Assembly (NCBI RefSeq): GCF_000331105.1
Contig: NC_020054.1
Location: 2,388,813-2,452,812 of the forward strand
Direction of reading: 5' to 3'
DNA length: 64,000 nucleotides
Source of the DNA: Fibrella aestuarina BUZ 2
Lineage (GTDB): Bacteria > Bacteroidota > Bacteroidia > Cytophagales > Spirosomataceae
Shown piece after piece: positions 1 through 64,000 of this stretch (its first letter is position 1; each line of letters begins with the position of its first letter). The notes under the pieces are model-generated. The model saw nothing but the letters and a program-made list of their open reading frames with translations, made no database searches and had not been told where the DNA came from. Made by a program: the position numbers and the translations under genes.

Positions 1-203
1 TAAACTTGGCGCGCGGTACTCGCCGTATTTTTGGACCTGTGGCGTTAGGGCCTGGAGGTGGTTCACTAGGCGCTATGGCAGCTGAAATGGAACCGGGTGA
101 TCGGATTTCAATTCAGGTCGAAGGCGTGCAGCGGCGTAATTTCCGGGGCGATATTAGTGAGGTGCCAATGGGTAACCTCATTCAAAACATAGCGCTCTAT
201 TAA
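1..203 (+). CDS. gldM: Gliding motility / type IX secretion protein GldM, C-terminal fragment
   Basis: This is the last ~67 codons of a gene entering from the left edge, read from base 3 with no start in the window. The residues run from NLARGTRRIFG to PMGNLIQNIALY, with PGDRISIQVEGVQRRNFRGD near the end. That fits the C-terminal domain of GldM, the inner-membrane-anchored periplasmic shaft of the type IX secretion motor. The identification rests mainly on its position directly before gldN, because gldKLMN is a conserved gene order in Bacteroidota. The fragment is too short for independent proof. An in-frame TTG at base 6 is not a real start. Confidence 0.75.
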   Translation, partial: NLARGTRRIFGPVALGPGGGSLGAMAAEMEPGDRISIQVEGVQRRNFRGDISEVPMGNLIQNIALY

Positions 204-208
204 TGTAC

Positions 209-232
209 TAAAGCGGGCGTTGGCCCGTTTTT
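209..232 (+). terminator. Hairpin with T tract between gldM and gldN
   Basis: A GC-rich stem (CGGGC / GCCCG) with a GTTG loop is extended by A-T pairs and followed by five Ts. It begins six bases after the gldM stop codon. It looks like an intrinsic terminator or attenuator lying inside what is normally one operon. Confidence 0.6.
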
Positions 233-264
233 AGCTTAGACAGTTAATGACCTTATATCCAGCG

Positions 265-1338
265 ATGAAGCAGGCTACGATGATACGGACAATGGCGCTA
301 TCGGCAACGGCAGTGTTGACCTTGGCGGGCAGTGCAGCCATAGCCCAGGAGCGCGACAACAGCAAATACAACTCGATGTCGGTGCGCCCGATCAACGAGA
401 ACGATATTATGATGAAGAAGACGCTCTGGCGTCGGATTGATCTAAAAGAAACGCAGAACGCCAGTATGTTTTCGAAGAACAATGAGATTACTAAGTACCT
501 CATTGACGCGGTGAAAGCGGGCTTGCTTGATGCTTACGCGAATGACTCGTGTACCCGGAAAATCGATCCGTCGAAATTCCACGAGGCGATTTTGGTACCG
601 AACACTGACGGCGGTCTGTCGAAAGAAGAGATCGAAGCTGGTTTTGGTCAGCAAGCGGCCGGTGGCAAAGACGATGGCTGGGGAAATCCAGCGAAGAAGG
701 ACGATCCCAAGGCAACGGCTAAAACCAAACCGGCGGATGACGGCTGGGGGGCTCCTGCCCCCAAGAAAGCCGCTGCTGACGATGGTTGGGGTGCTCCCGT
801 GAAGAAAACGGCTAAAGCAAGCAGCAAGAAAGGCAAGAAGGCTACGCAGCCCGTTGCTGAAGCTAAACCCGAAGCGGTTACAACAGCAGCACCAGCTAGC
901 TCAACCGCACCGACCTTCTCAGGCGACGAGCGTTTTGCCAAGGAGTTCAACGTACTTGAAGTGAAAGAAGACTGGATCTTCGACAAAAAGCGGTCACGGC
1001 TGTATTATGATATTCAGACGGTAACCATGTTGCTACCGGCTGACAAGAATGCCGCTGGTTTTGAAGTACCGGTAGCGACGTTCAAATACAAAGATCTGGA
1101 CAAGCTGTTCCGCTCAGACCCGAAGAAATTTGTGTGGTATAACCCGCAAAATCAGGCCCAGCACAAGAACCTCGCTGATGCCTTCGACCTTCGCTTGTTC
1201 TATGGTCGGATCACGAAAGTGGCTAACCCGGAAGATAAAGACCTCGTTGGTATTTACGGCGATAAAGAAGGTCTGATGAAGTCGTATCAGAGCGAGTATG
1301 AACTGATGGAGATCGAGCACGGTCTCTGGGAATACTAA
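265..1338 (+). CDS. gldN: Gliding motility / type IX secretion protein GldN
   Basis: GldN is a periplasmic partner of GldK; together they form the ring under the outer membrane in the type IX secretion system. The protein starts with a signal peptide (hydrophobic ALSATAVLTLAG, then AIAQ). The usual GldN features follow: an early 'RPINENDIMMKKTLWRRIDLKE' region and the C-terminal 'EDWIFDKKRSRLYYDIQ' and 'GLWEY' regions. Between them, about residues 130-215, is an unusual Ala/Lys/Asp-rich linker with three DDGWG(A/N)P motifs. Start choice is uncertain: in-frame ATGs lie at 247, 265 and 280. I took 265 because it gives a normal signal peptide. The gene lies 60 bp after gldM and ends in a strong hairpin. 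Confidence 0.9.
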   Translation: MKQATMIRTMALSATAVLTLAGSAAIAQERDNSKYNSMSVRPINENDIMMKKTLWRRIDLKETQNASMFSKNNEITKYLIDAVKAGLLDAYANDSCTRKIDPSKFHEAILVPNTDGGLSKEEIEAGFGQQAAGGKDDGWGNPAKKDDPKATAKTKPADDGWGAPAPKKAAADDGWGAPVKKTAKASSKKGKKATQPVAEAKPEAVTTAAPASSTAPTFSGDERFAKEFNVLEVKEDWIFDKKRSRLYYDIQTVTMLLPADKNAAGFEVPVATFKYKDLDKLFRSDPKKFVWYNPQNQAQHKNLADAFDLRLFYGRITKVANPEDKDLVGIYGDKEGLMKSYQSEYELMEIEHGLWEY

Positions 1339-1352
1339 GAGACGTTTAACGT

Positions 1353-1446
1353 AAAAAGTCCACAGTCCGCTGTTCTCAGTTGCATTGCGTCGACCAATCG
1401 TTTGGACGATGTAGCACAACCGAGAACAGCGGACTGTGGACTTTTT
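1353..1446. terminator. Long inverted repeat between convergent gldN and uvrC
   Basis: Two perfect 25-bp arms (1353-1377 and 1422-1446) are separated by 44 bp, and pairing continues for a few bases inward. The outer ends are A5 and T5, so the structure would give a U tract on both strands. It fits a bidirectional terminator for two convergent genes. Confidence 0.75.
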
Positions 1447-1454
1447 AACTGTTT

Positions 1455-3263
1455 CTACGCTTCCTGCGCTTCGAAGTATTGCTTCACTTTCAGCGCTTTG
1501 TCGGCACCGATCACCTGCGCAATGGCGTCCGTATCAGCCTCGCGGATTTTCTTTACCCCTTTGAAATAGGAGAGCAGTTTGGTGGCCGTGACCTTGCCAA
1601 TGCCTTCGATGCCTTCCAACTCACTGATCAGGCTGTTTTTGCTGCGTTTGTCGCGGTGGTGCGTGATGCCAAACCGGTGCGCTTCGTCGCGGCATTGCTG
1701 AATGAGCTTGAGCGACTCTGACTTCTTATCAATATAGAGGGGCAGCGAATCTTCGGGGAAATAAATTTCTTCCAGTCGTTTAGCGATGCTGATGATCGGA
1801 ATTTTTCCGTACAGATCCAGCTTTTTCAAGGCATCGCAGGCGGCGCTGAGCTGGCCCTTCCCACCGTCAATAACGATCAGGTCGGGGAGGGGGGCGTTCT
1901 CTTCGAGCAGGCGACTATACCGGCGCGTGACCACTTCGTGCATACTGGCGAAGTCGTTAGGACCCACGACCGTTTTGATGCTGAAGTGACGGTACTCTTT
2001 GGTGGCTGGTTTGCCATCAATAAAGCACACCATCGCCGACACCGGGTTTGTGCCCTGGATGTTAGAGTTATCGAAACACTCGATGCGCCGGGGCAGGTTT
2101 TTGAGTTGCAAGTCCTGCTTGAGTCGGATGAGCACCCGATCTTTCTTACTGGCACTGGCCGAGGCTTCAGCGGCCTGTCGTTCCTGCCGTTCGCGCCGGA
2201 AATAAAGCACGTTTTTCAACGACATATCCATCAGTTTCCGCTTGTCGCCAATCTGCGGCACGGTTATCTCCGCTTTCAGGTCGGTTTCCAGCGGAATGTT
2301 CGTGATAATCTCCTTCGCCTGGCTGCCGTATTGGTCACGGAATTCCACAATCATCATCGTCAGCAGATCGGCGTCGGTTTCGTCGAGCTTTTTCTTGATC
2401 TCGACCGTATGCGTCTGGATGATGGTGCCGTTCACCACCTTCATAAAATTGACGTAAGCGGCCGTTTCGTCGGAGGCAATCGTAAACACGTCGGCATCGG
2501 CGATTTTCGGGTTCACCACCGTCGATTTGCTTTGAAAACGCTGCAAGACATCGAGCTTGTCTTTGTACTGCTGCGCCTGCTCAAACGCCAGATTGTTGGC
2601 CGACTCCACCATGCGGTTACGAAAATACTCCTGCGCGGGCTTGAGCTGCCCTTTCAGAATGGCGTGAATCTGCTCGATGTCGGCATCGTAATCGGCTTCG
2701 GCCTGTTTGCCTTCGCAGGGGCCTTTGCAATTGCCGATATGGTACTCCAGGCACACCTTGTATTTGCCCGCCTCGATGTTTTCGGGCGACAGGTTGTAGT
2801 TGCAGGTACGTAGCGTAAAGAGCTGGCTGAACATTTCCAGCACGGCATACATGGGCTTTAGCTGCGCGTAAGGGCCGTAGTGTGTTCCCTGCCCGCGCTC
2901 GATGCGCCGCGTGGTTACGACGCGCGGAAAATGCTCGTTGGTAACCAGCACGAACGGGTACGTCTTGTCGTCGCGCAGCAGGATGTTGTAGCGCGGCTGG
3001 TATCGTTTGATAAGCTGATTTTCGAGCAGCAACGCATCGAACTCGGTATGCACGATGGTAAACTCGATCTTGCGAATCTGGCTTACCAGCCGCTGCGTTT
3101 TGCGGTCGTGTTGGTTCGATTTATTGAAGTAGCTGCTGACCCGGTTTTTCAGGTCCTTGGCTTTGCCCACATAGATTACCTCGCCCGTCGCGTCGAAATA
3201 CCGATACACGCCGGGTTCGTGGGGCACCTTGGCTAGCTCCTTCTTGTAATCAAAATCTGGCAT
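1455..3263 (-). CDS. uvrC: Excinuclease ABC subunit C
   Basis: UvrC makes the two incisions around a DNA lesion in UvrABC nucleotide excision repair. The order is a GIY-YIG nuclease domain at the N-terminus ('PGVYRYFD', 'VIYVGKAKDLKNRV'), a cysteine-containing middle ('GNCKGPCEG'), a UVR helical hairpin around residues 200-240 that contacts UvrB, and an RNase H-like nuclease domain ('IECFDNSNIQG', 'DLIVIDGGKGQL', 'HRFGITHHR'). A C-terminal helix-hairpin-helix pair ends it ('LEGIEGIGKVTATKLLSYF'). I chose the ATG at 3263 (MPDFDYKKEL), which matches the usual family N-terminus; an ATG ten codons upstream at 3293 overlaps a palindromic repeat. About 600 residues is normal length. Confidence 0.96.
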   Translation of the reverse strand: MPDFDYKKELAKVPHEPGVYRYFDATGEVIYVGKAKDLKNRVSSYFNKSNQHDRKTQRLVSQIRKIEFTIVHTEFDALLLENQLIKRYQPRYNILLRDDKTYPFVLVTNEHFPRVVTTRRIERGQGTHYGPYAQLKPMYAVLEMFSQLFTLRTCNYNLSPENIEAGKYKVCLEYHIGNCKGPCEGKQAEADYDADIEQIHAILKGQLKPAQEYFRNRMVESANNLAFEQAQQYKDKLDVLQRFQSKSTVVNPKIADADVFTIASDETAAYVNFMKVVNGTIIQTHTVEIKKKLDETDADLLTMMIVEFRDQYGSQAKEIITNIPLETDLKAEITVPQIGDKRKLMDMSLKNVLYFRRERQERQAAEASASASKKDRVLIRLKQDLQLKNLPRRIECFDNSNIQGTNPVSAMVCFIDGKPATKEYRHFSIKTVVGPNDFASMHEVVTRRYSRLLEENAPLPDLIVIDGGKGQLSAACDALKKLDLYGKIPIISIAKRLEEIYFPEDSLPLYIDKKSESLKLIQQCRDEAHRFGITHHRDKRSKNSLISELEGIEGIGKVTATKLLSYFKGVKKIREADTDAIAQVIGADKALKVKQYFEAQEA

Positions 3264-3285
3264 AGAGACGGGTCGTTCGGTTGTC

Positions 3286-3318
3286 AAACCCATAAGGTTT
3301 CGGAAACCTCATAGGTTT
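3286..3318. repeat. 33-nt palindromic repeat upstream of uvrC
   Basis: Arms 3286-3300 and 3304-3318 are 15 bp each around a CGG centre, with two mismatches that would be G-U pairs in RNA. The AGGTTTCGGAAACCT core resembles palindromes I recall as dispersed in Cytophagales genomes; that is from memory. It lies in the 215-bp gap (3264-3478) before uvrC, in which I see no gene. Confidence 0.6.
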
Positions 3319-3478
3319 AGTAGATAATGCCAATGAATGACTACCTGGTAAACAAGTGCAGAAAGGTAAAGGTTGCCCGACAAAGGGTACGGCAAGTCCC
3401 AATAATAGCCCTTTGGCACGCTGAGTGCGTGTTTATAACGAAGACCGTAGCGCGCCTGCAAACGCCAGATGAACCCGC

Positions 3479-4312
3479 TTACTCGATCCAGTTTTCGAGC
3501 GTACCGATGCCATCGATGGTGATCTGAACCTGATCGCCCGACTGAAGGGTGAACGTGTTGGGCGGCACGATGCCCGTACCGGTCATCAGGAAAACGCCGT
3601 CGGGAAACGAGCATTCACGGAACAGGAATGACACCAGTTCGGTATGGCTCCGCTTCATCTGATTGATGGCAATGCGCTGATCGAACGCGGTGTCGCCCTT
3701 ACGTTGAATGACGAGCCGGATTTCTGATTCGGGGGCGATGGGTTGGCCAGGTACGTAGAGGCAGGGGCCAATGGCGGCGCAACGGTCGTAACTTTTGGCT
3801 TGAGGCAGGTAGAGCGGATTTTCGCCCTCGATGCTGCGCGAGCTCATGTCGTTGCCGACGGTATAACCCACGATGGTGCCCGAAGCCGTGATAAAGAGCG
3901 TTAGTTCCGGCTCAGGTACGTCCCAGGTTGAGTCTTTCCGGATGCGGAGGGCGTCGCGGGTGCCGACGGTGCGCTGGGCCGTGGCTTTGAAAAACAGTTC
4001 GGGCCGCTCAGCGACGTACACTTTGTCATAAAACGTATCGCCACCGGCTTCTTTCGACTCATCCATACGGGCGTCGCGGCTCCGCAGGTACGTTACGCCC
4101 GACGCCCAGATTTCCTGCCGCTGAATGGGCGCCAGAATCGTCTGCTCGCTCAGCCAGTTGGCGTCTTTAGCCTCAGCCGTGTCGAAATCAGCTGAAGCGG
4201 CGGCGTACAGATCGTCGCGGTTGATGTAGGTATCCCAGTTGGTATCGCTTAAGAGCTTGATCTGGTCGTTTTGGGCTAAAACGATGCCGGCGGATGTGCG
4301 GTAGATGTGCAT
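3479..4312 (-). CDS. Fumarylacetoacetate hydrolase-family protein (2-dehydro-3-deoxyarabinonate dehydratase-like)
   Basis: The C-terminal two thirds is a fumarylacetoacetase fold: 'DVPEPELTLFI' and 'GYTVGNDMSSRSIEGENPLYLPQAK' carry the acidic residues that bind the divalent metal in this family. Near residues 80-95 it has 'SRDARMDESKEAG', a segment I associate with the dehydratases acting on 2-keto-3-deoxy sugar acids. The protein is cytoplasmic and 277 residues, usual for the group. It stands alone, divergent from mnmA, with no sugar-acid genes around it, so the substrate is a guess. Other possibilities are acylpyruvate or fumarylpyruvate hydrolases. Confidence 0.85.
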   Translation of the reverse strand: MHIYRTSAGIVLAQNDQIKLLSDTNWDTYINRDDLYAAASADFDTAEAKDANWLSEQTILAPIQRQEIWASGVTYLRSRDARMDESKEAGGDTFYDKVYVAERPELFFKATAQRTVGTRDALRIRKDSTWDVPEPELTLFITASGTIVGYTVGNDMSSRSIEGENPLYLPQAKSYDRCAAIGPCLYVPGQPIAPESEIRLVIQRKGDTAFDQRIAINQMKRSHTELVSFLFRECSFPDGVFLMTGTGIVPPNTFTLQSGDQVQITIDGIGTLENWIE

Positions 4313-4482
4313 AGAGGCAAAAGAACAAACCCCTCCGAAACTATTCGTAAGTCAGGAAAGGTTGTTTTACTGGTTCGGGATAACAGGTCGGCATCGACCG
4401 CGTAACCGGGCGACGATGCCCGCTCCCGAAACCCCTGTCAACACAGTTAATCATCGCCGGACTTTGAATCCGGTTAGATACC

Positions 4483-5616
4483 ATGAGTAAACACGGACGC
4501 ATTCTGGTCGCGATGAGCGGCGGAATTGACTCGTCGCTCGCAGCGGTGATGCTGCACGATGAAGGGTACGAGGTCATCGGGATGACCATGAAAACCTGGG
4601 ACTACGCCTCGAGCGGCGGGACCAAAAAAGAAACCGGCTGCTGTAGTCTCGACAGCATCAACGACGCCCGAAACATCGCCGTCAGCCTCGGTTTCCCCCA
4701 CTACATTCTCGACATCCGCAACGAATTTGGCGATGCTGTCATCGACTACTTCACCGGCGAATACATCGAAGGCCGCACGCCCAATCCCTGCGTGATGTGT
4801 AATACCCACATCAAGTGGGATGCCCTGTTGCGCCGCGCCGACCGCCTCGACTGTGAATTTATTGCGACGGGCCACTACGCCCACATCCGGCAAGATGACT
4901 CCCCTGGCGCCTCCAACGGCCGGTACGTGATCTCGAAAGGCGTGGATACGCTCAAAGATCAATCGTACGTGCTGTGGGGGGTGTCGCAGGAGAGCCTTGC
5001 TCGCACGAAACTGCCCCTGGGGCATCTGCGGAAGACTGAAATCCGGGAGATGGCCACTGAGCGCGGCTTTGTCGAACTCGTGACCAAATCAGAATCGTAC
5101 GAAATCTGCTTCGTGCCCGACAACGATTACCGGGGCTTCCTGAAACGCCGGGTGCCGACGCTCGAAGCCGAGGTAGCGGGTGGTAATTTCGTGATGGAGT
5201 CGACGGGCAAGGTCGTGGGTAAACACGAAGGCTATCCGTTCTACACGATTGGTCAGCGTAAAGGGCTGGGTATTGCCCTGGGTCACCCGGTGTTCGTGAC
5301 CGAGATTCGGAAAGACACCAACGAGGTGGTGCTGGGTCTCGATACATCGCTCTACCGCGATGGTATGACGGTGAGCCGACTGAACCTACAGAAATACTCG
5401 AGCCTCGACGCGCCACTGGAAACGGTGACGAAGGTGCGCTACAAAGACGCCGGTACACCCGCCCTGATTACCCAAACCGGCCCCGACCTGATCGACGTTC
5501 ACTTTGCCGAGGGCGTGTCGGCTATTGCGCCGGGGCAGGCCGCTGTGTTCTACGAAGGCAACGACGTCATCGGCGGCGGCTGGATCATGAAAAGTTATAA
5601 GCAAACTAAAGAGTGA
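4483..5616 (+). CDS. mnmA: tRNA-specific 2-thiouridylase MnmA
   Basis: MnmA thiolates uridine 34 of tRNA-Lys, -Glu and -Gln using ATP and persulfide sulfur. Residues 12-18 (SGGIDSS) form the PP-loop that adenylates the base. The catalytic cysteines are Cys106 in 'NPCVMCN' and Cys209 in 'SYEICFVPD'. 'GHYAHI' and the 'YTIGQRKGLGI' beta-barrel segment are also present. Length is 377 residues, as expected. A 'GCCSLDSINDAR' insertion after the PP-loop region is a variant I associate with Bacteroidota. The stop codon lies inside the left arm of a long inverted repeat. Confidence 0.96.
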   Translation: MSKHGRILVAMSGGIDSSLAAVMLHDEGYEVIGMTMKTWDYASSGGTKKETGCCSLDSINDARNIAVSLGFPHYILDIRNEFGDAVIDYFTGEYIEGRTPNPCVMCNTHIKWDALLRRADRLDCEFIATGHYAHIRQDDSPGASNGRYVISKGVDTLKDQSYVLWGVSQESLARTKLPLGHLRKTEIREMATERGFVELVTKSESYEICFVPDNDYRGFLKRRVPTLEAEVAGGNFVMESTGKVVGKHEGYPFYTIGQRKGLGIALGHPVFVTEIRKDTNEVVLGLDTSLYRDGMTVSRLNLQKYSSLDAPLETVTKVRYKDAGTPALITQTGPDLIDVHFAEGVSAIAPGQAAVFYEGNDVIGGGWIMKSYKQTKE

Positions 5617-5680
5617 ACAAGCGAATGAGTGAAAGAGTGATGGGTTCGCGCCACTCTTTCACTCATTCGCTTGTTCACTC
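5611..5680 (+). terminator. 29-bp-arm inverted repeat overlapping the mnmA stop codon
   Basis: Arms 5611-5639 and 5652-5680 are perfectly complementary over 29 bp with a 12-bp loop. The mnmA stop codon (5614-5616) lies inside the left arm. The right arm ends 11 bp before the next start codon. It could terminate mnmA transcription or separate the two genes; there is no clear T tract. Confidence 0.5.
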
Positions 5681-5691
5681 ATTCAGTCTTT

Positions 5692-6537
5692 ATGATCCTT
5701 ACCGAATGCCCTCGTGATGCGATGCAGGGGCTGGCGCGGTTTATCCCGACAGCCGACAAGATTCGCTACCTGAACGTGCTGCTGCAAGTAGGCTTCGATA
5801 CGCTCGATTTCGGTTCGTTTGTATCGCCCAAAGCAGTGCCGCAGATGCAGGATACGGCCGAGGTGCTGGCCGGCTTAGACCTGGCAGGTACGTCGACGAA
5901 ACTGCTGGCGATCGTGGCGAACAGGCGCGGGGCCGAGCAGGCCGTAGGCTACGAGGCAATCCGGTACGTTGGCTTTCCATTGTCGGTGTCCGAGACGTTT
6001 CAGCAGCGCAACACCAACCGATCCATTGCCGAAGCCATAACCGATGTCGCCGCGATGCAACGACTTTGTCAGGAGGCCGACAAGGAGTTGGTGGTGTATC
6101 TGTCGATGGGATTTGGTAATCCCTACGGCGACGCCTACAGCCCGGCGCTCGTGGTCGACTACGCCCGGCAACTCGACGAACTGGGGATTCGCCATATCGT
6201 GCCGTCCGATACGATCGGCACGGCCACACCGGCTGGCATCGAAGCGTTATTCAATGAGTTAGCTGATGCCCTGCCGTTTCAGCGGTTTGGGGCGCACCTG
6301 CACGCCCGCCCCGACGAAACCGCCGCGAAAGTAACGGCCGCCGTGCAGGCTGGGGTTCATCGCCTTGATGGGGCTATTGGCGGCCTAGGTGGTTGCCCGA
6401 TGGCGGCCGATACGCTGACAGGTAATCTGCCGACCGAGGCTGTTGTGGGTACGTTGCAGGCGTTGAACGTACCTGTCACACTCGATCTGGACCGGTTGGC
6501 CGAGGCCGTACAACTGTCGCACGAGGTGTTAGGGTAG
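5692..6537 (+). CDS. Hydroxymethylglutaryl-CoA lyase family protein
   Basis: This is a TIM-barrel enzyme of the DRE-TIM/HMGL family, which cleaves HMG-CoA to acetoacetate and acetyl-CoA in leucine and ketone-body degradation. It opens with 'ILTECPRDAMQG' (family 'VEVGPRDGLQ'), followed by 'DTLDFGSFVSPKAVPQMQD', 'SDTIGTATPAGI', 'FGAHLHARPDETAAKV' with the metal-binding histidines, and 'GGLGGCPMA' with the catalytic cysteine. I chose the ATG at 5692; the upstream ATG at 5671 would start inside the inverted repeat. The opening motif departs from the usual form, so the exact substrate is not certain. Confidence 0.87.
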   Translation: MILTECPRDAMQGLARFIPTADKIRYLNVLLQVGFDTLDFGSFVSPKAVPQMQDTAEVLAGLDLAGTSTKLLAIVANRRGAEQAVGYEAIRYVGFPLSVSETFQQRNTNRSIAEAITDVAAMQRLCQEADKELVVYLSMGFGNPYGDAYSPALVVDYARQLDELGIRHIVPSDTIGTATPAGIEALFNELADALPFQRFGAHLHARPDETAAKVTAAVQAGVHRLDGAIGGLGGCPMAADTLTGNLPTEAVVGTLQALNVPVTLDLDRLAEAVQLSHEVLG

Positions 6538-6542
6538 GAAAT

Positions 6543-6959
6543 TTAGCGTAAAGCTTTGTAGACAACTTCCTGTTGGTTGGCGGTCAACACCAGATCTGTT
6601 GCGGTCAATTTCGTAATCCGCCAACGTTGACCGGTTAGCAACTCGTCGCCGACGCAACGAATCAGCATGCATTCGGGATGGGACAAGCCATCACCGTGGA
6701 ACAATATGGAGTCCGGCTTAGCAACAAACCCGCCTGCTCCACAACAACCGCCGTATTGTCGCCCCACCTCATCCGTCAGCCGGCCATCTTCATTGAAACG
6801 GACGACTGTCAGTTGACCGTAGGTAGGCGGCCACGCTTGTCCCTGATACGTACCTGATTGCCGCTCCCAGGTTTTGTAGAGCAGTTTGGTAGGTTCGACG
6901 TCGGTTGACTGGCAGGCCATTCCGATGAGCAGAATAAGTAGCGCGAGCGTCCGTATCAT
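6543..6959 (-). CDS. Small lipoprotein, paralogue of the next gene
   Basis: A lipoprotein signal peptide ends in the lipobox GMAC (Cys16), so the mature protein should be anchored in a membrane. The 138 residues contain 'LLYKTWERQSG', 'FNEDGRL', a 'GGCCGAGGF' cysteine pair and further cysteines at 'PECMLIRC'. Overall it resembles the small lipocalin-like or 'copper resistance NlpE-like' folds common in Bacteroidota, but I cannot assign a family. It lies five bases downstream of a paralogue on the same strand, so the two are probably one transcript. Confidence 0.7.
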   Translation of the reverse strand: MIRTLALLILLIGMACQSTDVEPTKLLYKTWERQSGTYQGQAWPPTYGQLTVVRFNEDGRLTDEVGRQYGGCCGAGGFVAKPDSILFHGDGLSHPECMLIRCVGDELLTGQRWRITKLTATDLVLTANQQEVVYKALR

Positions 6960-6964
6960 GGCAA

Positions 6965-7354
6965 TTAACGGGATTTGAACAGGATACGCTGGTCTTTATT
7001 GCTGATAATCAGCTCTGTTGAACTGAGCGTTTCGATCTGCCAAGGCGAATCAGCGGGTAGATCTGTCTGGCCGCAATAAACGTAAGCGCACGCAGGTTTT
7101 GCGTAGTCGGTGAGCAATGAAAGCTGATTGTTGGTGAACCTGAACCGATCGGGGTAACAACAACCGGCTTCGGCCTGATTCGCCCCGTAACGTACCTGAC
7201 CATCCGCCCGGAAGGTGAGTAGTTGACTAAGGCCGGTCGACGTAACCGGCTGCCGCTCCCAGGTTTTGTAGAATAACCTAGATGGCCCAACATCAGCTGA
7301 TTGGCAGGCGATCAAGAGGCTGAAGAGCAGGAAGCTGAGTAGCACTGTCCGCAT
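6965..7354 (-). CDS. Small lipoprotein, paralogue of the previous gene
   Basis: A signal peptide ends in LIAC (Cys17). The mature part shares with its downstream neighbour the order 'KTWERQP', a 'GCC' pair ('EAGCCYPDRFRF'), a second pair of cysteines ('PACAYVYCGQ') and a closing 'LSSTELIISNKDQRILFK' strand. The conserved cysteine spacing suggests two disulfides in a small beta-barrel. The two genes look like a tandem duplication that has diverged strongly. No function can be assigned. Confidence 0.7.
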   Translation of the reverse strand: MRTVLLSFLLFSLLIACQSADVGPSRLFYKTWERQPVTSTGLSQLLTFRADGQVRYGANQAEAGCCYPDRFRFTNNQLSLLTDYAKPACAYVYCGQTDLPADSPWQIETLSSTELIISNKDQRILFKSR

Positions 7355-7410
7355 GGGTACGTTGGGTGTTTAGAGGCAAGACTCCCAGCGGCACAAAACC
7401 GTTGGAATGG

Positions 7411-7935
7411 CTACATAAACAACTGCTGAATCTCCTCCTTGACGGCGCGCAGGGCGTCGGAGGTGGGCTGGCGGTCGCGCTGGATGATGCGCTCGAAAAT
7501 CCGCTTCGACAGGTCGAGGGCGGGCGCATCGGGCCGAACGTCGCCGCTCGCCTGGTTAATGAGCGTGGCTACGTCGTTCATGGCGCCCTGAATCTGCTCC
7601 CAAACTGCCTGACTCATGTAGACCTGCTGCGAGAGGTTATGGTTAAACTCGTCGCGGATGTCGCGTAGTAGCAACTGTTGCAGATCGAGGGCGGTGTCGG
7701 CCTGCCCGCCGAGCCGAAGCAATAATTGGTTGGGGCTAATGCGTTCCAGAAACAGAACCATGCGCTCGTAGGCCTGTAGCCGAATGGGCACCACCGTTTC
7801 GGTATAGCGTTGTTTAACGTCGTTGTGGTGGCGGTCGGCCTCGCGTTGCAGCAGTAGCTTTACGGTCAGGTACATGCCATACAGAACAAGCGCCGCCGGA
7901 ATAAACAGTTTAATCAAGTCACCAAGGACAGCCAT
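7411..7935 (-). CDS. Membrane-anchored protein of unknown function (DUF7935-like)
   Basis: A single N-terminal transmembrane helix (about residues 8-28, 'LFIPAALVLYGMYLTVKLLL') is followed by a helical, soluble 145-residue part with 'VVPIRLQAYERMVLFLERISPNQLL' and 'IRDEFNHNLSQQVYMS'. This matches from memory a family conserved in Bacteroidota and named DUF7935. No enzymatic motif is visible. The start codon touches a TAnnTTTG promoter element that serves the opposite strand, so this gene and the IscA-like gene are divergent. Confidence 0.75.
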   Translation of the reverse strand: MAVLGDLIKLFIPAALVLYGMYLTVKLLLQREADRHHNDVKQRYTETVVPIRLQAYERMVLFLERISPNQLLLRLGGQADTALDLQQLLLRDIRDEFNHNLSQQVYMSQAVWEQIQGAMNDVATLINQASGDVRPDAPALDLSKRIFERIIQRDRQPTSDALRAVKEEIQQLFM

Positions 7936-7943
7936 TATCTTTG
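7936..7943 (+). promoter_or_regulatory. Bacteroidota -7 promoter element for the IscA-like gene
   Basis: TATCTTTG matches the -7 consensus TAnnTTTG exactly. Transcription would start near 7950, about 95 bases before the ATG at 8045. I do not see a clear TTG-type -33 element. Confidence 0.45.
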
Positions 7944-8044
7944 TAGTTTTAATAGAGTTTAGTCGTTTGTCGATTGCGTTGCCATCACTGGGTTAGTAGC
8001 CACGGGATGCACCGCCTGGTCAACCGACCAATGCCCCATCACCT

Positions 8045-8341
8045 ATGACCATTCAGGCCCCTGTTCAGCTACGCCCCGACGCCCGCGACCGGATAATTGA
8101 CACGCTAACAACGCAAAAAATTCCGGCTGAGTATGGCTTACGCGTCGGTATACGTGGGGGCGGCTGCGGCTCATCATGGCTGTTGGGGTTCGACCTGCCC
8201 GGCCCGGCCGATGAAGTGTATCTCATCGATGACGTTCGGGTCATTATCGATAAGCGCCACCTGCTGTATGTGCTCGACGCCACCATCGGCTACGAAGAGT
8301 CGGAAGACGGGCGGGGGTTTGTGGTGGAGAAAGGGGGTTGA
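8045..8341 (+). CDS. IscA/HesB-like protein with a single cysteine
   Basis: A 98-residue protein with the HesB/IscA fold: 'YGLRVGIRGGGCGSSWLLGFD' near residues 30-50 and 'IDKRHLLYVLDATIGYEE' near 70-85. A-type Fe-S carriers normally bind a cluster through three cysteines, one in 'GGCSG' and two in a C-terminal 'CGCG'. Here only Cys41 remains, and the C-terminus is 'RGFVVEKGG'. It may have a role other than cluster delivery, or need a partner for ligands. It stands alone before a large kinase gene; no suf or isc genes are in the window. Confidence 0.8.
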   Translation: MTIQAPVQLRPDARDRIIDTLTTQKIPAEYGLRVGIRGGGCGSSWLLGFDLPGPADEVYLIDDVRVIIDKRHLLYVLDATIGYEESEDGRGFVVEKGG

Positions 8342-8441
8342 TGGTGGTAATTTGTCGGTTCAGTAAGGATAACAAACCGACAAAGCGAAAACATTAACGT
8401 CCAGCGTTGCGTCTGTGGCACGATTTTAGGTAACCTATGGG

Positions 8442-11400
8442 TTGACTGCCATTTTTCTTACTTCATCCGTGGTCTTCATCGAACGACACATATTCTTACT
8501 GCTTGCCTGTATAGCCCTGCTTTTTTCGGGGCTGTGCTATGTGTTGCTGGAGCAGGATGCCCCGGGCGCAACCGATGAGCAGTATGTGGTGGCGTTGCAG
8601 GAACGCATCCGGCAGGAGACCCGCGTCAGCGCCACCGAACTAAAGCAACTGGCGGCCAAAGTAGCCAATACGCCCAGCTATGCCTTCGGCACGCTGGAGC
8701 AGCCTACTCAGTATCCCTATTACATTTTTCGGAATAAAAAGCTGCTTTACTGGTCCGATAACCGGTTTATTCCTGACTACGAGCGCATCGCCAACATCCC
8801 CTTCACCCGGCTGATCGACTTTGATCAGGGGCGGTTTATCGTTAGCCGGATCAAGACGTACCACAAGCGGGATACACTCGAGATTTTTTCGCTCATCAAC
8901 GTCTATCGGCAGTACAACAATACCAATACGTACCTGCAATCGGGCTATAACCCGGCCCTGTTCTCGGTTGATCCGCAGTCGGTAACCACGCAGAAAGGAC
9001 CGTCGCATCAGAATATCTACGATGCGACGCCGGTGTTTCTGTTTTCGGTTATTCCGCCTAAAGTCGATCCGTACCGCAACCACACTACCCCCGTCAACAC
9101 GGTGATTCTGGCTACGTTGGGGGTATTGCTGCTGGGTATTTACGTGATCCGGCAGATTAGCCGCGCGGCCCGGCGACGGCGCTACGAAGCGGGTTTCCTG
9201 TGGCTGGCGGGCTACCTGATCTTGCTGCGGGGGCTGATGCTCTACGTGGGCGTGCCTTATCTGTTCATCGAAAACGATCTGTTCAACGCCAAGCACTACG
9301 CCTCGTCGGAACTGTCGCCCTCGCTGGGTGATCTGATGCTCAACGGGGTCGCGCTGGTCATTCTGGCGTTTTATATCGCCAACAACTACTTCCGGTCACG
9401 TACCTACCGCCGTTTACTGCATCAGAAACCCACGGTCTGGCTCCTGCTGTCGGTGGGCTGCGTGCTATTGAGCTATACGGTCTTTTACTTTTGCTTCACG
9501 CAGTTGAATGATCTCTACGAGAAGTCGCAGTATACGCTCGACCTGTCGCTGAGCATCGAGTTTTCACCCCTGAAGATCGCCTGTCTGCTGTTCTTCGTCA
9601 TCCTGTCGCTCGTATACTTCCTGGCGCAGCACACGCTTGTCAGCCTCTTTACGCGCTTCAACGATCATAATCGCTGGGTAGGCGTTGGGTTGTTCGTGGG
9701 GGCTTCGTTGCTGTCGGTGGGTATTTGCTGGCTGCTCAACCTGACGGTCGAATGGGTGTATGCACTGAATGGCGCGTACTTTCTGGCTCTCTACCTGAGC
9801 GGGTTCCCGCGGTATCTCTACACCTTTCAGTACAAAACATCACTGTACCTGTTTCTGGGCGCGCTGATCTGCGCGGCTACGGCCGCCAACGTGGTCTACG
9901 AGCAAAGCATTCGGAAAGACTGGCTCGCCAAAAAAACGCTGGGTAAACAACTGCTGGCCGAAAACGACGAGTACGGCGAACTGTTGCTGTTCAAAGCCCA
10001 CGAAGGGATTCAGAATGACCTGAACATCCGGCAGGTGCTGCACCCCGACTCGGCGTTGCGGCGGGAGAAAATCCAGCAGCGAATCAAGAGCCGGTATCTC
10101 GATCGCTACCTCGACAAGTACGATACGGAAGTCATTTCCTTCGACGCGCAGGGCAATTCGCTGGATGTAAGCATCAACGCGACGCCGCTCAGCGATTACC
10201 TCAGCCGGTTTCAGCAACCCCGCTACAAAACGATCTACGAAGACCTGTACTTCGTCAATGAGGTCGGTAATCATTTTAATAAAGAGTACGTCAGCTTCAT
10301 TCCTATCCGCAACGGTACCGGTGCTGTGGCTGGGTACGTGGTGCTCGACCTCAAACTGCGGCCGATCACGCCGGGCAATGTGTACCGCGAGTTGCTGGTC
10401 GACAGCAAGACGATTCAGAGCCCCGACGTGCGGGAGTACAGCTACGCGTTTTTCGAGAAAGCCGGGCGCACGGCTACGCCACGGCTGGTCGAAAGCACGG
10501 GTAGCTACAACTATGAACGCAAGCTGCCGGTATCGCTGCTGAACAACCCGGCGCTCTACGACCGGGGAATCACGGTTGAGCGCACGAGCCACCTGGGTAT
10601 ACAGGGCAGCAACGGGCGGATTCTGGTGGTGTCGTCGGCGGCCTATCCGCTCAGTACGGTGCTGGCCAACCTGTCATTTCTGTACCTGATTCTGGTGCTG
10701 TCGGTCATTCTGGTCATTATTCTGTATGCCGTGCAGTATGGGCTGTCGCGGTTTAGCATCAACTATTCGACCCGCATTCAGATCCTGCTCAACGTGGCGT
10801 TCTTCCTGCCGCTGGTGCTGGTTGTGGTGATTATTCTGGGTGTAATCAGCGCCAATTACGTCGCCAATCAGGAAACCAATTACATCAGCAACACCAAGAA
10901 CATCGCGGCCAAAGTATGGACGTACCTGGACGAAAACCTGAAGGGTATTCGCAGCAAAGAAGCGATGGAAGAGGAGTTGCAGTCGATTGCCCGCGACGCC
11001 GACATCGACATCAACCTGTTCGATACGGCCGGGCGACTTTACACCTCCACGCAAATGCTCATTTACGAGAGTGGCAACCTCTCGAAATACATCAACCCGC
11101 AGGCGTTTGTCCACATTGCCGAAGACAAGGAAAACCAGAAGCTCTTGTACGAACAACTGGGCACCAAGCAGTACAGCACGGCCTACGTGGGGGTAAAATC
11201 GCCCGATGGCCGGCTACTGGGCATCATGAGCGTACCTTACTTCTACGCGCAGCCCGAACTCGATAAGCAGTTGCTCGAAGTGGTATCGTCGGCCCTGAGT
11301 GTCTTTACTACGCTGTTTGTGGTGTTTCTGGTGCTGTCTTATTTCGCCGCCGGTAGCCTGACGCGCCCGCTCAAAATGCTGACGCAGCGGATTCGCCGGA

Positions 11401-12236
11401 CGAGCCTCGACCGGCTCAATCAGCAAAAGATCGAGTGGAAGTCCGACGACGAGCTGGGCCTGCTGATTCAGGAATACAACCGGATGCTGTCGAAACTGGA
11501 AGAGAGCAAGGTGTCGCTGGCGCAGAGCGAGAAGCAGTCGGCTTGGCGCGAGATGGCCAAACAGGTGGCGCACGAGATCAAAAATCCGCTGACGCCCATG
11601 AAGCTGACCCTGCAACAGCTACAGCGGACGCTACCGGGCATGAACCCCATCACCGACCGGGCCGTGAGCCGCACCCTCGACTCGCTGCTGGAACAGATCG
11701 ACAACATCAGCGACATCGCCACCTCGTTCTCCGATTTTGCGAATATGCCCATGCCGCAGAACGAACTGGTCGAGCTGTCGGCGGTGCTGCACAAAGCGGC
11801 CGATCTGTTTGCCGACGACCGCCGCGTTACCATCCGCCGCCATATCGATGCCGGCCCGGTTTGGGTGATCGGCGACCGGCAACTGCTGATGCGCATTATC
11901 AATAACCTGATCATCAATGGTATCCAGTCTGTCAGTGCGGACGTACAACCCGTGATCGACCTGCGGTTGTTTGCGCACGACGGCAACGCTAATATTGAAG
12001 TGCATGACAACGGCGAAGGCATTCCCGAGCCCATTCGGCCCAAGGTGTTCCTACCCAATTTCAGCACCAAGCAGGGAGGCACCGGCATTGGGCTGGCGCT
12101 GTCCAAACGCGGTATCGAACACGCTGGCGGCAATATCTGGTTTGAAACCACGGTGGGCGTCGGCACGTCGTTCTTCATCGATATGCCCCTGGCGAGCCCA
12201 GCGCCAGCGCTGGTGGCTGTCAAACAAAAAGGGTAG
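8442..12236 (+). CDS. Large NtrY-like membrane sensor histidine kinase
   Basis: The 1264 residues carry an N-terminal transmembrane helix, an extracytoplasmic domain (about 35-215), a block of about eight membrane helices (about 215-490), a second extracytoplasmic segment, and paired helices near 745-810. A third sensor segment and a final helix lead to a HAMP region ('GSLTRPLKMLTQRI'). The kinase core has 'AKQVAHEIKNPLTPMKLTL' with the phosphorylated His near residue 1044 and a HATPase domain with 'NGEGIPEP' and 'GGTGIGLALSKRGIEHAGG'. The H-box is of the NtrY type. No response regulator gene is adjacent. The start is a TTG; a GTG at 8469 is an equally good alternative. Confidence 0.9.
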   Translation: MTAIFLTSSVVFIERHIFLLLACIALLFSGLCYVLLEQDAPGATDEQYVVALQERIRQETRVSATELKQLAAKVANTPSYAFGTLEQPTQYPYYIFRNKKLLYWSDNRFIPDYERIANIPFTRLIDFDQGRFIVSRIKTYHKRDTLEIFSLINVYRQYNNTNTYLQSGYNPALFSVDPQSVTTQKGPSHQNIYDATPVFLFSVIPPKVDPYRNHTTPVNTVILATLGVLLLGIYVIRQISRAARRRRYEAGFLWLAGYLILLRGLMLYVGVPYLFIENDLFNAKHYASSELSPSLGDLMLNGVALVILAFYIANNYFRSRTYRRLLHQKPTVWLLLSVGCVLLSYTVFYFCFTQLNDLYEKSQYTLDLSLSIEFSPLKIACLLFFVILSLVYFLAQHTLVSLFTRFNDHNRWVGVGLFVGASLLSVGICWLLNLTVEWVYALNGAYFLALYLSGFPRYLYTFQYKTSLYLFLGALICAATAANVVYEQSIRKDWLAKKTLGKQLLAENDEYGELLLFKAHEGIQNDLNIRQVLHPDSALRREKIQQRIKSRYLDRYLDKYDTEVISFDAQGNSLDVSINATPLSDYLSRFQQPRYKTIYEDLYFVNEVGNHFNKEYVSFIPIRNGTGAVAGYVVLDLKLRPITPGNVYRELLVDSKTIQSPDVREYSYAFFEKAGRTATPRLVESTGSYNYERKLPVSLLNNPALYDRGITVERTSHLGIQGSNGRILVVSSAAYPLSTVLANLSFLYLILVLSVILVIILYAVQYGLSRFSINYSTRIQILLNVAFFLPLVLVVVIILGVISANYVANQETNYISNTKNIAAKVWTYLDENLKGIRSKEAMEEELQSIARDADIDINLFDTAGRLYTSTQMLIYESGNLSKYINPQAFVHIAEDKENQKLLYEQLGTKQYSTAYVGVKSPDGRLLGIMSVPYFYAQPELDKQLLEVVSSALSVFTTLFVVFLVLSYFAAGSLTRPLKMLTQRIRRTSLDRLNQQKIEWKSDDELGLLIQEYNRMLSKLEESKVSLAQSEKQSAWREMAKQVAHEIKNPLTPMKLTLQQLQRTLPGMNPITDRAVSRTLDSLLEQIDNISDIATSFSDFANMPMPQNELVELSAVLHKAADLFADDRRVTIRRHIDAGPVWVIGDRQLLMRIINNLIINGIQSVSADVQPVIDLRLFAHDGNANIEVHDNGEGIPEPIRPKVFLPNFSTKQGGTGIGLALSKRGIEHAGGNIWFETTVGVGTSFFIDMPLASPAPALVAVKQKG

Positions 12237-12254
12237 CAATCGCTACCCTTTTTG
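12225..12254. terminator. Bidirectional terminator holding both stop codons
   Basis: Perfect 13-bp arms (12225-12237, 12242-12254) surround a 4-bp loop, with A5 on the left and T5 on the right. The TAG stop of the kinase (12234-12236) and the stop of the convergent NUMOD4 gene (12243-12245) are both in the stem. Confidence 0.85.
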
Positions 12255-12842
12255 TTGCATGCTATAGTAAGACGCCTGTTCCTGCACCGGCTGCTCATCG
12301 TCGAGCACCACGTGTTTCCAGTTTTCGCCCGATCGAATCCGGTTCAGCTGCGTGTGGGTGATGCCAAACTGCCGGGCAATCATTTTCAGGCGATTCTTGT
12401 CGTTGCGCAGCAGCTTCTTGATCATCATCACCTTACTTTCGGTCAGCTTGTAATTGCGTGTCCGTTTGGGTTGCGGCCGGTTCAACACGTTGGGGTTGTT
12501 CCGGTTGTGTTCGATCATAGCCTCTTTCGACGCCCAACGCAGGTTCGAGGCCCGGTTGTTGAGTTTGTCGTGATCAAGGTGAATGACATAGGTCTGATCG
12601 TCTCGCCCGGGTTCCAGAAAATACTCGGCGACGAGCTTATGGACATACCGATTGAGAATCTTACCCTTGATGCGAATGTTGAGTGATCGGTAGCCCTGAA
12701 TGACCGACCCCTTGATGATTGTGCCTTCAGCCCCTGCCCGAAAGCTGCGCAATCGGCCAAAGTTTGATACCTCATAGGTTGGAGATTCGTTGATACCCTC
12801 AAACCTGATCGGCACCCATTGTTCGTTCCAGAAGGTAGCCAT
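12243..12842 (-). CDS. NUMOD4 / HNH domain protein, homing-endonuclease-like
   Basis: The N-terminus 'WNEQWVPIRFEG...YEVSNFGRLRSFR' is a NUMOD4 DNA-binding module. An HNH nuclease core follows ('HLDHDKLNNRASNLRWAS', about residues 90-107). The C-terminus has a helix-turn-helix ('MIARQFGITHTQLNRIRSGENW') like those that give sequence specificity in HNH homing endonucleases. I chose ATG 12842 (MATFWNEQW), since the longer reading from 12947 adds an unrelated tail. The gene stands alone, in no intron or intein. Such free-standing copies are common in Bacteroidota; cleavage activity or a regulatory use are both open. Confidence 0.82.
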   Translation of the reverse strand: MATFWNEQWVPIRFEGINESPTYEVSNFGRLRSFRAGAEGTIIKGSVIQGYRSLNIRIKGKILNRYVHKLVAEYFLEPGRDDQTYVIHLDHDKLNNRASNLRWASKEAMIEHNRNNPNVLNRPQPKRTRNYKLTESKVMMIKKLLRNDKNRLKMIARQFGITHTQLNRIRSGENWKHVVLDDEQPVQEQASYYSMQQKG

Positions 12843-12935
12843 CGTTGAATCGTTTATGAAGTGTGAATGCCCAATACTATCACTACAGTTAGTGAAGAAT
12901 AAATGTTTAACAAAAGTTGAACATTTAAATTCTGC

Positions 12936-12943
12936 CGAAGGTA
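12936..12943 (-). promoter_or_regulatory. Possible -7 element for the NUMOD4 gene
   Basis: On the minus strand TACCTTCG matches TAnnTTTG at 7 of 8 positions, about 95 bases before the start codon. The surrounding 12843-13130 spacer is AT-rich and holds no gene that I can support. Confidence 0.3.
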
Positions 12944-13130
12944 GCAAAAGAACGCGGATATGTATTAATTATCAATAGTTTATCGTGAAAAGCAACGTAT
13001 ATAACCGAGCGTTTAAGGGGGCATACGACCAGAATGTGGAGTGAAGAATTAACAAAAATAATGACCTAAACCGTATTTTGAACAACTAGATGTATGTTTT
13101 TGTCAATTAGGGACAACTATTGAAACGACT

Positions 13131-13493
13131 ATGAGTAAGAAGACATTGGTGATTGGCGCCACTGAAAATACGGCACGCTACGCCAACCGGGCTACCCGCA
13201 GTTTGTTGCAACACGGCCACGATGTTGAACAGATTGGCCTGAAGGCCGGCACCGTGCAGGGCGTACCCATCCAGACGGGCCTCCCCGACCTGACGGACAT
13301 CGACACGGTGACAATGTATGTGGGCGCCCGCAATCAGGCTGGGTACGTCGACTACCTGAAAAAGCTGAAACCCCGCCGGGTGATCTTCAACCCCGGTGCC
13401 GAAAACCACGACCTCGCCCGCCAACTACAGCAAGAAGGCATCGAACCCATCGAAGCCTGCACACTGGTGATGCTGTCAATCGGGAATTATTGA
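13131..13493 (+). CDS. CoA-binding domain protein (YccU/COG1832 type)
   Basis: A 120-residue stand-alone Rossmann domain: 'KTLVIGATENTARYANRATRSLLQHGHDV' is the glycine-poor nucleotide-binding start, and 'FNPGAENHDLARQLQQEGIEPIEACTLVML' the end. It matches the CoA_binding_2 family related to the N-terminal part of succinyl-CoA ligase. Members bind CoA but their role is unknown. The gene is monocistronic, convergent with the methyltransferase, and separated from it by a repeat array. Confidence 0.87.
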   Translation: MSKKTLVIGATENTARYANRATRSLLQHGHDVEQIGLKAGTVQGVPIQTGLPDLTDIDTVTMYVGARNQAGYVDYLKKLKPRRVIFNPGAENHDLARQLQQEGIEPIEACTLVMLSIGNY

Positions 13494-13496
13494 TTT

Positions 13497-13632
13497 GGCT
13501 ACGCCGTCATTGGTTGTCATTTGCCTGCGGCGTCATTAATTGTCATTTGTGGTCATTGATTGTTTTTTACAACGAATGACAACGAATGACAACGAATGAC
13601 AACGAATGACAACCAATGACAACCAATGACAC
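13497..13632. repeat. 10-bp tandem repeat array with an inverted counterpart
   Basis: Bases 13571-13630 are six tandem 10-mers, four AACGAATGAC then two AACCAATGAC. The left half (13497-13566) holds degenerate reverse complements (GTCATTGGTT, GTCATTAATT, GTCATTGATT), with TTTTTT near the centre. The whole block can fold on itself and fills the gap between two convergent genes. Confidence 0.85.
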
Positions 13633-13636
13633 TTCC

Positions 13637-14539
13637 TTATATCCGCTCGAAGACCAGCCGGTGATGGTCCATGGTTTCGCGCTCGAAGCAGACCCGGTTG
13701 GGGCTCACGCGGAACACCGCGATGAGGTCGCGGAAGGCCGGGTTGGTGAGCAAACGCGGCAGGAGGGAAGCGTAGAGCAGGTATTTCTCCAGGTCGAAAG
13801 CCCGGAAGCGTTTGCGCCACTGACCAATGGTTTCGATGTAATCGAGACGGCCGCTGCTTTCGGAAACCAGTTTGAAGTGAGCGCTTGCCGCCCGCTCGAC
13901 CTGCTGGTAGCCGTAGGGTAACCACGAACCTGGAAACTGGGCGATCATTAGCGCGAGCGCGTAGGCGTCGGAGTCTTTGGGTGCGTCGAGGCTGATCTGA
14001 TCATAATCGATCATGTTCTTGCCGAACACCATCGTCTGCATGTAGAACCGCTTGCCCTTGGGCAGGAGTTGCGCCAGATTGGCGAAGAAGTTGGCGTAAA
14101 CGGCGTCCTGCTGCCCGGCTTTCCATTGCTCGATGGAGCAGAAATGTTCGAGCCCACCGATGCACGAAACGGCGTCGAACGTCCCGTAATCGGCGGGGGT
14201 GATCTGCCGACAGTCTTTCACCTCGACCGTCAGCCCGTTTTTGGTGCAGGCCGCCGCCTGAGCTGACGAGAGCGTGACGCCCCGGGCGTTGGCGCCCCGC
14301 CCTTTGATGTAGGTAAGAAACGGCCCCCAGCCGCAGCCCATGTCGAGCACCTTGGTACCCTGCCCGATCCCGAGGCTATCGGCAATGAACTGGTGTTTCT
14401 GGCGCTGGGCTTCTTCGAGGGTGAGCGTAAAATCGCCATTGTACATCGCACCGCTGTAGTCGCCGGTTTCGCCTACGCTACGCCGGAAGATAGTGTCGAT
14501 GGTGGAGTAGGTAAACTCCAGATCGGATTGAGAAGCCAT
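13637..14539 (-). CDS. SAM-dependent methyltransferase, cyclopropane-fatty-acid synthase family
   Basis: A 300-residue class I methyltransferase. 'KVLDMGCGWGPFLTYIKGRGA' (residues 63-83) is the SAM-binding loop, 'GVTLSSAQAA' and 'DAVSCIGGLEHF' are typical of the CFA/mycolic-acid methyltransferase family, and 'YSGAMYNGDFTLTLEEAQRQKHQFI' matches the family N-terminal segment. Standard CFA synthases are about 380-420 residues, so this short form may act on another substrate. It precedes no lipid gene. Confidence 0.82.
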   Translation of the reverse strand: MASQSDLEFTYSTIDTIFRRSVGETGDYSGAMYNGDFTLTLEEAQRQKHQFIADSLGIGQGTKVLDMGCGWGPFLTYIKGRGANARGVTLSSAQAAACTKNGLTVEVKDCRQITPADYGTFDAVSCIGGLEHFCSIEQWKAGQQDAVYANFFANLAQLLPKGKRFYMQTMVFGKNMIDYDQISLDAPKDSDAYALALMIAQFPGSWLPYGYQQVERAASAHFKLVSESSGRLDYIETIGQWRKRFRAFDLEKYLLYASLLPRLLTNPAFRDLIAVFRVSPNRVCFERETMDHHRLVFERI

Positions 14540-14615
14540 AGCCAGGTGATTAAGGGGCAGGTACGGGTTAGCCTGTTAATCGCCAAGGTAGCGTATTCTC
14601 CTGACTATCTGCTAC

Positions 14616-15251
14616 TTATTTTCGGCCGAAATCGGCGGGGTTTTCACCCCATTCGGTGGTCTCCCATTTCAGGATCGCGTTGGCAAACCGGTGGGTCGTC
14701 AGCCAGGTTTCGGCGCGGTCGAGCAGTTCGAACAGCTCGGCGTTGCGGGGTGTGGGGTCGAGTTTGGTGTTGGCCTTTTTCTTTTTCACCCAGCTGATAG
14801 CCGTGCGCGAATCCGAATAGATGGGCAGGTTGCTGTTGCGCTGATGCAACAGGGCTAGCGCGTGCACGATCGCCAGAAACTCGCCGATGTTGTTGGTACC
14901 GTCGGGGTAGGGGCCGCGGTGGAAGATTTTCTCGCGGGTGGGCAGGTAGATGCCCTGGTATTCCATGTCGCCGGTGGCCGTGTTCCAGGCGGCATCCACT
15001 ACGACACTATCCTCGATGGGTGGGCGTTGCAGGCTGCTGAGCTTCAGCTGTGGCGCGGTTTTAGGCTTGTTTCCCACGTACCGGCGCGGGTCGTCGGTGT
15101 AGGCTTTCATCGCCTCAATCTTGCTGTCGAACGACTTGTACAGCGCCTTATCGAACCCCTCGACCTGCTTGCGGCACACGTCCCAATCGTCGAACACGCC
15201 CGTTTGCCGTCCCTGCCACACCACGTAATATTTCTGCTTCTTCTTCGCCAT
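14616..15251 (-). CDS. rnhA: Ribonuclease HI with N-terminal hybrid-binding domain
   Basis: RNase HI removes RNA from RNA-DNA hybrids. The N-terminal 50 residues ('KKQKYYVVWQGRQTGVFDDWDVCRKQVEGF') are the viroplasmin-like hybrid-binding domain seen in eukaryotic RNase H1 and many Bacteroidota. The catalytic domain has Asp86 ('VVDAAWN'), Glu124 ('NNIGEFLAI'), Asp147 ('YSDSRTAISW') and the last Asp near 208 ('ENPADFGRK'). I chose ATG 15251 (MAKKKQKYYV); the ORF extends 27 codons upstream into a repeat that is unlikely to be coding. Length is 211 residues. Confidence 0.93.
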   Translation of the reverse strand: MAKKKQKYYVVWQGRQTGVFDDWDVCRKQVEGFDKALYKSFDSKIEAMKAYTDDPRRYVGNKPKTAPQLKLSSLQRPPIEDSVVVDAAWNTATGDMEYQGIYLPTREKIFHRGPYPDGTNNIGEFLAIVHALALLHQRNSNLPIYSDSRTAISWVKKKKANTKLDPTPRNAELFELLDRAETWLTTHRFANAILKWETTEWGENPADFGRK

Positions 15252-15258
15252 ACTGGTT

Positions 15259-15351
15259 AAACGCGAAGGCGCAAAGGTACACGCGAAGGGCGCAAAGAAT
15301 ACCATTCGACATCCTTTACGCCCTTCGCGCATTCTTTGCGCCTTCGCGTTT
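15259..15351. repeat. Compound inverted repeat between iorB and rnhA
   Basis: Outer arms 15259-15276 and 15334-15351 pair perfectly over 18 bp, inner arms 15282-15292 and 15319-15329 over 11 bp. The left side is two tandem ~20-bp units based on ACGCGAAGG(G)CGCAAAG. The iorB stop codon lies in the right arm, so this may end iorB transcription. A minus-strand TACCTTTG (15272-15279), an exact -7 consensus, falls inside and could start rnhA. Confidence 0.75.
15272..15279 (-). promoter_or_regulatory. Candidate -7 element for rnhA inside the repeat
   Basis: TACCTTTG on the minus strand fits TAnnTTTG exactly and lies about 20 bases before the chosen rnhA start. Its place in a repeat unit makes it possible that the match is incidental. 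Confidence 0.35.
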
Positions 15352-17545
15352 ACGCTATCTTCTCCAGGTTCATGGGCAGGCGGCGGAGGCGTTTGCCGGT
15401 GGCAGCGAAGATCGCATTGGCCAGCGCGGGGGCCAACGGCGGCAGGCCCGGCTCACCCACGCCTTTGATCGTGGGGCCGCCGTCGGCCAGGATGTGCACC
15501 TCTACCTTGGGCATCTCGTTGATCCGCAGCATCCGGTTCGTGTCGAAGTTGGCTTGTTGCGCCTGCCCGTTGGCGAAGGTGATGCCGTCTTTGGTAGCGG
15601 CCACCAGCCCCATGCAGATGGCCCCTTCAATCTGCGCCCGTACCATGTCGGGGTTGACGACCGTGCCGAGGTCGATCACGCAGTACACCTTCTCGACCTT
15701 CACCGAGCCGTCGGCCTGTTTGGCCACTTCGACCACCTGACCGGCCAGCCCCGCGAAAAATTCCCACTGCGCCACGCCCCGGCCTTTGCCCACCGGTAGC
15801 GGCTTGTCCCAGTTCGACACCTCGCGCAGCTTCGTCAGCACGCGTTTGGCGTCCGAGTCTTTCGTCAGCAGCGACAGGCGGTAGTGCATCGGGTCTTTGC
15901 CGGCTTTGTGGGCCAGTTCGTCGAGGAATCCTTCGTGGGCGAAGGCGAGCGTGGTGCTCGTCACGGCCCGCCACGCCGCCATCGGGATGTGCGATTCGGC
16001 GTAGACGTAGCGGCTTTCCAGGTTCGGCAGTTCGTACTTCTGCTCGCCGATGCCTTCGGTCATGGTCTTGTCTACCTTCTTGCCGTCGTGGGGTTTGCCC
16101 AACGTGGCATCCAGCGATGGCGAAATGACCTTATGCTGAAACGCCAGCGGTTTGCCATCGGCCGACATCCCCGCGCGCATGGCCGAGAAGGTCATGGGGC
16201 GGAACGGGCCGAGTTGCGTATCGTCTTCGCGCGTCCAGATCGCCTTCACCGGCTTCCCGACGGCCTTGGCGATGTGGGCTGTTTCGAGCACGTAATCGGG
16301 GTACAACCGCCGACCAAACCCGCCGCCGTTGAACGTAATGTGCACCGTCACGTTGTCGGGGCTGATCTTGAACTCGCCCGCGAGCTGACTCTTAATGCCG
16401 CCCGGCACCTGCGACGACGTCCAGATTTCGACGGCATCCGGGGCGGTCCAGCTCACGAGGCAGTTCATGGGCTCCATGGGCGAGTGGCTCACCACGGGCG
16501 TTTCGTAGAAGGCTTCGAGCTGAACGGGGGCTTCGGCGATAGCTTTGGCAAAATCGCCCACGCTATGGTCAACGAGGCCATCGGTTTTGGCCAGGTCGCG
16601 CAGGTGCTGTTCATACTGCGCACTGCTGAAGGCGTCGTGCCCCTGATGGTCCCAACGTACCTGAAGGGCTTTCCGGCCCTGCAATGCCGCCCAGTATGTA
16701 TCGGCTACCACGGCCACGCCCTCGAAACGGCGGCTTTCGAGCACCCGCTCGGCTTTCAGCACCTGCCGCACGCCTTTGATCTGCTTTGTTTTCGCATCGT
16801 CGAAACTAACGACCTTGCTGCCGAAGACCGGGCTGCGCTCGATGGAGGCGTAGACCATCCCCGGCACGCTCATGTCGATACCAAACTGCGCCTTGCCCGA
16901 CGATTTCGCGGGTACGTCGGGGCGTCTGGCGTCTTTGCCCAGAATGACAAAATCGTTCGGGTCTTTCAGTTTCGGGTCCGTCGGCACGGGTAGTTTCGCG
17001 GCGGCTTCGGCCAGTTCGCCGTAGCCCAGGCTCCGGTTCGAAGCCTTGTGCAGTACCCGCGCGTTGGCGACGGTGCACTCGCTCGCGGGTACGTTCCAGG
17101 TATTGGCCGCCGCCTGCACGAGCATCTCGCGGGCCGAGGCCCCTACCTTGCGCATGGGCAGGTAATCGGTCCGCACCGACATGCTGCCGCCCGCAAACTG
17201 CGCCCAGCCGAACGCTTTCTGGCCGCCCGTCTGCCGGATCGTGACCTGATCAAGCGTGACGCCCAGTTCTTCGGCAATCAGCGCCGGGATCGACTGGAAC
17301 GTACCCTGCCCGATTTCGGGGCGGGTGTTCATGAGAGTGATCTTGCCGGTGCGTTCAATAATGACGTAGGGCGTCAACTCGACCGGGGCGGGCAGGGCAT
17401 CGGGAGTAGCGAACGTACCCAGCACGCTGGCGGCGTTGCTGGCCGACGTACCCAGCACAAAGGCCGCGCCCGTGAGGCCGAGGGTTTTCAGCACGTCGCG
17501 GCGGGCAACGTACCCAGCCCCTGAAGAAGTGGTTTTCTGGCTCAT
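15350..17545 (-). CDS. iorB: Xanthine-dehydrogenase-family molybdopterin-binding subunit (isoquinoline 1-oxidoreductase beta type)
   Basis: This is the large subunit of a two-subunit molybdenum hydroxylase, 731 residues, binding a molybdopterin-cytosine dinucleotide cofactor. A twin-arginine-type signal ('[19 protein letters not shown]', residues 14-32) implies export to the periplasm. Cofactor-domain segments include '[22 protein letters not shown]', '[14 protein letters not shown]', '[19 protein letters not shown]', 'AWRAVTS' and '[26 protein letters not shown]'. The start overlaps the end of the 2Fe-2S subunit gene by 4 bp, so they are co-translated. The substrate (an aldehyde or N-heterocycle) is unknown. 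No XdhC-type maturation gene or FAD subunit is in the window. Confidence 0.92.
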
Positions 17546-18048
17546 CGCTTACCGAGTTTAGCGGCTGTTTTGGGTAATTTCTGGGTCGTGTTCAACTCGG
17601 CCGATGCCGTGTGGATAGCCTGCCGAACGCGCACGTAGGTGCCGCAGCGGCAGATATTGCCCTGCATGGCGGCGTCGATATCGGCGTCGGTGGGTTTGGG
17701 TACCTGTTTCAGCAGGGCCACCGCGCTCATGATCTGACCCGACTGGCAGTAGCCACATTGCGGCACCTGATGCTCGATCCAGGCTTTCTGCACGGGGTGG
17801 TCGGCGTTCTTTGACAGGCCTTCGATGGTGGTGATTTTCTGCCCTTTCGCCGCCGAAACGGGCACGCTGCACGAGCGGATGGGCGCGCCGTCGAGGTGGA
17901 CCGTGCAGGCCCCGCACTGCCCGATGCCGCAGCCGAATTTAGTGCCGGTAAGGCCCACTACGTCGCGGATAGCCCACAACAGGGGCATATCGGGGTCAAC
18001 GTCGAGGGTCTGTGGCTGGTTATTGATGGTGAGTTTGACCGTAGCCAT
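17542..18048 (-). CDS. iorA: (2Fe-2S)-binding subunit of molybdenum hydroxylase
   Basis: The small subunit passes electrons from the molybdenum site through two [2Fe-2S] clusters. The plant-ferredoxin-type cluster is '[17 protein letters not shown]' plus 'RSC' (Cys40, 45, 48 and 60); the second is 'QCGYCQSGQ' with 'NICRCGTY'. Length is 168 residues, as usual. It is the first gene of the operon and overlaps iorB by 4 bp. It has no signal of its own and would be exported with iorB. The divergent gene is an NmrA-like reductase, 167 bp away. Confidence 0.93.
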
Positions 18049-18215
18049 TGTTCTGGGAATAAGGAAGATAAGTTGCTAAGCGAAGGTCCGCAGAAAAGCC
18101 CATAGCCGGGCCGGGGGAAGGCGGACAGTTAATTCGGCTACAACAACCACAAATCTGGCTACGGCCGGGCGCGGGGCGGGGCGGACCTTCGTCCCAACCA
18201 AACCAGCACAATGTT

Positions 18216-19079
18216 ATGATTTTAGTAACCGGAGCCACGGGGCAGCTAGGCAGCGCCGTCATTCAGCAACTCCTCAAACACGTACCGGCAAGCCAGATTG
18301 CCGCTTTTGTACGCGACCAAACCAAAGCCGACCACCTGCTCAACCAGGGCGTGACCCTGCGCGTGGGCAGCTACGACGACACCACCTCTCTCGAAGCCGC
18401 CATGCCGGGCATGGACACCGTGCTGTTGATCGCGGGAACCGACGAAGAAAACCGCGTGCGGCAGCACCAGAACGTGGTCGATGCGGCTCGGAAAGCGGGC
18501 GTCCGGCGCCTTGCCTACACGAGCCGGGCGCTGAGCGACCCGGCTACGCTGGTGAACCAGTTGATGAACGGCCATTTCCAGACCGAGGCGTTGATTAAGG
18601 CCAGCGGACTGCCCTACACGCTGTTTCAGAATAGCCTGTATATGGATGCCATCCCGCAGTTTCTGGGCGGCAACGCCATTTTTGAGCGGGGCATCAACGT
18701 ACCTGCCGGGCAGGGGCGGGTGGCCCTGGCGTTGCGTAGCGAGATGGGCGAAGCCATCGCCAACGCCCTGGCTACCCCGGCCGAAGGCAACCGGACGTAC
18801 CGCCTGACGGGCTCTACGGCCTACTCGTTTGAAGACATCGCCGCCGCCCTGACCAGCCTGACCGGCAAGCCCGTGACCTACACCCCCGCCGACCCGATCC
18901 AGTTCAAAAGCCAGTTGATCGGGCGCGGGTTGCCGGCCGTAATGGCGCAACGCATTGTCGGGTTTATCACCGACATTGCCAACGGACAGGAAGCAGACGT
19001 AACCACGGATCTGGAAACGCTGCTCGGCCGAAAACCCACCTCCCTCACCGACGGGTTACGGTTATTGTATACCTTGTAG
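18216..19079 (+). CDS. NmrA-like NAD(P)-binding oxidoreductase
   Basis: 'MILVTGATGQLGSAVIQQLL' is a Rossmann nucleotide-binding start with the GATGQLG glycine motif of atypical short-chain dehydrogenases. 'RRLAYTSRALSDPATLVNQLMNGHFQTEALIKASGLPYTLFQN' matches the NAD(P)H:quinone oxidoreductase 2 / NmrA group. Length 287 is normal. It is followed, after a GTCATCC palindrome, by an AraC regulator on the same strand that may control it. It could reduce quinones or act as a redox sensor. Confidence 0.88.
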   Translation: MILVTGATGQLGSAVIQQLLKHVPASQIAAFVRDQTKADHLLNQGVTLRVGSYDDTTSLEAAMPGMDTVLLIAGTDEENRVRQHQNVVDAARKAGVRRLAYTSRALSDPATLVNQLMNGHFQTEALIKASGLPYTLFQNSLYMDAIPQFLGGNAIFERGINVPAGQGRVALALRSEMGEAIANALATPAEGNRTYRLTGSTAYSFEDIAAALTSLTGKPVTYTPADPIQFKSQLIGRGLPAVMAQRIVGFITDIANGQEADVTTDLETLLGRKPTSLTDGLRLLYTL

Positions 19080-19102
19080 GGTGAGTTGTGAAAGGTGAAA
19101 TA

Positions 19103-19217
19103 AGCTTTTTTGTCATCCCGGCGAAGGAGGGATCTTGACGGTCCCTTGCTTGTGATTGAGGGAATGTCAAGATCCCTCCTTCAGCTGCGCGCCCCGGTCG
19201 GGATGACAAAAAAAGCT
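19103..19217. repeat. GTCATCC palindromic intergenic repeat, copy 1
   Basis: The outer tip AGCTTTTTTGTCATCCCG pairs with CGGGATGACAAAAAAAGCT and an inner stem pairs GGAGGGATCTTGAC with GTCAAGATCCCTCC. The right arm has about 14 extra bases (CAGCTGCGCGCCCCGG region) that copy 2 has in both arms, so copy 1 is asymmetric. T and A tracts at the ends fit bidirectional termination. Confidence 0.8.
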
Positions 19218-19300
19218 AGTCAACTTGTGAGTAACCAATAAGTTAGGTTGCAAACTGCTCGTAGCCAGTAGTAGTTAAATCGCCAAAATTCTGTCACCCT

Positions 19301-20215
19301 ATGCCAACCGACTCGCTGCACCGAAACGACACCCTGTCGGCCTACCATAAACTGGCGGGCCTGCCCAAACCCGCGCACCCGCTCATCAGCGTGGTCCGGT
19401 TTGAAGACATTCGGCCGCAGTGGGTCGAGAAGCCAAAAAGTCTGGTGAACAATTTCTATTCGATCGCCCTGAAACGGAATTTCAGCGGGCGACTGACCTA
19501 TGGCCAACAGCCCTACGATTTCGACGAAGGCGTGATGGTGTTTCTAGCCCCCGGGCAAGTGCTGACCGTTGCGGAGGAGGCGACGCACGAGCATTCGGGC
19601 TGGCTACTGCTGATTCACCCCGATTTTCTGTGGCACACGCCCCTGGCCAAGACCATCCGGCAGCACGACTATTTCGACTATTCGATTCGGGAAGCCCTGT
19701 TTCTGTCGGAGAAGGAGGAAGCCATCATCGTCGGTATCATGCAGCAGATTCAGCAGGAGTATCAGGCGCTCATCGACACGTTCAGCCACGGCATCATCAT
19801 CGCCCAGCTCGAGGTGCTGCTCAACTACGCCGACCGGTTTTACCAGCGGCAGTTCATCACCCGCAAAATCACCAACCACAGCCTGCTCGACCGCTTCGAG
19901 GCCATTCTGGACACGTACCTGCGCAGCGACGCCCTCCCAACAGGCGGAGTACCCACGGTGGGCTACATGGCCGCCCAACTCAACCTGTCGCCAACGTACC
20001 TGAGCAGCCTGCTGAAAACACTGACCGGACAAACCCCGCAGCAGCATATCCACGACAAGCTGATCGATAAGGCCAAAGAGCAGCTATCGACCACCCAGTT
20101 ATCCGTGAGCGAGATTGCTTACGGCCTGGGCTTCGAGCACCCCCAATCGTTCAGCAAGCTGTTCAAAAGCAAGACAAACGCCTCCCCCCTCGAATTCCGC
20201 CAGTCGTTTAATTGA
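19301..20215 (+). CDS. AraC-family transcriptional regulator
   Basis: The N-terminal ~165 residues are a cupin-like sensor ('FSGRLTYGQQPYDFDEGVMVFLAPGQVL'). The C-terminal 100 hold the two helix-turn-helix motifs of AraC proteins ('VGYMAAQLNLSPTYLSSLLKTLTGQTPQQHI' and 'VSEIAYGLGFEHPQSFSKLFKSKTNASPLEFRQ'). It follows the NmrA-like gene by 220 bp on the same strand. AraC proteins paired with quinone or SDR oxidoreductases are a frequent arrangement, so that gene is the likeliest target. The effector is unknown. Confidence 0.93.
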   Translation: MPTDSLHRNDTLSAYHKLAGLPKPAHPLISVVRFEDIRPQWVEKPKSLVNNFYSIALKRNFSGRLTYGQQPYDFDEGVMVFLAPGQVLTVAEEATHEHSGWLLLIHPDFLWHTPLAKTIRQHDYFDYSIREALFLSEKEEAIIVGIMQQIQQEYQALIDTFSHGIIIAQLEVLLNYADRFYQRQFITRKITNHSLLDRFEAILDTYLRSDALPTGGVPTVGYMAAQLNLSPTYLSSLLKTLTGQTPQQHIHDKLIDKAKEQLSTTQLSVSEIAYGLGFEHPQSFSKLFKSKTNASPLEFRQSFN

Positions 20216-20248
20216 TTGTCTTTGCAAAATTGAGGTTTAGAGATAAAC

Positions 20249-21871
20249 TTATGATTTTCCGAATTTTCTAAATGCCTGTATGAATTGATATAGAAAGAAT
20301 GTAATGAAAATTTTAGAAATTCCTTCGCAAACTCTAGTATAGTTACTGATTTGAGAAGGATCGATCTCTTTTGTGTTTAATAATCCACTGATTATGTATT
20401 CTGGTTTGTGTAATGGATTGACGAATTCGAAAATATAAGACAAGATTCTCCTAAGTTCTGCAAAGTCATTTCCTAGTCTAAACCCTAACGAGTAACAGAA
20501 TAGAGAAAAGAAGAATATTGACGATAAAACGATAGATATAAATGCCACGCCTATGTCATGACCATAGAAATTACTTTTCTTATTTAAGAATAATATAAAC
20601 TTGTCGAAAAAATTTGTCCAGTTTGACCACATTGCCAAACTTTTAAAATGCTCGTCGTATTCATAAGGTGACAATGACATTTCTTGGATTTTGTCACCAC
20701 TTTTGCTATATGCTAATTTGAGTTGTTTTATAGCATCTCTCGCCCCCGTGTGATCTATTTTGTTCTCTCCAATAATCTTTTTAGGGGCAGGACACATCGA
20801 TAAATTGCAGTCTGATATTTTGCTGTCGATAACAGATATATGTTTTAATGAATCAAAAGCTACATTAATGAATTCAGATTTTCCTAAATCTGAGCTTAAA
20901 ATTTCAATGATTGAGTTTTTGATAAATATATTATGTAGCTTTAACTTGCCATTGCAATTGAAATTTCGAAAGTTAATCAATTCAGATATCTTCAAATCTT
21001 TTAATATAGATGATGTTGATTTCAAATCACCAGCCAACCTTAATATCTTTAGGTGAACTTTATTAATTGTTAACTGGTCATTTATGTCATTGTTAAAAAT
21101 TTTATAATCTAATATATCTATTGAGGAAAAACTAGATTTTTCTGAAGCAATTTCTTCGCCTATTACAACTTTATTTGAGGATGAATAAATATCTAACGTA
21201 GCGATAGTAGGAGTGATGATATTAATCTTATTAACCTGACAGTTGAGTATTGTCGTTTTATCTCCTTTTAAACCTCTACACAAAATTTCTTTACCTTCTA
21301 ATTTTTCAAAATGTAAATTTTTGTATCCCTCTAAGGATATGTATGAATTGCTAGCTTTAATATTATGTAATCTTATATCTGATAAGGACTGGCCTGAAAT
21401 ATGTAATGAGCTTGTAGAAATATCCGCCAACTGTAGCTTTTTCTTAAATATACAATTGTTAAAGCCAATGGATTTAGTCGCTGTATAGTTAGATATAAGT
21501 AACTCACCTTCGAAGGTACAGTGAGACAAGCTAATTCCATCACTGTAGCCATATTCTCCATCGATGGTAACATCACCAATAATAACAAATGAAGGTTTGA
21601 TGAAGTCCTCTAATTTTTCGACCTTTCTATGACTTAAAGGAACCTTGTAAAAATAATCAGCAAAGTTAAAGTTATAGTAATAGGGTGAGGGTATAGTTAA
21701 AGAGCTATCTAAGCTACTTTGGTTTAATCGGCTTGCTTGCATAGCGCTAAGCCTTTGTGAATCTTCTAAAATTTCTTTCACTAATTCATCACTATCTGGG
21801 TTAATTTTTTTTAGGATGTTAATAAATTGAGAAGATGATAACTCATATACGTAGGCAGACGTGTAAACCAT
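20249..21871 (-). CDS. AT-rich membrane protein with beta-helix-like repeats, beside ssrA
   Basis: This 540-residue protein has no family I recognise. Residues ~95-365 are short strands with periodic Ile/Leu/Asn/Ser/Cys ('ISLSHCTFEGELLISNYTATKSIGFNNCIFKKKLQLADIS'), like pentapeptide or right-handed beta-helix repeats. The C-terminal third has two or three membrane helices ('VAFISIVLSSIFFFSLFCYSLG', 'GISKIFITFFLYQFIQAF') with a soluble segment between. There is no signal peptide. Base composition is roughly one third G+C against about 60 % around it, and codon use is AT-ended, which indicates recent horizontal transfer. It sits at the 3' side of ssrA, a common integration site. Defence or effector function is possible but unproven. 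Confidence 0.8.
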   Translation of the reverse strand: MVYTSAYVYELSSSQFINILKKINPDSDELVKEILEDSQRLSAMQASRLNQSSLDSSLTIPSPYYYNFNFADYFYKVPLSHRKVEKLEDFIKPSFVIIGDVTIDGEYGYSDGISLSHCTFEGELLISNYTATKSIGFNNCIFKKKLQLADISTSSLHISGQSLSDIRLHNIKASNSYISLEGYKNLHFEKLEGKEILCRGLKGDKTTILNCQVNKINIITPTIATLDIYSSSNKVVIGEEIASEKSSFSSIDILDYKIFNNDINDQLTINKVHLKILRLAGDLKSTSSILKDLKISELINFRNFNCNGKLKLHNIFIKNSIIEILSSDLGKSEFINVAFDSLKHISVIDSKISDCNLSMCPAPKKIIGENKIDHTGARDAIKQLKLAYSKSGDKIQEMSLSPYEYDEHFKSLAMWSNWTNFFDKFILFLNKKSNFYGHDIGVAFISIVLSSIFFFSLFCYSLGFRLGNDFAELRRILSYIFEFVNPLHKPEYIISGLLNTKEIDPSQISNYTRVCEGISKIFITFFLYQFIQAFRKFGKS

Positions 21872-21933
21872 AAATTACGATAGTTCAGTATTATTAGTGT
21901 TATAAGGCTCGACTAAAAAATTAAAATATAATC

Positions 21934-21941
21934 CAAAAATA
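21934..21941 (-). promoter_or_regulatory. Candidate -7 element for the AT-rich gene, in the ssrA terminator tail
   Basis: On the minus strand TATTTTTG matches TAnnTTTG exactly, 62 bases before the start codon of the AT-rich gene. It coincides with the T tract of the ssrA terminator, so the match may be only a by-product. Confidence 0.3.
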
Positions 21942-21975
21942 TACCCCCTCCAAATTTAAAATTTAGAGGGGGTAT
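21941..21975 (-). terminator. Terminator of ssrA
   Basis: Arms of 17 bp (21941-21957, 21959-21975) pair with one mismatch and hold a run of five G-C pairs. On the minus strand the hairpin is followed by a T5 tract. It lies nine bases beyond the tmRNA 3' end. Confidence 0.85.
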
Positions 21976-21983
21976 CAATCTAG

Positions 21984-22353
21984 TGGAGACGCAGGGAGTT
22001 GAACCCTGGTCCAGTCAAGGAAAACGTCGCGCTTTCTACATGCTTAGTGGTGATTAGGGTTGTCGGGCGGCAGACTGGCTCACCACTGGCCTATCTGACA
22101 CCTTACGTTGTTTTGTCTCGCTTCTTGTCACAACGATTAACGAAGCCAGCGCTGCAGATCGACGCCTCCTGATCCAACCGGCAGCACGTAGGTCGGGGAG
22201 ACGATGGCATTTGCTAAATCCTCCGGATTAAGCAGCCATGGCGTAGTTATACTCGCCAGTTATTGTTTTGGTGATTTGTTTGGACGGGAACTGTCACCCA
22301 CTCCCGGCATGCTTACACGCGCTTTCAGCAAGCTGTCAATTCCAGTCGCCCCC
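21984..22353 (-). ncRNA. ssrA: Transfer-messenger RNA (tmRNA)
   Basis: tmRNA rescues stalled ribosomes and tags their products for proteolysis. On the minus strand the 5' end reads GGGGGCGACTGGAATTGACAG, and the 3' end has a T arm (GGGTTCAACTCCC) and CGTCTCC. The two ends pair as a 7-bp acceptor stem (with G-U pairs). The reading frame on the minus strand (22257 down to 22231, stop at 22230-22228) encodes the tag GEYNYAMAA, ending in the expected MAA-type degron. The length is about 370 nt. CCA is not encoded in full and would be added. Confidence 0.95.
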
Positions 22354-22458
22354 AGGTTGTGTACCGATATAACCCGGCGCTACGGCCAAAAGTTTCACCC
22401 GCCTGCCCCCGTTCGGCGGCTTACGTGTCGCCCAAAAGAGACTACGCTGCCGGTAGGC

Positions 22459-22466
22459 TAAATTTG
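22459..22466 (+). promoter_or_regulatory. Candidate -7 element for the 22559 gene
   Basis: TAAATTTG fits TAnnTTTG exactly, on the plus strand, 92 bases before the ATG. The rest of 22354-22558 also has to hold the ssrA promoter on the opposite strand. Confidence 0.35.
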
Positions 22467-22558
22467 TTTAAACCATATTAAACAAAAAGCGTTAACTTGA
22501 CTGACGTTTCCTCTTCCCCGTAACAGCTTGCCATACGGGCTCCGGCCCACCGAAGGCC

Positions 22559-23200
22559 ATGATCCTTACGCCTTTTGAAACCAGCCTCTACAGGCAACTG
22601 GCTCGCTTCTTCGGCGACTATGAATTCGCCTTGCTGCCTGAAAAAAAGCAGTTCCGCCGCATCACACCTACCGGCTTCCAAAACGTTATCCTGTCACCGT
22701 CTTACTACGGCGACACCACGCTGCTCGACGTCAACTTCGGCTGTCGCAATGAGCAGGTCGAGCAGATTGCCCAGCAGTTTCTGCCCACCCTCACCGATTT
22801 CCGGGCCGACGCCAACACGCTGCTCATCTCGATTGGCAAGTACCAGCAGGTGACACCCCCGCGCTACAGCATCCGCTCCGACTTCGAGCTGGAAAGCGTA
22901 TGCCGCCAAATCATGGAGTTCTTCACAAACGGCGGCTTCCAGCAGCTCAACGACACCTGTTCGCTCCGCAGCCTCGACCGCATCCTGAACGACGATCCGG
23001 CGCATCCCTGCCCTTACGTATATAACCAGACGTTCCGCTGTTACAAGGGGCTCACCGTCGCCAGCCTGACGCACAATCCGCATTTTCTCGGCCTGATCGA
23101 CCTCTACCGGCACCAACTCGACCGGCAGTCGCCCAACGCTTACGAACAAATCAACTTCGACCGCCTCGTTTCGTATCTACAGCACTATTCGGCGAATTAG
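22559..23200 (+). CDS. Conserved-looking protein of unknown function, 213 residues
   Basis: I do not recognise a family. The protein is soluble, without signal peptide or membrane helices. It opens 'ILTPFETSLYRQLARFFGDYEFALLPEKKQFRRITPTGFQNVILS' and contains 'LLDVNFGCRNEQVEQIAQQFL', suggesting an alpha/beta fold. The GC content and codon use match the core genome, unlike the AT-rich gene on the other side of ssrA. It ends 50 bp before the stop of the convergent SdpI-hydrolase gene. It resembles the small DUF4304-like proteins in size and start, but that is a weak resemblance. Confidence 0.75.
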   Translation: MILTPFETSLYRQLARFFGDYEFALLPEKKQFRRITPTGFQNVILSPSYYGDTTLLDVNFGCRNEQVEQIAQQFLPTLTDFRADANTLLISIGKYQQVTPPRYSIRSDFELESVCRQIMEFFTNGGFQQLNDTCSLRSLDRILNDDPAHPCPYVYNQTFRCYKGLTVASLTHNPHFLGLIDLYRHQLDRQSPNAYEQINFDRLVSYLQHYSAN

Positions 23201-23250
23201 GGGAAAGGAAGGGCTAGGTATCAGTCATACACACGCGCCAGCCCCTTTCC

Positions 23251-24864
23251 TCATTTCACAAACCCAGCGATGGCATCCGCGACGGCGGGGAGAATGGCGC
23301 TGTTGGGGGCGGTGTAGCTGGCGACGTTACCGGCGCGGTCGGCGGGACCAGCTTTCAGAACGTGATTCATGCCGTCAATAAGCAGCAGTTGGGCGTCGGG
23401 GCGGGCGGCTTTGAGGCGTTCGACCTCGCTCACGGGCACCTGAATGTCGTGCCGCCCCTGAATAAGCAGCACCCGTCCTTTGTAGGCCTGTAGGCTCCGG
23501 GCGGGGTCGTACCGCATCCACGAGATCAGGTATGGCTGGTTGATGGGGCTAAACAAACTGGCCAGTGGAGCTACCGGCTGCTGCACACGCAGGCCCGCCC
23601 GCAGGGAGTCGAGGTCGCGGTGGGCGAGGGCGAGGTCGTTGCCCGTCAGGCCCCCGTCGGCAACCTGCGTTTTCAGGACGTCGGCGATGTTTTGCCCCGC
23701 CCCGGCAATCGACACAAACCGATCGACGTTGGTTTGTGCCGCCGCCAGCATCCCCACCAGCGACCCTTCGGAATGCCCCGCCACGATCACCCGCGAAAAC
23801 CGCTTGTCGGCCTGCAACTGCCGGATCAGGCCAACGGCGTCGCTCACCACGTAGTCGAACGACAGCCCCGGTTTGATTAGTTGCGTGGCCGCGATAAAGC
23901 TGTTGGTGCCGCTGAGTCGTTTGTCGTAGCGCAGCACCGCCACCCCCCGCCGGGCGAGGCTGTCGGCCAGTTGGCGGTACATGTTGAGGGTGAGGCCCGG
24001 CGCGTTGCCGTTGCGGTCGGTGGGGCCGCTACCCGCAATCAGCAGCACAACCGGCAGGGGCTGGGTGGCGTTGGCGGGCAGGGTGAGTGTGCCGCCCAGC
24101 GTGACACTGACGCCCGCCGGTTGGGTGATGGGGTAGCTGACGGGCTCTTCGGTCTGGGCGAGCGCGTGGCCGGCGCCGGCCATCAGCAGCAACCCCACGC
24201 ACAGGCCCTGCTTAAAGAGCCGGTAGGAATACGCCACCGGGATGAGGGCGAGCACCATCGGCACCCCAACGGCCAGCCCGATCTTGAACGACAGGGGCAG
24301 GAAGAAGTTGATGACCAACGCCAGCAGCCCACCCGCTACCCAGAGCTTGCCCGCAAGGCGGTGCGTTTTGCGCCAGTTGACCTCGCTGTTGAGCGTCCAG
24401 GGCGTGCGAATGCCCACGAGGTAGTTTCTGGGTACGTTCAGCAGGACGTTGCCAATGCCCGCAAACAGCAGAAAAACCGTCGAGAGAATCAGGTTGATTA
24501 CGGCGGCACCGGTTTGCTGGGTGTGGATGATGTAGAGAATGACCGAAGCCAGCCCCACCAGAAAGACGGTCATTGTGAGGCGCATCGGCCCGTAGATCGT
24601 CGGGGTGAGGTGGCCGGTGGGGTCGATGCTGGGTAACACGCGCAGCAGGCCGTAGAGCAGCGCCATCCCCACGGCCATCCCAACAGCCAGACCCTCTTTC
24701 GTCGAGTAGCCGTTGGGTTGCCCGCTCGGGCCAAAATGAGTCGCCACGTCGGCGGGGAGTTGGTTATAAATAAGAGCCAGATAGAGCAGAGGCAGGGCCG
24801 TCAGCGCGATAAAGACCCATTCGGGTCTGGGCGACGGCGTTGGTAGGTTGGTAGACGAAGACAT
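23251..24864 (-). CDS. SdpI-family membrane protein fused to an alpha/beta hydrolase
   Basis: Residues 1-215 form an SdpI/DUF1648 membrane protein: 'LPADVATHFGPSGQPNGY' is the DUF1648 motif, 'NYLVGIRTPWTLNSEVNWRKTHRLAGKLW' the SdpI motif, with five to six membrane helices. Residues ~240-537 are an alpha/beta hydrolase: oxyanion region 'LLIAGSGPTDRNG', nucleophile Ser365 in 'GHSEGS', then 'GRHDIQVP' and 'GMNHVLK' for the acid and histidine. The joint (219-240, 'GLCVGLLLMAGAGHALAQTEE') looks like a complete signal peptide, so the hydrolase would be on the outer side of the membrane. SdpI gives immunity to the SDP toxin in Bacillus. It is 16 bp after the ArsR gene. Confidence 0.88.
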   Translation of the reverse strand: MSSSTNLPTPSPRPEWVFIALTALPLLYLALIYNQLPADVATHFGPSGQPNGYSTKEGLAVGMAVGMALLYGLLRVLPSIDPTGHLTPTIYGPMRLTMTVFLVGLASVILYIIHTQQTGAAVINLILSTVFLLFAGIGNVLLNVPRNYLVGIRTPWTLNSEVNWRKTHRLAGKLWVAGGLLALVINFFLPLSFKIGLAVGVPMVLALIPVAYSYRLFKQGLCVGLLLMAGAGHALAQTEEPVSYPITQPAGVSVTLGGTLTLPANATQPLPVVLLIAGSGPTDRNGNAPGLTLNMYRQLADSLARRGVAVLRYDKRLSGTNSFIAATQLIKPGLSFDYVVSDAVGLIRQLQADKRFSRVIVAGHSEGSLVGMLAAAQTNVDRFVSIAGAGQNIADVLKTQVADGGLTGNDLALAHRDLDSLRAGLRVQQPVAPLASLFSPINQPYLISWMRYDPARSLQAYKGRVLLIQGRHDIQVPVSEVERLKAARPDAQLLLIDGMNHVLKAGPADRAGNVASYTAPNSAILPAVADAIAGFVK

Positions 24865-24880
24865 ACTGGTAAGGGATGTG

Positions 24881-25201
24881 TCAGGTAGGTGATGATTGAT
24901 CGGGTGAAGCGGCGTCGGGCGCGGGCGGCGACGTGTTCAGCACCGATGATCCCGTAAAGCCCATCAGCCAGGCGAGCAACTCGTCGAGCACGGTGGTGTT
25001 GAGCCGATACGTAATAAACTGCCCCTGTTTGGTGGAATCGACGAGGCCCGCCTGCCGCAGCAGATCGAGGTGGTGCGAAATGCTCGGCTTGCTCATGGCG
25101 AACTGCTCCGCGATTTCGCCTGCTGTCAGATCGCCCTGCCGAAGCAGTTCCAGCATCTGCCGCCGGGTGGGGTCGTTAAGGGCTTTAAAGAGCGTATTCA
25201 T
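24881..25201 (-). CDS. ArsR-family repressor, SdpR-like
   Basis: A 106-residue winged-helix protein: 'LFKALNDPTRRQMLELLRQGDLTAGEIAEQFAMSKPSISHHLDLLRQAGLVDSTKQGQFITYRLNTTVLDEL'. It has no ELCVCDL metal-binding box, so it is not a classical metal sensor. It lies directly before the SdpI-hydrolase gene, copying the Bacillus sdpR-sdpI order where SdpR represses both genes until SdpI sequesters it at the membrane. Similar control is an inference here. Confidence 0.9.
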   Translation of the reverse strand: MNTLFKALNDPTRRQMLELLRQGDLTAGEIAEQFAMSKPSISHHLDLLRQAGLVDSTKQGQFITYRLNTTVLDELLAWLMGFTGSSVLNTSPPAPDAASPDQSSPT

Positions 25202-25216
25202 TGCATACTTATATAA

Positions 25217-25232
25217 TTAGCCACATGTCTAA
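25217..25232. promoter_or_regulatory. Possible operator of the ArsR-SdpI operon
   Basis: A small inverted repeat TTAG-N8-CTAA centred on ACATGT lies 16 bases upstream of the ArsR start codon, in a locally AT-rich stretch. The position suits autorepression; the short arms make it weak. Confidence 0.3.
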
Positions 25233-25424
25233 ATACTAATCGAAAAAGCAAGTAAGGTTGTGATGAATGGTTCAGAAGAAGGATTTGGTATGACGGAGAC
25301 AGCGATTAGCGAATGGGTAGCTAACGCGAAGCTTCGTATAGCGTCCTTCGATTACAACACAAAATTCAGTAAGCCAACTATCGAGCATAACCGGGTTACC
25401 TAGTTGATAGTGAGCAATTTGCTT

Positions 25425-25613
25425 GTTTTTTGTCATGCCGGTTTTGTCATCCCGGGTTTTGTCATCCTGACCGGGGCGCGCAGCCGACAGGAAGGATCTT
25501 GATGTCGCCTAATTCGCTAGTAAGGAGGCTTCAAGATCCCTCCTGTCGGCTGCGCGCCCCGGTCAGGATGACAAAAGCCCAGGATGACAAAAACCCTAGG
25601 ACGGCAAAAAAAC
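25425..25613. repeat. GTCATCC palindromic intergenic repeat, copy 2, with nested tips
   Basis: Core arms 25461-25502 and 25531-25572 pair over 42 bp with one mismatch. Outside the core the tip is repeated: GTTTTTTGTCATGCCG, GTTTTGTCATCCCGG and GTTTTGTCATCCTGACC on the left, and three matching GGATGACAAAA / GGACGGCAAAA units on the right. The rest of the 25202-25665 gap has no gene that I can support. Confidence 0.85.
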
Positions 25614-25665
25614 AGTTACGCCTCGAAAATGACACTCATAGCTTAGGTTAGCTAGTTGGACCCGG

Positions 25666-26814
25666 TTACAGATAAGCGCTGAGCTGCTCGCGCAGGTACG
25701 TATTTAGCTGGGTGCGGGGTACGCCCAGGTACGTGTCGAGAGCCTGATAAAGGCTGGCATCGCTGCGGCCCGCGTTCATGACCTGCTTGAGCAGTGGGTA
25801 GCCGCCTTTCTGGTGGATCAACTGGCAGAGCAGCCCACCCAGCGCGTAGCGGTAATCGGTATATTCGTCGAGGTTACGCAGGGCAAACAGGTTGGCGAGG
25901 TTCAACTCGGGGTGCTGAGCCAGGTACGTGGCCGTGCGTTGCAGATGCCAGGCAAGCGGCTGCCCCCGACTGCCGCCCAGCCAGGTGGCTATCCCCTCGA
26001 CTACCCACGGATGCTGATTGGGGAAGTGTGGATTGAGCAGCACGTGCACCACCTCGTGGGGGTAAAACTCCCCCAGTCCACTGCAAAAGACGCGGTTATC
26101 GACGGCCCGGCCGGTGGGCTTGCTGGTGCCGCTGAGCGTCGCTTCGTAATCGATCCCGCGCAGTTGGCGCAGCTCCTCGGCGGTATCGGCGAGGTAATAC
26201 TCGATGGGTTGCGGCGGTACCTCAAAATCGCGGCACAATTGATCGATAAAGTCGGTCAACTGCCGGGCTTTGCGTTTGTCAAACGCGTGGTAATGCGGAA
26301 AATAGTACTGCACATGACCCACGCGCTGCCCCTGCCATAGTCTGTCGCGGTTGATGGGCAGGGCGTTGTAGAGTTGCCAACGGCCGGTGCCGTCAGCATT
26401 GCCGGGGCGGGCGTAGACGTTGGTGATGGCGACCAGGTTCGGGCTGCGGCCTTTGGGGTTATTCCCGCCAAACAGCGATTTGATCTGGTACAGCCCGTTG
26501 TAGTTGACCACGCTCAGAATCTGCACCGGATAGCCCCGGTAGAGCGTCGGCTCAAACTCGCGCTCGAGCAGATCGAACCGGCCACCAAAGGCCGCCGATG
26601 CCCTTTTTTCGGCGTCGTTCCAATACGGATTGTCGTAGAGGCTGTCGGGATGCGCGCGCAGGTACGTTGTCCAGAGAGCCACCGCCTGCCGAATGTCGGC
26701 CTGCGTGGTATCGACCAGCGGGTGCAGCGAAATGCTCGATTGGGCAACCGATTGACCTACTGCCAGCAGGCTGATGAAAAAGGCCTGTTCCCACCCGCTG
26801 CGCCGTCGCTTCAT
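25666..26814 (-). CDS. Secreted HExxH metallopeptidase-like protein
   Basis: The N-terminus is a signal peptide (hydrophobic 'FFISLLAVGQSVAQS'). Around residue 253 is 'YPHEVVHVLLNPHFPNQHPWVVEGIATWLGG': an HEVVH zinc motif with a downstream Glu in 'VEGIATW', the arrangement of gluzincin-type peptidase MA families. The 382-residue protein otherwise has no match I can name. It overlaps the preceding small secreted gene by 4 bp, so the two form an operon. Predicted location is periplasmic or extracellular. Confidence 0.8.
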   Translation of the reverse strand: MKRRRSGWEQAFFISLLAVGQSVAQSSISLHPLVDTTQADIRQAVALWTTYLRAHPDSLYDNPYWNDAEKRASAAFGGRFDLLEREFEPTLYRGYPVQILSVVNYNGLYQIKSLFGGNNPKGRSPNLVAITNVYARPGNADGTGRWQLYNALPINRDRLWQGQRVGHVQYYFPHYHAFDKRKARQLTDFIDQLCRDFEVPPQPIEYYLADTAEELRQLRGIDYEATLSGTSKPTGRAVDNRVFCSGLGEFYPHEVVHVLLNPHFPNQHPWVVEGIATWLGGSRGQPLAWHLQRTATYLAQHPELNLANLFALRNLDEYTDYRYALGGLLCQLIHQKGGYPLLKQVMNAGRSDASLYQALDTYLGVPRTQLNTYLREQLSAYL

Positions 26815-27062
26815 CGAACGGTGTCGCGTTTCATGGTACCCTGGCTGGAATCGGGTGGCAGGGGTGCCTTATCCATGTTGCGTTTAGGGTCGGGCACGGT
26901 GCCGTATTTGGGGCTGGGCATGGGTTTGGCGGTGCCCCGGCTGCGGCGCGTGGGCATCGTTTCGGGCTTTGGCTGCGGCTTTTTAACCATCATCGAATCC
27001 TGCGCCTGCGCCGCCGTAGCGACCAGCAGCCCAAGACCGAGTAAGAGTGCGTTGATTTTCAT
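26811..27062 (-). CDS. Small secreted basic proline-rich protein
   Basis: An 83-residue product: signal peptide 'MKINALLLGLGLLVATAAQAQ', then a short basic Pro/Lys-rich tail with PKPETMP, MPSPKYGTVPDPK and PLPPDSS. It has no fold to recognise and is probably disordered. I chose ATG 27062 because the longer reading to 27251 antisense-overlaps the M20 gene end and has no sensible N-terminus. Its stop overlaps the metallopeptidase start by 4 bp (translational coupling). Confidence 0.7.
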   Translation of the reverse strand: MKINALLLGLGLLVATAAQAQDSMMVKKPQPKPETMPTRRSRGTAKPMPSPKYGTVPDPKRNMDKAPLPPDSSQGTMKRDTVR

Positions 27063-27121
27063 GGCGTTGAGTTGGGGTTGACCCGGCCCGACGGGGTTGC
27101 CGGGCGGTCTATCTAAAACGC

Positions 27122-28207
27122 TCAGACTGATGCGGTTGTTGCCAGAAACCGATCCAGCAGGGCAACGTACCCGGCAATACCAGCCTCGATTTCGTGGAGG
27201 AAGATGAACTCGTCGGCGGTGTGGGAACGCTCCGAATGGCCGGGGCCGCACTTGAGCGACGGCACGGGCATCAGCGCCTGATCCGACAGGGTAGGGGAGC
27301 CGTAGGTGGTGCGGCCCAATGCCAGCCCCGCCTGCACCAACGGATGCTCGACGGCAATGCCCGACGACCGCAACCGCACCGAACGGGGCGTTACCTCCGC
27401 CGTGGGTACGTTGTCGCGCACGATGGCCAGTACCTCTTCCAGCGTGTATTGCTCCGTCACGCGCACATCGACGGTGAAGGTGCAGGTGTCGGGCACCACG
27501 TTGTGCTGAGAACCCGCGTTGATGATCGTCACGGTCTGTTTCACCGGCCCTAGTAACGGCGACACCCGTGTGTACTGGTACGTCTGAAACCAGTGAATGG
27601 CGGGCAGCGCCTTGTAAATAGCGTTATCGCCTTCGTCGCGGGCGGCGTGTCCGGCCCGACCACGCACGGTGCAGTCGAGCACCAGCAGCCCTTTTTCGGC
27701 GATGGCCAGTTGCATCTGCGTTGGTTCGCCCACGATGGCCAGGTCAATCGTTGGTAGGTCGGGCCAGAGTTGTTCGATGCCCCCGCGCCCCGAAATTTCT
27801 TCCTCCGCACTCGCCGCCATCACCAGGTTATGCGACAGGTCGGCGCGGTCGTAGAAGTGCACGAAGGTTGCCAGCAGGCTCACCAGACAGCCGCCCGCAT
27901 CGTTGCTGCCCAGGCCATACAGCTTGCCGTCGACCACGGTGGGGCTGAATGGGTCGCGGGTGTACGAGGCGTTGGGCTTTACCGTATCGTGGTGCGAATT
28001 GAGCAGCAGCGTCGGTTTGGCGGGATCGAACTGGCGATTCTGCGCCCACACGTTATGCCCGTTGCGCTGGTATGGAATTCCGTGCTCGGTCAGGTACGTG
28101 GCAATACGATCGGCGGTACGGCCTTCGTCCCGGCTGAGCGACGGGATGGTAATGAGGTCTTTCAGCAACGAAACGGCGTCGTCTATAAGCGCAGGCGGGA
28201 GATTCAT
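27122..28207 (-). CDS. M20-family metallohydrolase (ArgE/DapE-like deacylase)
   Basis: A two-zinc amidohydrolase of 361 residues. 'LLLNSHHDTVKP' (first zinc His and Asp), 'YGLGSNDAGGCLVSLL' (bridging Asp), 'ASAEEEISGRGGIEQLWP' (catalytic Glu pair) and 'VGEPTQMQLAIAEKG' are all present, with a dimerisation domain after. In Bacteroidota this group often deacylates N-acyl-ornithine or N-acyl-citrulline in arginine synthesis, but no other arg genes are in the window. The ATG lies only five bases below a -7 promoter element. Confidence 0.9.
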   Translation of the reverse strand: MNLPPALIDDAVSLLKDLITIPSLSRDEGRTADRIATYLTEHGIPYQRNGHNVWAQNRQFDPAKPTLLLNSHHDTVKPNASYTRDPFSPTVVDGKLYGLGSNDAGGCLVSLLATFVHFYDRADLSHNLVMAASAEEEISGRGGIEQLWPDLPTIDLAIVGEPTQMQLAIAEKGLLVLDCTVRGRAGHAARDEGDNAIYKALPAIHWFQTYQYTRVSPLLGPVKQTVTIINAGSQHNVVPDTCTFTVDVRVTEQYTLEEVLAIVRDNVPTAEVTPRSVRLRSSGIAVEHPLVQAGLALGRTTYGSPTLSDQALMPVPSLKCGPGHSERSHTADEFIFLHEIEAGIAGYVALLDRFLATTASV

Positions 28208-28212
28208 AACCG

Positions 28213-28220
28213 CGAAAGTA
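28213..28220 (-). promoter_or_regulatory. -7 element directly before the M20 start
   Basis: On the minus strand TACTTTCG (7 of 8 matches to TAnnTTTG) ends five bases before the ATG, so the transcript would have almost no leader. Confidence 0.4.
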
Positions 28221-28229
28221 CAGGGAGAA

Positions 28230-28368
28230 TGTATAATGTATAATGAGTGATGTATAATGTATAATGAGTGATCAATGTCTGGGTAGGGCGGCCGTTACCC
28301 AGTAGACGCCCGTGTGCCTTCCAGCTTCATCGTCATTATCCATTATCCATTATCCATTACCCATTACC
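28230..28368. repeat. Tandem repeats between M20 and DinB genes
   Basis: A 21-bp unit based on TGTATAATG is perfectly duplicated (28230-28250, 28251-28271). At 28334-28368 there are five 7-mers, three CATTATC then two CATTACC. The two blocks are roughly complementary (ATAATG / CATTAT), so they can pair across ~60 bp. The second block overlaps the last four codons of the DinB gene. Confidence 0.75.
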
Positions 28369-28896
28369 CACCACCTTCGCCGTGACCAGCAACTGCCCGG
28401 TATGGCGCATGCTGTGCTCGGCGGCGTGGAAAAGCAATCCGCCCACGGTAGACGGTAGCCCGGCGCGGCCAACGGGGCGGAAATCGGGCAGGGTGGCCGG
28501 GTCGGTCTGGCACAGCGCAGCCAGGGTGCGGTCGGTTTGCTGGCTCAGGCGATCTAGCAGCGCGGCAACGGTGTCTTGTCCGGCGGTGGGGTGGCCTTCC
28601 TGTTTGAGGGCGGCAAACTGCGCGTCGGTCAGGGCTTCGTGGCGGGCGTAGGTAAGCATCCGGTCCTGCACGCCGGCGATGTGTTGCAGATGAAAGCCCA
28701 CCGACGCCAGCCCGGCGGGACGTACCCAGAGGGCCGAATCGGGGAAACCGACGAGGGCGTGCCGGATGTCGTCGCGGGCCTGCAACAGCGCGTGAGCAGC
28801 GGGTTGCAGCAGGGCCGGTACCGTTTGCCCCGACCCGGCGGGGTCGGTCAGTGGGCCGCGGAGCCAGTACTCAGGTACGTTGGTTGGCTGATTCAT
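28357..28896 (-). CDS. DinB-family protein
   Basis: A four-helix-bundle protein of the DinB/YfiT type: 'VGFHLQHIAGVQDRMLTYAR' and 'GLLFHAAEHSMRHTGQLLVTAKV' give the three histidines that bind a metal in this superfamily. Members are thiol-dependent transferases or unknown. I chose ATG 28896 (MNQPTNVPEYW). The C-terminus is formed by the CATTACC repeat block. It is divergent from the Uma2 gene across 43 bp. Confidence 0.87.
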   Translation of the reverse strand: MNQPTNVPEYWLRGPLTDPAGSGQTVPALLQPAAHALLQARDDIRHALVGFPDSALWVRPAGLASVGFHLQHIAGVQDRMLTYARHEALTDAQFAALKQEGHPTAGQDTVAALLDRLSQQTDRTLAALCQTDPATLPDFRPVGRAGLPSTVGGLLFHAAEHSMRHTGQLLVTAKVVGNG

Positions 28897-28913
28897 GGTG
28901 AGTTGTGGTTTTG

Positions 28914-28921
28914 TATCTTCG
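28914..28921 (+). promoter_or_regulatory. Candidate -7 element for the Uma2 gene
   Basis: TATCTTCG (7 of 8 to TAnnTTTG) lies 19 bases before the Uma2 ATG, in the 43-bp divergent spacer. Confidence 0.35.
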
Positions 28922-28939
28922 TAACAAACGCATACTGGT

Positions 28940-29551
28940 ATGACACTCAGTCTCGAAAACCTGCCCCAGGAGCAACTGGAAGGAATGAACGTCAAATTTG
29001 GTCTCGACCAGATGGACGATGACGCCTTCTATGATTTTTGCCGACTCAACGAGGAACTCAAGTTGGAACAAAATCCAGATGGAACTATTGTTGTTATGCC
29101 GAATACCGGCGGGAAAACCGGAAATCGGAACTTGAAAATCGCGTCAAGACTCGATCTATGGACAGAAACATACGGCGGGATTGGCTTCGACTCGTCTACG
29201 GCCTTTAAACTGCCTAACGGGGCTACGCGTTCGCCTGATGCCGCCTGGATCAGCGACGAACGCTGGGCGGCGCTGACCGAGAAACAGCGGGAAAAATTCC
29301 CGCCGCTGGCCCCCGATTTTGTGGTCGAGTTGATGTCGGCGAGTGATCAGTTGCCGAGGGCTAAGGAGAAGATGCTTGAGTACATCAATAATGGGGTTCA
29401 ACTGGGGTGGCTCATCGACCCTGTCCGGCAGGAAGTGTTTATTTACCGGGCCGATGGGACCATCAGTAAACACACTGATTTTGAGCAACCCCTGACCGGC
29501 GAGATCGTGTTGCCAAGTTTTACTTTCGACCTGCGTTTATTACTGCGTTAA
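28940..29551 (+). CDS. Uma2-family PD-(D/E)XK-like nuclease
   Basis: The 203 residues match the Uma2 (DUF820) family: 'GNRNLKIASRLDLWTETYGGIGFDSSTAFKLPNGATRSPDAAWI' with the catalytic Asp in 'SPDAAW', and 'PDFVVELMSASDQLPRAKEKMLEYINNGVQLGWLIDP' with the ExK-like pair. The fold is that of restriction endonucleases. Such genes are numerous in Cytophagales and cyanobacteria; their substrate is unknown. It is a single gene with its own promoter. Confidence 0.9.
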   Translation: MTLSLENLPQEQLEGMNVKFGLDQMDDDAFYDFCRLNEELKLEQNPDGTIVVMPNTGGKTGNRNLKIASRLDLWTETYGGIGFDSSTAFKLPNGATRSPDAAWISDERWAALTEKQREKFPPLAPDFVVELMSASDQLPRAKEKMLEYINNGVQLGWLIDPVRQEVFIYRADGTISKHTDFEQPLTGEIVLPSFTFDLRLLLR

Positions 29552-29600
29552 AGGGCCATTCGCTCAAACTTTTACCGCAAACAGGCCGTTTCCTATACAT

Positions 29601-30284
29601 ATGGAAACGCTCGAAAAAATCCGTAAGGCATACACCGAGTATGTCCTTGAAAACGGCAAACAACCCACCTCCGTCTTCCAGTTTGCAAAAAAGCTGAAAA
29701 TCACCGAGAGCGAGTTTTACGACCACTACGCTTCTTTCGACGCCATCGAAGCCGACGTATGGGTGGCCCTCTTCAACGACACCCTCAAACTGCTGGACGC
29801 CGACCCTACGTACCAGACCTATTCGGTGCGGGAAAAGTTGCTGGCCTTCTACTACACCTGGGTCGAACAGCTCAAAGCGCAACGCAGCTTCGTGGTCTAT
29901 AGCTACGGCAATCTGCGGGCGGGTGGCGAACTCGCTGCCGATTCGCCCCGCGCCCGGCTAGCTATGCGCGGCCGGCCATCGGCAAGCCGTCAGGTGTTGA
30001 TGCCGTTCAAAGAGGCGTTTTACGACTTTGCCCGGGATTTGCTGGCCGAAGGCCGTGAAAGCCGGGAGGTTGAACCCCGCCCGTTCCTCACCGACCGGTA
30101 CCCCACCGCCCTCTGGACGCAGGCGCTGTTTATCCTCGATTTCTGGGTGAAAGACGTCAGCAAAGGCTTTGAAAAAACCGATACGGCCATCGAAAAATCG
30201 GTCAACACGACCTTCGATCTGATCGGCCGCTCGCCCCTCGATACCCTCTTCGACTTCGCCAAGTTCGCGTACCAGAACCGATAA
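29601..30284 (+). CDS. TetR-like transcriptional regulator
   Basis: The N-terminal 'IRKAYTEYVLENGKQPTSVFQFAKKLKITESEFYDHYASFDAIEADVW' is a TetR-type helix-turn-helix, with the YxHYxS recognition helix slightly changed. The remaining ~170 residues are a helical ligand/dimer domain. It precedes an ABC1-kinase gene on the same strand; this pair recurs, as far as I recall, in Bacteroidota, and the regulator probably controls the kinase. A 31-bp inverted repeat separates them. Confidence 0.85.
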   Translation: METLEKIRKAYTEYVLENGKQPTSVFQFAKKLKITESEFYDHYASFDAIEADVWVALFNDTLKLLDADPTYQTYSVREKLLAFYYTWVEQLKAQRSFVVYSYGNLRAGGELAADSPRARLAMRGRPSASRQVLMPFKEAFYDFARDLLAEGRESREVEPRPFLTDRYPTALWTQALFILDFWVKDVSKGFEKTDTAIEKSVNTTFDLIGRSPLDTLFDFAKFAYQNR

Positions 30285-30288
30285 AAGA

Positions 30289-30383
30289 GAATGTACAATG
30301 AACGATGTATACTGTACAATGGCTACACAGCCACTTGGCAAAGTCAGTTCAGTTGTACAGCATACATCGTTCATTATACATTC
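30289..30383 (+). repeat. 31-bp-arm inverted repeat between TetR and ABC1 genes
   Basis: Arms 30289-30319 and 30353-30383 pair at 29 of 31 positions; the two exceptions would be G-U-type changes in RNA. It fills the spacer before the ABC1 start at 30401 and may attenuate read-through. Confidence 0.75.
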
Positions 30384-30400
30384 CAAAGCCCTTTTGGCCT

Positions 30401-31732
30401 ATGAAAACGCAAAACTCCGTTCCAACCAGTAAAGTCGCCCGTGCCTCGCAGTTTGTGAAGGCCGGCGTGAAAGTGGGGGGCAACTACATTAAGCATTACA
30501 CCAAAAAGCTCGTTGATCCCGACTCGGTGACGCGCGAAGACCTGCACGCCGATAACGCCGCCGACATCTACGACGCGCTGAGCGAGTTGAAAGGGTCGGC
30601 GCTGAAAATGGCGCAGATGCTGAGTATGGACCGGGGGCTGCTGCCAACGGCCTACAGCGACAAATTTGCCATGTCGCAGTACTCGGCACCCCCGCTCTCG
30701 GGGCCGTTGGTGGTGAAAACGTTTCGTACTTATTTCGGGAAAGCGCCCGGTGAACTGTTTGACAAGTTCGACGCGATCTCGGTCAACGCCGCGAGCATCG
30801 GGCAGGTGCATCAGGCCTGGAAATGGGGTAAGAAGCTGGCCGTCAAGATTCAGTACCCCGGCGTGGCCGATAGCGTAACCTCCGACCTGAAGATTGCCAA
30901 ACCGCTGGCCGTACGGCTGTTGAATCTCGACGAACGGCAGATCGACCGGTTTATGGGCGAGGTAGAAAGCAAGCTGATCGAAGAAACCGACTACGACCTC
31001 GAACTGCGCCGCTCGGTGGAGATTTCGGAAGCCTGCGCGCACATCGACGGGCTGGTATTTCCTAAATACTACAAGGAGCTGTCGAGCAAGCGCATCCTGA
31101 CGATGGACTGGCTCGATGGGCTGCACCTGAAAGAATTTCTGGCCACGAACCCGTCGCAGGAGGCCCGCAACCGCATTGGCCAACTGCTATGGAATTTCTA
31201 CGATCACCAGATCCACAACCTCCGGCAGGTGCACGCCGACCCGCATCCCGGCAACTTCCTGATGCGCCCCGACGGCACGATGGGCGTCATCGACTTCGGC
31301 TGCGTGAAGGTCATTCCCGACTATTATTACGACAACTACTTCCGGCTGATCAACCCCGATACGCTGAAAGACGAGGCCCTCACGCAGCAGATTTTTCAGA
31401 ACCTGGAGTTTCTGGTGCCGCAGGATACGCCGCAGGACCGCAAGTTTTTCTCCAACCTGTTTGTGCAGATGATCGAGATGCTCGGCGCGCCCTTTGCCGT
31501 TGACCGCTTCGACTTTGGTGATGATGAGTACTTCAACAAGGTATACGCTTTCGCCGACCAACTCTCGAAGCTGGAAGAACTACGTTCGTCGAAGGTAGTG
31601 CGCGGCTCGCAGGATGGCCTCTACGTGAACCGAACCTACTACGGTCTCTACGCCATGCTGAACGAACTGAAGGCCGTAGTCGATACCAAAAAGCCCGAGT
31701 GGCTGAAACCGCAAACCGAACTGGTCGCCTAA
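30401..31732 (+). CDS. ABC1/UbiB-family atypical kinase
   Basis: The 443 residues show the ABC1/AarF/UbiB signature: 'VNAASIGQVHQAW' (A-rich loop), 'LAVKIQYPGV' (invariant Lys), 'IEETDYDLE', 'QVHADPHPGNFLM' (catalytic) and 'GVIDFGCVK' (metal). These atypical kinases support isoprenoid-quinone synthesis and lipid handling. The N-terminal KxGQ motif, normally K-x-G-Q, is K69-M-A-Q here. I chose ATG 30401 (MKTQNSVP), because the longer reading starts inside the inverted repeat. TetR control is likely. Confidence 0.9.
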   Translation: MKTQNSVPTSKVARASQFVKAGVKVGGNYIKHYTKKLVDPDSVTREDLHADNAADIYDALSELKGSALKMAQMLSMDRGLLPTAYSDKFAMSQYSAPPLSGPLVVKTFRTYFGKAPGELFDKFDAISVNAASIGQVHQAWKWGKKLAVKIQYPGVADSVTSDLKIAKPLAVRLLNLDERQIDRFMGEVESKLIEETDYDLELRRSVEISEACAHIDGLVFPKYYKELSSKRILTMDWLDGLHLKEFLATNPSQEARNRIGQLLWNFYDHQIHNLRQVHADPHPGNFLMRPDGTMGVIDFGCVKVIPDYYYDNYFRLINPDTLKDEALTQQIFQNLEFLVPQDTPQDRKFFSNLFVQMIEMLGAPFAVDRFDFGDDEYFNKVYAFADQLSKLEELRSSKVVRGSQDGLYVNRTYYGLYAMLNELKAVVDTKKPEWLKPQTELVA

Positions 31733-31743
31733 CGTACCTGGCC

Positions 31744-31794
31744 TGTAATGCAAACGCCCCGCTGGAATCTGTCCAGCGGGGCGTTTGCATTACA
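31744..31794. terminator. Bidirectional terminator with 23-bp perfect arms
   Basis: Arms 31744-31766 and 31772-31794 pair over 23 bp around a 5-bp loop, with a GC-rich inner stem (CCCCGCTGGA). The stop codon of the convergent beta-helix gene lies in the right arm. No long T tract is present. Confidence 0.75.
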
Positions 31795-32959
31795 GCCGAC
31801 GGCGTACCGTAATGGGCAGGCAGCCGTTACCGTCGCAGTAAAATTCGTAAGCGCCGATATCGATCCGGTCGCCCTGAAAGCGCGGCTTATCGTCCAAATC
31901 GAGTGCAGGCAGCCCAGCAACGGGATAACCGGAGTCAACGGCCGGGCTACCATATAGCAAGCGAAAATTGCTCCCAGCCGCGTTTACGAATAGACTATTT
32001 ATCGGGAATTCGCTTACCCTACGGTCAGCCCATAAGGCGCACGTTTGAGACGAAGACGGAACAGGAATGCCTGTCGTGTTACTGCTAGTACTCTCGCAGA
32101 TAATGCAGTTAATTATACTGGCCGTAGAGGCCAACATACCGGATGAATTAGAGTCTGCATTCCGGGCGATGGTACAATTGGTCAGGGAAACGCGGCTATC
32201 GTTTTCTGAATAAATAGCCGACCCAATTCCACCTTGTGTAGCTGAGTTACTTGTAAACAGGCAATTGGTAATGATGGGTTGGCTACTGTTGACGTTGCAA
32301 ATCCCACCACCCAGGTACGAAAAATTCTCACTAAACGTGCAGTTTATCAGTGTTGGACTGCTTCGGTCATTAACCATACCACCTCCTCTGCCGAGAGGAG
32401 TAAGGGTATTGTTTTTGGTTATCAAGCAGTTAGTAAAGAGAGCATAGCTATTCACGTTGATGATGGCTCCTTTAATACCTCTAGCGTTCTCACTGGTTAT
32501 GGGTTCATCGGTGGAATTACCGCCAGTGATGACCAAGTTGTCCAAGTGGGTTTCCGCTGAAGCGTTTTTCAGCATAATCAGGTGATAGCTGTTGTCCGTA
32601 TTATCGCCTCTGAGGCCTATATCACCTGATAACGACGTGCTGGACGGGTGAGTCATTTGTCGACTTGTTAGCGTATTCTCTGTACTCGCGAATCCCCCGT
32701 ATAGCTTTACCCCCGATGCGATACTGAAGGAGGCCGTACGATCCGTCGTGGTGGTGGGTTTATATATACCCGCCGCTACCCAGAACTGGGTTCCGGCAGC
32801 GGCCGTTGGTAATCGGCTTGCCAGCAACGTACCTGGCAGGGCATTGGTCCATGACGTACCTGAGCCGTCGCCCCGGCCCGCTTCCGTCACATAGACAATG
32901 GGTTGGGCGTTAGCCAGCAGACAAACGAAAAGAAAGCAGTTGAGCAGGAAAAAGCGCAT
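31790..32959 (-). CDS. Secreted right-handed beta-helix protein, choice-of-anchor Q type
   Basis: Signal peptide 'FFLLNCFLFVCLLANAQ', then 'IVYVTEAGRGDGSGTSWTNAL' and 'GTQFWVAAGIYKPT', which open choice-of-anchor Q proteins. Repeated strands with Asn ladders follow ('LINCTFSENFSYLGGGICNVNSSQPIITNCLF'), ending in 'DIGAYEF', the family hallmark. A short tail (PITVRRRL) follows where a type IX sorting domain is often found. The function may be binding or cleavage of a surface polysaccharide. A longer paralogue is at 34625. Confidence 0.87.
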   Translation of the reverse strand: MRFFLLNCFLFVCLLANAQPIVYVTEAGRGDGSGTSWTNALPGTLLASRLPTAAAGTQFWVAAGIYKPTTTTDRTASFSIASGVKLYGGFASTENTLTSRQMTHPSSTSLSGDIGLRGDNTDNSYHLIMLKNASAETHLDNLVITGGNSTDEPITSENARGIKGAIINVNSYALFTNCLITKNNTLTPLGRGGGMVNDRSSPTLINCTFSENFSYLGGGICNVNSSQPIITNCLFTSNSATQGGIGSAIYSENDSRVSLTNCTIARNADSNSSGMLASTASIINCIICESTSSNTTGIPVPSSSQTCALWADRRVSEFPINSLFVNAAGSNFRLLYGSPAVDSGYPVAGLPALDLDDKPRFQGDRIDIGAYEFYCDGNGCLPITVRRRL

Positions 32960-33117
32960 AGCGTAAATGGTTCCATCTATATAGACGGTCAGGCCAAATC
33001 AGGTCACAAACTATGCCAGTAGAGGCCAATAAATGACCAATCGTAGGCCATTTATTGACAAAATAAAAGCAGGTACTGGTGTCATGCTCCACCTGCAACG
33101 TACCCAGTAAGGGACGG

Positions 33118-34503
33118 TTAGTGCGTAGGCCTACCCGAACGGTCGACGCACCCGGTGAGGGCGCGGTAGGTATGGTAGGCGGCTTTCCAGATGTGCCCTT
33201 TGTTACCCGTCTGCCGCTGCGGGTCCTTGTCGAGGCCTTCTTCGTACCAGTCGCCGTGTTGATGGTCGATCAGGTACGTTTGGGTGTAGGTCCAGAGCCG
33301 TTTGTACTTCTCGAAATAAGCCATCGGGTCGTTGGGGTACAGGTCGGCCATCAGCAGCAGCGTGTTGAGGCCCTCCGCCTGCAACCACCAATTTTTGCTC
33401 TCGTCGATGATGGTCATGCCCGACGGCCCGCCGCCCGACTTGTCTTTGAAATAGTATCCCTGATCGTAGAAGCCGCCCACCTGCTTATCCCAGCCGTTGG
33501 CCAGCGCGTGATCGACCATCCGTTTACCCACTGCCCGCGTTTTCGCATCGTTTTTTAAGCCCAGCGCGTGCGAGGCTTCGAGCATCAGATACGCCGTTTC
33601 GACATCATGCCCGAAGGACACGTGATCGATGTAGCGGTGTTTCAACACCACCGCTTCCGACGAATCCCGGAAGGAAATCGGCGTCCAGTCGGGTTGGAAA
33701 AAGAGTACCAGATTGCCTTTAGGCGAGGTAATCACGTCGCGCACCAGCTGCAACATCTCGTTGAGGCGTTGGCGCACCAGCGGGTCGGGCCAGACGGCAT
33801 AGAGTTCGGTAAAGGCTTCGAGCAGGTGAATCGAACTGTTCTGATCCTTGTAACCCAAATCCGAGGTCGACGCGACCGTTGCATCGCGTTTGATGGGCGT
33901 GCCATCGCGGCGCAGGTGCTGGAAATAGCCTTTGTGCACTGGGTCGTGGCTGTGCTGTTCGAGCCAGCCAAACGACTTTTTTGCCAAAGCCAGCGCCGCC
34001 GTATCGCCCGACTGATGGTAGTAAGCACTGAGCGCATACAGCCCAAAGGCGTTGCCGTAGGCTTCCTTGTTGCCCGGCCCCTGCACCTTACCGGCCCGGT
34101 CGACGAGCGTGTAAAAACCGCCGTATTCTTTATCCCACATGACATCGCGCAGAAAGTGGAAGCCATGCCGGGCGTTGGCTTTGTAATGCGCCACCGACGG
34201 GTAGCGCTCGGCGGCTTTGGCGGTGGTCCAGGTGTGGCGGGCCTGCGTCACAATCATCTTGTCCTGCGGGCCTGTCGGCTTGAAATCGTAGGTGAACGTG
34301 CTCAGAAAACCGCCGTGGACCGTGTCGACGGCCAGCGGATACCACTTGTTGAGCATCTCCTGCCGGATGGAGCGCTCCATCTCGGTCGCAATGCGTTTGC
34401 GCTCGGCCGATATCGATTGACTGAATCCGACCTGACTCAGGCTCAGAAGACAAAGGAGTCCGCCGTTTTGCAGGAGCTGACGGAAGGAGTTGAGTAGACG
34501 CAT
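33118..34503 (-). CDS. Exported AGE-family epimerase/isomerase
   Basis: The 461-residue protein is an (alpha/alpha)6-barrel of the N-acylglucosamine 2-epimerase family: 'TWTTAKAAERYP', 'GFHFLRDVMWDKEYGGFYTLVDRAG', 'EAYGNAFGLYALSAYYHQSGD', 'DHVSFGHDVETAYLMLEASHALG', 'KNWWLQAEGLNTLLLM' hold the conserved aromatic and His residues. It could act on N-acyl-mannosamine, cellobiose or mannose. A signal-peptide-like N-terminus ('LLNSFRQLLQNGGLLCLLSLSQVGFSQ') implies export, whereas most characterised members are cytoplasmic. It lies between two beta-helix genes on the same strand. Confidence 0.88.
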   Translation of the reverse strand: MRLLNSFRQLLQNGGLLCLLSLSQVGFSQSISAERKRIATEMERSIRQEMLNKWYPLAVDTVHGGFLSTFTYDFKPTGPQDKMIVTQARHTWTTAKAAERYPSVAHYKANARHGFHFLRDVMWDKEYGGFYTLVDRAGKVQGPGNKEAYGNAFGLYALSAYYHQSGDTAALALAKKSFGWLEQHSHDPVHKGYFQHLRRDGTPIKRDATVASTSDLGYKDQNSSIHLLEAFTELYAVWPDPLVRQRLNEMLQLVRDVITSPKGNLVLFFQPDWTPISFRDSSEAVVLKHRYIDHVSFGHDVETAYLMLEASHALGLKNDAKTRAVGKRMVDHALANGWDKQVGGFYDQGYYFKDKSGGGPSGMTIIDESKNWWLQAEGLNTLLLMADLYPNDPMAYFEKYKRLWTYTQTYLIDHQHGDWYEEGLDKDPQRQTGNKGHIWKAAYHTYRALTGCVDRSGRPTH

Positions 34504-34624
34504 GCTAAAGGGACGGTTACCGACGCTGTTTTACAAGCAAAGCACCAGCCCCGGCTACCCTAATTGATAACCAGCAGAAACGTAGCCGCGTGGGCAGGGT
34601 CACCACATACCCAACTGGCAGCAA

Positions 34625-36175
34625 TTACTCGACCAGACTACGGCGCTGCACCGTAATGGGCGCCGCCAACGACGACACCGTGGTTACGTACTCAAACGCG
34701 CCCAAGCTAACGGGTTGGCCCGGCTGCCGAACGTACCCGGCCAGGTCGCTCGCCGGCAGGTCAAACGCCCGAACTGATCCTTTGAACAAGGCGGGGCTGT
34801 CGGGTCGGAGCCGGTAGTCGCCACTCGTGGCATCCACAAACAGCGGGTCGACGGCCCGGTTTCCTTCGCCGGGGAAATCACCTTCGATGATCGAGTGAGT
34901 CACCGTAGCGTCGGCCTGTTTATCGCCCAGCGTTTGTGCCTTGAAAAAAGGCGCGTCGGGGGCCAGGTTGCCCCAACTGATGCAGTTGATGAAGAACGCT
35001 TTCGTGGGCGATACCTGGTGGGCAGTGGACTGGAACTCATGGCGCGACAACCGGGCGTTCATCACCCCACCACCAACGCTGGCGCTGTTGTCGGCAAAGG
35101 TGCAGTTGATGAACGTGGGGGCCGAGGGGCGCTCGTCGGAGAGGCTCTGAATGGCCCCGCCTTCGTCGGCCCGATTGCTGGCAAACAGGCAGTTCTGAAA
35201 CGTGGGGCTATTGTTGAAACAGAACACGGCGCCGCCGCCGCTGCTCGCCCCGGTGGTCGACACTACTTTGTTGCCGATGAAGGTGCAGGCCTCCAGTTTC
35301 TCCACGCCGCCACCCGTGGTGATGCCGCCGCCCGTCGCCTCGGCAACATTGCGGCTGAACGTGCACTTGCTGATGCTCAGCAGATTGTCGGGTGAGTGCT
35401 CCACGAACCGGCTCGATACGGCGCCGCCTTCCTTACCCGTGTTCTGGTCGAAGGTCGAGTTGGTGATGACCGTGTTGAACGTGCCGCCCTGGGTGCTCAG
35501 GCCAATGGCGCCGCCGTAGCCCGCTTCGTTGCCACTGAAATAGCAATCCCTGATCGTCAGCGTCGAGCGGGCGTTGGTCTCGGTGAGCAGCGACACCGCC
35601 CCCCCGACCGTCAGCCCGCGGTGAATTTTGTTGTCGATAAACCGGCAGCGCGACAGTTGAACGGTCGACAGGCTCAGCGTAGCTTCAATGCTCAGCCCGG
35701 CCCCGCCGAAGTTGCCATCGTCGTAGGATTGGATGCGACCGTCGCGGATCGTCAGGTTGTCGAGCAGAATTGGTTGCTGGTTGTCGATGATCTGCACAAC
35801 GTGGAAGCTATTGTCGGTACTGCTGGTCTCGTCGCCGATGTTGCCCGACAAAATCGTTTCATGGGTGCCAGGAACGCGCCCGCTCAGCGTGGTTTCTGTC
35901 CCCGCAAAACCGCCATAAAGCTGCACGCCTGAGGCCAGGATGAACGAGGCATTGCGGTCGTTGGTGACGGTGGGGTGGTAGGTGCCTTCAGCCAGCCAGA
36001 ATTGGGTGCCGGGCCGCGCGTTGATAAGGGTGCTGGTGAGACGTAGGCCCGATAGCGCGTTTTTCCAGGATGTACCCGACTCGTCGCCGCTCCCAAACGG
36101 GGTTACGTAAACAACAGGCGGTGGTGGGCTCGCCGGCGCAACGAGCAGGTAACAGAGCAACAAAAGGTAACGCAT
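34625..36175 (-). CDS. Secreted right-handed beta-helix protein, choice-of-anchor Q type (paralogue)
   Basis: The 516 residues have a signal peptide ('LLLLCYLLVAPASP') and 'VVYVTPFGSGDESGTSWKNALSG', the opening shared with the 31790 product. The beta-helix region has strands such as 'FINCTFADNSASVGGGVMN' and 'TIRDCYFSGNEAGYGGAIGL'. It ends 'VSLGAFEYVTTVSSLAAPITVQRRSLVE', again with a PITVxRR tail. The two genes are clear paralogues on either side of the AGE epimerase. Probably secreted or surface-attached; ligand unknown. Confidence 0.87.
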   Translation of the reverse strand: MRYLLLLCYLLVAPASPPPPVVYVTPFGSGDESGTSWKNALSGLRLTSTLINARPGTQFWLAEGTYHPTVTNDRNASFILASGVQLYGGFAGTETTLSGRVPGTHETILSGNIGDETSSTDNSFHVVQIIDNQQPILLDNLTIRDGRIQSYDDGNFGGAGLSIEATLSLSTVQLSRCRFIDNKIHRGLTVGGAVSLLTETNARSTLTIRDCYFSGNEAGYGGAIGLSTQGGTFNTVITNSTFDQNTGKEGGAVSSRFVEHSPDNLLSISKCTFSRNVAEATGGGITTGGGVEKLEACTFIGNKVVSTTGASSGGGAVFCFNNSPTFQNCLFASNRADEGGAIQSLSDERPSAPTFINCTFADNSASVGGGVMNARLSRHEFQSTAHQVSPTKAFFINCISWGNLAPDAPFFKAQTLGDKQADATVTHSIIEGDFPGEGNRAVDPLFVDATSGDYRLRPDSPALFKGSVRAFDLPASDLAGYVRQPGQPVSLGAFEYVTTVSSLAAPITVQRRSLVE

Positions 36176-36657
36176 GAGGTAGGCTGTGGGATAAAGCTGG
36201 ATAAAACAGGTACACCGGCCATTTGCTACGTACAGGCAATAATATGATACTATTTGTTATCCGCTACTGCCAGTGAGCAAAATAGGTGTTGTCGCCTGCT
36301 GGGTCAGGTCCAGCCTTTTATGGATGAATGGAAGATCGTACTCGGCACATGGAAACAAGACGTCACCTGCGGTTCCTGAAACCGGTCTGGCAAGCGACCA
36401 TACTGCGTGGGGAAGATGTTGCGCGTTCATCCTGTAGTGCCTGCTGGAATCATGCCAACCTACGCGCCTGATTGACACCATACCGAGGCCCTACGTTATC
36501 TTGACGCGAAGCGCAGAAGCGAGTCACAAACGAGGAGTCAAGTCATATGAACTTTTCTCCTTTAGCCTTTTTTCGGTGCCCCCTGGCGCCAATCCTCCAC
36601 TGGATTATCGTTATTTTACAGCCTGACCGCTCAACTTACTGACTGGTCTACCAACCT
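36176..36657. other. 482-bp intergenic region without a supported gene
   Basis: I find no convincing ORF, RNA or repeat here. A 74-codon reading on the minus strand (36257-36481) has no sensible start, composition or similarity. The right end must hold the promoter of the dCMP deaminase operon, but no TAnnTTTG stands out. Confidence 0.6.
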
Positions 36658-37185
36658 GTGAAGCCCCGTTTCGACGATATTTTTATGGAATTGGCCGTGA
36701 ATCTGGCCAAACGCTCGCACTGCATCAAAGCGCAGGTAGGGGCCGTATTGACCAAAGACACGCGCATTATCTCGATTGGCTACAATGGTCCCCCGGCCGG
36801 CACGCACAACTGCGACGAGGAATTCCCCGACGTGGGTTGCCCCCGCGACTCGAAAGGGTCGTGCTCGCTGGCCCTTCATGCCGAGCAAAACGCTATTCTG
36901 TACGCCGTAAAAAACGGCTCTACCATCGACGGCGCTACCCTCTACGTGACGCTATCGCCCTGCATTGCCTGCGCCCGGATCATTTACAGCATGAAAATTG
37001 ACCGGGTTATTTACTTTCATTCCTACGCCGAATACAAAGGCATTCCGTCAGACGAAGGCGTTGATTTTCTGCGGAAATTCGGGGTGAACGTCGAGCGGTA
37101 TACGCCTACGGAAGGCTTCCTGGTGCAGGATCAGCCCCCCTTGTCGGCGGCGCTGACCAACGTACCCAGCCCGTCCGCCTTATGA
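36658..37185 (+). CDS. Deoxycytidylate deaminase
   Basis: dCMP deaminase makes dUMP for thymidylate synthesis. The zinc site is His74-Ala-Glu76 ('LHAEQNA') with Cys102 and Cys105 ('SPCIACAR'). Family segments 'KRSHCIKAQVGAVLTKDTRIISIGYNGPPAG' and 'CDEEFPDVGCPRDSKGSC' are present. Length is 175 residues. I chose the GTG at 36658 because the following residues (KPRFDDIFMELA) belong to the family; the first ATG (36685) would cut the N-terminus. It overlaps the next gene by 4 bp. Confidence 0.93.
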   Translation: MKPRFDDIFMELAVNLAKRSHCIKAQVGAVLTKDTRIISIGYNGPPAGTHNCDEEFPDVGCPRDSKGSCSLALHAEQNAILYAVKNGSTIDGATLYVTLSPCIACARIIYSMKIDRVIYFHSYAEYKGIPSDEGVDFLRKFGVNVERYTPTEGFLVQDQPPLSAALTNVPSPSAL

Positions 37186-37778
37186 ACCTGCTGGCCCACG
37201 CCTGGCTTTCCGACCGCAACGACGCCTGGCTGATCGGGAACTTCATCGGCGATTTCATCAAGGGCGATCCGGCCCACCCGCGGCACGGGCTGCTGCCGGC
37301 CGAGGTCAACGGCGTCCGGATTCACCGTGCCATCGACTCCTTCACCGATACCCACCCCGACGTGGCGGCGGTGCGCGAGCTGCTGCATCCACGCTGCCAT
37401 AAATACGCCGGTGTGGCCGTCGACGTGTTCTTCGACCATTTTCTGGCGACCCAGTTCCGTGAGGTGACCGGCGACGACCTGACCGAGTTCACGACCTGGT
37501 TTTACCACAGCCTACGTACCCACGCCGACCGCCTGCCGACCGGCGCGGCCCGCATGGCACACTACCTGATGGAACAGGACTGGGTACGTAGCTACCAGAC
37601 CACGCAGGGCATCGACCGTGCCCTCAGCGGCCTCGCCCGACGTACCCAGTACCCGTCGGGCCTCGACACGGCCGTTGAGGACCTCATCGCCCATTACGAC
37701 CAGATCAACACCCATTTTCATCGTTTCTGGCCCCAATTGGTGGCTCATATAGCGCTTACCATCAGCATACAACCATGA
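37182..37778 (+). CDS. acpH: Acyl carrier protein phosphodiesterase
   Basis: AcpH removes 4'-phosphopantetheine from holo-ACP. The 198-residue protein matches the family: 'MNLLAHAWLS' at the N-terminus, 'IGNFIGDFIKGD', 'RIHRAIDSFTDTHP' and 'YAGVAVDVFFDHFLA' with the HD-like His and Asp metal ligands. It overlaps the dCMP deaminase and the M1 peptidase genes by 4 bp each, so all three are one operon. The functional link between them is not obvious. Confidence 0.9.
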   Translation: MNLLAHAWLSDRNDAWLIGNFIGDFIKGDPAHPRHGLLPAEVNGVRIHRAIDSFTDTHPDVAAVRELLHPRCHKYAGVAVDVFFDHFLATQFREVTGDDLTEFTTWFYHSLRTHADRLPTGAARMAHYLMEQDWVRSYQTTQGIDRALSGLARRTQYPSGLDTAVEDLIAHYDQINTHFHRFWPQLVAHIALTISIQP

Positions 37779-40354
37779 AATCGCTTTTGCTTCGTTATGC
37801 CGTTTCTGTTCATTACTGCTTATTGGGGGCTGCGGCCAGTTATGGTCAGACAACGCCGCCCCGTACGATGTCGGTAGAGAAAGGAGTCGCCCAGGCCTTG
37901 GCGCAGGCGAGGCGGCAAACCATCAGCCAGTTGGCCTACGCGTTGCGGTTTGAACTACCCGCCCAGAAAAATCAGCCGATTCCGGCGAGCGAAACCATCC
38001 GGTTTACGTGGAAAAAATCGACGGCGCCCCTACAACTGGATTTCAAAGAACAGCCCGATCACCTGCAACGCATCACGGTCAACGGCAAACCCATTCCGAT
38101 CGTGTTTCGCGACGAGCACATCCTGATCGAACCAACGTACCTGCGGGCGGGTGCCAACACGGTGGCCATCCAGTTTACGGCGGGCGATCTCTCGCTGAAC
38201 CGCAACGACGATTACCTCTACACGCTGCTCGTGCCCGACCGCGCCCGCACGGTGTTTCCCTGCTTCGATCAGCCCGATTTGAAAGCATCGTTCCAACTCA
38301 CGCTGACGCTTCCCCGCCCCTGGCAGGCGATGACCAACGGCGCCCTGCGCGACTCAGTCGTAGCGGGCGACCGGAAAACGATGACGTTCCGGCCGTCGGA
38401 AGCCATCAGCACGTACCTGTTTGCGTTTGTGGCGGGGCGTTTCACGGTGGTGACCGACAAACCCGGCAACCGCCCGATGACGCTCTTTCACCGCGAAACC
38501 GACACCACCAAAATCCGGCTGAGTGTGCCGTTCCTGTTCACGTTGCACGCCGATGCGTTGCGGTTTCTGGAGGCCTATACCGCGCGGCCGTACCCGTTCC
38601 ACAAGTTTGATTTTGCCGCCATCCCTGACTTCCAGTATGGTGGAATGGAACATGCCGGGGCCATCGACTACAAGCTATCGAGCCTGTTTCTCGACAACGG
38701 CGCCACCCGCGATCAGCAGATGGCGCGGGCCACACTCATCGCCCACGAAACGGCGCACATGTGGTTTGGCGATCTGGTCACGATGCGGTGGTTCGACGAT
38801 GTGTGGCTGAAAGAGGTCTTTGCCAATTTTATGGCCGATAAGATCGTGGAAACGGCCATGCCGGGGTCGAACTACGACCTGCAATTTGTGGTCGATCACC
38901 TGCCCGCTGCCTACGCCGTCGACCGTACGGAAGGCGCTAACCCCATTGGGCAACCGCTGGCCAATTTGCAGGAGGCCGGGTCGCTCTACGGCGGCATCAT
39001 CTACCACAAAGCCCCGATCATGATGCGGCAGTTGGAGCGGATTATGGGTAAAACCGCCCTGCGCGATGGCCTGCGCGACTACCTGAAGACCTACGCCTTC
39101 GGCAACGCCACCTGGGCCGACCTCATCGCCATTTTGGACGCCCGAACGCCCGTCGATCTGCAAGCCTGGAACCACATCTGGGTCCGCGAAACGGGTCGGC
39201 CTAAGGTGACGTATCAACTCGATCAGCAGGATGGTAAAATCAGTCGCTTTGTGCTCCGGCAATCGGGGGAAGACGGCTCGCCGCGGCAGTGGCCGCAGGG
39301 GTTCGAAGTCGCCCTTGTGTACCCCGATCACGTCGAGGAATTGAGCGTGACCCTGAACGGGGCGGAAGCCAGCCTGCCCGAGGCTGTTGGTAAAGCAGCG
39401 CCCGCTTTCGTGCTGCTCAATTCGTCGGGGCAGGGCTACGGGCTGTTTCAGGTCGATACGGCCATGCTGCGCCGCCTGCCCACGCTGAAAAACCCGGTGA
39501 TGCGGGCGTCAGCTTACATTAATCTCTACGAAAATATGCTGGCGGGGCAGGTCATCAGCCCGGCGCAACTGGCCGAACTGGAACAGGCGCTGCTGACGAC
39601 CGAAACCGAAGAACTGAACCTGCGCCTGCTAACGGGCCACCTTGGCAACCTTGTCTGGAGCTTCACCCGCCCCGAAGGACGACTGGCGCTGGCGACGTCG
39701 GTGGAACAAAGGGCCTGGCAGGCGATGGAGGCGCAACGCACTCCCGGCATGCGCAAGTTGCTGTTTCGGCTCTACCAGCGCGTGGCACTCAGTAAACCCG
39801 CGCAGGACCGGCTCTATGCCATCTGGCGCGACCAGAAAGCCCCGGCGGGTGTTACCCTCACCGAAGACGACTACACGGCGCTAGCCCTCGCACTGGCCGT
39901 GCGCGACTACCCCGCCGATGGCCTGCTGGCCCAGCAACTGGCGCGGATCAAAAACCCGGATCGCCGCAAGCGGCTGCAATTCATGCTGCCCGCCTTATCC
40001 GGTAACGTAGCCGACAGGGATGCGTTTTTTGCGTCGCTGGCCAGTGCCACCAACCGCGAGCACGAAGCCTGGGTGACCGAGGCGTTGGGCTACCTGCACC
40101 ACCCCCTGCGCGCCGCCACGTCGGCCCGGTACCTGCCCCAAAGCCTGGCTCTATTGGAAGAGATTCAACGCACAGGCGACATCTTCTTCCCGGCCTCGTG
40201 GCTGCAATCGACGTTGGGCGCTTACCAGACCCCCGAAACGGCCCAACTCATACGCCGGTTTCTGGCTGAACGCCCCACCTATAATACCCGGTTGCGCGAG
40301 AAACTGCTGCAAGCCGCCGACACCCCCTTCCGAGCCAGTAAGCTACTGTACTGA
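37775..40354 (+). CDS. M1-family aminopeptidase, exported
   Basis: An 859-residue zinc aminopeptidase. A signal peptide precedes 'GQTTPPRTMS'. The exopeptidase motif is 'QYGGMEHAGAI' (GAMEN equivalent, near residue 290) and the zinc site 'HETAHMWFGDLVTMRWFDDVWLKEVFANF' starts near 323 (HExxH-18-E). An ERAP1-like C-terminal helical domain follows. It is the last gene of the dCMP deaminase-AcpH operon and probably trims peptides in the periplasm. A GTCATCC palindrome follows the stop. Confidence 0.92.
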   Translation: MKSLLLRYAVSVHYCLLGAAASYGQTTPPRTMSVEKGVAQALAQARRQTISQLAYALRFELPAQKNQPIPASETIRFTWKKSTAPLQLDFKEQPDHLQRITVNGKPIPIVFRDEHILIEPTYLRAGANTVAIQFTAGDLSLNRNDDYLYTLLVPDRARTVFPCFDQPDLKASFQLTLTLPRPWQAMTNGALRDSVVAGDRKTMTFRPSEAISTYLFAFVAGRFTVVTDKPGNRPMTLFHRETDTTKIRLSVPFLFTLHADALRFLEAYTARPYPFHKFDFAAIPDFQYGGMEHAGAIDYKLSSLFLDNGATRDQQMARATLIAHETAHMWFGDLVTMRWFDDVWLKEVFANFMADKIVETAMPGSNYDLQFVVDHLPAAYAVDRTEGANPIGQPLANLQEAGSLYGGIIYHKAPIMMRQLERIMGKTALRDGLRDYLKTYAFGNATWADLIAILDARTPVDLQAWNHIWVRETGRPKVTYQLDQQDGKISRFVLRQSGEDGSPRQWPQGFEVALVYPDHVEELSVTLNGAEASLPEAVGKAAPAFVLLNSSGQGYGLFQVDTAMLRRLPTLKNPVMRASAYINLYENMLAGQVISPAQLAELEQALLTTETEELNLRLLTGHLGNLVWSFTRPEGRLALATSVEQRAWQAMEAQRTPGMRKLLFRLYQRVALSKPAQDRLYAIWRDQKAPAGVTLTEDDYTALALALAVRDYPADGLLAQQLARIKNPDRRKRLQFMLPALSGNVADRDAFFASLASATNREHEAWVTEALGYLHHPLRAATSARYLPQSLALLEEIQRTGDIFFPASWLQSTLGAYQTPETAQLIRRFLAERPTYNTRLREKLLQAADTPFRASKLLY

Positions 40355-40454
40355 CTGCTTTTGTCATCCCGACGATAGGAGGGATATTAATGTACCACAA
40401 CGCTCAAACAAGGGAACCTCAATATCCCTCCTATCGTCGGGATGACAAAAGCAG
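40355..40454. repeat. GTCATCC palindromic intergenic repeat, copy 3
   Basis: Arms 40355-40388 and 40421-40454 are perfectly complementary over 34 bp with a 32-bp loop. The stem carries GTCATCCCGACGATAGGAGG with TATTAA instead of the CTTGA of copies 1 and 2; both arms share the change. It sits immediately after the M1 peptidase stop. Confidence 0.85.
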
Positions 40455-40503
40455 CCAGATGTCAAAAACGCTATCATCAACCCGTTACCCTCAAACCAAA
40501 CCT

Positions 40504-41532
40504 ATGTACGCACGCTACCTCACCTTGCTGGCTGGCCTGTTCCTCACGCTGAACGGGTTTGCGCAATGGCAACCCCAATCGGTTGGCACCACGGCTCACT
40601 TTCGGTCCATCAGTGTACCCAGCGCCACGGTGGCCTGGATCGGCGGTACCAAAGGCACCTTCGTCCGAACGATCGATGGGGGACGTACCTGGCAGGCCGG
40701 CAACGTACCCAACGCCGACGCCTGTGATTTCCGGGATGTGAAAGCCTTCGACGGCCAGACCGCCTTCCTGATGAGCGCCGGACCCGCCGAAAAGGGTCAG
40801 GCCCGCATCTACAAAACCACCGACGGCGGCCAGACCTGGACCATCCAGTACCAGACCGAGCAGCCGGGCGTCTTTTTCGACAGCATGGATTTCTGGGATC
40901 GGCAGCACGGCATGGCCGTGAGCGACCCCGTGGAAGGCCGGTGGTTTATCGTCAAAACCGACGATGGAGGACGTACCTGGCAGCGTATACCCGCTGCTGC
41001 TTTACCGCCCATGGAACCCAACGAAGCCGCTTTTGCGGCCAGTGGTACCAACCTCATCGTGCAGGGTAGCCAGCACGTCTGGCTCGTGTCGGGTGGAGGA
41101 CCGGCCGGGCGCGTGTTCCGGTCGACCGATCGAGGACGTACCTGGGCCGTCAGTACCACGCCCATTCCCGGCGGCGAGATGACGGGCCCGGTTGGGATGC
41201 AGTTTCAGAACAAAGACGTGGGGATGATTGTCGGCGGCACCTTCAAACCGCAAACCGAACAGCCCCAGCCCAACGCCGCCATCACCCGCGACGGCGGACG
41301 TACCTGGCAGCCAGTCACGCAACTCGACCCGGCGGGGCTCAAAGAATCCGTGGCTTTCCTGCCCGGCAACCGCATTTTGGTGGTTGGCTCGTCGGGAACG
41401 ACGCTGTCGGCCGATGGAGGACGTACCTGGCAGAAACTCGACACCGAACCTTATTATTCGGTAGCCTGCGTGGGGAATACCTGCTACGTCGTCGGCGCCA
41501 AAGGGCGCGTTGCCAAGCGGGTGTTCAAGTAA
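40504..41532 (+). CDS. Secreted BNR/YCF48-like beta-propeller protein
   Basis: A signal peptide ('YLTLLAGLFLTLNGFAQ') is followed by repeated beta-propeller blades with the BNR/sialidase-like motif DGGRTW: 'TIDGGRTWQ', 'TTDGGQTWT', 'TDDGGRTWQ', 'STDRGRTWA', 'TRDGGRTWQ' and 'SADGGRTWQ'. It matches the YCF48-like/WD40-BNR group, exported proteins of unknown role often called oxidoreductase or photosystem assembly-like. I chose ATG 40504; the longer reading starts in a palindrome. Five of the six blades use the same 12-mer DNA word. Confidence 0.9.
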   Translation: MYARYLTLLAGLFLTLNGFAQWQPQSVGTTAHFRSISVPSATVAWIGGTKGTFVRTIDGGRTWQAGNVPNADACDFRDVKAFDGQTAFLMSAGPAEKGQARIYKTTDGGQTWTIQYQTEQPGVFFDSMDFWDRQHGMAVSDPVEGRWFIVKTDDGGRTWQRIPAAALPPMEPNEAAFAASGTNLIVQGSQHVWLVSGGGPAGRVFRSTDRGRTWAVSTTPIPGGEMTGPVGMQFQNKDVGMIVGGTFKPQTEQPQPNAAITRDGGRTWQPVTQLDPAGLKESVAFLPGNRILVVGSSGTTLSADGGRTWQKLDTEPYYSVACVGNTCYVVGAKGRVAKRVFK

Positions 41533-41567
41533 CGCCCGGCTCCTGCCGGGGACACCTAGGTGGGGCG

Positions 41568-42305
41568 TTACGGCAGGGGCGTTACCAGCAGGTTTTTCTG
41601 CTCGATGCGCGACAATTCGGTGAGTTTACCGGCGGCGTATTGCTGGTCGTAATGTTCGACCGAGCTGGTACCGTTCTTAGCACCCTGGTAGTTGATGTAA
41701 TCCTGAAACCGGATACCCCCGACCACAACCGGGTTGATGGCTTTGCGGAACCGCGCCCCGCCTTCGCTGTAGGCTAGGTAATCCATCGTGTGGGTCTTCT
41801 GGTTGAACCAGTAATAAAAGGTGTCGCCGTGGTCTTTGCCGCCACCCTCGGCCCGGAAACGAACCCGAACTTTGTCGTAACGCTGCCCGTCGACGGTGCT
41901 TTCGCCCACGTGTTCGGCGATCACCGCCGGGTCGCGGAGCTTAAACGGCAGCAGCACGAAATAGGCCACCGAGTTGACCGCCCGGCTGTAGCGCCCGTAT
42001 TCTGTCGTGTCCAGAATCTGTAGGCGGCCGTTCAGCGTGCGCCGGAACGACTCGTTGGTCAGTACCTCGCGCACCGTCGTGCCGGTCGAGTCGCGGTGGG
42101 TCCGTTCGTAGTGGAAATGCCCTTTCTGGTGCGCCAGTACCAAATGATAATTCCGGAAGTTGAAAGCGATCTGTTTGTTTTGCCAGGCATCGCCGCCGTG
42201 GGCCTTGATGGCCTGCTCGATGAGGCTCTGGGCTTTATCGTCGGATTGTTGGCAGGTGATCAGCAGAAACAGGGCCGGAAACAGGAGCAGTAGCGCGCGC
42301 GACAT
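41568..42305 (-). CDS. Lipoprotein, DUF6503-like (LolA/lipoprotein-sorting fold)
   Basis: Signal peptide with lipobox 'LLITC' (Cys near residue 18), then 'EQAIKAHGGDAWQNKQIAFNFRNYHL', 'FSYERTH'-like segment, 'FYYWFNQKTHTMDYLAYSE' and 'VVVGGIRFQDYINYQ'. This agrees with the DUF6503 family of Bacteroidota lipoproteins, which resemble outer-membrane lipoprotein-sorting factors. I chose ATG 42305 (MSRALLLLF); the ORF continues 24 codons upstream without a signal-like sequence. It is divergent from holA. Confidence 0.8.
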   Translation of the reverse strand: MSRALLLLFPALFLLITCQQSDDKAQSLIEQAIKAHGGDAWQNKQIAFNFRNYHLVLAHQKGHFHYERTHRDSTGTTVREVLTNESFRRTLNGRLQILDTTEYGRYSRAVNSVAYFVLLPFKLRDPAVIAEHVGESTVDGQRYDKVRVRFRAEGGGKDHGDTFYYWFNQKTHTMDYLAYSEGGARFRKAINPVVVGGIRFQDYINYQGAKNGTSSVEHYDQQYAAGKLTELSRIEQKNLLVTPLP

Positions 42306-42436
42306 ACAGGCAACGGGTGAAGGGTCTGCCGTACCAACACGGGGCCACGGCGCATTTGTTCGGGCCGGACGCGGCATTGGGTCGAAAATTGGTTACGCCG
42401 AAAACGGCAGCGGCCCGACCGCGAAGCCCGACTGCG

Positions 42437-42444
42437 TATCTTTG
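42437..42444 (+). promoter_or_regulatory. -7 promoter element of holA
   Basis: TATCTTTG matches TAnnTTTG exactly. Transcription from about 42450 rules out translation of the long upstream part of the holA reading frame and supports a start at 42463 or 42490. Confidence 0.55.
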
Positions 42445-42489
42445 CAGCCCGGTGCCCGGTTGGTGCACCAGCTGTTAGCCGTTACTGCC

Positions 42490-43509
42490 TTGAGTGCCAC
42501 CGTCGACACCGTTCTGAAAGACATTCGCAATAAGCGCATTGCCCCCGTTTACCTCATCCACGGCGACGAGCCGTATTACCTCGACCGCATCGCCGACGAA
42601 CTGGAGAAGGTGGTTGTGCCGGTTGCCGAACGGGGCTTCAATCAGTTTGTGCTGTTTGGAAAGGATGCCGACGTGGGGGCCGTGCTTAACAACGCGCGCC
42701 GGTATCCGTTCATGGCCGAGCGGCAACTGGTGGTGGTAAAGGAGGCACAGCAACTGGCGGGCATCAAGGAAAAACCGGGGCAGCAACTGCTCGAAAGCTA
42801 CGCCATGGAGCCGCTGGGCAGCACCGTACTGGCCATCTTCCACAATGAACCGCTCGACGAGCGAAAGGCCTGGGTAAAAGCTTTTGCCAATAAAGGCGTA
42901 CTGTTGAATGCCAAGAAGTTATACGATAATAAGCTTGTCGATTGGGTGGGCGACTATTGCCGGGGGCGCGGAGCCAAAATCAGCCCGAAAGCCTGCCAAT
43001 TGCTGGTCGACGCCATCGGGAACGACCTCAAACGCATGGCCGGCGAGGTCGACAAAATCCTGCTGAATCTGCGCGTCGATGAGGAGATTTCGGCCACGAC
43101 CGTCGAGCGGCTGGTGGGCATCAGTAAGGAGTATAACGTGTTTGAACTCCAAAAGGCCCTCACCCAGCGCGACGTAGTCAAGGCCAACCGTATTGTCGAT
43201 TATTTCGGCAAAAACGCCAAAGACAACCCCGCCGTGGTGATCCTGGCGCAGTTGTACCAGTATTTCAGCCGGGTGCTGCTGGTGCAGGCTAGCAAAGACC
43301 AGAGTGAGCGTGGGCTGGCAGCCGTGCTGGGCGTAAACCCCTTCTTCGTGAAGGATTACTTGGCCGCCGCCCGAACGTACCCACTGGTGAAAGTGGCCGA
43401 CATCATCCACGCCATTCGCCGCGCCGACGCCCAGAGCAAAGGCATCGACGCAGCCACGATGACCGAAGCCGATATCCTGAAAGAGCTGGTCTTCGCCATC
43501 CTGCACTGA
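42490..43509 (+). CDS. holA: DNA polymerase III subunit delta
   Basis: The delta subunit opens the sliding clamp in the clamp loader. The product has 'APVYLIHGDEPYYLDRIADEL' at the N-terminus, 'FVLFGKDADVGAVLNNARRYPFMAERQLVVVKEAQQL', and the C-terminal helical 'VFELQKALTQRDVVKANRIVDYFG' and 'YFSRVLL' segments of HolA. Length is 339 residues. No ATG is available: I chose TTG 42490 (LSATVDTVLKDIRN) with GTG 42463 as alternative. The open frame continues to 42160 but the promoter lies inside that stretch. Confidence 0.93.
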   Translation: MSATVDTVLKDIRNKRIAPVYLIHGDEPYYLDRIADELEKVVVPVAERGFNQFVLFGKDADVGAVLNNARRYPFMAERQLVVVKEAQQLAGIKEKPGQQLLESYAMEPLGSTVLAIFHNEPLDERKAWVKAFANKGVLLNAKKLYDNKLVDWVGDYCRGRGAKISPKACQLLVDAIGNDLKRMAGEVDKILLNLRVDEEISATTVERLVGISKEYNVFELQKALTQRDVVKANRIVDYFGKNAKDNPAVVILAQLYQYFSRVLLVQASKDQSERGLAAVLGVNPFFVKDYLAAARTYPLVKVADIIHAIRRADAQSKGIDAATMTEADILKELVFAILH

Positions 43510-43536
43510 CGGCTCCTGGAACGTACCCAGAACGGG

Positions 43537-45069
43537 TCAATTGGTAAAACAGGCGTCGCCTTTTTCGCCCATGTAGGCGCCCCAACGAACCGTTTTGGCG
43601 GGTAACCCACTCAGCGAGCGGCGTGCAAAATAGGTGACGGGCGCTGGCAGCGGGCGCATGACATCCACACCGGGGTAGTTGACCGACGTGGCGCCCAAAG
43701 ACCCATACAGTACGTCGACCGAGCCGTCGTTGTCAAGGTCGCCGATGTAGGGCGTGATGGCGAAATTGGCACCGGGCAGGGCGTCGCTGATGCGCGATTG
43801 GCTGTTATTTCTAAAATCAAACCCGATCAGCTTGCTTTCTACCTTCGACCGCGGTCCGTGCGGGTCGTCGTCTTCGTTCACATTAAGGACCACGTCGTCA
43901 AAACCATCGTCGTTCATATCGAGCGTAAGCGGCGAGCCGTAGGAGAACCCCATCGTAGCGTATTCATGTACCGGCCGGCCCGTAGCCCCATCGAGCAGAA
44001 ACTGGATGCCCCGCCCATAAACCGGGTACGTACCCACGGCGTAGGAGACGAAGAAATCCGGGATGGAATCGTTGCCAGTAAAATACCCGACGGCGGGCAT
44101 GCTGTAGGTTTCGGCGCCCGGCGCCGAAAAGGTCCAAAGTACGCGGTCGGTCTTGCCATCGATGGCCAGAGTACGCGCCGCCACCGTTGTGACGAGGTAA
44201 TCGGGCGTGCCATCGCGGTTCAGGTCACACACCAGCGGGGGCGCTACTATCCCTTTTTTCGCTTCTGTCACCAGCAGTTTGGCGTTGGCGAGGTTGTCGT
44301 GGAAGAGGTCTCCTAGTGTGGCTTTATACAGGCAGCCACCAATGGCTTCGCCGCCCGTACCAAACAAAACCAGCCACTGGGCCGGGTCGCTACCCCGTTT
44401 ACTGATCACGGGCGAGCAGTAGGTTTCTTTGCCGTCGGGCACGCGGGCCTGATGCAGAATGTGGCCCGTACGGGTGCTCAGCAGCAGCAGGCGACCAACG
44501 GGCCGGGGCGATTTGGTGTCCATGATGGTGGCGTCGCCGCCGTTGGCAATCAGTAGGTCGTCGAGGCCATCGGCGTCCTGGTCGGGGATGAGCTGCCCAT
44601 TGGTGAAATTGAACCACCCAGCCCGTTTGTGAGCCATGCTGTCGGTAGCCGTAAAAAATTCCCAGATCAGGTGGCCCGTTTTGCCGTCAATGGCCTGTAA
44701 CTCCGCCGAGCGGCCCCCAATAATGACGTCGGGCGTCTGATCGCGGTTGATGTCGAGAAACGTGGCCGAACCAAATACCTGATTGCGGCCCGGCGTGTGC
44801 CAGAGCAGGTGCCCATCCTGTCCGTCGAAGGCGAGTACCGCCGAGTCGGAGTGCGCCCATTCGGGGCCACCGCCCCCCAGAATGATATCGTTGACGCCGT
44901 CGCCCGTCAGATCTGCGACCCGCGGCGACGACGTTGCCTGGACGCCGGGCAGGGTAATCAGCCAGTCCTTTTTCTTTGTTGTACAACCAATTAACTGAAA
45001 TAGTGTCGCTAAACTACATAGGGTATATATACTTAAAATGTATCGAAAATTTGTAGAATTGCTCATCAT
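43537..45069 (-). CDS. Lipoprotein with FG-GAP / PQQ-like beta-propeller repeats
   Basis: A signal peptide with lipobox 'LIGC' (Cys near residue 29) anchors a 480-residue propeller. Repeats contain calcium-binding-type 'DLTGDGVNDIILGG', 'DINRDQTPDVIIGG', 'DQDADGLDDLLIA', 'DLNRDGTPDYLVT', 'DMNDDGFDDVVLN' and 'DLDNDGSVDVLYG', mixed with 'AFDGQDGHLLWHT' and 'AIDGKTGHLIWEF', the PQQ-propeller type. The mix suggests an outer-membrane or surface-attached binding protein. No partner genes are adjacent. An ATG at 45066 is an alternative start. Confidence 0.87.
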   Translation of the reverse strand: MMSNSTNFRYILSIYTLCSLATLFQLIGCTTKKKDWLITLPGVQATSSPRVADLTGDGVNDIILGGGGPEWAHSDSAVLAFDGQDGHLLWHTPGRNQVFGSATFLDINRDQTPDVIIGGRSAELQAIDGKTGHLIWEFFTATDSMAHKRAGWFNFTNGQLIPDQDADGLDDLLIANGGDATIMDTKSPRPVGRLLLLSTRTGHILHQARVPDGKETYCSPVISKRGSDPAQWLVLFGTGGEAIGGCLYKATLGDLFHDNLANAKLLVTEAKKGIVAPPLVCDLNRDGTPDYLVTTVAARTLAIDGKTDRVLWTFSAPGAETYSMPAVGYFTGNDSIPDFFVSYAVGTYPVYGRGIQFLLDGATGRPVHEYATMGFSYGSPLTLDMNDDGFDDVVLNVNEDDDPHGPRSKVESKLIGFDFRNNSQSRISDALPGANFAITPYIGDLDNDGSVDVLYGSLGATSVNYPGVDVMRPLPAPVTYFARRSLSGLPAKTVRWGAYMGEKGDACFTN

Positions 45070-45095
45070 AACGCGACACTTTACTTGATAATGAT

Positions 45096-45103
45096 CAAAT
45101 ATA
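45096..45103 (-). promoter_or_regulatory. -7 element of the FG-GAP lipoprotein gene
   Basis: On the minus strand TATATTTG fits TAnnTTTG exactly, 26 bases before the start codon. The 45070-45321 spacer otherwise has nothing I can name. Confidence 0.5.
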
Positions 45104-45321
45104 GTGACTGGCTACGGCCAGCGGGGCGCGTATAGGGATGCAGCGTGCGGTAAAAAGTTAACTGGTTGAGTATGCGGATGCTTCGGATAGTAGCAATGCG
45201 CTAGTTGTCAGGCAATTAGAGGTGTAATGACCCAGGCGCTGGTAGACGCTGCTCACCCCGTTTCTCTGCACCATCGACCCGGACTGGGTACGTTGCCTGC
45301 CCGATCGAGGCCACGATTGTG

Positions 45322-45939
45322 TTAGGTAGTCTGCCGATTCCGGGCGTTGAGCTGATTGATATACTGCGCCAACTCAGGTATGGTCAGCACGGCATCGACG
45401 GCTACGCGCTCAATGGCCTGTTGAGGCATGTAGCCGACCTGCGCCGTATCGGGGTGTTGAACGAGCGCCAGGCCACCCGCCCGCTTGATGGCGTCGAGGC
45501 CCTCGGTGCCGTCGGCGTTAGCCCCCGACAGCAATACGCCCACCACCGCCGAACCGTAGACATCGGCCAGCGACTCGAAGGTGACGTCGATGGCGGGGCG
45601 GCTGTAGTGCACTTTTTCTGAATCGTCGAGCGAGAAGCTGCCGTCGCGTTCCAGCAGCAGGTGGTAGTCGGCAGGGGCGAGGTAGATGTGGCCCGGCAAC
45701 AGTTCGGTCTTTTCGTCGGCCTCCTGAACGGGCAACTTCGTTCGGAGTGCCAGCAAGTCGGCGAGGGTGGAGTCGGCGGTGTTTTTGCGGTGCACTACCA
45801 CCACGATGCCGACCGACAGGGGCAGTTGCAGGGCGGGCAGGAGCTGAAGCAGCACGTCGATGCTCCCCGTTGACCCCCCAATCACAACGACCCGATAGCC
45901 CGTTTTTCCTGTACGTTCCATCACCCCACTTTCCGCCAT
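45322..45939 (-). CDS. cheB: CheB-type protein-glutamate methylesterase without receiver
   Basis: The 205 residues are only the catalytic domain of CheB: Ser23 in 'GGSTGS', His50 in 'VVHR' and Asp142 in 'LLSGANADGTEG' are the triad. There is no receiver domain, so activity must be governed by another protein. It overlaps the 3' end of cheR by 19 bp and is the last gene of the block. No chemoreceptors, CheA or CheW are in the window. This CheR-CheB-hybrid-kinase arrangement recurs in Bacteroidota, where the methylated target is not clear. Confidence 0.92.
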   Translation of the reverse strand: MAESGVMERTGKTGYRVVVIGGSTGSIDVLLQLLPALQLPLSVGIVVVVHRKNTADSTLADLLALRTKLPVQEADEKTELLPGHIYLAPADYHLLLERDGSFSLDDSEKVHYSRPAIDVTFESLADVYGSAVVGVLLSGANADGTEGLDAIKRAGGLALVQHPDTAQVGYMPQQAIERVAVDAVLTIPELAQYINQLNARNRQTT

Positions 45940-46730
45940 AGTTTATCACTACCCACTTGCTTGTACTTGGGCTGAATGCTCGAAAAACGGAGCGTTTCTT
46001 TGGCCCCCAACGCCAGGTAGCCGAGTGTGCTCAGGCTGTCGTCGAAAAGCGTCAGGACCCGTTGTTGCAGGTCTTTGTCGAAGTAAATCAGCACGTTGCG
46101 GCACAGGATGAGGTCAAACTCGTTGAACGAGCCGTCAGACACCAGGTTATGGGTTGAATAGACCATGCGGGTGGCCAGTTCCTCATCAAATTTGGCGTGT
46201 CCATAGTGCGCCGTGTAATAGGTCGAGAAGTCCCGATTGCCACCCGACAGGTGGTAATTTTCGGAATACTGTTTCATGCTCGACAACGCAAAAATGCCTT
46301 TGCTCGCCACGGTCAGCACGTCGGGGTTCAGGTCCGTGGCGTAGAGCAGCGCCTTGTGCAGCAACCCGGCTTCGCGGAGCAGAATGGCCATCGAGAACAC
46401 CTCCTCACCGGTTGAGCAGCCCGCGTGCCAGATCCGGATGAACGGTTTGGCCGCCAGGGTAGGCAGCACGTCGGTGCGCAGGCTTTTGTAGAATGACGGG
46501 TCGCGAAACATCTCGGTGACGTTCACCGTCAGTTCGGCCACGAAGCGCTTCAAGTAATCGGCGTCGGAACGGACCCGGTAGCGCAGTTCGGCAAAACTGG
46601 GAAATTTGTCGAGCAGCCACAGCCGGTTGATCCGCCGTTTTAGCGAAGCCCGCGTGTAGCGCGTAAAATCATAGCCCGACAGGTCCATGACGTCCGTTAG
46701 CAGTACATCAACTTGCTCTTCCTCAATCAT
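45921..46730 (-). CDS. cheR: CheR-type protein-glutamate methyltransferase
   Basis: A 269-residue CheR: N-terminal helical domain ('YDFTRYTRASLKRRINRL'), then 'LTVNVTEMFRDPSFYKSLR', the SAM-binding 'IRIWHAGCSTGEEVFSMAILL', 'DLNPDVL' and 'FDLILCRNVLIYFD'. It methylates glutamates, normally on chemoreceptors, with SAM. It lies eight bases after the receiver gene and overlaps cheB by 19 bp. Target unknown, since no receptor is encoded nearby. Confidence 0.94.
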   Translation of the reverse strand: MIEEEQVDVLLTDVMDLSGYDFTRYTRASLKRRINRLWLLDKFPSFAELRYRVRSDADYLKRFVAELTVNVTEMFRDPSFYKSLRTDVLPTLAAKPFIRIWHAGCSTGEEVFSMAILLREAGLLHKALLYATDLNPDVLTVASKGIFALSSMKQYSENYHLSGGNRDFSTYYTAHYGHAKFDEELATRMVYSTHNLVSDGSFNEFDLILCRNVLIYFDKDLQQRVLTLFDDSLSTLGYLALGAKETLRFSSIQPKYKQVGSDKLWRKVG

Positions 46731-46738
46731 AAAGCTGG

Positions 46739-47104
46739 TTAACTACGTGGTAACAAACTCAACAACCGATCCACGTCAATCGGCTTGGCGACGTAATCGG
46801 TAGCACCCGCCTGCAGGCATTTTTCGCGGTCGCCCACCATCGCCTGTGCCGTCACGGCAATGATCGGCAGCTGGCGGCGGCTGTCGATGTTTTTGATACG
46901 GGGAATGGCTTCGTAGCCGTCCATGTCGGGCATCATCATGTCGATCAGGATGGCGTCAACCACTTCATCGGTCTGAAGCAGATGCAGGGCATCCTGGGCA
47001 TTCAGGCACGAGAGGCAATCGAACCCTTTGGCCCGCAGCGTGGCGGTCAGGGCAAAAATATTCCGCGCATCATCGTCGATAATCAAGACTCGTTTCCTGG
47101 TCAT
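46739..47104 (-). CDS. Stand-alone response-regulator receiver
   Basis: A single receiver domain of 121 residues: 'VLIIDDDARN' (acidic pocket), phospho-acceptor Asp55 in 'AILIDMMMPDMDG', Thr in 'IAVTAQAM' and Lys in 'DYVAKPIDVD'. It closely resembles the third receiver of the hybrid kinase encoded 27 bp upstream ('[16 protein letters not shown]'). It may be a diffusible copy that carries the signal or drains phosphate from the kinase. Confidence 0.93.
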   Translation of the reverse strand: MTRKRVLIIDDDARNIFALTATLRAKGFDCLSCLNAQDALHLLQTDEVVDAILIDMMMPDMDGYEAIPRIKNIDSRRQLPIIAVTAQAMVGDREKCLQAGATDYVAKPIDVDRLLSLLPRS

Positions 47105-47131
47105 ATGGTTTGCGAAGCCGATGGCTCGGCG

Positions 47132-50100
47132 TTAAGACCGGTCGTACAGCCAGACGCGCAGTAACGATACGAGCTGGTCAATGTCGACGGGTTTGGTGAT
47201 ATAGTCAGACGCACCGGCTTCGATGCATTTTTCGCGGTCGCCCATCATGGCTTTGGCCGTTACGGCAATGATGGGCAGATTTTTCCACTGGTACTGCTCC
47301 CGAATGGTGCGGGCCGTTTCGTAGCCGTCCATTTGGGGCATCATCATGTCGAGCAGCACAATGCCGATGCCCGGATTTTCGCGAAGTTTCTGCAGGGCTT
47401 CCTTGCCGTCCAACGCCGGAATCACGGTCATGTTGTACTGCTCCAGGGCCTTCGAGAGTGAGAAGATGTTCCGCACGTCGTCGTCGGCCACCAGCACCGT
47501 TTTGCCGTTGAGCACCTGGGTAAGGGCCCCCAGTTTTTTGGTGGGGCCGTTGTTACTGGCCTGCTTGTTTTCTTCCACCAGGTGCAGAAACAGCGACACC
47601 TCGTCGAGCATCCGCTGGTAGGAGTGGGCCGTTTTGACGATGATCGAGTCGGCGTACTGCTTGATCTTCAACTCTTCGGTCATCGACAGGCTCTTGCCCG
47701 TGAAAATGATGATGGGCAGGTTTTCGAGGCCGGGGTTCTTCTTGGCGACTTCGAGGGTTTCGTAGGCCTTGTGGTCGGGAATGCCCATGTCGAGAATCAC
47801 GCAGTCGACCTCGTTGCGTTTCAGCGCGTCGACTCCTTCGTTGATGTTGCTCTTCAGCTCCGAATTGATGTTGAAGGTCTCCAGGAAGTACGCAAGGGCT
47901 TTGGCGTGCTTGGGGTTGTCTTCGATGATGAGCACCTTTTTGGGGTCGCGGTTGAGCACATACTCGATCTTCTTGAACACCTCCTGCAACTGCTCGAAGG
48001 CCATCGGTTTATCCACGAAATCGATGGCGCCCTTCAGCCGACTTTCGGTTTTCAGCTTGTGCGACGACATGATGTGCACCGGAATGGGCCGGGTACGTGG
48101 GTCGGCCTTCAGGGCGTCCATGACCTCCCAGCCGCTCATGATGGGGAGCTGAATATCGAGCAGAATGCCCAGGGGTTTGTATTGCGCCGCCAGCTTCAGA
48201 CCCTCGTCGCCCCGCACCGACACCAGCCCTTTGTAGCCTTTGCGGCGGGCGTAGTCGAGCAGCGATTTGGCGAAATTGGTGTCGTCTTCGATGATCAGGA
48301 TAACCTTGTCGCCCTCGGCAATGGTAGCCCGGTCGTCGGGGATGGCCTCCGGGATGGTCGGGCTGATGTACCGCTTGTCGGACGGGGCCGGTATGGCCTC
48401 GACTGCGGGGGGCGGCGGTGTGGCCGGTGCCGGGAAGGCGGGCTGAACCGGCGGAGCGGGTGGCGCCACGGTGACGTCGTCGGTGAGGGGCAGGCGCAGG
48501 GTAAACTCGCTGCCTTCGCCCACGGTGCTTTTGAGTGTGAGGTCGCCGCCGAGTAGTTTAGCCAGTTCGCGGCTGATCGACAGCCCCAGTCCCGTGCCGC
48601 CGTATTTCCGTTTGGTGGAGCCGTCGGCCTGCTGAAAGGCTTCAAACACCAGGGGTTGCTTCTCGAGCGGAATGCCGATGCCCGTATCCGATACGCTGAA
48701 ACAGAGTACGCCCGCATCGGGTGCCTGCCGACTGATCGACAGCCCGATACGCCCCGCCGACGTGAACTTAAGCGCATTCGAGAGCAGGTTTTTCAGGATC
48801 TGCCCCAGCCGCATCCGGTCGGTTTCGATCAGGCTGGGTACGTCGGGGGCCACGGTGATCGCGAAGTCGAGCCCCTTTTCTTTGGCCAGCAGCCCAAACA
48901 GCGCCTGTAGTTCGTCGGTGATGTCGGCCACGGCCACGTCCTGGAATTCGAGCTTCATCTGCCCGGCTTCAATTTTCGACAAATCCAGGATTTCGTCGAT
49001 GAGCCCCAGCAAGCCATTACCCGACCCCTGAATGACCTTGGCGTACTCAATCTGATCGTCGGTCAGGTTTTCTTCGTTGTTTTCGGCCAGCAGGCGGCTC
49101 AGCAGCAGTATGGAGTTGAGCGGCGTGCGCAGCTCGTGCGACATATTGGCCAGGAACTCCGACTTGTAGCGGGTTGCCAGCTCCAGTTCGTCGGCCTTTT
49201 TCTGGATGTCGTTGTTGCGTTCTTCCAGCAGTAGCCCCCGCTCTTCGAGTTCGGTGTTGGTCTGCTGCAATTCTTCCTGCTGAACGCGCAGTTCTTCTTC
49301 CGACGCCTGGAGTTTCTGGGCCTGCATTTCCAGTTCGGCGTTGAGGTTCTCCATCTCCGAGTGCTGCATCTGCAATTCTTCGGCCTGGGTCTGAGTCTCT
49401 TCCAGCAAACTCTGGAGCCGGATAAAATCGAGCGTGGCGTTGACGCCGATGGCCATCATCTCGCTGTTCTGTTCCAGAAAATGAACCTCCTGCTCGGTGG
49501 GCTCGCGCAACAGACCCAGCTCCACCGCACCCACGCAGGTGCCGTCGTAAACGAGCGGCGTGATGACCACGGTGCTCGGCGCGCTGCTGCCCAGCGACGA
49601 ATTGATCGGGCTGTAGTCGGCGGGCAGTCCCGACACGACCGTCGTTTTTTGGGTGGCGATCGCCTGACCGACCAGCCCCACCCCGGCTTCTACGGTTGCG
49701 GGTGGCTGCTGCGCCGCATAGCTGCCCGCCAGTTTGAAGGTGCCGTCGGTATCGGTCAGGTACAACGTACCCAGCGGGGCCTTCAGGTAGCTGGCAATGG
49801 CGTCGATGAGGCGGGCGCCCAGCTGATCGAGTCCCTTTTCGCCCCGAATGGCTTCACCCAGCCTGACCACGCCCTGTTGCAGCCAGTTTTTGGTTTTCAG
49901 GTCGGTAAACGTCTGTTCGAGCGAGGCGGCCATTCCGTTGAGGGCTTTGGCAATCCGGCCCAGTTCGTCGTCCTGCTCGTCGGTGCTGCGCACGTCGTAG
50001 TGGCCGTCGGCAATCTGGCGGGTAATGCCTTCCATCACCGTAATGCGGTGGTTGGTGCGGCGGTACTCGGCTTCGGCCGCCAACTGTTGCGCCAGCCGGA

Positions 50101-50746
50101 CGTCCATGTCCCGTTTGATGCGCACGTAGGCAAAGAGGGTAATCAGGATAGAGATAATCGCCGTCAGAACGAGCAGGTAAGGCGTAAACAGAATGTACGT
50201 CTGCTGTTGCTCGGTCCGGCGTTTAAGCAGCGTTTGCTCCTCAGTTTTCATCCGGTTGATCTTCAGCCGCAGGTCGTCCATGATCTGCTTGCCCCGCATC
50301 ATCTCTTTGTTCCGGTTCAGGGTATCCCGGCCGAAGTACGGATTGCGTTCCGTCAGCTCGATCGTGCGCCGCATCTGGGCGAATTTGGCATCATAGAGGG
50401 CCTTTATGTCGGTGAGGGCCTGCTGCTGCACGTCGTTGTCGCGGGTCAGGGCGCGCAGCTCTTCGTAGCTGTTCTGCACCTTCTCGTAGCTGCCGGTATA
50501 GGGTTGCAGGAAGTTGCGGTTGAGCGTCACGAGGTAGCCCCGCTGCCCCGTTTCCGCATCTTTCATGTACGAAATGATGTTCTCCGATTCGAGCAGTACC
50601 TGATTGGTATGGTTGACCAGCTGCGAGTTGTCGATCAGCTGTCGAATGCTGTAAAACGAGGCCCCCAGGCTGATCAGCAGCAGCAGGGTGGAGAGGGAAA
50701 AAACAACCTGAAGTTGTCGGATAACCGAGTTGGCTAATTGCGGCAT
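47132..50746 (-). CDS. Hybrid histidine kinase: CHASE3-HAMP-GAF-HisKA-HATPase-REC-REC-REC
   Basis: The 1204 residues read in order: membrane helix; CHASE3 extracytoplasmic sensor ('[21 protein letters not shown]'); second helix near 185; HAMP; GAF (~285-440); a glutamine-rich coiled coil (~440-530); HisKA with the phospho-His near 538 ('[11 protein letters not shown]'); HATPase ('[11 protein letters not shown]', '[13 protein letters not shown]'). A Pro-rich linker leads to receivers from about 816, 935 and 1081. The middle receiver has '[20 protein letters not shown]'; the last resembles the lone receiver. The domain order is typical of Bacteroidota stress-sensing kinases. It is the second gene of the block. 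Confidence 0.93.
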
Positions 50747-50765
50747 AAAAAAGAGGAGAAAAGGG

Positions 50766-52358
50766 CTAGGTACTGCTACCGGCCGACATGGGTAACGGCT
50801 GACTGACGGGCAGGACTACAATAAAGCTGGCCCCCTCACCCGCGCGGCTGCGGGCCGAGATCAGCCCGTTGTGTTTGTCGATATTCTTTTTGGCAATGGC
50901 CAGCCCGATGCCCGTGCCTTCGTAGCTGCTCTGGTTGTGCAACCGCTTGAAAATGATGAAGATCTGATCCGCAAACTTCTGATCGAACCCAATGCCGTTG
51001 TCCTGCACGACGAGGCGACAGAACGGCCCGTCGGGTGTGGGCTGCCCGTCGATCGCCTTGGTAGCAATGCGCTCGGCGGAGATATTGATGTGGGGCGGCA
51101 CCCCCGGCCGGGCAAATTTGAGGGCGTTGCCCAGCAGATTCTGAAGCACCTGCCGAATGCGGGTCGGAATGCTGTCGATGACCGGCAGCGACCCCACCGA
51201 CACGGTAGCTCCTTTGCGGGTGATCACGTCGTCGTAGTCGGCCAGCAGCTCATCAACGACCACGTTGAGGTCAGTGGGGTGGAACGGCTCGGGTACCGAC
51301 AGCTGCGCATAGGCCAGCAGGTCGTTGATCAGGTTCGTCATCCGCGCCGACGACCGGATCGACCGGTCGAGGTAGGTGATCGCCTCGGGGTTGTCTTTCA
51401 GGTAAATGGCCTTGATGGTGTCGTTGAGCAGCTGAATTTTGCGCAGCGGCTCTTTCAAATCGTGCGACACCACCCAGGTAAATTGCTGCAACTCGTGGTT
51501 GGTGCGTTCCAGCTCCCCGTTTTTCAGCCGCAGTTCGTGGGTACGTAGGGCGACTTCCTGCTCCAGCAGCTCGGCGGTTTGTTTCTGCGCGTGGATGTCG
51601 GTAAACGTACCGATCCAGCGCGTTACCGCCTCGGCCTGCCGGATGGGCAGCACCCGCAGCAGGTGGTATTGAAACGTACCCGTGTCCCGGTTTTTCAGCC
51701 GCACCTCCCGCACCAGCTCCGTGCCGTTGGCCAGCGCCGTTTCCCAGTGGTGCCAGGGATCATCGTCGGGATGAGTCTCCGGAAAGGCCGTGGCCGTGGT
51801 TGCGTACCGAAACCAGTGCTCGTTGACGTATTCGAGCTGCCCGCTCGCGGTGGTGGTAAAGGCGATCTGCGGCAGCGAGGCCAGCAACGTCTGTAACTGA
51901 GCTACCTGCGCCGCCAGCGCCTGCTGCGCCTGTTTGCGCACCGCTACTTCGGCCCGCAGCGACTCCTGCGTAGCCCGGAGTTCCTGCTGCTGTTCGTAGA
52001 GCTTCTGGAGCGTTTTTACTTTCAGCACCAGAATATCCGGGTCGAACGGCTTGGTCAGGTAATCGACGCCCCCGGCCGTATATCCCCTGGTGATGAATCG
52101 TTTCTCTGTATTGACCGCCGACAAAAAGATGATGGACGTATCGCGCGTTTTGCTGAAACCGGCAATGGCATTGGCCACCTCGAAGCCGTCCATGTCGGGC
52201 ATCTGCACGTCCAGGATAATCACCGAATAGGGGGTACTGAGCACCTTTCGAAGCGCTTCTTCACCCGACTCGGCCGTATCGACAGAAAACCGATGTAGTT
52301 CGAGAATTTTCTTTAAGGGTAAGATATTTTCCCGCCTATCATCAACAATGAGAATCAT
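50766..52358 (-). CDS. Response-regulator histidine kinase: REC-PAS-HisKA-HATPase
   Basis: Starts with a receiver domain ('[19 protein letters not shown]', Asp in '[13 protein letters not shown]', Lys in '[10 protein letters not shown]'), then a coiled coil, a PAS domain (~160-280) and a kinase core ('[19 protein letters not shown]', '[41 protein letters not shown]'). It has no membrane segment. I chose 52358, the residue where the receiver begins; the open frame extends 26 codons upstream without family sequence. It is the first gene of the block and is 20 bp before the CHASE3 kinase, suggesting a relay between them. Confidence 0.9.
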
Positions 52359-52507
52359 GGAAAACGACTTGTCTGTAGGGATGGTGTTGAGTAATGACTT
52401 CGTGAAGATAGAAGGGGATGGGCAGACTCCCTCCATCGTGCCCGCGAAGTAGCTCGTAAGTCGCTAGGAATAAGGCGTTTCGCTGAGGATACTTATTGTC
52501 TGGTCTG

Positions 52508-52792
52508 CTACCGGATTGGCTTTCCTTGGGTGTTGAGGTAGGCCGTTGGCTGCCGCTTGAAGCGCTCCCGGCACCCTTTTGAACAGAATCCGTAGTGTTT
52601 GCCGGCGTAGTGGGCCGTGTCGGCGACGGTTTTGACCACCGACATCCCACAAACCGGGTCGACGGTTGAGGCCAGTTCACTGGTGGGCTTGGGGCTCCGG
52701 GCGGCGGCTGACTTGCCTTTGGGCACCTCCTGCCCAACTGCCGACGTACCTGTTAGGGCCAGTAGCAGGCAACCGATGATGACATGGTTCAT
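52508..52792 (-). CDS. Exported YHS-domain protein
   Basis: A 94-residue product with signal peptide ('MNHVIIGCLLLALTGTSAVGQ') and a C-terminal YHS domain: 'DPVCGMSVVKTVADTAHYAGKHYGFCSKGCRERFKRQPTAYL'. The conserved Cys residues (VCGM, FCSKGC) bind copper or other soft metals in related proteins and in copper-ATPase N-termini. It is the last gene of a run with an outer-membrane protein, a MauG-type peroxidase and MbnP, which supports a copper role. Confidence 0.9.
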   Translation of the reverse strand: MNHVIIGCLLLALTGTSAVGQEVPKGKSAAARSPKPTSELASTVDPVCGMSVVKTVADTAHYAGKHYGFCSKGCRERFKRQPTAYLNTQGKPIR

Positions 52793-52802
52793 GATTGTTC
52801 GT

Positions 52803-53714
52803 TTAAAACAAAAAGGTAATGTGTGTGCTCAACTGATCGTTGGCGCGTAGCTCGCCTTCGGAAAGATGTTGCGCGATAGGGTGACGGTAGCTGACGCCCA
52901 CCGAGATTTTGTTAATATACACTTCGGTGCCCAAGTTAAGATGCGCCGCGTAGCCGCCCGTCCGTTTGTTCATCACGCCCTGACTGCTGTCGTGCCCGGC
53001 CTGCTCGACAAACAAACCGGCGTTGGGCATGATCGACCGGCTACCGAGGCCCGACAGGTAAAACACCGAGGCCGAGGCATTGAGCCGGTTGCCAAACCGA
53101 TAGCCGTTGGGGTTGGTCGTCGTCAGCCGGTACGAGACGTCGGCGTTGGCACCCCAATTTTTGTAGCGGGCGGTGTAAATGGCGTTGAGCATCCAGTCGG
53201 TGCTGCCGGTGCCGAGCTGAAAATTGGCGTTGGCGACTTCGGTCAGGCTGTTTTCGTCGTACTGATACCGGCCCGTGGGCAATTTTACGCCCCCGCCCAC
53301 CAGCAGGTTGTGGTTGATCGTCCGCAGGGCGTCGGTATCCATAAACGTGTTCAGCAGGTTATACTGCACCAGCGCCGACACATCGCCCAGGCCGCGCAAC
53401 GGCAGTTTCTGCCCTGTTTTAAGCAGCGTTTGTTCGTTGAACTGATACGGCACAAAGGCCAGCACCTGCACCCGTTTCAGCGGGTAAAAGCGCCCCCAGA
53501 GTTCGGTGGTCCGGAAGGTCTCGCGGCTGCTGAGGTTCAGGCTGCTCAGGTGCGAGTTGTAGGAACCATAGCGGTAACGTACCCCCACAAAGCCGCGGTG
53601 TGCCTGGGGCAGAATGCCGAAAAAAGAACCGCTGTTGCTACAGCCGCACAGATCGCAGGCCTGAACGGGTAGGGCAAGGCACCCCAGCAGCAGCATAAAG
53701 AAGTAGTGTTTCAT
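52803..53714 (-). CDS. Predicted outer-membrane beta-barrel protein with N-terminal CDLCGC
   Basis: Signal peptide 'MKHYFFMLLLGCLALPVQA' is followed directly by 'CDLCGCSNSGSFFG', a CxxCxC group well suited to a soft metal. The rest is alternating aromatic/polar strands ('RGFVGVRYRYGSY', 'VQVLAFVPYQFNEQ', 'NHNLLVGGGVKLPTGRYQYDEN', 'KISVGVSYRHPIAQ'), ending in 'STHITFLF', as in outer-membrane transporters of the TonB-independent kind. Its place between the peroxidase and the YHS protein suggests copper or metal-complex transport; that is an inference. I chose ATG 53714, since the upstream ATG adds a non-signal segment. Confidence 0.8.
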   Translation of the reverse strand: MKHYFFMLLLGCLALPVQACDLCGCSNSGSFFGILPQAHRGFVGVRYRYGSYNSHLSSLNLSSRETFRTTELWGRFYPLKRVQVLAFVPYQFNEQTLLKTGQKLPLRGLGDVSALVQYNLLNTFMDTDALRTINHNLLVGGGVKLPTGRYQYDENSLTEVANANFQLGTGSTDWMLNAIYTARYKNWGANADVSYRLTTTNPNGYRFGNRLNASASVFYLSGLGSRSIMPNAGLFVEQAGHDSSQGVMNKRTGGYAAHLNLGTEVYINKISVGVSYRHPIAQHLSEGELRANDQLSTHITFLF

Positions 53715-53724
53715 ACGAAGGATG

Positions 53725-54780
53725 TTAAGGCTCCACAAAGCGGGAGTCGCGTAAAAACTGATCGTCGGTCAGCGTTTTGAGGAAAGCGATAAGCTGACGT
53801 TTCTCGTTGGTAGTCAGTGCAATACCGGGTTTGGCCTGCCCGGCGGGTTGCAGCAGTGGGTCGAGGTTTTCGGTCGGCTGCACGTTGTCGGCGTAGTGGT
53901 TCATTACCGCCTCGAGCGAATAAAACCGGCCGTCGTGCATGTAAGGCAGCGTCTTCTCGACGTTGCGCAGGCTGGGCACCTTGAACCGGTAGCGGTCCTG
54001 CGCCCGCTCGGTGACGTGCGCGCGCCCCAGATCCTGGCTGCCCTGAATGAATAGCCCGTTGTTGCGAAAGCTGTTGTCCGTAAATAACTCGCCCGCGTGG
54101 CAACCGCTACACTTGGCCCGGAAAACCGTAAGGCCCGCCAGTTCATCGTCGGTGAGGGTGCCGCCGGGTTCCTTGCGGACCCATTTGTCGTAGCGCGAAT
54201 TGGCCGACACCAGCGTGAGCATAAACTGCGACAGCGCCTGCAAGAAACGGGGTCCGTTGATGTCGTCCGTCCCGAACGCCGCCTTGAACAGAGGCGGGTA
54301 TTTCGGGCTCTTCCGCAGCTTGGCGATGACGTTTGTCGATTGCTCATCCATTTCCACCGGATTCTCAATGGGCGCAATCGGCACCAGGTCCAGATCGTGC
54401 ACCCCACCGTCCCAGAAAAAGCTGGACTGCCAGGCCAGGTTCTGTAGCGGCAGCGAGTTACGGGTGCCTACCCGGTTGTCGATACCGTGGCTCACGTCGT
54501 GCTGATGGTGCGTAAACGCGTAGGCCTGGTTATGGCATTCGACGCAGGCAATGGAGCCGTCGCGCGAGAGCAGGCCGTCGTAGAACAAGGCCCGACCCAA
54601 CCGGAAACCGGCCTCCGTGGGCTGGTTCTGATCGAGGGCATACACCGGCTTCGGAAAATTGGCCGGCTGCTGAAACAGCACCTCCGGTTGCGCGGCCGGC
54701 TCCGTTGGCTGGCAACCCATCAGCCATAGGCAACTGGCTGTAAACCAGGCTACCATGAACACCCGCTTGTGTGCTTGCAT
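53725..54780 (-). CDS. Dihaem cytochrome c peroxidase, MauG/MbnH-like
   Basis: A 351-residue lipoprotein ('LWLMGC', Cys near 23) with two haem c motifs, CVECH (79-83) and CSGCH (224-228). 'GRALFYDGLLSRDGSIACVECH' and 'PSLRNVEKTLPYMHDGRFYSLEAVMNHY' are family hallmarks. Bacterial dihaem peroxidases reduce H2O2; the MauG/MbnH branch instead oxidises Trp residues on a partner. It lies beside the MbnP gene, the partner of MbnH in methanobactin systems. The assignment to MbnH function is by context, not motif. Confidence 0.9.
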   Translation of the reverse strand: MQAHKRVFMVAWFTASCLWLMGCQPTEPAAQPEVLFQQPANFPKPVYALDQNQPTEAGFRLGRALFYDGLLSRDGSIACVECHNQAYAFTHHQHDVSHGIDNRVGTRNSLPLQNLAWQSSFFWDGGVHDLDLVPIAPIENPVEMDEQSTNVIAKLRKSPKYPPLFKAAFGTDDINGPRFLQALSQFMLTLVSANSRYDKWVRKEPGGTLTDDELAGLTVFRAKCSGCHAGELFTDNSFRNNGLFIQGSQDLGRAHVTERAQDRYRFKVPSLRNVEKTLPYMHDGRFYSLEAVMNHYADNVQPTENLDPLLQPAGQAKPGIALTTNEKRQLIAFLKTLTDDQFLRDSRFVEP

Positions 54781-54825
54781 AAGCCAAAGGCAAGGCCCCG
54801 GCCATTACTGGCCGGGGCATCGGCG

Positions 54826-55656
54826 TTACTGGTTGACGTTGTGGACGTGGTCGACCTGGAACATGGTCTTGTAGTTGTCGGCCACCGGGCCGGCCACCGC
54901 CGGGCTATGGATGGCGGTGGTTTTGGCTAGGCTCAGTTTAGTGGGGCCGTCGAAGATGTTCAGGGCATCGACAAACAGGTGAATTTCGGGCGCGATGTTG
55001 CCGCGGACGGTAGCCGGGGTTGTGATGGGAACCGTAACGGTGCGCAGGTTATTGGCTGTTTTGGCCGCCCCATTCCAGCCGCCACCGAAACCACCCACGT
55101 GGATCGCAAACGCCTGATTGGCACTGGCTGTTGTCGGAATGGCCGTCGATGTGCCTTCCAGCTTCATGAAGATATAGCCCGAATTCCACGACCAGTACAT
55201 GCCATCATCACCGTAGCTGGTTGGGTCGAGCACGCCCGTCCGCTCGGCTACCGGCGAGATGCTTTTAAGGCTATCGACCCCCACCATAAACGACAGCTCG
55301 GTGTAGTTGCCCGATGGCACGTCGTTCAGCGTGATCTTTTGCGAACTGGCATCGGTCTGCCGTACCAGAAAGTACTGGTTCGGGAATGTGAGCACCGTAC
55401 CGTTTTCGTTTTTCAACCTGATGTTGCTGACGAAGTAGTTGAATCGGGTCACGGCAAACGGTTCGCCCGCGGCATTTTTATAGGCAGGGGTGCCCAGCAC
55501 CAGTTTCTGATCGCCGACGCGGTTTTCAAAGTCCAGCGAAACCTTATTTTTTACGTTGGGATCAACAGTGTCGATGCGCTCCTTTGAGCAGGCAACTAGT
55601 AGAACACCGGCCACAAGTGCGGTGCCCAGTACTTGAGTAAATGACTTGGTAATCAT
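54826..55656 (-). CDS. MbnP-family lipoprotein
   Basis: A 276-residue lipoprotein (lipobox 'VACS', Cys23) with the MbnP signature: 'VTRFNYFVSNIRLKN', 'YFLVRQTDASSQKITLNDVPSGNYTELSFMVGVDS' and 'GMYWSWNSGYIFMKLEG'. The Trp-rich motif includes residues of the kind oxidised to kynurenine by MbnH in methanotrophs, giving a copper site. 'FQVDHVHNVNQ' near the end supplies His. It is 45 bp upstream of the dihaem peroxidase gene. Copper binding is likely. Confidence 0.88.
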   Translation of the reverse strand: MITKSFTQVLGTALVAGVLLVACSKERIDTVDPNVKNKVSLDFENRVGDQKLVLGTPAYKNAAGEPFAVTRFNYFVSNIRLKNENGTVLTFPNQYFLVRQTDASSQKITLNDVPSGNYTELSFMVGVDSLKSISPVAERTGVLDPTSYGDDGMYWSWNSGYIFMKLEGTSTAIPTTASANQAFAIHVGGFGGGWNGAAKTANNLRTVTVPITTPATVRGNIAPEIHLFVDALNIFDGPTKLSLAKTTAIHSPAVAGPVADNYKTMFQVDHVHNVNQ

Positions 55657-55847
55657 TTAGATACGAAAGAGAAATACTTGATTGTGAATGAAAAAGAACG
55701 CGCGGAAAGGGCCTGACTCGCGGTCGCGAATCGGCGGCTTCGGGCTGACAGATCGCCTGTGGAGCAGCACGCTACGAGGCGGCCTATAGGCTACGAAAGT
55801 GCCTATGGCAACGTACCTGAACGTACCGGACGGATGTGCAGCGAAGG

Positions 55848-55869
55848 GCTATCCCTGAGCAGGGATAGC
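55848..55869. other. Small hairpin in the 55657-55912 gap
   Basis: GCTATCCCT pairs with AGGGATAGC around GAGC. No T tract follows on either strand. The gap has no ORF that I can support; two ACGTACC words lie at 55810-55825. Confidence 0.45.
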
Positions 55870-55912
55870 AGGAGCCGAGGTTTGCCTGGTCGGCAACCGT
55901 AGCAAAGAGGAG

Positions 55913-56296
55913 TTAGGCCAGGCCGACGGGCGGGTGGAAGAGAGGTGCCAGCCAAACGCCATACGTACCCAAGGCATAGGCGAAGCGGGGCTTGGGCTGC
56001 CGGACCGGGGCGGCTGGCGCGAACGAGAAGGTAACGACATCGTCCCAGAACAGCTGGAGAGCGGGGATTTTCTGCACCCGTTCGGTCGTCTCCTTATCCT
56101 GCCGATCCTGTTGGGCTTTCAGCTTTTTGGCGAGGTAACACTTACCGTCGCAATGCAGATCGGGGCGGCTGCGGTTTTCGCAGAGCACGCGGGCGATGTA
56201 ATCCTTATTGAGCTGGTAATAGGCAATGGTTCCCCACGGACTGATGCTGGGAAGCATCGTCGCGATAAGCAGGAGATAAACCAGCGCCGTTTTCAT
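55913..56296 (-). CDS. Exported small protein with CxxxxxxxxxC and CDGKC motifs, unknown function
   Basis: 127 residues: a signal anchor ('LVYLLLIATMLPSIS'), then 'ARVLCENRSRPDLHCDGKCYLAKKLKAQQDRQDKETTERVQKI', a basic coiled stretch, then a hydrophobic tail ('FAYALGTYGVWLAPLFHPPVGLA') that could be a second membrane segment. The three cysteines and the CDGKC motif suggest metal or redox chemistry. From memory, similar small genes accompany MbnP in Bacteroidota. It heads the copper block, with a -7 promoter right before its ATG. Confidence 0.7.
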   Translation of the reverse strand: MKTALVYLLLIATMLPSISPWGTIAYYQLNKDYIARVLCENRSRPDLHCDGKCYLAKKLKAQQDRQDKETTERVQKIPALQLFWDDVVTFSFAPAAPVRQPKPRFAYALGTYGVWLAPLFHPPVGLA

Positions 56297-56303
56297 ACCG
56301 CCG

Positions 56304-56311
56304 CAAAAGTA
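56304..56311 (-). promoter_or_regulatory. -7 element directly before the 56296 gene
   Basis: On the minus strand TACTTTTG matches TAnnTTTG exactly and ends seven bases before the ATG, implying a leaderless or very short-leader mRNA. Confidence 0.55.
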
Positions 56312-56450
56312 AAGCCGATCGGTCGATTAGTTGGGCAGACTAGGCAGATTTATGTGCGCACAGCGAGGCAAGCGGGTGGTAATGGCTTGGTAACTGATTG
56401 CCTTGCAGGCGCTTGGCTTGGCTTATTTTGATAGCGTTTGTACGGTGCTG

Positions 56451-57569
56451 TCAGTTAGGTTCTGGGGGCGAAAGCGGGCGGTTGGGTAGGTGCGGCAATA
56501 CCAGCCGGGCAAACCAGTCGGCTTCGTCGATGAGCGGGTAGCCCGAGAAAATAAAGGCTCGGATGCCCATGTCCATGTAGCGGTTGATTTTCTCGATGAT
56601 CTGCCCGGCACTACCTACCAGTGCCCCGCCAGCGCCCGAGCGGGTTTTGCCGATGTCGGTCCAGAGCAGCGGTTCAACAAACCCATCGGCGTCGGCCTGG
56701 GTACGTAGTTGATTCTGCCGTTGAACCCCCAGCGACCAGGCACTTTGTGACGCATTTTTCAGCGCCAGTCCACGAACCGGGTCAAATTTTGACATGATGT
56801 GCCGCGACCAGGCGCGGGCTTCCTCCTCCGTTTCGCGCACAATCACATGAATGCGTAACCCAAAATCAATAGTACGGCCGTAGTTGGCGGCCCGCTGGGC
56901 AACGTCCTGCATGGTTTCGTAGAGCATGTCTTCCGTCTCGGGCCACATCAGAAACACGTCGCAGTAGCGGGCGCAGAGGTCCCGGGCTCCGTCTGACGTA
57001 CCGCCAAAATACAGCATCGGCCCTCCGTTGTTGTGGTATGGTTTGGCGGGAGCCGCATCCAGGCTAATCCGGCCATACACCGGCCCATCGTGCTCGATGC
57101 GGGGCTGGGTCCAGGCCTGTTTCAGAATTTGAATCGTTTCGGCGCAGCGCTGATACCGCAGCTCGGCCGCCTCCCGATACCCCGGCAAATCGGAGTTGAT
57201 GATGTTGATGGCCAGCCGACCCTGAAGCATATGATCGAGCGAAGCCAGCGTACGGGCCAGCATCGGCGGGTGCAGTTCTCCGCAGCGAATCGCCGTCAGT
57301 AGCTTGATCTGGTGGAGCGCTGGGGCCACCCCGGCGGCAAAGGGAATGACTTCCTGCCCCACCATAAACGATGTTGGCAGCAGCAGGTTGCTGAAACCTA
57401 GTCGCTCGGCTGTCAGCGCAATGTCGCGGCAGTGGCTAAACGTCGCTTTGGCCGGGTCACGGATACTCAGAAACTCAGTGTCTTCGCCGCACAGGTCTGA
57501 AAACCAGGCTACCTCGCAAAGGCGTTCCGCTGTTCGGGTCGGTACGGCGGTGATGGGTTGATGAAGCAT
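56451..57569 (-). CDS. LLM-class flavin-dependent monooxygenase, SsuD/SfnG-like
   Basis: A 372-residue bacterial-luciferase-fold enzyme: 'LTAERLGFSNLLLPTSFMVGQEVIPFAAGVAPALHQIKLLTAIRCGELHPPMLARTLASLDHMLQGRLAINIINSD' and 'MLYFGGTSDGARDLCARYCDVFLMWPETEDML' are the FMN- and substrate-binding parts shared with alkanesulfonate monooxygenase SsuD and dimethylsulfone monooxygenase. These use FMNH2 and O2 to cleave C-S bonds, releasing sulfite. It is the last gene of a block with a permease, a YeiH exporter and SoxCD-like genes. No flavin reductase is seen nearby. Confidence 0.88.
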   Translation of the reverse strand: MLHQPITAVPTRTAERLCEVAWFSDLCGEDTEFLSIRDPAKATFSHCRDIALTAERLGFSNLLLPTSFMVGQEVIPFAAGVAPALHQIKLLTAIRCGELHPPMLARTLASLDHMLQGRLAINIINSDLPGYREAAELRYQRCAETIQILKQAWTQPRIEHDGPVYGRISLDAAPAKPYHNNGGPMLYFGGTSDGARDLCARYCDVFLMWPETEDMLYETMQDVAQRAANYGRTIDFGLRIHVIVRETEEEARAWSRHIMSKFDPVRGLALKNASQSAWSLGVQRQNQLRTQADADGFVEPLLWTDIGKTRSGAGGALVGSAGQIIEKINRYMDMGIRAFIFSGYPLIDEADWFARLVLPHLPNRPLSPPEPN

Positions 57570-57600
57570 ACAAACGAGAAAAAAGACAGCGTCGGGCAGG

Positions 57601-58959
57601 TCAGGCGGGACGGTTGGCCCGGCGCATGGTCACAAAAATAAGCAACCCCGCAACGCCGGTGATGGTTACGTCGCGGGCTTCGCGGATCGAGCTATTGCTC
57701 AGCAACCAAAGGCACAGCCCTATGGCCAGCCCCGAAATGACCCAGCCGCCCACCACCCGGAATTGCGCCGGGGGAAGCGCCGGGGCGTCCGTGTTGCCTT
57801 TCTGCCTGTCGCGCCAGCGGAGCATTGGCAGAGCCGCGCTGGTCAGGGTAAAATAAGCCAGGCGGATGATCGTGCTGAGGGTGAGGGCATACAGGAACGT
57901 ACCTGTCAGGGCGAGTACCAGCTGTAGCGCCGCCGTGACCAGAATGGCCCGGTGTGGGGTGTGAAATCGGGAATGCGTAGCGGCCAGCCAGCGCGGAAGC
58001 TGCCCTTGCTCAGCCATGGCATACAGGAGGCGGGGTCCCGTCAGCATCAGCGCGTGGAGCGTACCCAGTGCCGTCAGCAGCGCCACCACACTCACCACGT
58101 AAGCTCCGGTGCTGCCAATAAATTGACCGGCCGCATCGGCCAGCGGGCGCTCCGACTGCGCCAGATTCGGGAGTGTGCCGATGCATACGATCTGCACGGC
58201 GATGAACAGCACCGCCACCGTGCCGATCGCCACGAGCAACGAAAAGGGAACCGTACGCTGCGGCTGCTGTACTTCACCGGCTGGAATCGCGGCTACATCG
58301 AAGCCCGAAAAGGTGAATATCAACAGCAAGACCGCTTTTGAAAAAGGCGCATAATCGGGCGGGGCGGGCAGGCTGAAGGCGGTGGGTTGCACGAAAAACA
58401 GGCCACCAAGGGCAAAGCCGCCGATAGCAAGCAGCTTGCAAATGGTGAAGAGCGTATTGACCCGCGCCGACCGCTGCACACCCACATAATTGAGTACGGC
58501 CAGCCCCGCAACAAGCCCCGTCATCAGAAGCGTTCGCTCGATCCCCTGGGCCAGTTGCGGCCGAAACAGGGCGGCGTAGCTGACAAAGAGGTTACAGATG
58601 GAAGCAAAGCTGGCAATCCGGGAGAGCCAGAACAGCCAGCCCACTTCGAAACCCACCAGTGGCCCAAAGGCGACACGGGCATACAGATAGGGGCCACCGC
58701 TACCGCTGAACCGGCTGCTGACCTCGGCAAAGCACAGGATAATCAGCGTGACCACGGCCGCGCTGACGACATACGCGATTAGACTCCAGGTGCCGACCAA
58801 GTCATAGAGTTTGGCGGGCAGGCCCAGAATACCCGCGCCGATGGTAATGTTGATGATGAGCGCGATGAAGTCGAATCGGCGAATGCCGCGCACTAGACTC
58901 GGCGGGGTTGAACTGGCTGACAAAAGCAGAGAGAGTATAAGACAACGTGTGCCCGACAA
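57601..58959 (-). CDS. APC-superfamily permease
   Basis: Twelve-helix transporter of the amino acid/polyamine/organocation family: 'INITIGAGILGLPAKLYDLVG' is the first helix with the GxG substrate motif, then 'CFAEVSSRFSGSGGPYLYARVAFGPLVGFEVGW' and 'FSGFDVAAIPAGEVQQPQRTVP'. The start is uncertain: the TTG at 58959 or the GTG at 58893 (VRGIRRFDFIAL). It is followed by the SsuD-like gene 31 bp downstream, so a sulfonate or sulfur amino acid is a plausible cargo, inferred only from context. Confidence 0.88.
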   Translation of the reverse strand: MSGTRCLILSLLLSASSTPPSLVRGIRRFDFIALIINITIGAGILGLPAKLYDLVGTWSLIAYVVSAAVVTLIILCFAEVSSRFSGSGGPYLYARVAFGPLVGFEVGWLFWLSRIASFASICNLFVSYAALFRPQLAQGIERTLLMTGLVAGLAVLNYVGVQRSARVNTLFTICKLLAIGGFALGGLFFVQPTAFSLPAPPDYAPFSKAVLLLIFTFSGFDVAAIPAGEVQQPQRTVPFSLLVAIGTVAVLFIAVQIVCIGTLPNLAQSERPLADAAGQFIGSTGAYVVSVVALLTALGTLHALMLTGPRLLYAMAEQGQLPRWLAATHSRFHTPHRAILVTAALQLVLALTGTFLYALTLSTIIRLAYFTLTSAALPMLRWRDRQKGNTDAPALPPAQFRVVGGWVISGLAIGLCLWLLSNSSIREARDVTITGVAGLLIFVTMRRANRPA

Positions 58960-59038
58960 GCTGGGTACGTCTGGCAGCAGGCGTCAGCTTAAAGGTACTC
59001 GTTCCGGGGCTACAGATGGTCGCTACGGGTGGTTAAAT

Positions 59039-60334
59039 CTAGCCAAATAGCACATAAGCGATGGCGAGGGTGATGATAATGTTGAATCCCTGCGCGATCA
59101 GAAACGCCCAGAGGGGCCGTCGGTTATCGGCGTTGATGAGATCGGCAAACCGGGTTTCCAGACCAATACTGGTGAACGCCAGCGCAAACCACAACCCTTG
59201 CAGGCTTTTCAGGCTGTCTTTCACCGTCGCGATTGTCGTGGATGGCAGTACGAACGAAAACAGCAGGGAGGCGGCCACAAAACCGAGAATGAATTTGGGG
59301 AAGCGTTCCCAGATAAGCCCAAACTGCGCCGAGGTGCCGGTGGGTTGTTGGGTGGCCGGATTGGCCGTTCCTTTTTTCGTGTAAGTCCAGTACAGGCTGA
59401 TGGCAAACGCGGCTACGCCCAACAATACGTTTTGCGAAAACTTGACGATGGTGCTGATTTTCAGGGCCGCTTCGCCCGCCAGCGAACCCGACGCGACTAC
59501 CGCGCCCGTTGTGTCGATGGTGCCACCCAGCCAGGCCCCGGTCACTTCGGGCGAGAGGCCCAGCCCCTGCGCGGCCCAGGGCATCAGCAGCATCATAGGA
59601 ATGGCCGTTATCAACACCAGCGAGATGACATAGGAGAGTTTTTTGGAATCGCCCTGAATCGCCCCCGACGTAGCAATGGCCGCCGATACGCCACAGATCG
59701 ACACCGCCGACGCCAGCATCATGGTCAGCTCCTCATCGACGCGCAGACGTTTAGCCACCCAAAAGGCAAAGTACCAGACGGATAGTACCACCAATAGCGC
59801 CTGAATCAGGCCCAGCGATCCGGCTTTCAGAATGTCGCCGAAGATGACACTCGTGCCTAACAGGACCAGGCCAATTTTCACCCAGAGTTCGGTCGATAGT
59901 GCTGCCGAGAGCCAGTCGGGAAGCCGGGCCAGATTTCCTACGGCCAGACCGATCGTAAGGCTGAAAATGACGGCTTCGAGGTTAAGGTCTTTCAGGGTTT
60001 TGTTGCCCGCGAGCAGGAGCGCCAGTATGGTCAGCCCAAACACGACCGGGAAGCCCAGCAGCATGGTTCGTAGGGGTTTGCGGAGCAGCGCCGCCCCCGC
60101 CAGTGCGATGCTGTAGGTAACCGCAAACTGCCCCAGCACCGCCAGCAGGTTACCGGGCGCGAAGACTTTCGTGAGTAATTCGCTTGGGTGGTTCCAGCCG
60201 AACGCTGGTGCCGGAACGATCACGCCCGCCAGCGAAACGGCAATAATCAGCAGACCCAGCGCCACTACGGTCCAGTCTTCGGTAAGAAACGGCCCCCGGC
60301 GGTCTGTCTGAGGCAAGGTGGTTGGTACGCTCAT
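59039..60334 (-). CDS. YeiH-family putative sulfate exporter
   Basis: 431 residues, about eleven membrane helices. 'EAVIFSLTIGLAVGNLARLPDWL', 'VKIGLVLLGTSVIFGDILKAG', 'ASAVSICGVSAAIATSGAI' and 'TGAWLGGTIDTTGAVVASGSL' fit the YeiH family, annotated as putative sulfate exporter from its presence in sulfite-producing pathways. It lies 70 bp after the SoxC-like gene and before the permease, so export of sulfate made by sulfite oxidation is the simplest reading. Substrate is not proven for the family. Confidence 0.88.
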   Translation of the reverse strand: MSVPTTLPQTDRRGPFLTEDWTVVALGLLIIAVSLAGVIVPAPAFGWNHPSELLTKVFAPGNLLAVLGQFAVTYSIALAGAALLRKPLRTMLLGFPVVFGLTILALLLAGNKTLKDLNLEAVIFSLTIGLAVGNLARLPDWLSAALSTELWVKIGLVLLGTSVIFGDILKAGSLGLIQALLVVLSVWYFAFWVAKRLRVDEELTMMLASAVSICGVSAAIATSGAIQGDSKKLSYVISLVLITAIPMMLLMPWAAQGLGLSPEVTGAWLGGTIDTTGAVVASGSLAGEAALKISTIVKFSQNVLLGVAAFAISLYWTYTKKGTANPATQQPTGTSAQFGLIWERFPKFILGFVAASLLFSFVLPSTTIATVKDSLKSLQGLWFALAFTSIGLETRFADLINADNRRPLWAFLIAQGFNIIITLAIAYVLFG

Positions 60335-60404
60335 AGGTATGCTTATTGACGGTTATGCCCCGCTGATTGGAGCAAAGGGTTTATTGTTTTCTGACGGAAA
60401 ACGC

Positions 60405-61643
60405 TTATCGCCAGTTTTCCGGTTTGTGCAGGACCTGCCCGTCGGCCTTCACCTGCCAGCTCGTGATCGGGTTGAGGTGATAACCGCCCATATCGGGTCC
60501 GCGGGCGTCGAGCAGTTGGCGAAAGGTGGGCTGCACGTAGCCCGTTTCGTCGGTCACGCGGCTCATGATTTCGGTAGCGGCCCCGTTCCACTGCCATAGG
60601 TGCCGGAATCGCACGTGCGCTTTGTCAAGTACCGGTTCATCCAGCTGGGCCAGTTGCCAGCTGTTGCCGGCGTCGGTGCTGACATCCACCCGAGCGACCT
60701 TGCCGCGCCCGCTCCAGGCCAGCCCGCGAATTTCGATCCAGCCGCGCTGCACCTGAACGGGGTAGGCTGGGTACGTGATAATGCTGCGGGCGTCGATGTC
60801 GAAGCTGAACTGACGAATTTTTCCCTCTTTGATGGGTTCGGAATACTTGGCCGTCTCTTCACGCGTTTGCCAGGGGGCGTCGCCGAGTTCCAGCCGCCGG
60901 AGCCACTTTACGCTGGCGTTGCCTTCCCAGCCGGGCAGAAACAGCCGGACGGGATAACCCTGTTCGGGGCGGAGGGCCTCGCCATTCTGGGCGTAGGCGA
61001 TGATGGCGTCGTCCCAACCTTTCGCTACGGGTATGCTGCGCGTCATAACGGCGGCGTCGCCACCTTCGGCCAGAAACCAACTCGCCTTGGGTTTAACGCC
61101 CACCTCCCGAAACAGGGTCGACAGCCGAACACCCGTCCATTCGCTCTGGCTGGTGAGGCCGCAGATCTCCTGCGGCGTCATGGTTTCCTTACCCGTGCGG
61201 AAATTGCCCGAACATTCGAGAAACGCGATGCGCGACACGCCCGGAAACCGCTTCAGATCGGCCAGTGAGAAAACTGTTGGGCGCTCGACCAGCCCGTGAA
61301 TGATCAGCTCATACTTGGCCGGATCGATGACCGGAACGCCGTTGTGGTGGCGTTCGAAGTGCAGGTCGGAGGGGGTAATGATGCCGTGAAAATCTTGCAG
61401 GGGCGACCGGGACGAAATGTCAGACGGGCTTTTGACCAGCTTTTCAAAGCCCGACCGGGTGCCTACCTGACCCGGCGGAGCACCCATCCGTTTGGTCGGG
61501 TCGTCGGGTACGTCGGGCAGGCCAATCTGTAGCCCTCGGGCAAACGACGTCTGCACGACGGCGACGGCCGCAGTGGCCGCCCCGCCCAGCAGCGTTCGGC
61601 GGGTTAGTTTCGGGGCGTTGTTACGGGAGGGCTCGGTAGTCAT
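60405..61643 (-). CDS. soxC: SoxC-like sulfite dehydrogenase, molybdopterin subunit
   Basis: A 412-residue sulfite-oxidase-fold enzyme. Twin-arginine signal 'TRRTLLGGAATAAV' (Arg15-16) sends it folded to the periplasm. The Moco ligand is Cys144 in 'AFLECSGNF'. 'YPVRLFLPGWEGNASVKWLRRLEL' and 'GLAWSGRGKVARVDVSTDAGNSW' are the SoxC/SUOX core and dimer domains. It oxidises sulfite to sulfate and passes electrons to a cytochrome c. It lies seven bases after the SoxD-like gene. Other sox genes (soxXYZAB) are absent, so it acts on free sulfite. Confidence 0.92.
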   Translation of the reverse strand: MTTEPSRNNAPKLTRRTLLGGAATAAVAVVQTSFARGLQIGLPDVPDDPTKRMGAPPGQVGTRSGFEKLVKSPSDISSRSPLQDFHGIITPSDLHFERHHNGVPVIDPAKYELIIHGLVERPTVFSLADLKRFPGVSRIAFLECSGNFRTGKETMTPQEICGLTSQSEWTGVRLSTLFREVGVKPKASWFLAEGGDAAVMTRSIPVAKGWDDAIIAYAQNGEALRPEQGYPVRLFLPGWEGNASVKWLRRLELGDAPWQTREETAKYSEPIKEGKIRQFSFDIDARSIITYPAYPVQVQRGWIEIRGLAWSGRGKVARVDVSTDAGNSWQLAQLDEPVLDKAHVRFRHLWQWNGAATEIMSRVTDETGYVQPTFRQLLDARGPDMGGYHLNPITSWQVKADGQVLHKPENWR

Positions 61644-61649
61644 TTGGTG

Positions 61650-62237
61650 CTAGTGAATGTCGGGGCCGCCCCGCCGGTCGTCGGGAACGAAACGGGGTTG
61701 GGCGGGCATCTTTACGGTCGGTAAAAGGCGGGCATCCAGTTCGGTTTTTTCGTCGATCAACCCGTTGGCATGCAGCAGGTAAGCCGTTAAAGCGTACACT
61801 TCCTTGTCGGTTAGTGAACCGGGCTGGTTGAACGGCATAGCCCGCCGGATGTAATCGAAGACGGTGGTGGCGTAGGGCCAGTAGTTGCCGATGGTTTTTT
61901 CGGGGCGCTTACCCGCGGTAGAGTTGGTGGTCACCAGCGAACCGTTCGGCCCGCCCACACCACCGGGGCCGTGGCAGGCGGCGCATTTGGCTGCAAACAG
62001 CACCGCCCCCTGCGCCGACGTACCTGACCCGGCAGGCAGGCCGACGCCATCGGGCCGAACGTCGATGTCGAGTCGGGCAATCTGAGCGGGGGAAGCTGGT
62101 TTGCCAAAGCCAAACCGATCAGGTACGTTCTGGATAAGTGTATCGGCCGGCATGGGTACGTACCTGCCGGGCGACGGCATTTGCCAGCCGCCCGACAGGC
62201 CCATTAGGGGCAAGGCCATGAGCCATCGCTTACTCAT
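61650..62237 (-). CDS. soxD: SoxD-like cytochrome c, electron acceptor of sulfite dehydrogenase
   Basis: A 195-residue exported cytochrome c with one haem motif, CAACH (Cys85-His89, 'FAAKCAACHGPGGVGGPNG'), and a Met ligand in 'RRAMPFNQPGSL'. 'VPDRFGFGKPASPAQIARLDIDVRPDGVGLP' is the N-terminal segment found in SoxD-type proteins. The N-terminus is a signal peptide. It is followed by soxC after seven bases and preceded by the DoxX-like gene with an 8-bp overlap, so all three are probably one translationally coupled unit. Confidence 0.9.
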   Translation of the reverse strand: MSKRWLMALPLMGLSGGWQMPSPGRYVPMPADTLIQNVPDRFGFGKPASPAQIARLDIDVRPDGVGLPAGSGTSAQGAVLFAAKCAACHGPGGVGGPNGSLVTTNSTAGKRPEKTIGNYWPYATTVFDYIRRAMPFNQPGSLTDKEVYALTAYLLHANGLIDEKTELDARLLPTVKMPAQPRFVPDDRRGGPDIH

Positions 62238-63948
62238 ACAAGCCTGCTTTAAGCGTGCTTTCGGTCAGTGCGTAGTTCCGTTTGTAACGGTCCAGCACCA
62301 CGTAGATCGAATCCTTACGCTCGTTCAAGCCCCGCAGAATGACCCGGTTACCACCATCCTGAACGGTGTAGGCCAGCACCATCCGATTGCGTTTGGTCGG
62401 CTTGCTTTCGGCCTTGATGCCTTTGGTCCGGCGCGTCGAGCGGGCGATGGGGTCAATCTTCGGGTCTTCGGGGCCGATAATGGCCTGTACGTCTTTGGGG
62501 ATAAAGGCAACCGCTTCCAGCGAATCCCGCGTGGCTGCGGCTTTGTCCGCTTTTACCGATGGCTCATTGGGCCCAACTGGCCGCGCGCCCTGCCCAACCG
62601 GACGCGGCCCGCCGAGATCGCGGTTGTTCACCAGAAACTCCCGATTCTCCTGGTTGCGGGCGCCCCGGTTTTTGTCCTGCAAATAGAGAACGTGATGAAC
62701 CGTGTCGGCTTCGTAGTAGAACACCCGCTGTCCACCGGCTACGCCCGTCAGCTCAAACGTCCGGTTGATGTCGCGCATGGGCGCGCCGCCGCCGTTGGAG
62801 AGGTCAAGTTCAACGGGTTTGGCCGTTTTAAAGGTCAGCGTGGTCCAGTTTTCGAAGGTCGCCTGCTGCCAGCGGGTGGTGTCGGTAGCCGATTCGGGCA
62901 AGGCTTGTCCGTTGAGTTTAAACTCGCTGACGGCGTAGTTACCGCGCAGGGCTTTCAGCCCCTTTTGGGCGGGTTGTTTGTAGGGATCATAGCGGAAATT
63001 GACCCATTGCAGCCAGAAAAGCAGACCCAGGAAGATCCCGATCGTGGCCGTTTTCAATCCCACGCGCACGTATTGCTGCCAGCCGGTAAAGACGGGGGCG
63101 AAGTAGGCAGGTATCGTGGGCCGCTCTTCGATGAGCAGTTTGTACAGGTCTTTTACGTAATAAATCAGCAAAAACGCACTGAGCAATACGAAGTACGAAC
63201 TGTAGACGTGCACGCCCCCGTCGTAGGCGAAATTGACGTAGACAATGTCGGCGAGCGCACCACACAGCAGCACGGCACCCCAGAAGGTGGTGGCCCGGAA
63301 GAACAGCAGCGCCCCCGCTGCCACTTCGACCACGCCCGTGAAGACCTCATACCAAGGTACGATGCCGATGCTTAGCCAGTAGATTTTCTGGGCGGTGAGG
63401 TCGCCAAAATCGGTGTTGAGAACGCCCAGCGACGGATAGGGTAACTGAGTGGGCATAAGCTTGGTAAACCCAAAACCGATGATGCCGATGCCCGCCCGGT
63501 ACCGCACCACCACGCGCAGCCAGTAATAGAGCCGTTCGTAGTTCAGCACGTCGCGTTTCCGCCAGGTTACCACCGCCGTCCAGACACCACCGGCAACGAT
63601 GGCAAAGGCCAGCGTGATGAGCCAGGTGGCGTAACCGTTGAGCGTAGAGCCGAACAGCCGGTTGCCAAACAGGTTGAGACCGGAGCCAAAGCGGGCCACG
63701 TCGTAGAGGTCGCGGTAGTGCAGGTGTAGCCAATCGAGCGACAGCACGTTTTTGTACCAGCTCCAGTCGTTGGGCAGCGACATGGCCACAAAAAACACAA
63801 AGGCGATGCGGAACAGTAGTTTCTGGGTGTTGGTCCACCGCCGTCTGGTGACGGGTTCGCTGGTAGCGGCCGGGGTTGGGTACGTTGGCGCGTCGGTGGG
63901 CCGGTTGCCCAACTCAATTTGTTCGGGAATAAGGTTGTACGTAGCCAT
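62230..63948 (-). CDS. DoxX-like membrane protein with C-terminal periplasmic domain
   Basis: About 572 residues. The N-terminal ~330 have a cytosolic leader and then eight or so membrane helices of DoxX/HTTM-like type ('LLFRIAFVFFVAMSLPNDW', 'YRAGIGIIGFGFTKLMPTQLPYPSLG', 'YEVFTGVVEVAAGALLFFRATTFWGAVLLCGALADIVYVNF'). The C-terminal ~230 are soluble, with 'NWTTLTFKTAKPVELDL' and 'DRYKRNYALTESTLKAGLYE', beta-rich and basic. DoxX/DoxD proteins include a thiosulfate:quinone reductase subunit. It overlaps the SoxD-like gene by 8 bp. I used ATG 63948; the two codons before begin with GTG. The gene's upstream region leaves the window. Confidence 0.82.
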   Translation of the reverse strand: MATYNLIPEQIELGNRPTDAPTYPTPAATSEPVTRRRWTNTQKLLFRIAFVFFVAMSLPNDWSWYKNVLSLDWLHLHYRDLYDVARFGSGLNLFGNRLFGSTLNGYATWLITLAFAIVAGGVWTAVVTWRKRDVLNYERLYYWLRVVVRYRAGIGIIGFGFTKLMPTQLPYPSLGVLNTDFGDLTAQKIYWLSIGIVPWYEVFTGVVEVAAGALLFFRATTFWGAVLLCGALADIVYVNFAYDGGVHVYSSYFVLLSAFLLIYYVKDLYKLLIEERPTIPAYFAPVFTGWQQYVRVGLKTATIGIFLGLLFWLQWVNFRYDPYKQPAQKGLKALRGNYAVSEFKLNGQALPESATDTTRWQQATFENWTTLTFKTAKPVELDLSNGGGAPMRDINRTFELTGVAGGQRVFYYEADTVHHVLYLQDKNRGARNQENREFLVNNRDLGGPRPVGQGARPVGPNEPSVKADKAAATRDSLEAVAFIPKDVQAIIGPEDPKIDPIARSTRRTKGIKAESKPTKRNRMVLAYTVQDGGNRVILRGLNERKDSIYVVLDRYKRNYALTESTLKAGLYE

Positions 63949-64000
63949 AAACACGTGGATTAGAGGGTGAGAGCCCCGCGCCGACCCGCTTTGGCGGCCT

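Follow-up and report, generated by a model that had tools for sequence, protein, structure and literature searches.

So far, an understanding exists for only a few kinds of highly iterated word. Chi sites, which RecBCD or AddAB recognises, are asymmetric, over-represented and lineage-dependent, and signals of the Chi type are usually polar, with a bias to the leading strand. DNA uptake sequences promote preferential uptake, by way of a receptor, of DNA that carries them, and are known for closely spaced, terminator-like inverted pairs. For such sequences (DUS/USS), which occur in Neisseriaceae and in Pasteurellaceae, enrichments over base composition of 184-fold and 393-fold are given (PMC1939737 Table 1), and at mismatch loads of 0, 1 and 2 the values are 182.9, 2.0 and 0.22 for Haemophilus and 392, 4.8 and 0.65 for Neisseria (PMC1939737); E. 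coli Chi, in Table 6 of PMC1939737, starts from 5.7 and with one mismatch still has 1.47. The excerpted part of PMC3630211 describes eight Neisseriaceae dialects with a conserved CTG core, one further dialect that arises by an inserted base, and 5,918 copies of the uptake sequence in the 2.4 Mb of Kingella oralis. HIPs, in the sections of PMC4390886 available to us, are palindromic and GC-rich, generally have a matching methyltransferase alongside and range in density from ~0.5 to 2.5 copies per kb (section 2.3). Elhai's proposal for HIP1 is methylation-directed repair.

The word of concern here, ACGTACC, is present 89 times (52 on the + strand, 37 on the - strand) in the window, i.e. the whole 64-kb stretch of Fibrella DNA that was analysed. 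The initial annotation had counted about 80 by eye, which was slightly low, beside a random expectation of about 8; the expectation is 8.4 at order 0, 6.6 at order 1, 14.2 at orders 2 and 3 and 20.5 at order 4, and at all of orders 0 to 4 ACGTACC is the top-ranked 7-mer of the window. The order-5 count that the annotation had advised gives 89 against 65.8 expected in the window, where the word ranks ninth, and 700 against 527.8 in 584 kb of chromosome, where it ranks first, but that model is an unfair null since the enriched hexamers ACGTAC and CGTACC are already inside it. The two continuations singled out as usual, ACGTACCTG and ACGTACCC, account for 37 and 40 of the 89 copies, and 76 have a YR end. 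Past ~10 bases the flanks of the word are without strong consensus. In the list that follows, the number given for a heptamer is that of its first window base and the sign is the strand on which it reads ACGTACC.

ACGTACC: 2805-, 2957-, 3750-, 3915-, 4087-, 4922-, 5887-, 5963-, 6448-, 6467+, 6848+, 7190+, 7356-, 8856+, 8928+, 9398+
ACGTACC: 10333-, 10920+, 13342-, 15076+, 16655+, 16911-, 17088-, 17299+, 17413+, 17446+, 17508+, 18280+, 18697+, 18795+, 19913+, 19994+
ACGTACC: 24431-, 25695-, 25728-, 25923-, 26661-, 27165+, 27405-, 27577-, 28093-, 28720+, 28874-, 29808+
ACGTACC: 31732+, 32827+, 32854+, 33098+, 33273-, 34731+, 37160+, 37514+, 37583-, 37640+, 38135+, 38411+
ACGTACC: 40683+, 40703+, 40971+, 41136+, 41298+, 41421+, 43375+, 43521+, 44025-, 44028+, 45287-, 48092-, 48837-, 49765+
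ACGTACC: 51540-, 51605+, 51674+, 52744+, 53577+, 55811+, 55821+, 55963+, 56700-, 56996+, 57897+, 58964-
ACGTACC: 60770-, 61507-, 62018+, 62122-, 62155-, 62158+, 63879-
44025..44034, both strands: GGTACGTACC, two copies in opposite orientation with a 4-base overlap
62155..62164, both strands: GGTACGTACC, the window's second overlapping pair
41136..41144, + strand: ACGTACCTG, the commonest full 9-base form, within the called gene 40390..41532 (+)
45285..45293, - strand: ACGTACCCA, a copy outside called genes, between 43537..45069 and 45322..45939

The word reaches far beyond the window. The whole genome has 8,209 copies of ACGTACC (1.18 per kb) versus 686 of the reversed word, and on a second contig the heptamer is as dense as on the chromosome and occurs in both orientations; with 20 kb of that contig as plasmid query one record was returned, Fibrella sp. 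ES10-3-2-2, 50 kb of which has ACGTACCYR at 0.58 per kb. The full unit is of 9 bases, ACGTACC-YR, the YR being mostly TG or CA, and is asymmetric rather than palindromic. With 6,394 copies in the G000 genome (0.92 per kb) versus 120, it is the most over-represented asymmetric word of ~9 to 12 bases there, both strands considered, in the chromosome sample and the genome count. Palindromic CGTACG is avoided (0.42 of null in the chromosome, 0.02 in the second contig). A methylation core of GTAC, as had been envisaged, is not supported, GTAC being at 0.97 of the synonymous null in the G000 chromosome and 1.16 in the second contig; ACGT is at 1.00 to 1.07 of null in G001, G002, G003, G004 and G021.

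Comparison with related genomes, also advised at the outset, covered 181 of the 222 genomes of the family, those at least 90% complete, with the enrichment tables read by eye (one locus, L012, contains masked bases). Two relatives within Fibrella have ~50-fold enrichment and two only 6-fold. A second version, ACGTA-N-YR, is found elsewhere, in two Fibrisoma genomes and five that are probably Spirosoma; it numbers up to 39,401 copies (12.5-fold), and its density in G222 is 4.5 per kb. Common to both versions are the ACGTA core and the YR end. Presence is patchy within genera, a single genus having species that are rich in the motif and others that are poor in it; genomes counted as motif-rich include G000, G001, G003, G222, G238, G240, G211, G228, G021 and G161. 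The counts of ACGTANYR in G161, 22 in 40 kb of contig C1 and 7 and 17 in two 10-kb pieces of larger contigs, are too few to separate C1. Samples of 40 kb from other genera show other over-represented words.

Over base composition, the degenerate ACGTACCYR goes from 29.0 to 0.17 and -0.09 at mismatch loads of 0, 1 and 2, and ACGTANYR in G222 from 9.1 to 0.04 and -0.12. Non-degenerate forms have a shoulder at one mismatch (ACGTACCTG 54.1, 1.10 and 0.15; ACGTACCCA 44.2, 1.21 and 0.05; ACGTAGCA in G222 22.0, 2.6 and 0.15) that is largely made up of the other accepted forms. Summed by hand, the one-mismatch forms of the degenerate unit number 622 against ~628 expected from the synonymous null, and changes at the last two positions are the only ones clearly over it, 1.3 to 2.6-fold. 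The near-cognate ACGTGCCYR, one transition off, is depleted in Fibrella, to 0.17 to 0.18, as is ACGTGNYR in G222 and G240, to 0.61 to 0.63; the word and ACGTGCCYR together come to 598 versus a null of 111. A single-base variant of the word is ACGTGCCTG.

With genes called by our own ORF picker, the statement of the initial annotation that copies occur in genes and spacers and in both orientations holds: order-2 enrichment is 22-fold in non-coding DNA (pieces of <30 bases or containing N were dropped) and 15.8-fold in coding. Its argument that a word read in different frames is no protein motif is borne out, all frames being in use by what is a DNA-level word. Its own caveat, that codon usage alone might suffice, was addressed by shuffling synonymous codons within each of 487 genes, and the enrichment survives, at 325 versus 83.5 for ACGTACC in sense and 299 versus 57.7 in antisense, with the reversed word at 0.98 of null in sense and 0.8 in antisense. 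When orientation is set against replication, for which a rough fit of GC skew supplied the origin and terminus, there are 408 leading and 413 lagging copies in the chromosome sample, so that polarity of this sort, and with it the leading-strand bias of Chi, is rejected. Spacing in G000 is nearly random (CV 1.10; variance/mean of 2-kb bins 0.93). Spacings of <50 bases make up 10.8% against 6.1% expected, for part of which the 23 overlaps of the GGTACGTACC type in the chromosome sample (window included) account; with these excluded, a hand count of neighbouring pairs at distances of 9 to 38 bases in that sample, made to look for an excess of inverted pairs, gave 27 inverted and 26 direct ones. 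The 1-kb bins of G222 are over-dispersed (variance/mean 1.63).

Are individual copies kept? Conservation was followed in one-to-one BLAST segments only (>=250 bases, E <=1e-25), with same-composition words as control; the G004 set includes F. aquatilis locus L103. From G001 to G003, the two closest motif-rich species, the heptamer is intact in place in 42 of 54 cases versus 544 of 2,710 (20%) for the control, loss of the word being ~6 times slower by the logarithms of the kept fractions, and column by column all seven core positions are conserved. From G000 it is kept in 16 of 39 cases in G001 (control 317 of 2,004), 7 of 18 in G003 (139 of 926) and 10 of 29 in motif-poor G002 (background 17%, p 0.02); a column-by-column footprint is not visible for G000 versus G001 or G003. 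G002 and G004 have few copies, and half of these recur in G000 (10 of 20 for G002, 3 of 6 for G004), seemingly a residue of copies kept. The Spirosoma pair G222/G240 gives a weaker and direction-dependent result, with 20 of 68 copies still there in one direction (control 19%) and 20 of 38 in the other (control 18%). Most other species pairs compared have too few copies to say. Since copies are kept in place between motif-rich Fibrella species more often than words of the same composition, they are being maintained, with a footprint that is clear in the G001/G003 pair only.

In ACGTACC-YR we have a signal on double-stranded DNA that is highly iterated, non-palindromic and specific to its lineage, and it looks like a recognition signal. 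To judge from the patterns above, the single most likely mechanism may be a sequence-specific molecular drive of the kind that acts on DNA uptake sequences, to which we assign a rough probability of 0.37. The DNA would be recognised in trans by a system that is strict at all seven bases of the core, and each copy would gain from this perhaps a small advantage of ~2 scaled selection units (ln 9.5). DNA with the species' own word would preferentially be acquired or recombined and copies would thereby accumulate; changes in receptor specificity would yield new versions of the word, and loss of the recognition system would let it decay. What speaks for such a drive is the existence of two versions with a common core, comparable to the Neisseriaceae dialects, the lack of a palindrome and of strand or sense bias, enrichment between genes no less than inside them, the keeping of copies in place with the G001/G003 heptamer footprint, the one-mismatch enrichment of non-degenerate words (54.1 then 1.1 for ACGTACCTG, 182.9 then 2.0 for Haemophilus) and the patchiness within genera. 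A further point in favour is that the word is scarce around methyltransferase genes, with 126 copies versus 295 predicted from genome means at 44 non-overlapping loci in eight motif-rich genomes (11 of 55 were dropped as overlapping and those of G021 and G161 not counted) and 6 of the 44 at or above expectation; the shortage is partly one of base composition as AT-rich loci are poorest (16 versus 113 below 45% G+C). ComEC, of the uptake channel family, is in 20 of 21 genomes (the sole miss is 71% complete), which allows for an uptake channel but does not discriminate as motif-poor genomes also have it. Counting against uptake-like drive are the one-mismatch forms of the degenerate unit, unenriched in sum and at +0.17 over composition, the lack of an excess of close inverted pairs, a second contig with chromosomal heptamer density, a density in G222 above that given for Kingella oralis in the excerpt of PMC3630211, and the G000 comparisons without column footprint.

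Second in rank, though unlikely, comes a HIP-like process in which a methyltransferase, Type IIG or BREX-like enzyme would read one or the other version, ACGTACC-YR or ACGTA-N-YR, with the sites made and kept through methylation-directed repair or because the mark tells self from non-self. A frequency of ~1 per kb, as for HIP1, a strict core with degeneracy only at N and YR, as enzyme sites are often written, the depletion of near-cognates in Fibrella and in G222 and G240, and the heptamer density of the second contig would all suit it. The likeness to HIP1 drawn in the initial annotation stands as regards a DNA-level word, density and broad class, and falls as regards the palindrome that HIPs have in the excerpted PMC4390886. 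The near-null values of GTAC and ACGT also speak against such an enzyme, as does the search for a common methyltransferase, in which none of five Pfam families tracks the word across 21 genomes:

PF01555: missing in G001, G222, G211 and G161
PF00145: missing in G238, G240, G211, G228 and G161
PF02384: missing in G001
PF02086: missing in G000, G001, G222, G240 and G211
PF07669: present in 20 of 21 genomes including motif-poor ones, the G000 match being weak

Somewhat more doubtful is a site for chromosome organisation, a nucleoid protein, or repair or recombination (Chi-like without polarity), with a protein binding resident copies each of which helps slightly. Maintenance in place fits, near-random spacing in G000 is expected if copies act singly, and YR steps are flexible DNA; however, Chi is usually polar, which this word is not, and a housekeeping role should not appear and vanish inside one genus. 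Nor does the fall of ACGTACCTG from 54.1 to 1.1 resemble that of E. coli Chi from 5.7 to 1.47 (PMC1939737 Table 6). Mutation bias alone, whereby context-dependent mutation or repair turns near-words into the word or the word is a mutational cold spot, is improbable: the low level of ACGTGCCYR and the slow loss in G001/G003 are in its favour, but one-mismatch forms overall are not drained, conservation extends to seven core positions and not just one, and the word with ACGTGCCYR is still 5 times over null. That codon usage, base composition, a protein motif or a dispersed repeat element makes the copies can virtually be dismissed, for although most are inside genes, 86% of the sampled chromosome being coding, the synonymous shuffles, non-coding enrichment, near-random spacing and flanks reject it.

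Our tentative picture, at odds somewhat short of even, is of a self-marking asymmetric word whose two versions, ACGTA-CC-YR and ACGTA-N-YR, are interchangeable, with a putative core-strict reader of double-stranded DNA that would tell own from foreign DNA at uptake or in the cell, and between thousands and tens of thousands of sites reshaped in each genome within the history of a genus. We know of no self-marking word of this kind from Bacteroidota. With two versions, rich and poor species inside a genus, hosts from the environment and maintenance in place, the old question of why such words accumulate can be put to a direct test. Should the reader prove to be an uptake or self-recognition system, gene exchange would meet a barrier of a type that to our knowledge has not been described in Bacteroidota.

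The class is a known one, with Chi, uptake sequences and HIP1 as members, but as ACGTACC-YR is not palindromic, not polar and untracked by the five methyltransferase families, none of these fits it fully. Asymmetry, over-representation and lineage differences are shared with Chi, from which it differs in lacking leading-strand bias, in a far steeper one-mismatch drop and in strong differences within a genus. Density (0.92 per kb for the unit, 1.18 for the heptamer), patchy occurrence and replacement by other versions in relatives recall HIP1 and the alternate HIPs of cyanobacteria, whereas HIPs, in the sections of PMC4390886 available, are palindromic, GC-rich and generally matched by a methyltransferase, and the Fibrella word is asymmetric, avoids CGTACG and is tracked by none of five families. 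Set beside the 184-fold and 393-fold of DUS/USS (PMC1939737 Table 1), ACGTACCCA and ACGTACCTG are 45- to 55-fold enriched; unlike DUS/USS, the Fibrella word has no inverted-pair excess, and the degenerate N/YR version attains 4.5 per kb in G222. The Fibrella word resembles them in being a non-palindromic word of 9 to 10 bases, in both orientations, in genes and spacers at ~1 per kb, with relatives that have dialects of constant core, ACGTA-CC-YR and ACGTA-N-YR, as the excerpted part of PMC3630211 describes for Neisseriaceae.

The heptamer ACGTACC is present 89 times in the window (52 copies on the plus strand and 37 on the minus), whereas Markov models of orders 1 to 4 predict 6.6 to 20.5. No other 7-mer of the window is as over-represented at orders 0 to 4. 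In the whole 6.94 Mb genome of F. aestuarina, made up of one contig of 6.775 Mb and a second of 161.8 kb (C1) that is probably a plasmid, it occurs 8,209 times and the reversed word 686 times. The initial annotation had proposed a count under an order-5 model; this too is above expectation (89 versus 65.8 in the window, 700 versus 527.8 in 584 kb of chromosome), but as a test it is uninformative, because such a model already includes the enriched hexamers ACGTAC and CGTACC. The window also holds a tmRNA gene:

21983-22353, minus strand, tmRNA gene, tag GEYNYAMAA

Among 699 full-flank copies from the 584 kb of chromosome, A precedes the heptamer in 48%; of the two bases that follow it, the first is a pyrimidine (C or T) in 87% and the second a purine (A or G) in 91%. 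Relative to synonymous shuffles of chromosome genes, the dinucleotide that follows is enriched 15.9-fold for CA, 9.8-fold for TG, 7.9-fold for TA, 3.8-fold for CG and 4.3-fold for CC, with CT, TC and TT below 1. The unit is therefore (A)ACGTACC-YR. In the same DNA ACGTACCTG was observed 255 times (11.8 expected at order 3) and ACGTACCCA 209 times (7.9 expected). Genome-wide there are 6,394 copies of ACGTACC-YR, 0.92 per kb, versus 120 of the reversed word. Heptamer density on the second contig is chromosomal (187 in 160 kb versus 700 in 584 kb); the nonamer is somewhat sparser there (114 in 160 kb versus 566 in 584 kb), the word's end being looser than on the chromosome.

That the word is not a protein motif, as had been proposed at the outset, was borne out on shuffling synonymous codons inside each of 487 genes: 325 sense copies compare with 83.5 under this null and 299 antisense copies with 57.7, while GTAC itself stands at 0.97. 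Enrichment is alike in non-coding (80 versus 3.6) and coding DNA (589 versus 37.3, order 2). ACGTACC is a DNA word. Measured against the synonymous null, enrichment amounts to 9.5-fold in F. aestuarina (589 versus 62.2, both contigs) and 6.4-fold in another family member, G222; taken as an equilibrium, it would correspond to a scaled advantage of ~2 per copy. By hand sums for F. aestuarina, single-mismatch forms total 622 against about 628 expected. Those altered in the last two positions are in excess (1.3 to 2.6-fold) and those altered in the core range from 0.18 to 1.57. Two forms are depleted, ACGTGCCYR (0.18) and ACGTACGYR (0.20). For ACGTACGYR the cause is a general avoidance of CGTACG; for ACGTGCCYR, avoidance of GTGCC is no explanation, GTGCC being at 1.01.

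A scan with UvrC of the window places the genome in Fibrella. Within the genus, ACGTACCYR and its reversed control number 6,394/120 in F. aestuarina, 5,622/115 in Fibrivirga algicola and 6,795/119 in F. forsythiae, with F. rubiginis (947/158) and a genome that is probably F. aquatilis (937/161) poorer; a search of 181 family genomes gave no further one at 10-fold or above. The UvrC tree is compatible with one origin of the motif-rich state inside Fibrella. The genome set used assigns Fibrivirga algicola and Fibrella to one genus, and UvrC of Fibrivirga algicola clusters with that of F. forsythiae.

In samples of other family genomes ACGTAGC is another top word, and it resolves to a second version, ACGTA-N-YR. 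In G222, G240 and G238, 61 to 65% of ACGTA copies have YR at offset 1; in F. forsythiae and F. aestuarina, 45 to 53% have it at offset 2. The second version was counted in 222 family genomes.

Whole-genome counts of ACGTANYR and of its reversed control (g5 is probably Spirosoma; g18 is Fibrisoma)
G222 (g5): 39,401; 3,143
G238 (g5): 22,928; 2,638
G240 (g5): 22,187; 2,862
G211 (g5): 18,007; 3,056
G228 (g5): 10,207; 1,770
G161 (g18): 11,939; 2,552
G021 (g18, Fibrisoma montanum): 11,914; 2,501

By eye, the 36 g5 genomes divide into the five strong ones tabulated, four (G224, G229, G233, G236) at 2.8 to 3.7-fold and 27 at 1.0 to 2.1-fold; outside the family the maximum, again by eye in 388 of 392 phylum-wide genomes, is 1.66-fold (G419). 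Five genomes of the phylum sample (G425, G595, G343, G430, G271) almost lack ACGTANYR, with 4 to 28 copies each versus 910 to 1,873 of the reversed control, probably through restriction avoidance. Samples of 40 kb from G104, G021 and G006 (L072-L073, L070-L071, L076-L077) show further words in excess, ATCCGGAT and ACATTAA, ACCTGGA, and TCACTCAA; the samples are small and these are possibly repeats.

Copies are also kept in place. Where Fibrivirga algicola and F. forsythiae align (78% identity over 50.8 kb), 42/54 heptamers and 36/46 nonamers are preserved in position, compared with 544/2,710 same-composition heptamers (p 4e-19), and the seven core columns are 87 to 98% identical versus mostly 70 to 80% for the flanks. 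Heptamers of F. aestuarina are kept in 16/39 cases in Fibrivirga algicola (background 16%, p 0.0002) and 7/18 in F. forsythiae (background 15%, p 0.013). Its nonamers are kept in 13/28 and 7/14 cases respectively, versus 3/19 in F. rubiginis and 1/17 in the probable F. aquatilis set (rich versus poor, p 0.0005). There are contrary points, however: 10/29 of its heptamers are kept in motif-poor F. rubiginis (background 17%, p 0.02), copies in the two motif-poor species recur in F. aestuarina in 10/20 and 3/6 cases, and comparison of F. aestuarina with other species gave no column-by-column footprint. The probable Spirosoma genomes G222 and G240 share 20 copies (20/68 and 20/38 by direction; control 18 to 19%), and 0/16 copies of G222 were kept in a mixed set of motif-poor genomes (control 23%). 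We put at about 0.95 the probability that ACGTACC is a genuine signal and is maintained in at least part of Fibrella.

Around methyltransferase hits (44 non-overlapping loci in eight motif-rich genomes) there are 126 copies of the word versus 295 predicted from genome means, with 6/44 loci at or above expectation. Loci below 45% G+C are poorest (16 versus 113), so base composition accounts for part of the deficit; part of it may reflect recent arrival, in which case copies would accumulate only gradually. Of five methyltransferase families sought in 21 genomes only PF07669 is in all the motif-rich ones, though weak in F. aestuarina, and it is also in nearly all the motif-poor ones. Open frames of ~1,700 codons that include a methyltransferase-like stretch are found repeatedly across the family, in several cases on a second contig or a plasmid:

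G000 (F. aestuarina):C1:44480
G001 (Fibrivirga algicola):C5:115411
G161:C1:81700
G234:C2:201532
CP155472.1:73492-78582

Genes of the F. aestuarina C1 contig (L009, L023-L029) strongly avoid palindromes relative to synonymous shuffles (CTGCAG 0 versus 57, CGTACG 1 versus 49, CTAG 15 versus 152, GCCGGC 13 versus 94, CCCGGG 4 versus 35), a pattern suggestive of prolonged exposure to restriction; avoidance of these palindromes is weaker on the chromosome.

Orientation relative to replication, raised in the initial annotation, is without bias (408 leading and 413 lagging copies, origin and terminus being set by a rough GC-skew fit), and placement is about random (spacing CV 1.10; variance/mean 0.93 in 2-kb bins), with spacings below 50 bases at 10.8% versus 6.1% expected, partly owing to 23 overlapping pairs.

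An uptake-like drive is the reading we tentatively prefer, though it may well be wrong. A methylation-linked reading of ACGTACC-YR is less probable, and a nucleoid or repair site a shade less probable again. ComEC is in 20/21 genomes; an uptake channel is thus on hand, without being diagnostic. On the Bakkali measure, ACGTACCTG scores 54.1 at 0 mismatches and 1.1 at 1, and the degenerate unit 29.0, then 0.17; the corresponding published scores fall from 182.9 to 2.0 in Haemophilus, from 392 to 4.8 in Neisseria, from 5.7 to 1.47 for Chi and from 1,128.6 to 10.4 for the HIP1 decamer (PMC1939737). Recognised iterated words include Chi, uptake sequences and HIPs (PMC4390886). ACGTACC-YR differs from HIPs in symmetry and from Chi in polarity, and by analogy would fit uptake sequences best, in its shape and in having versions that share a common core.
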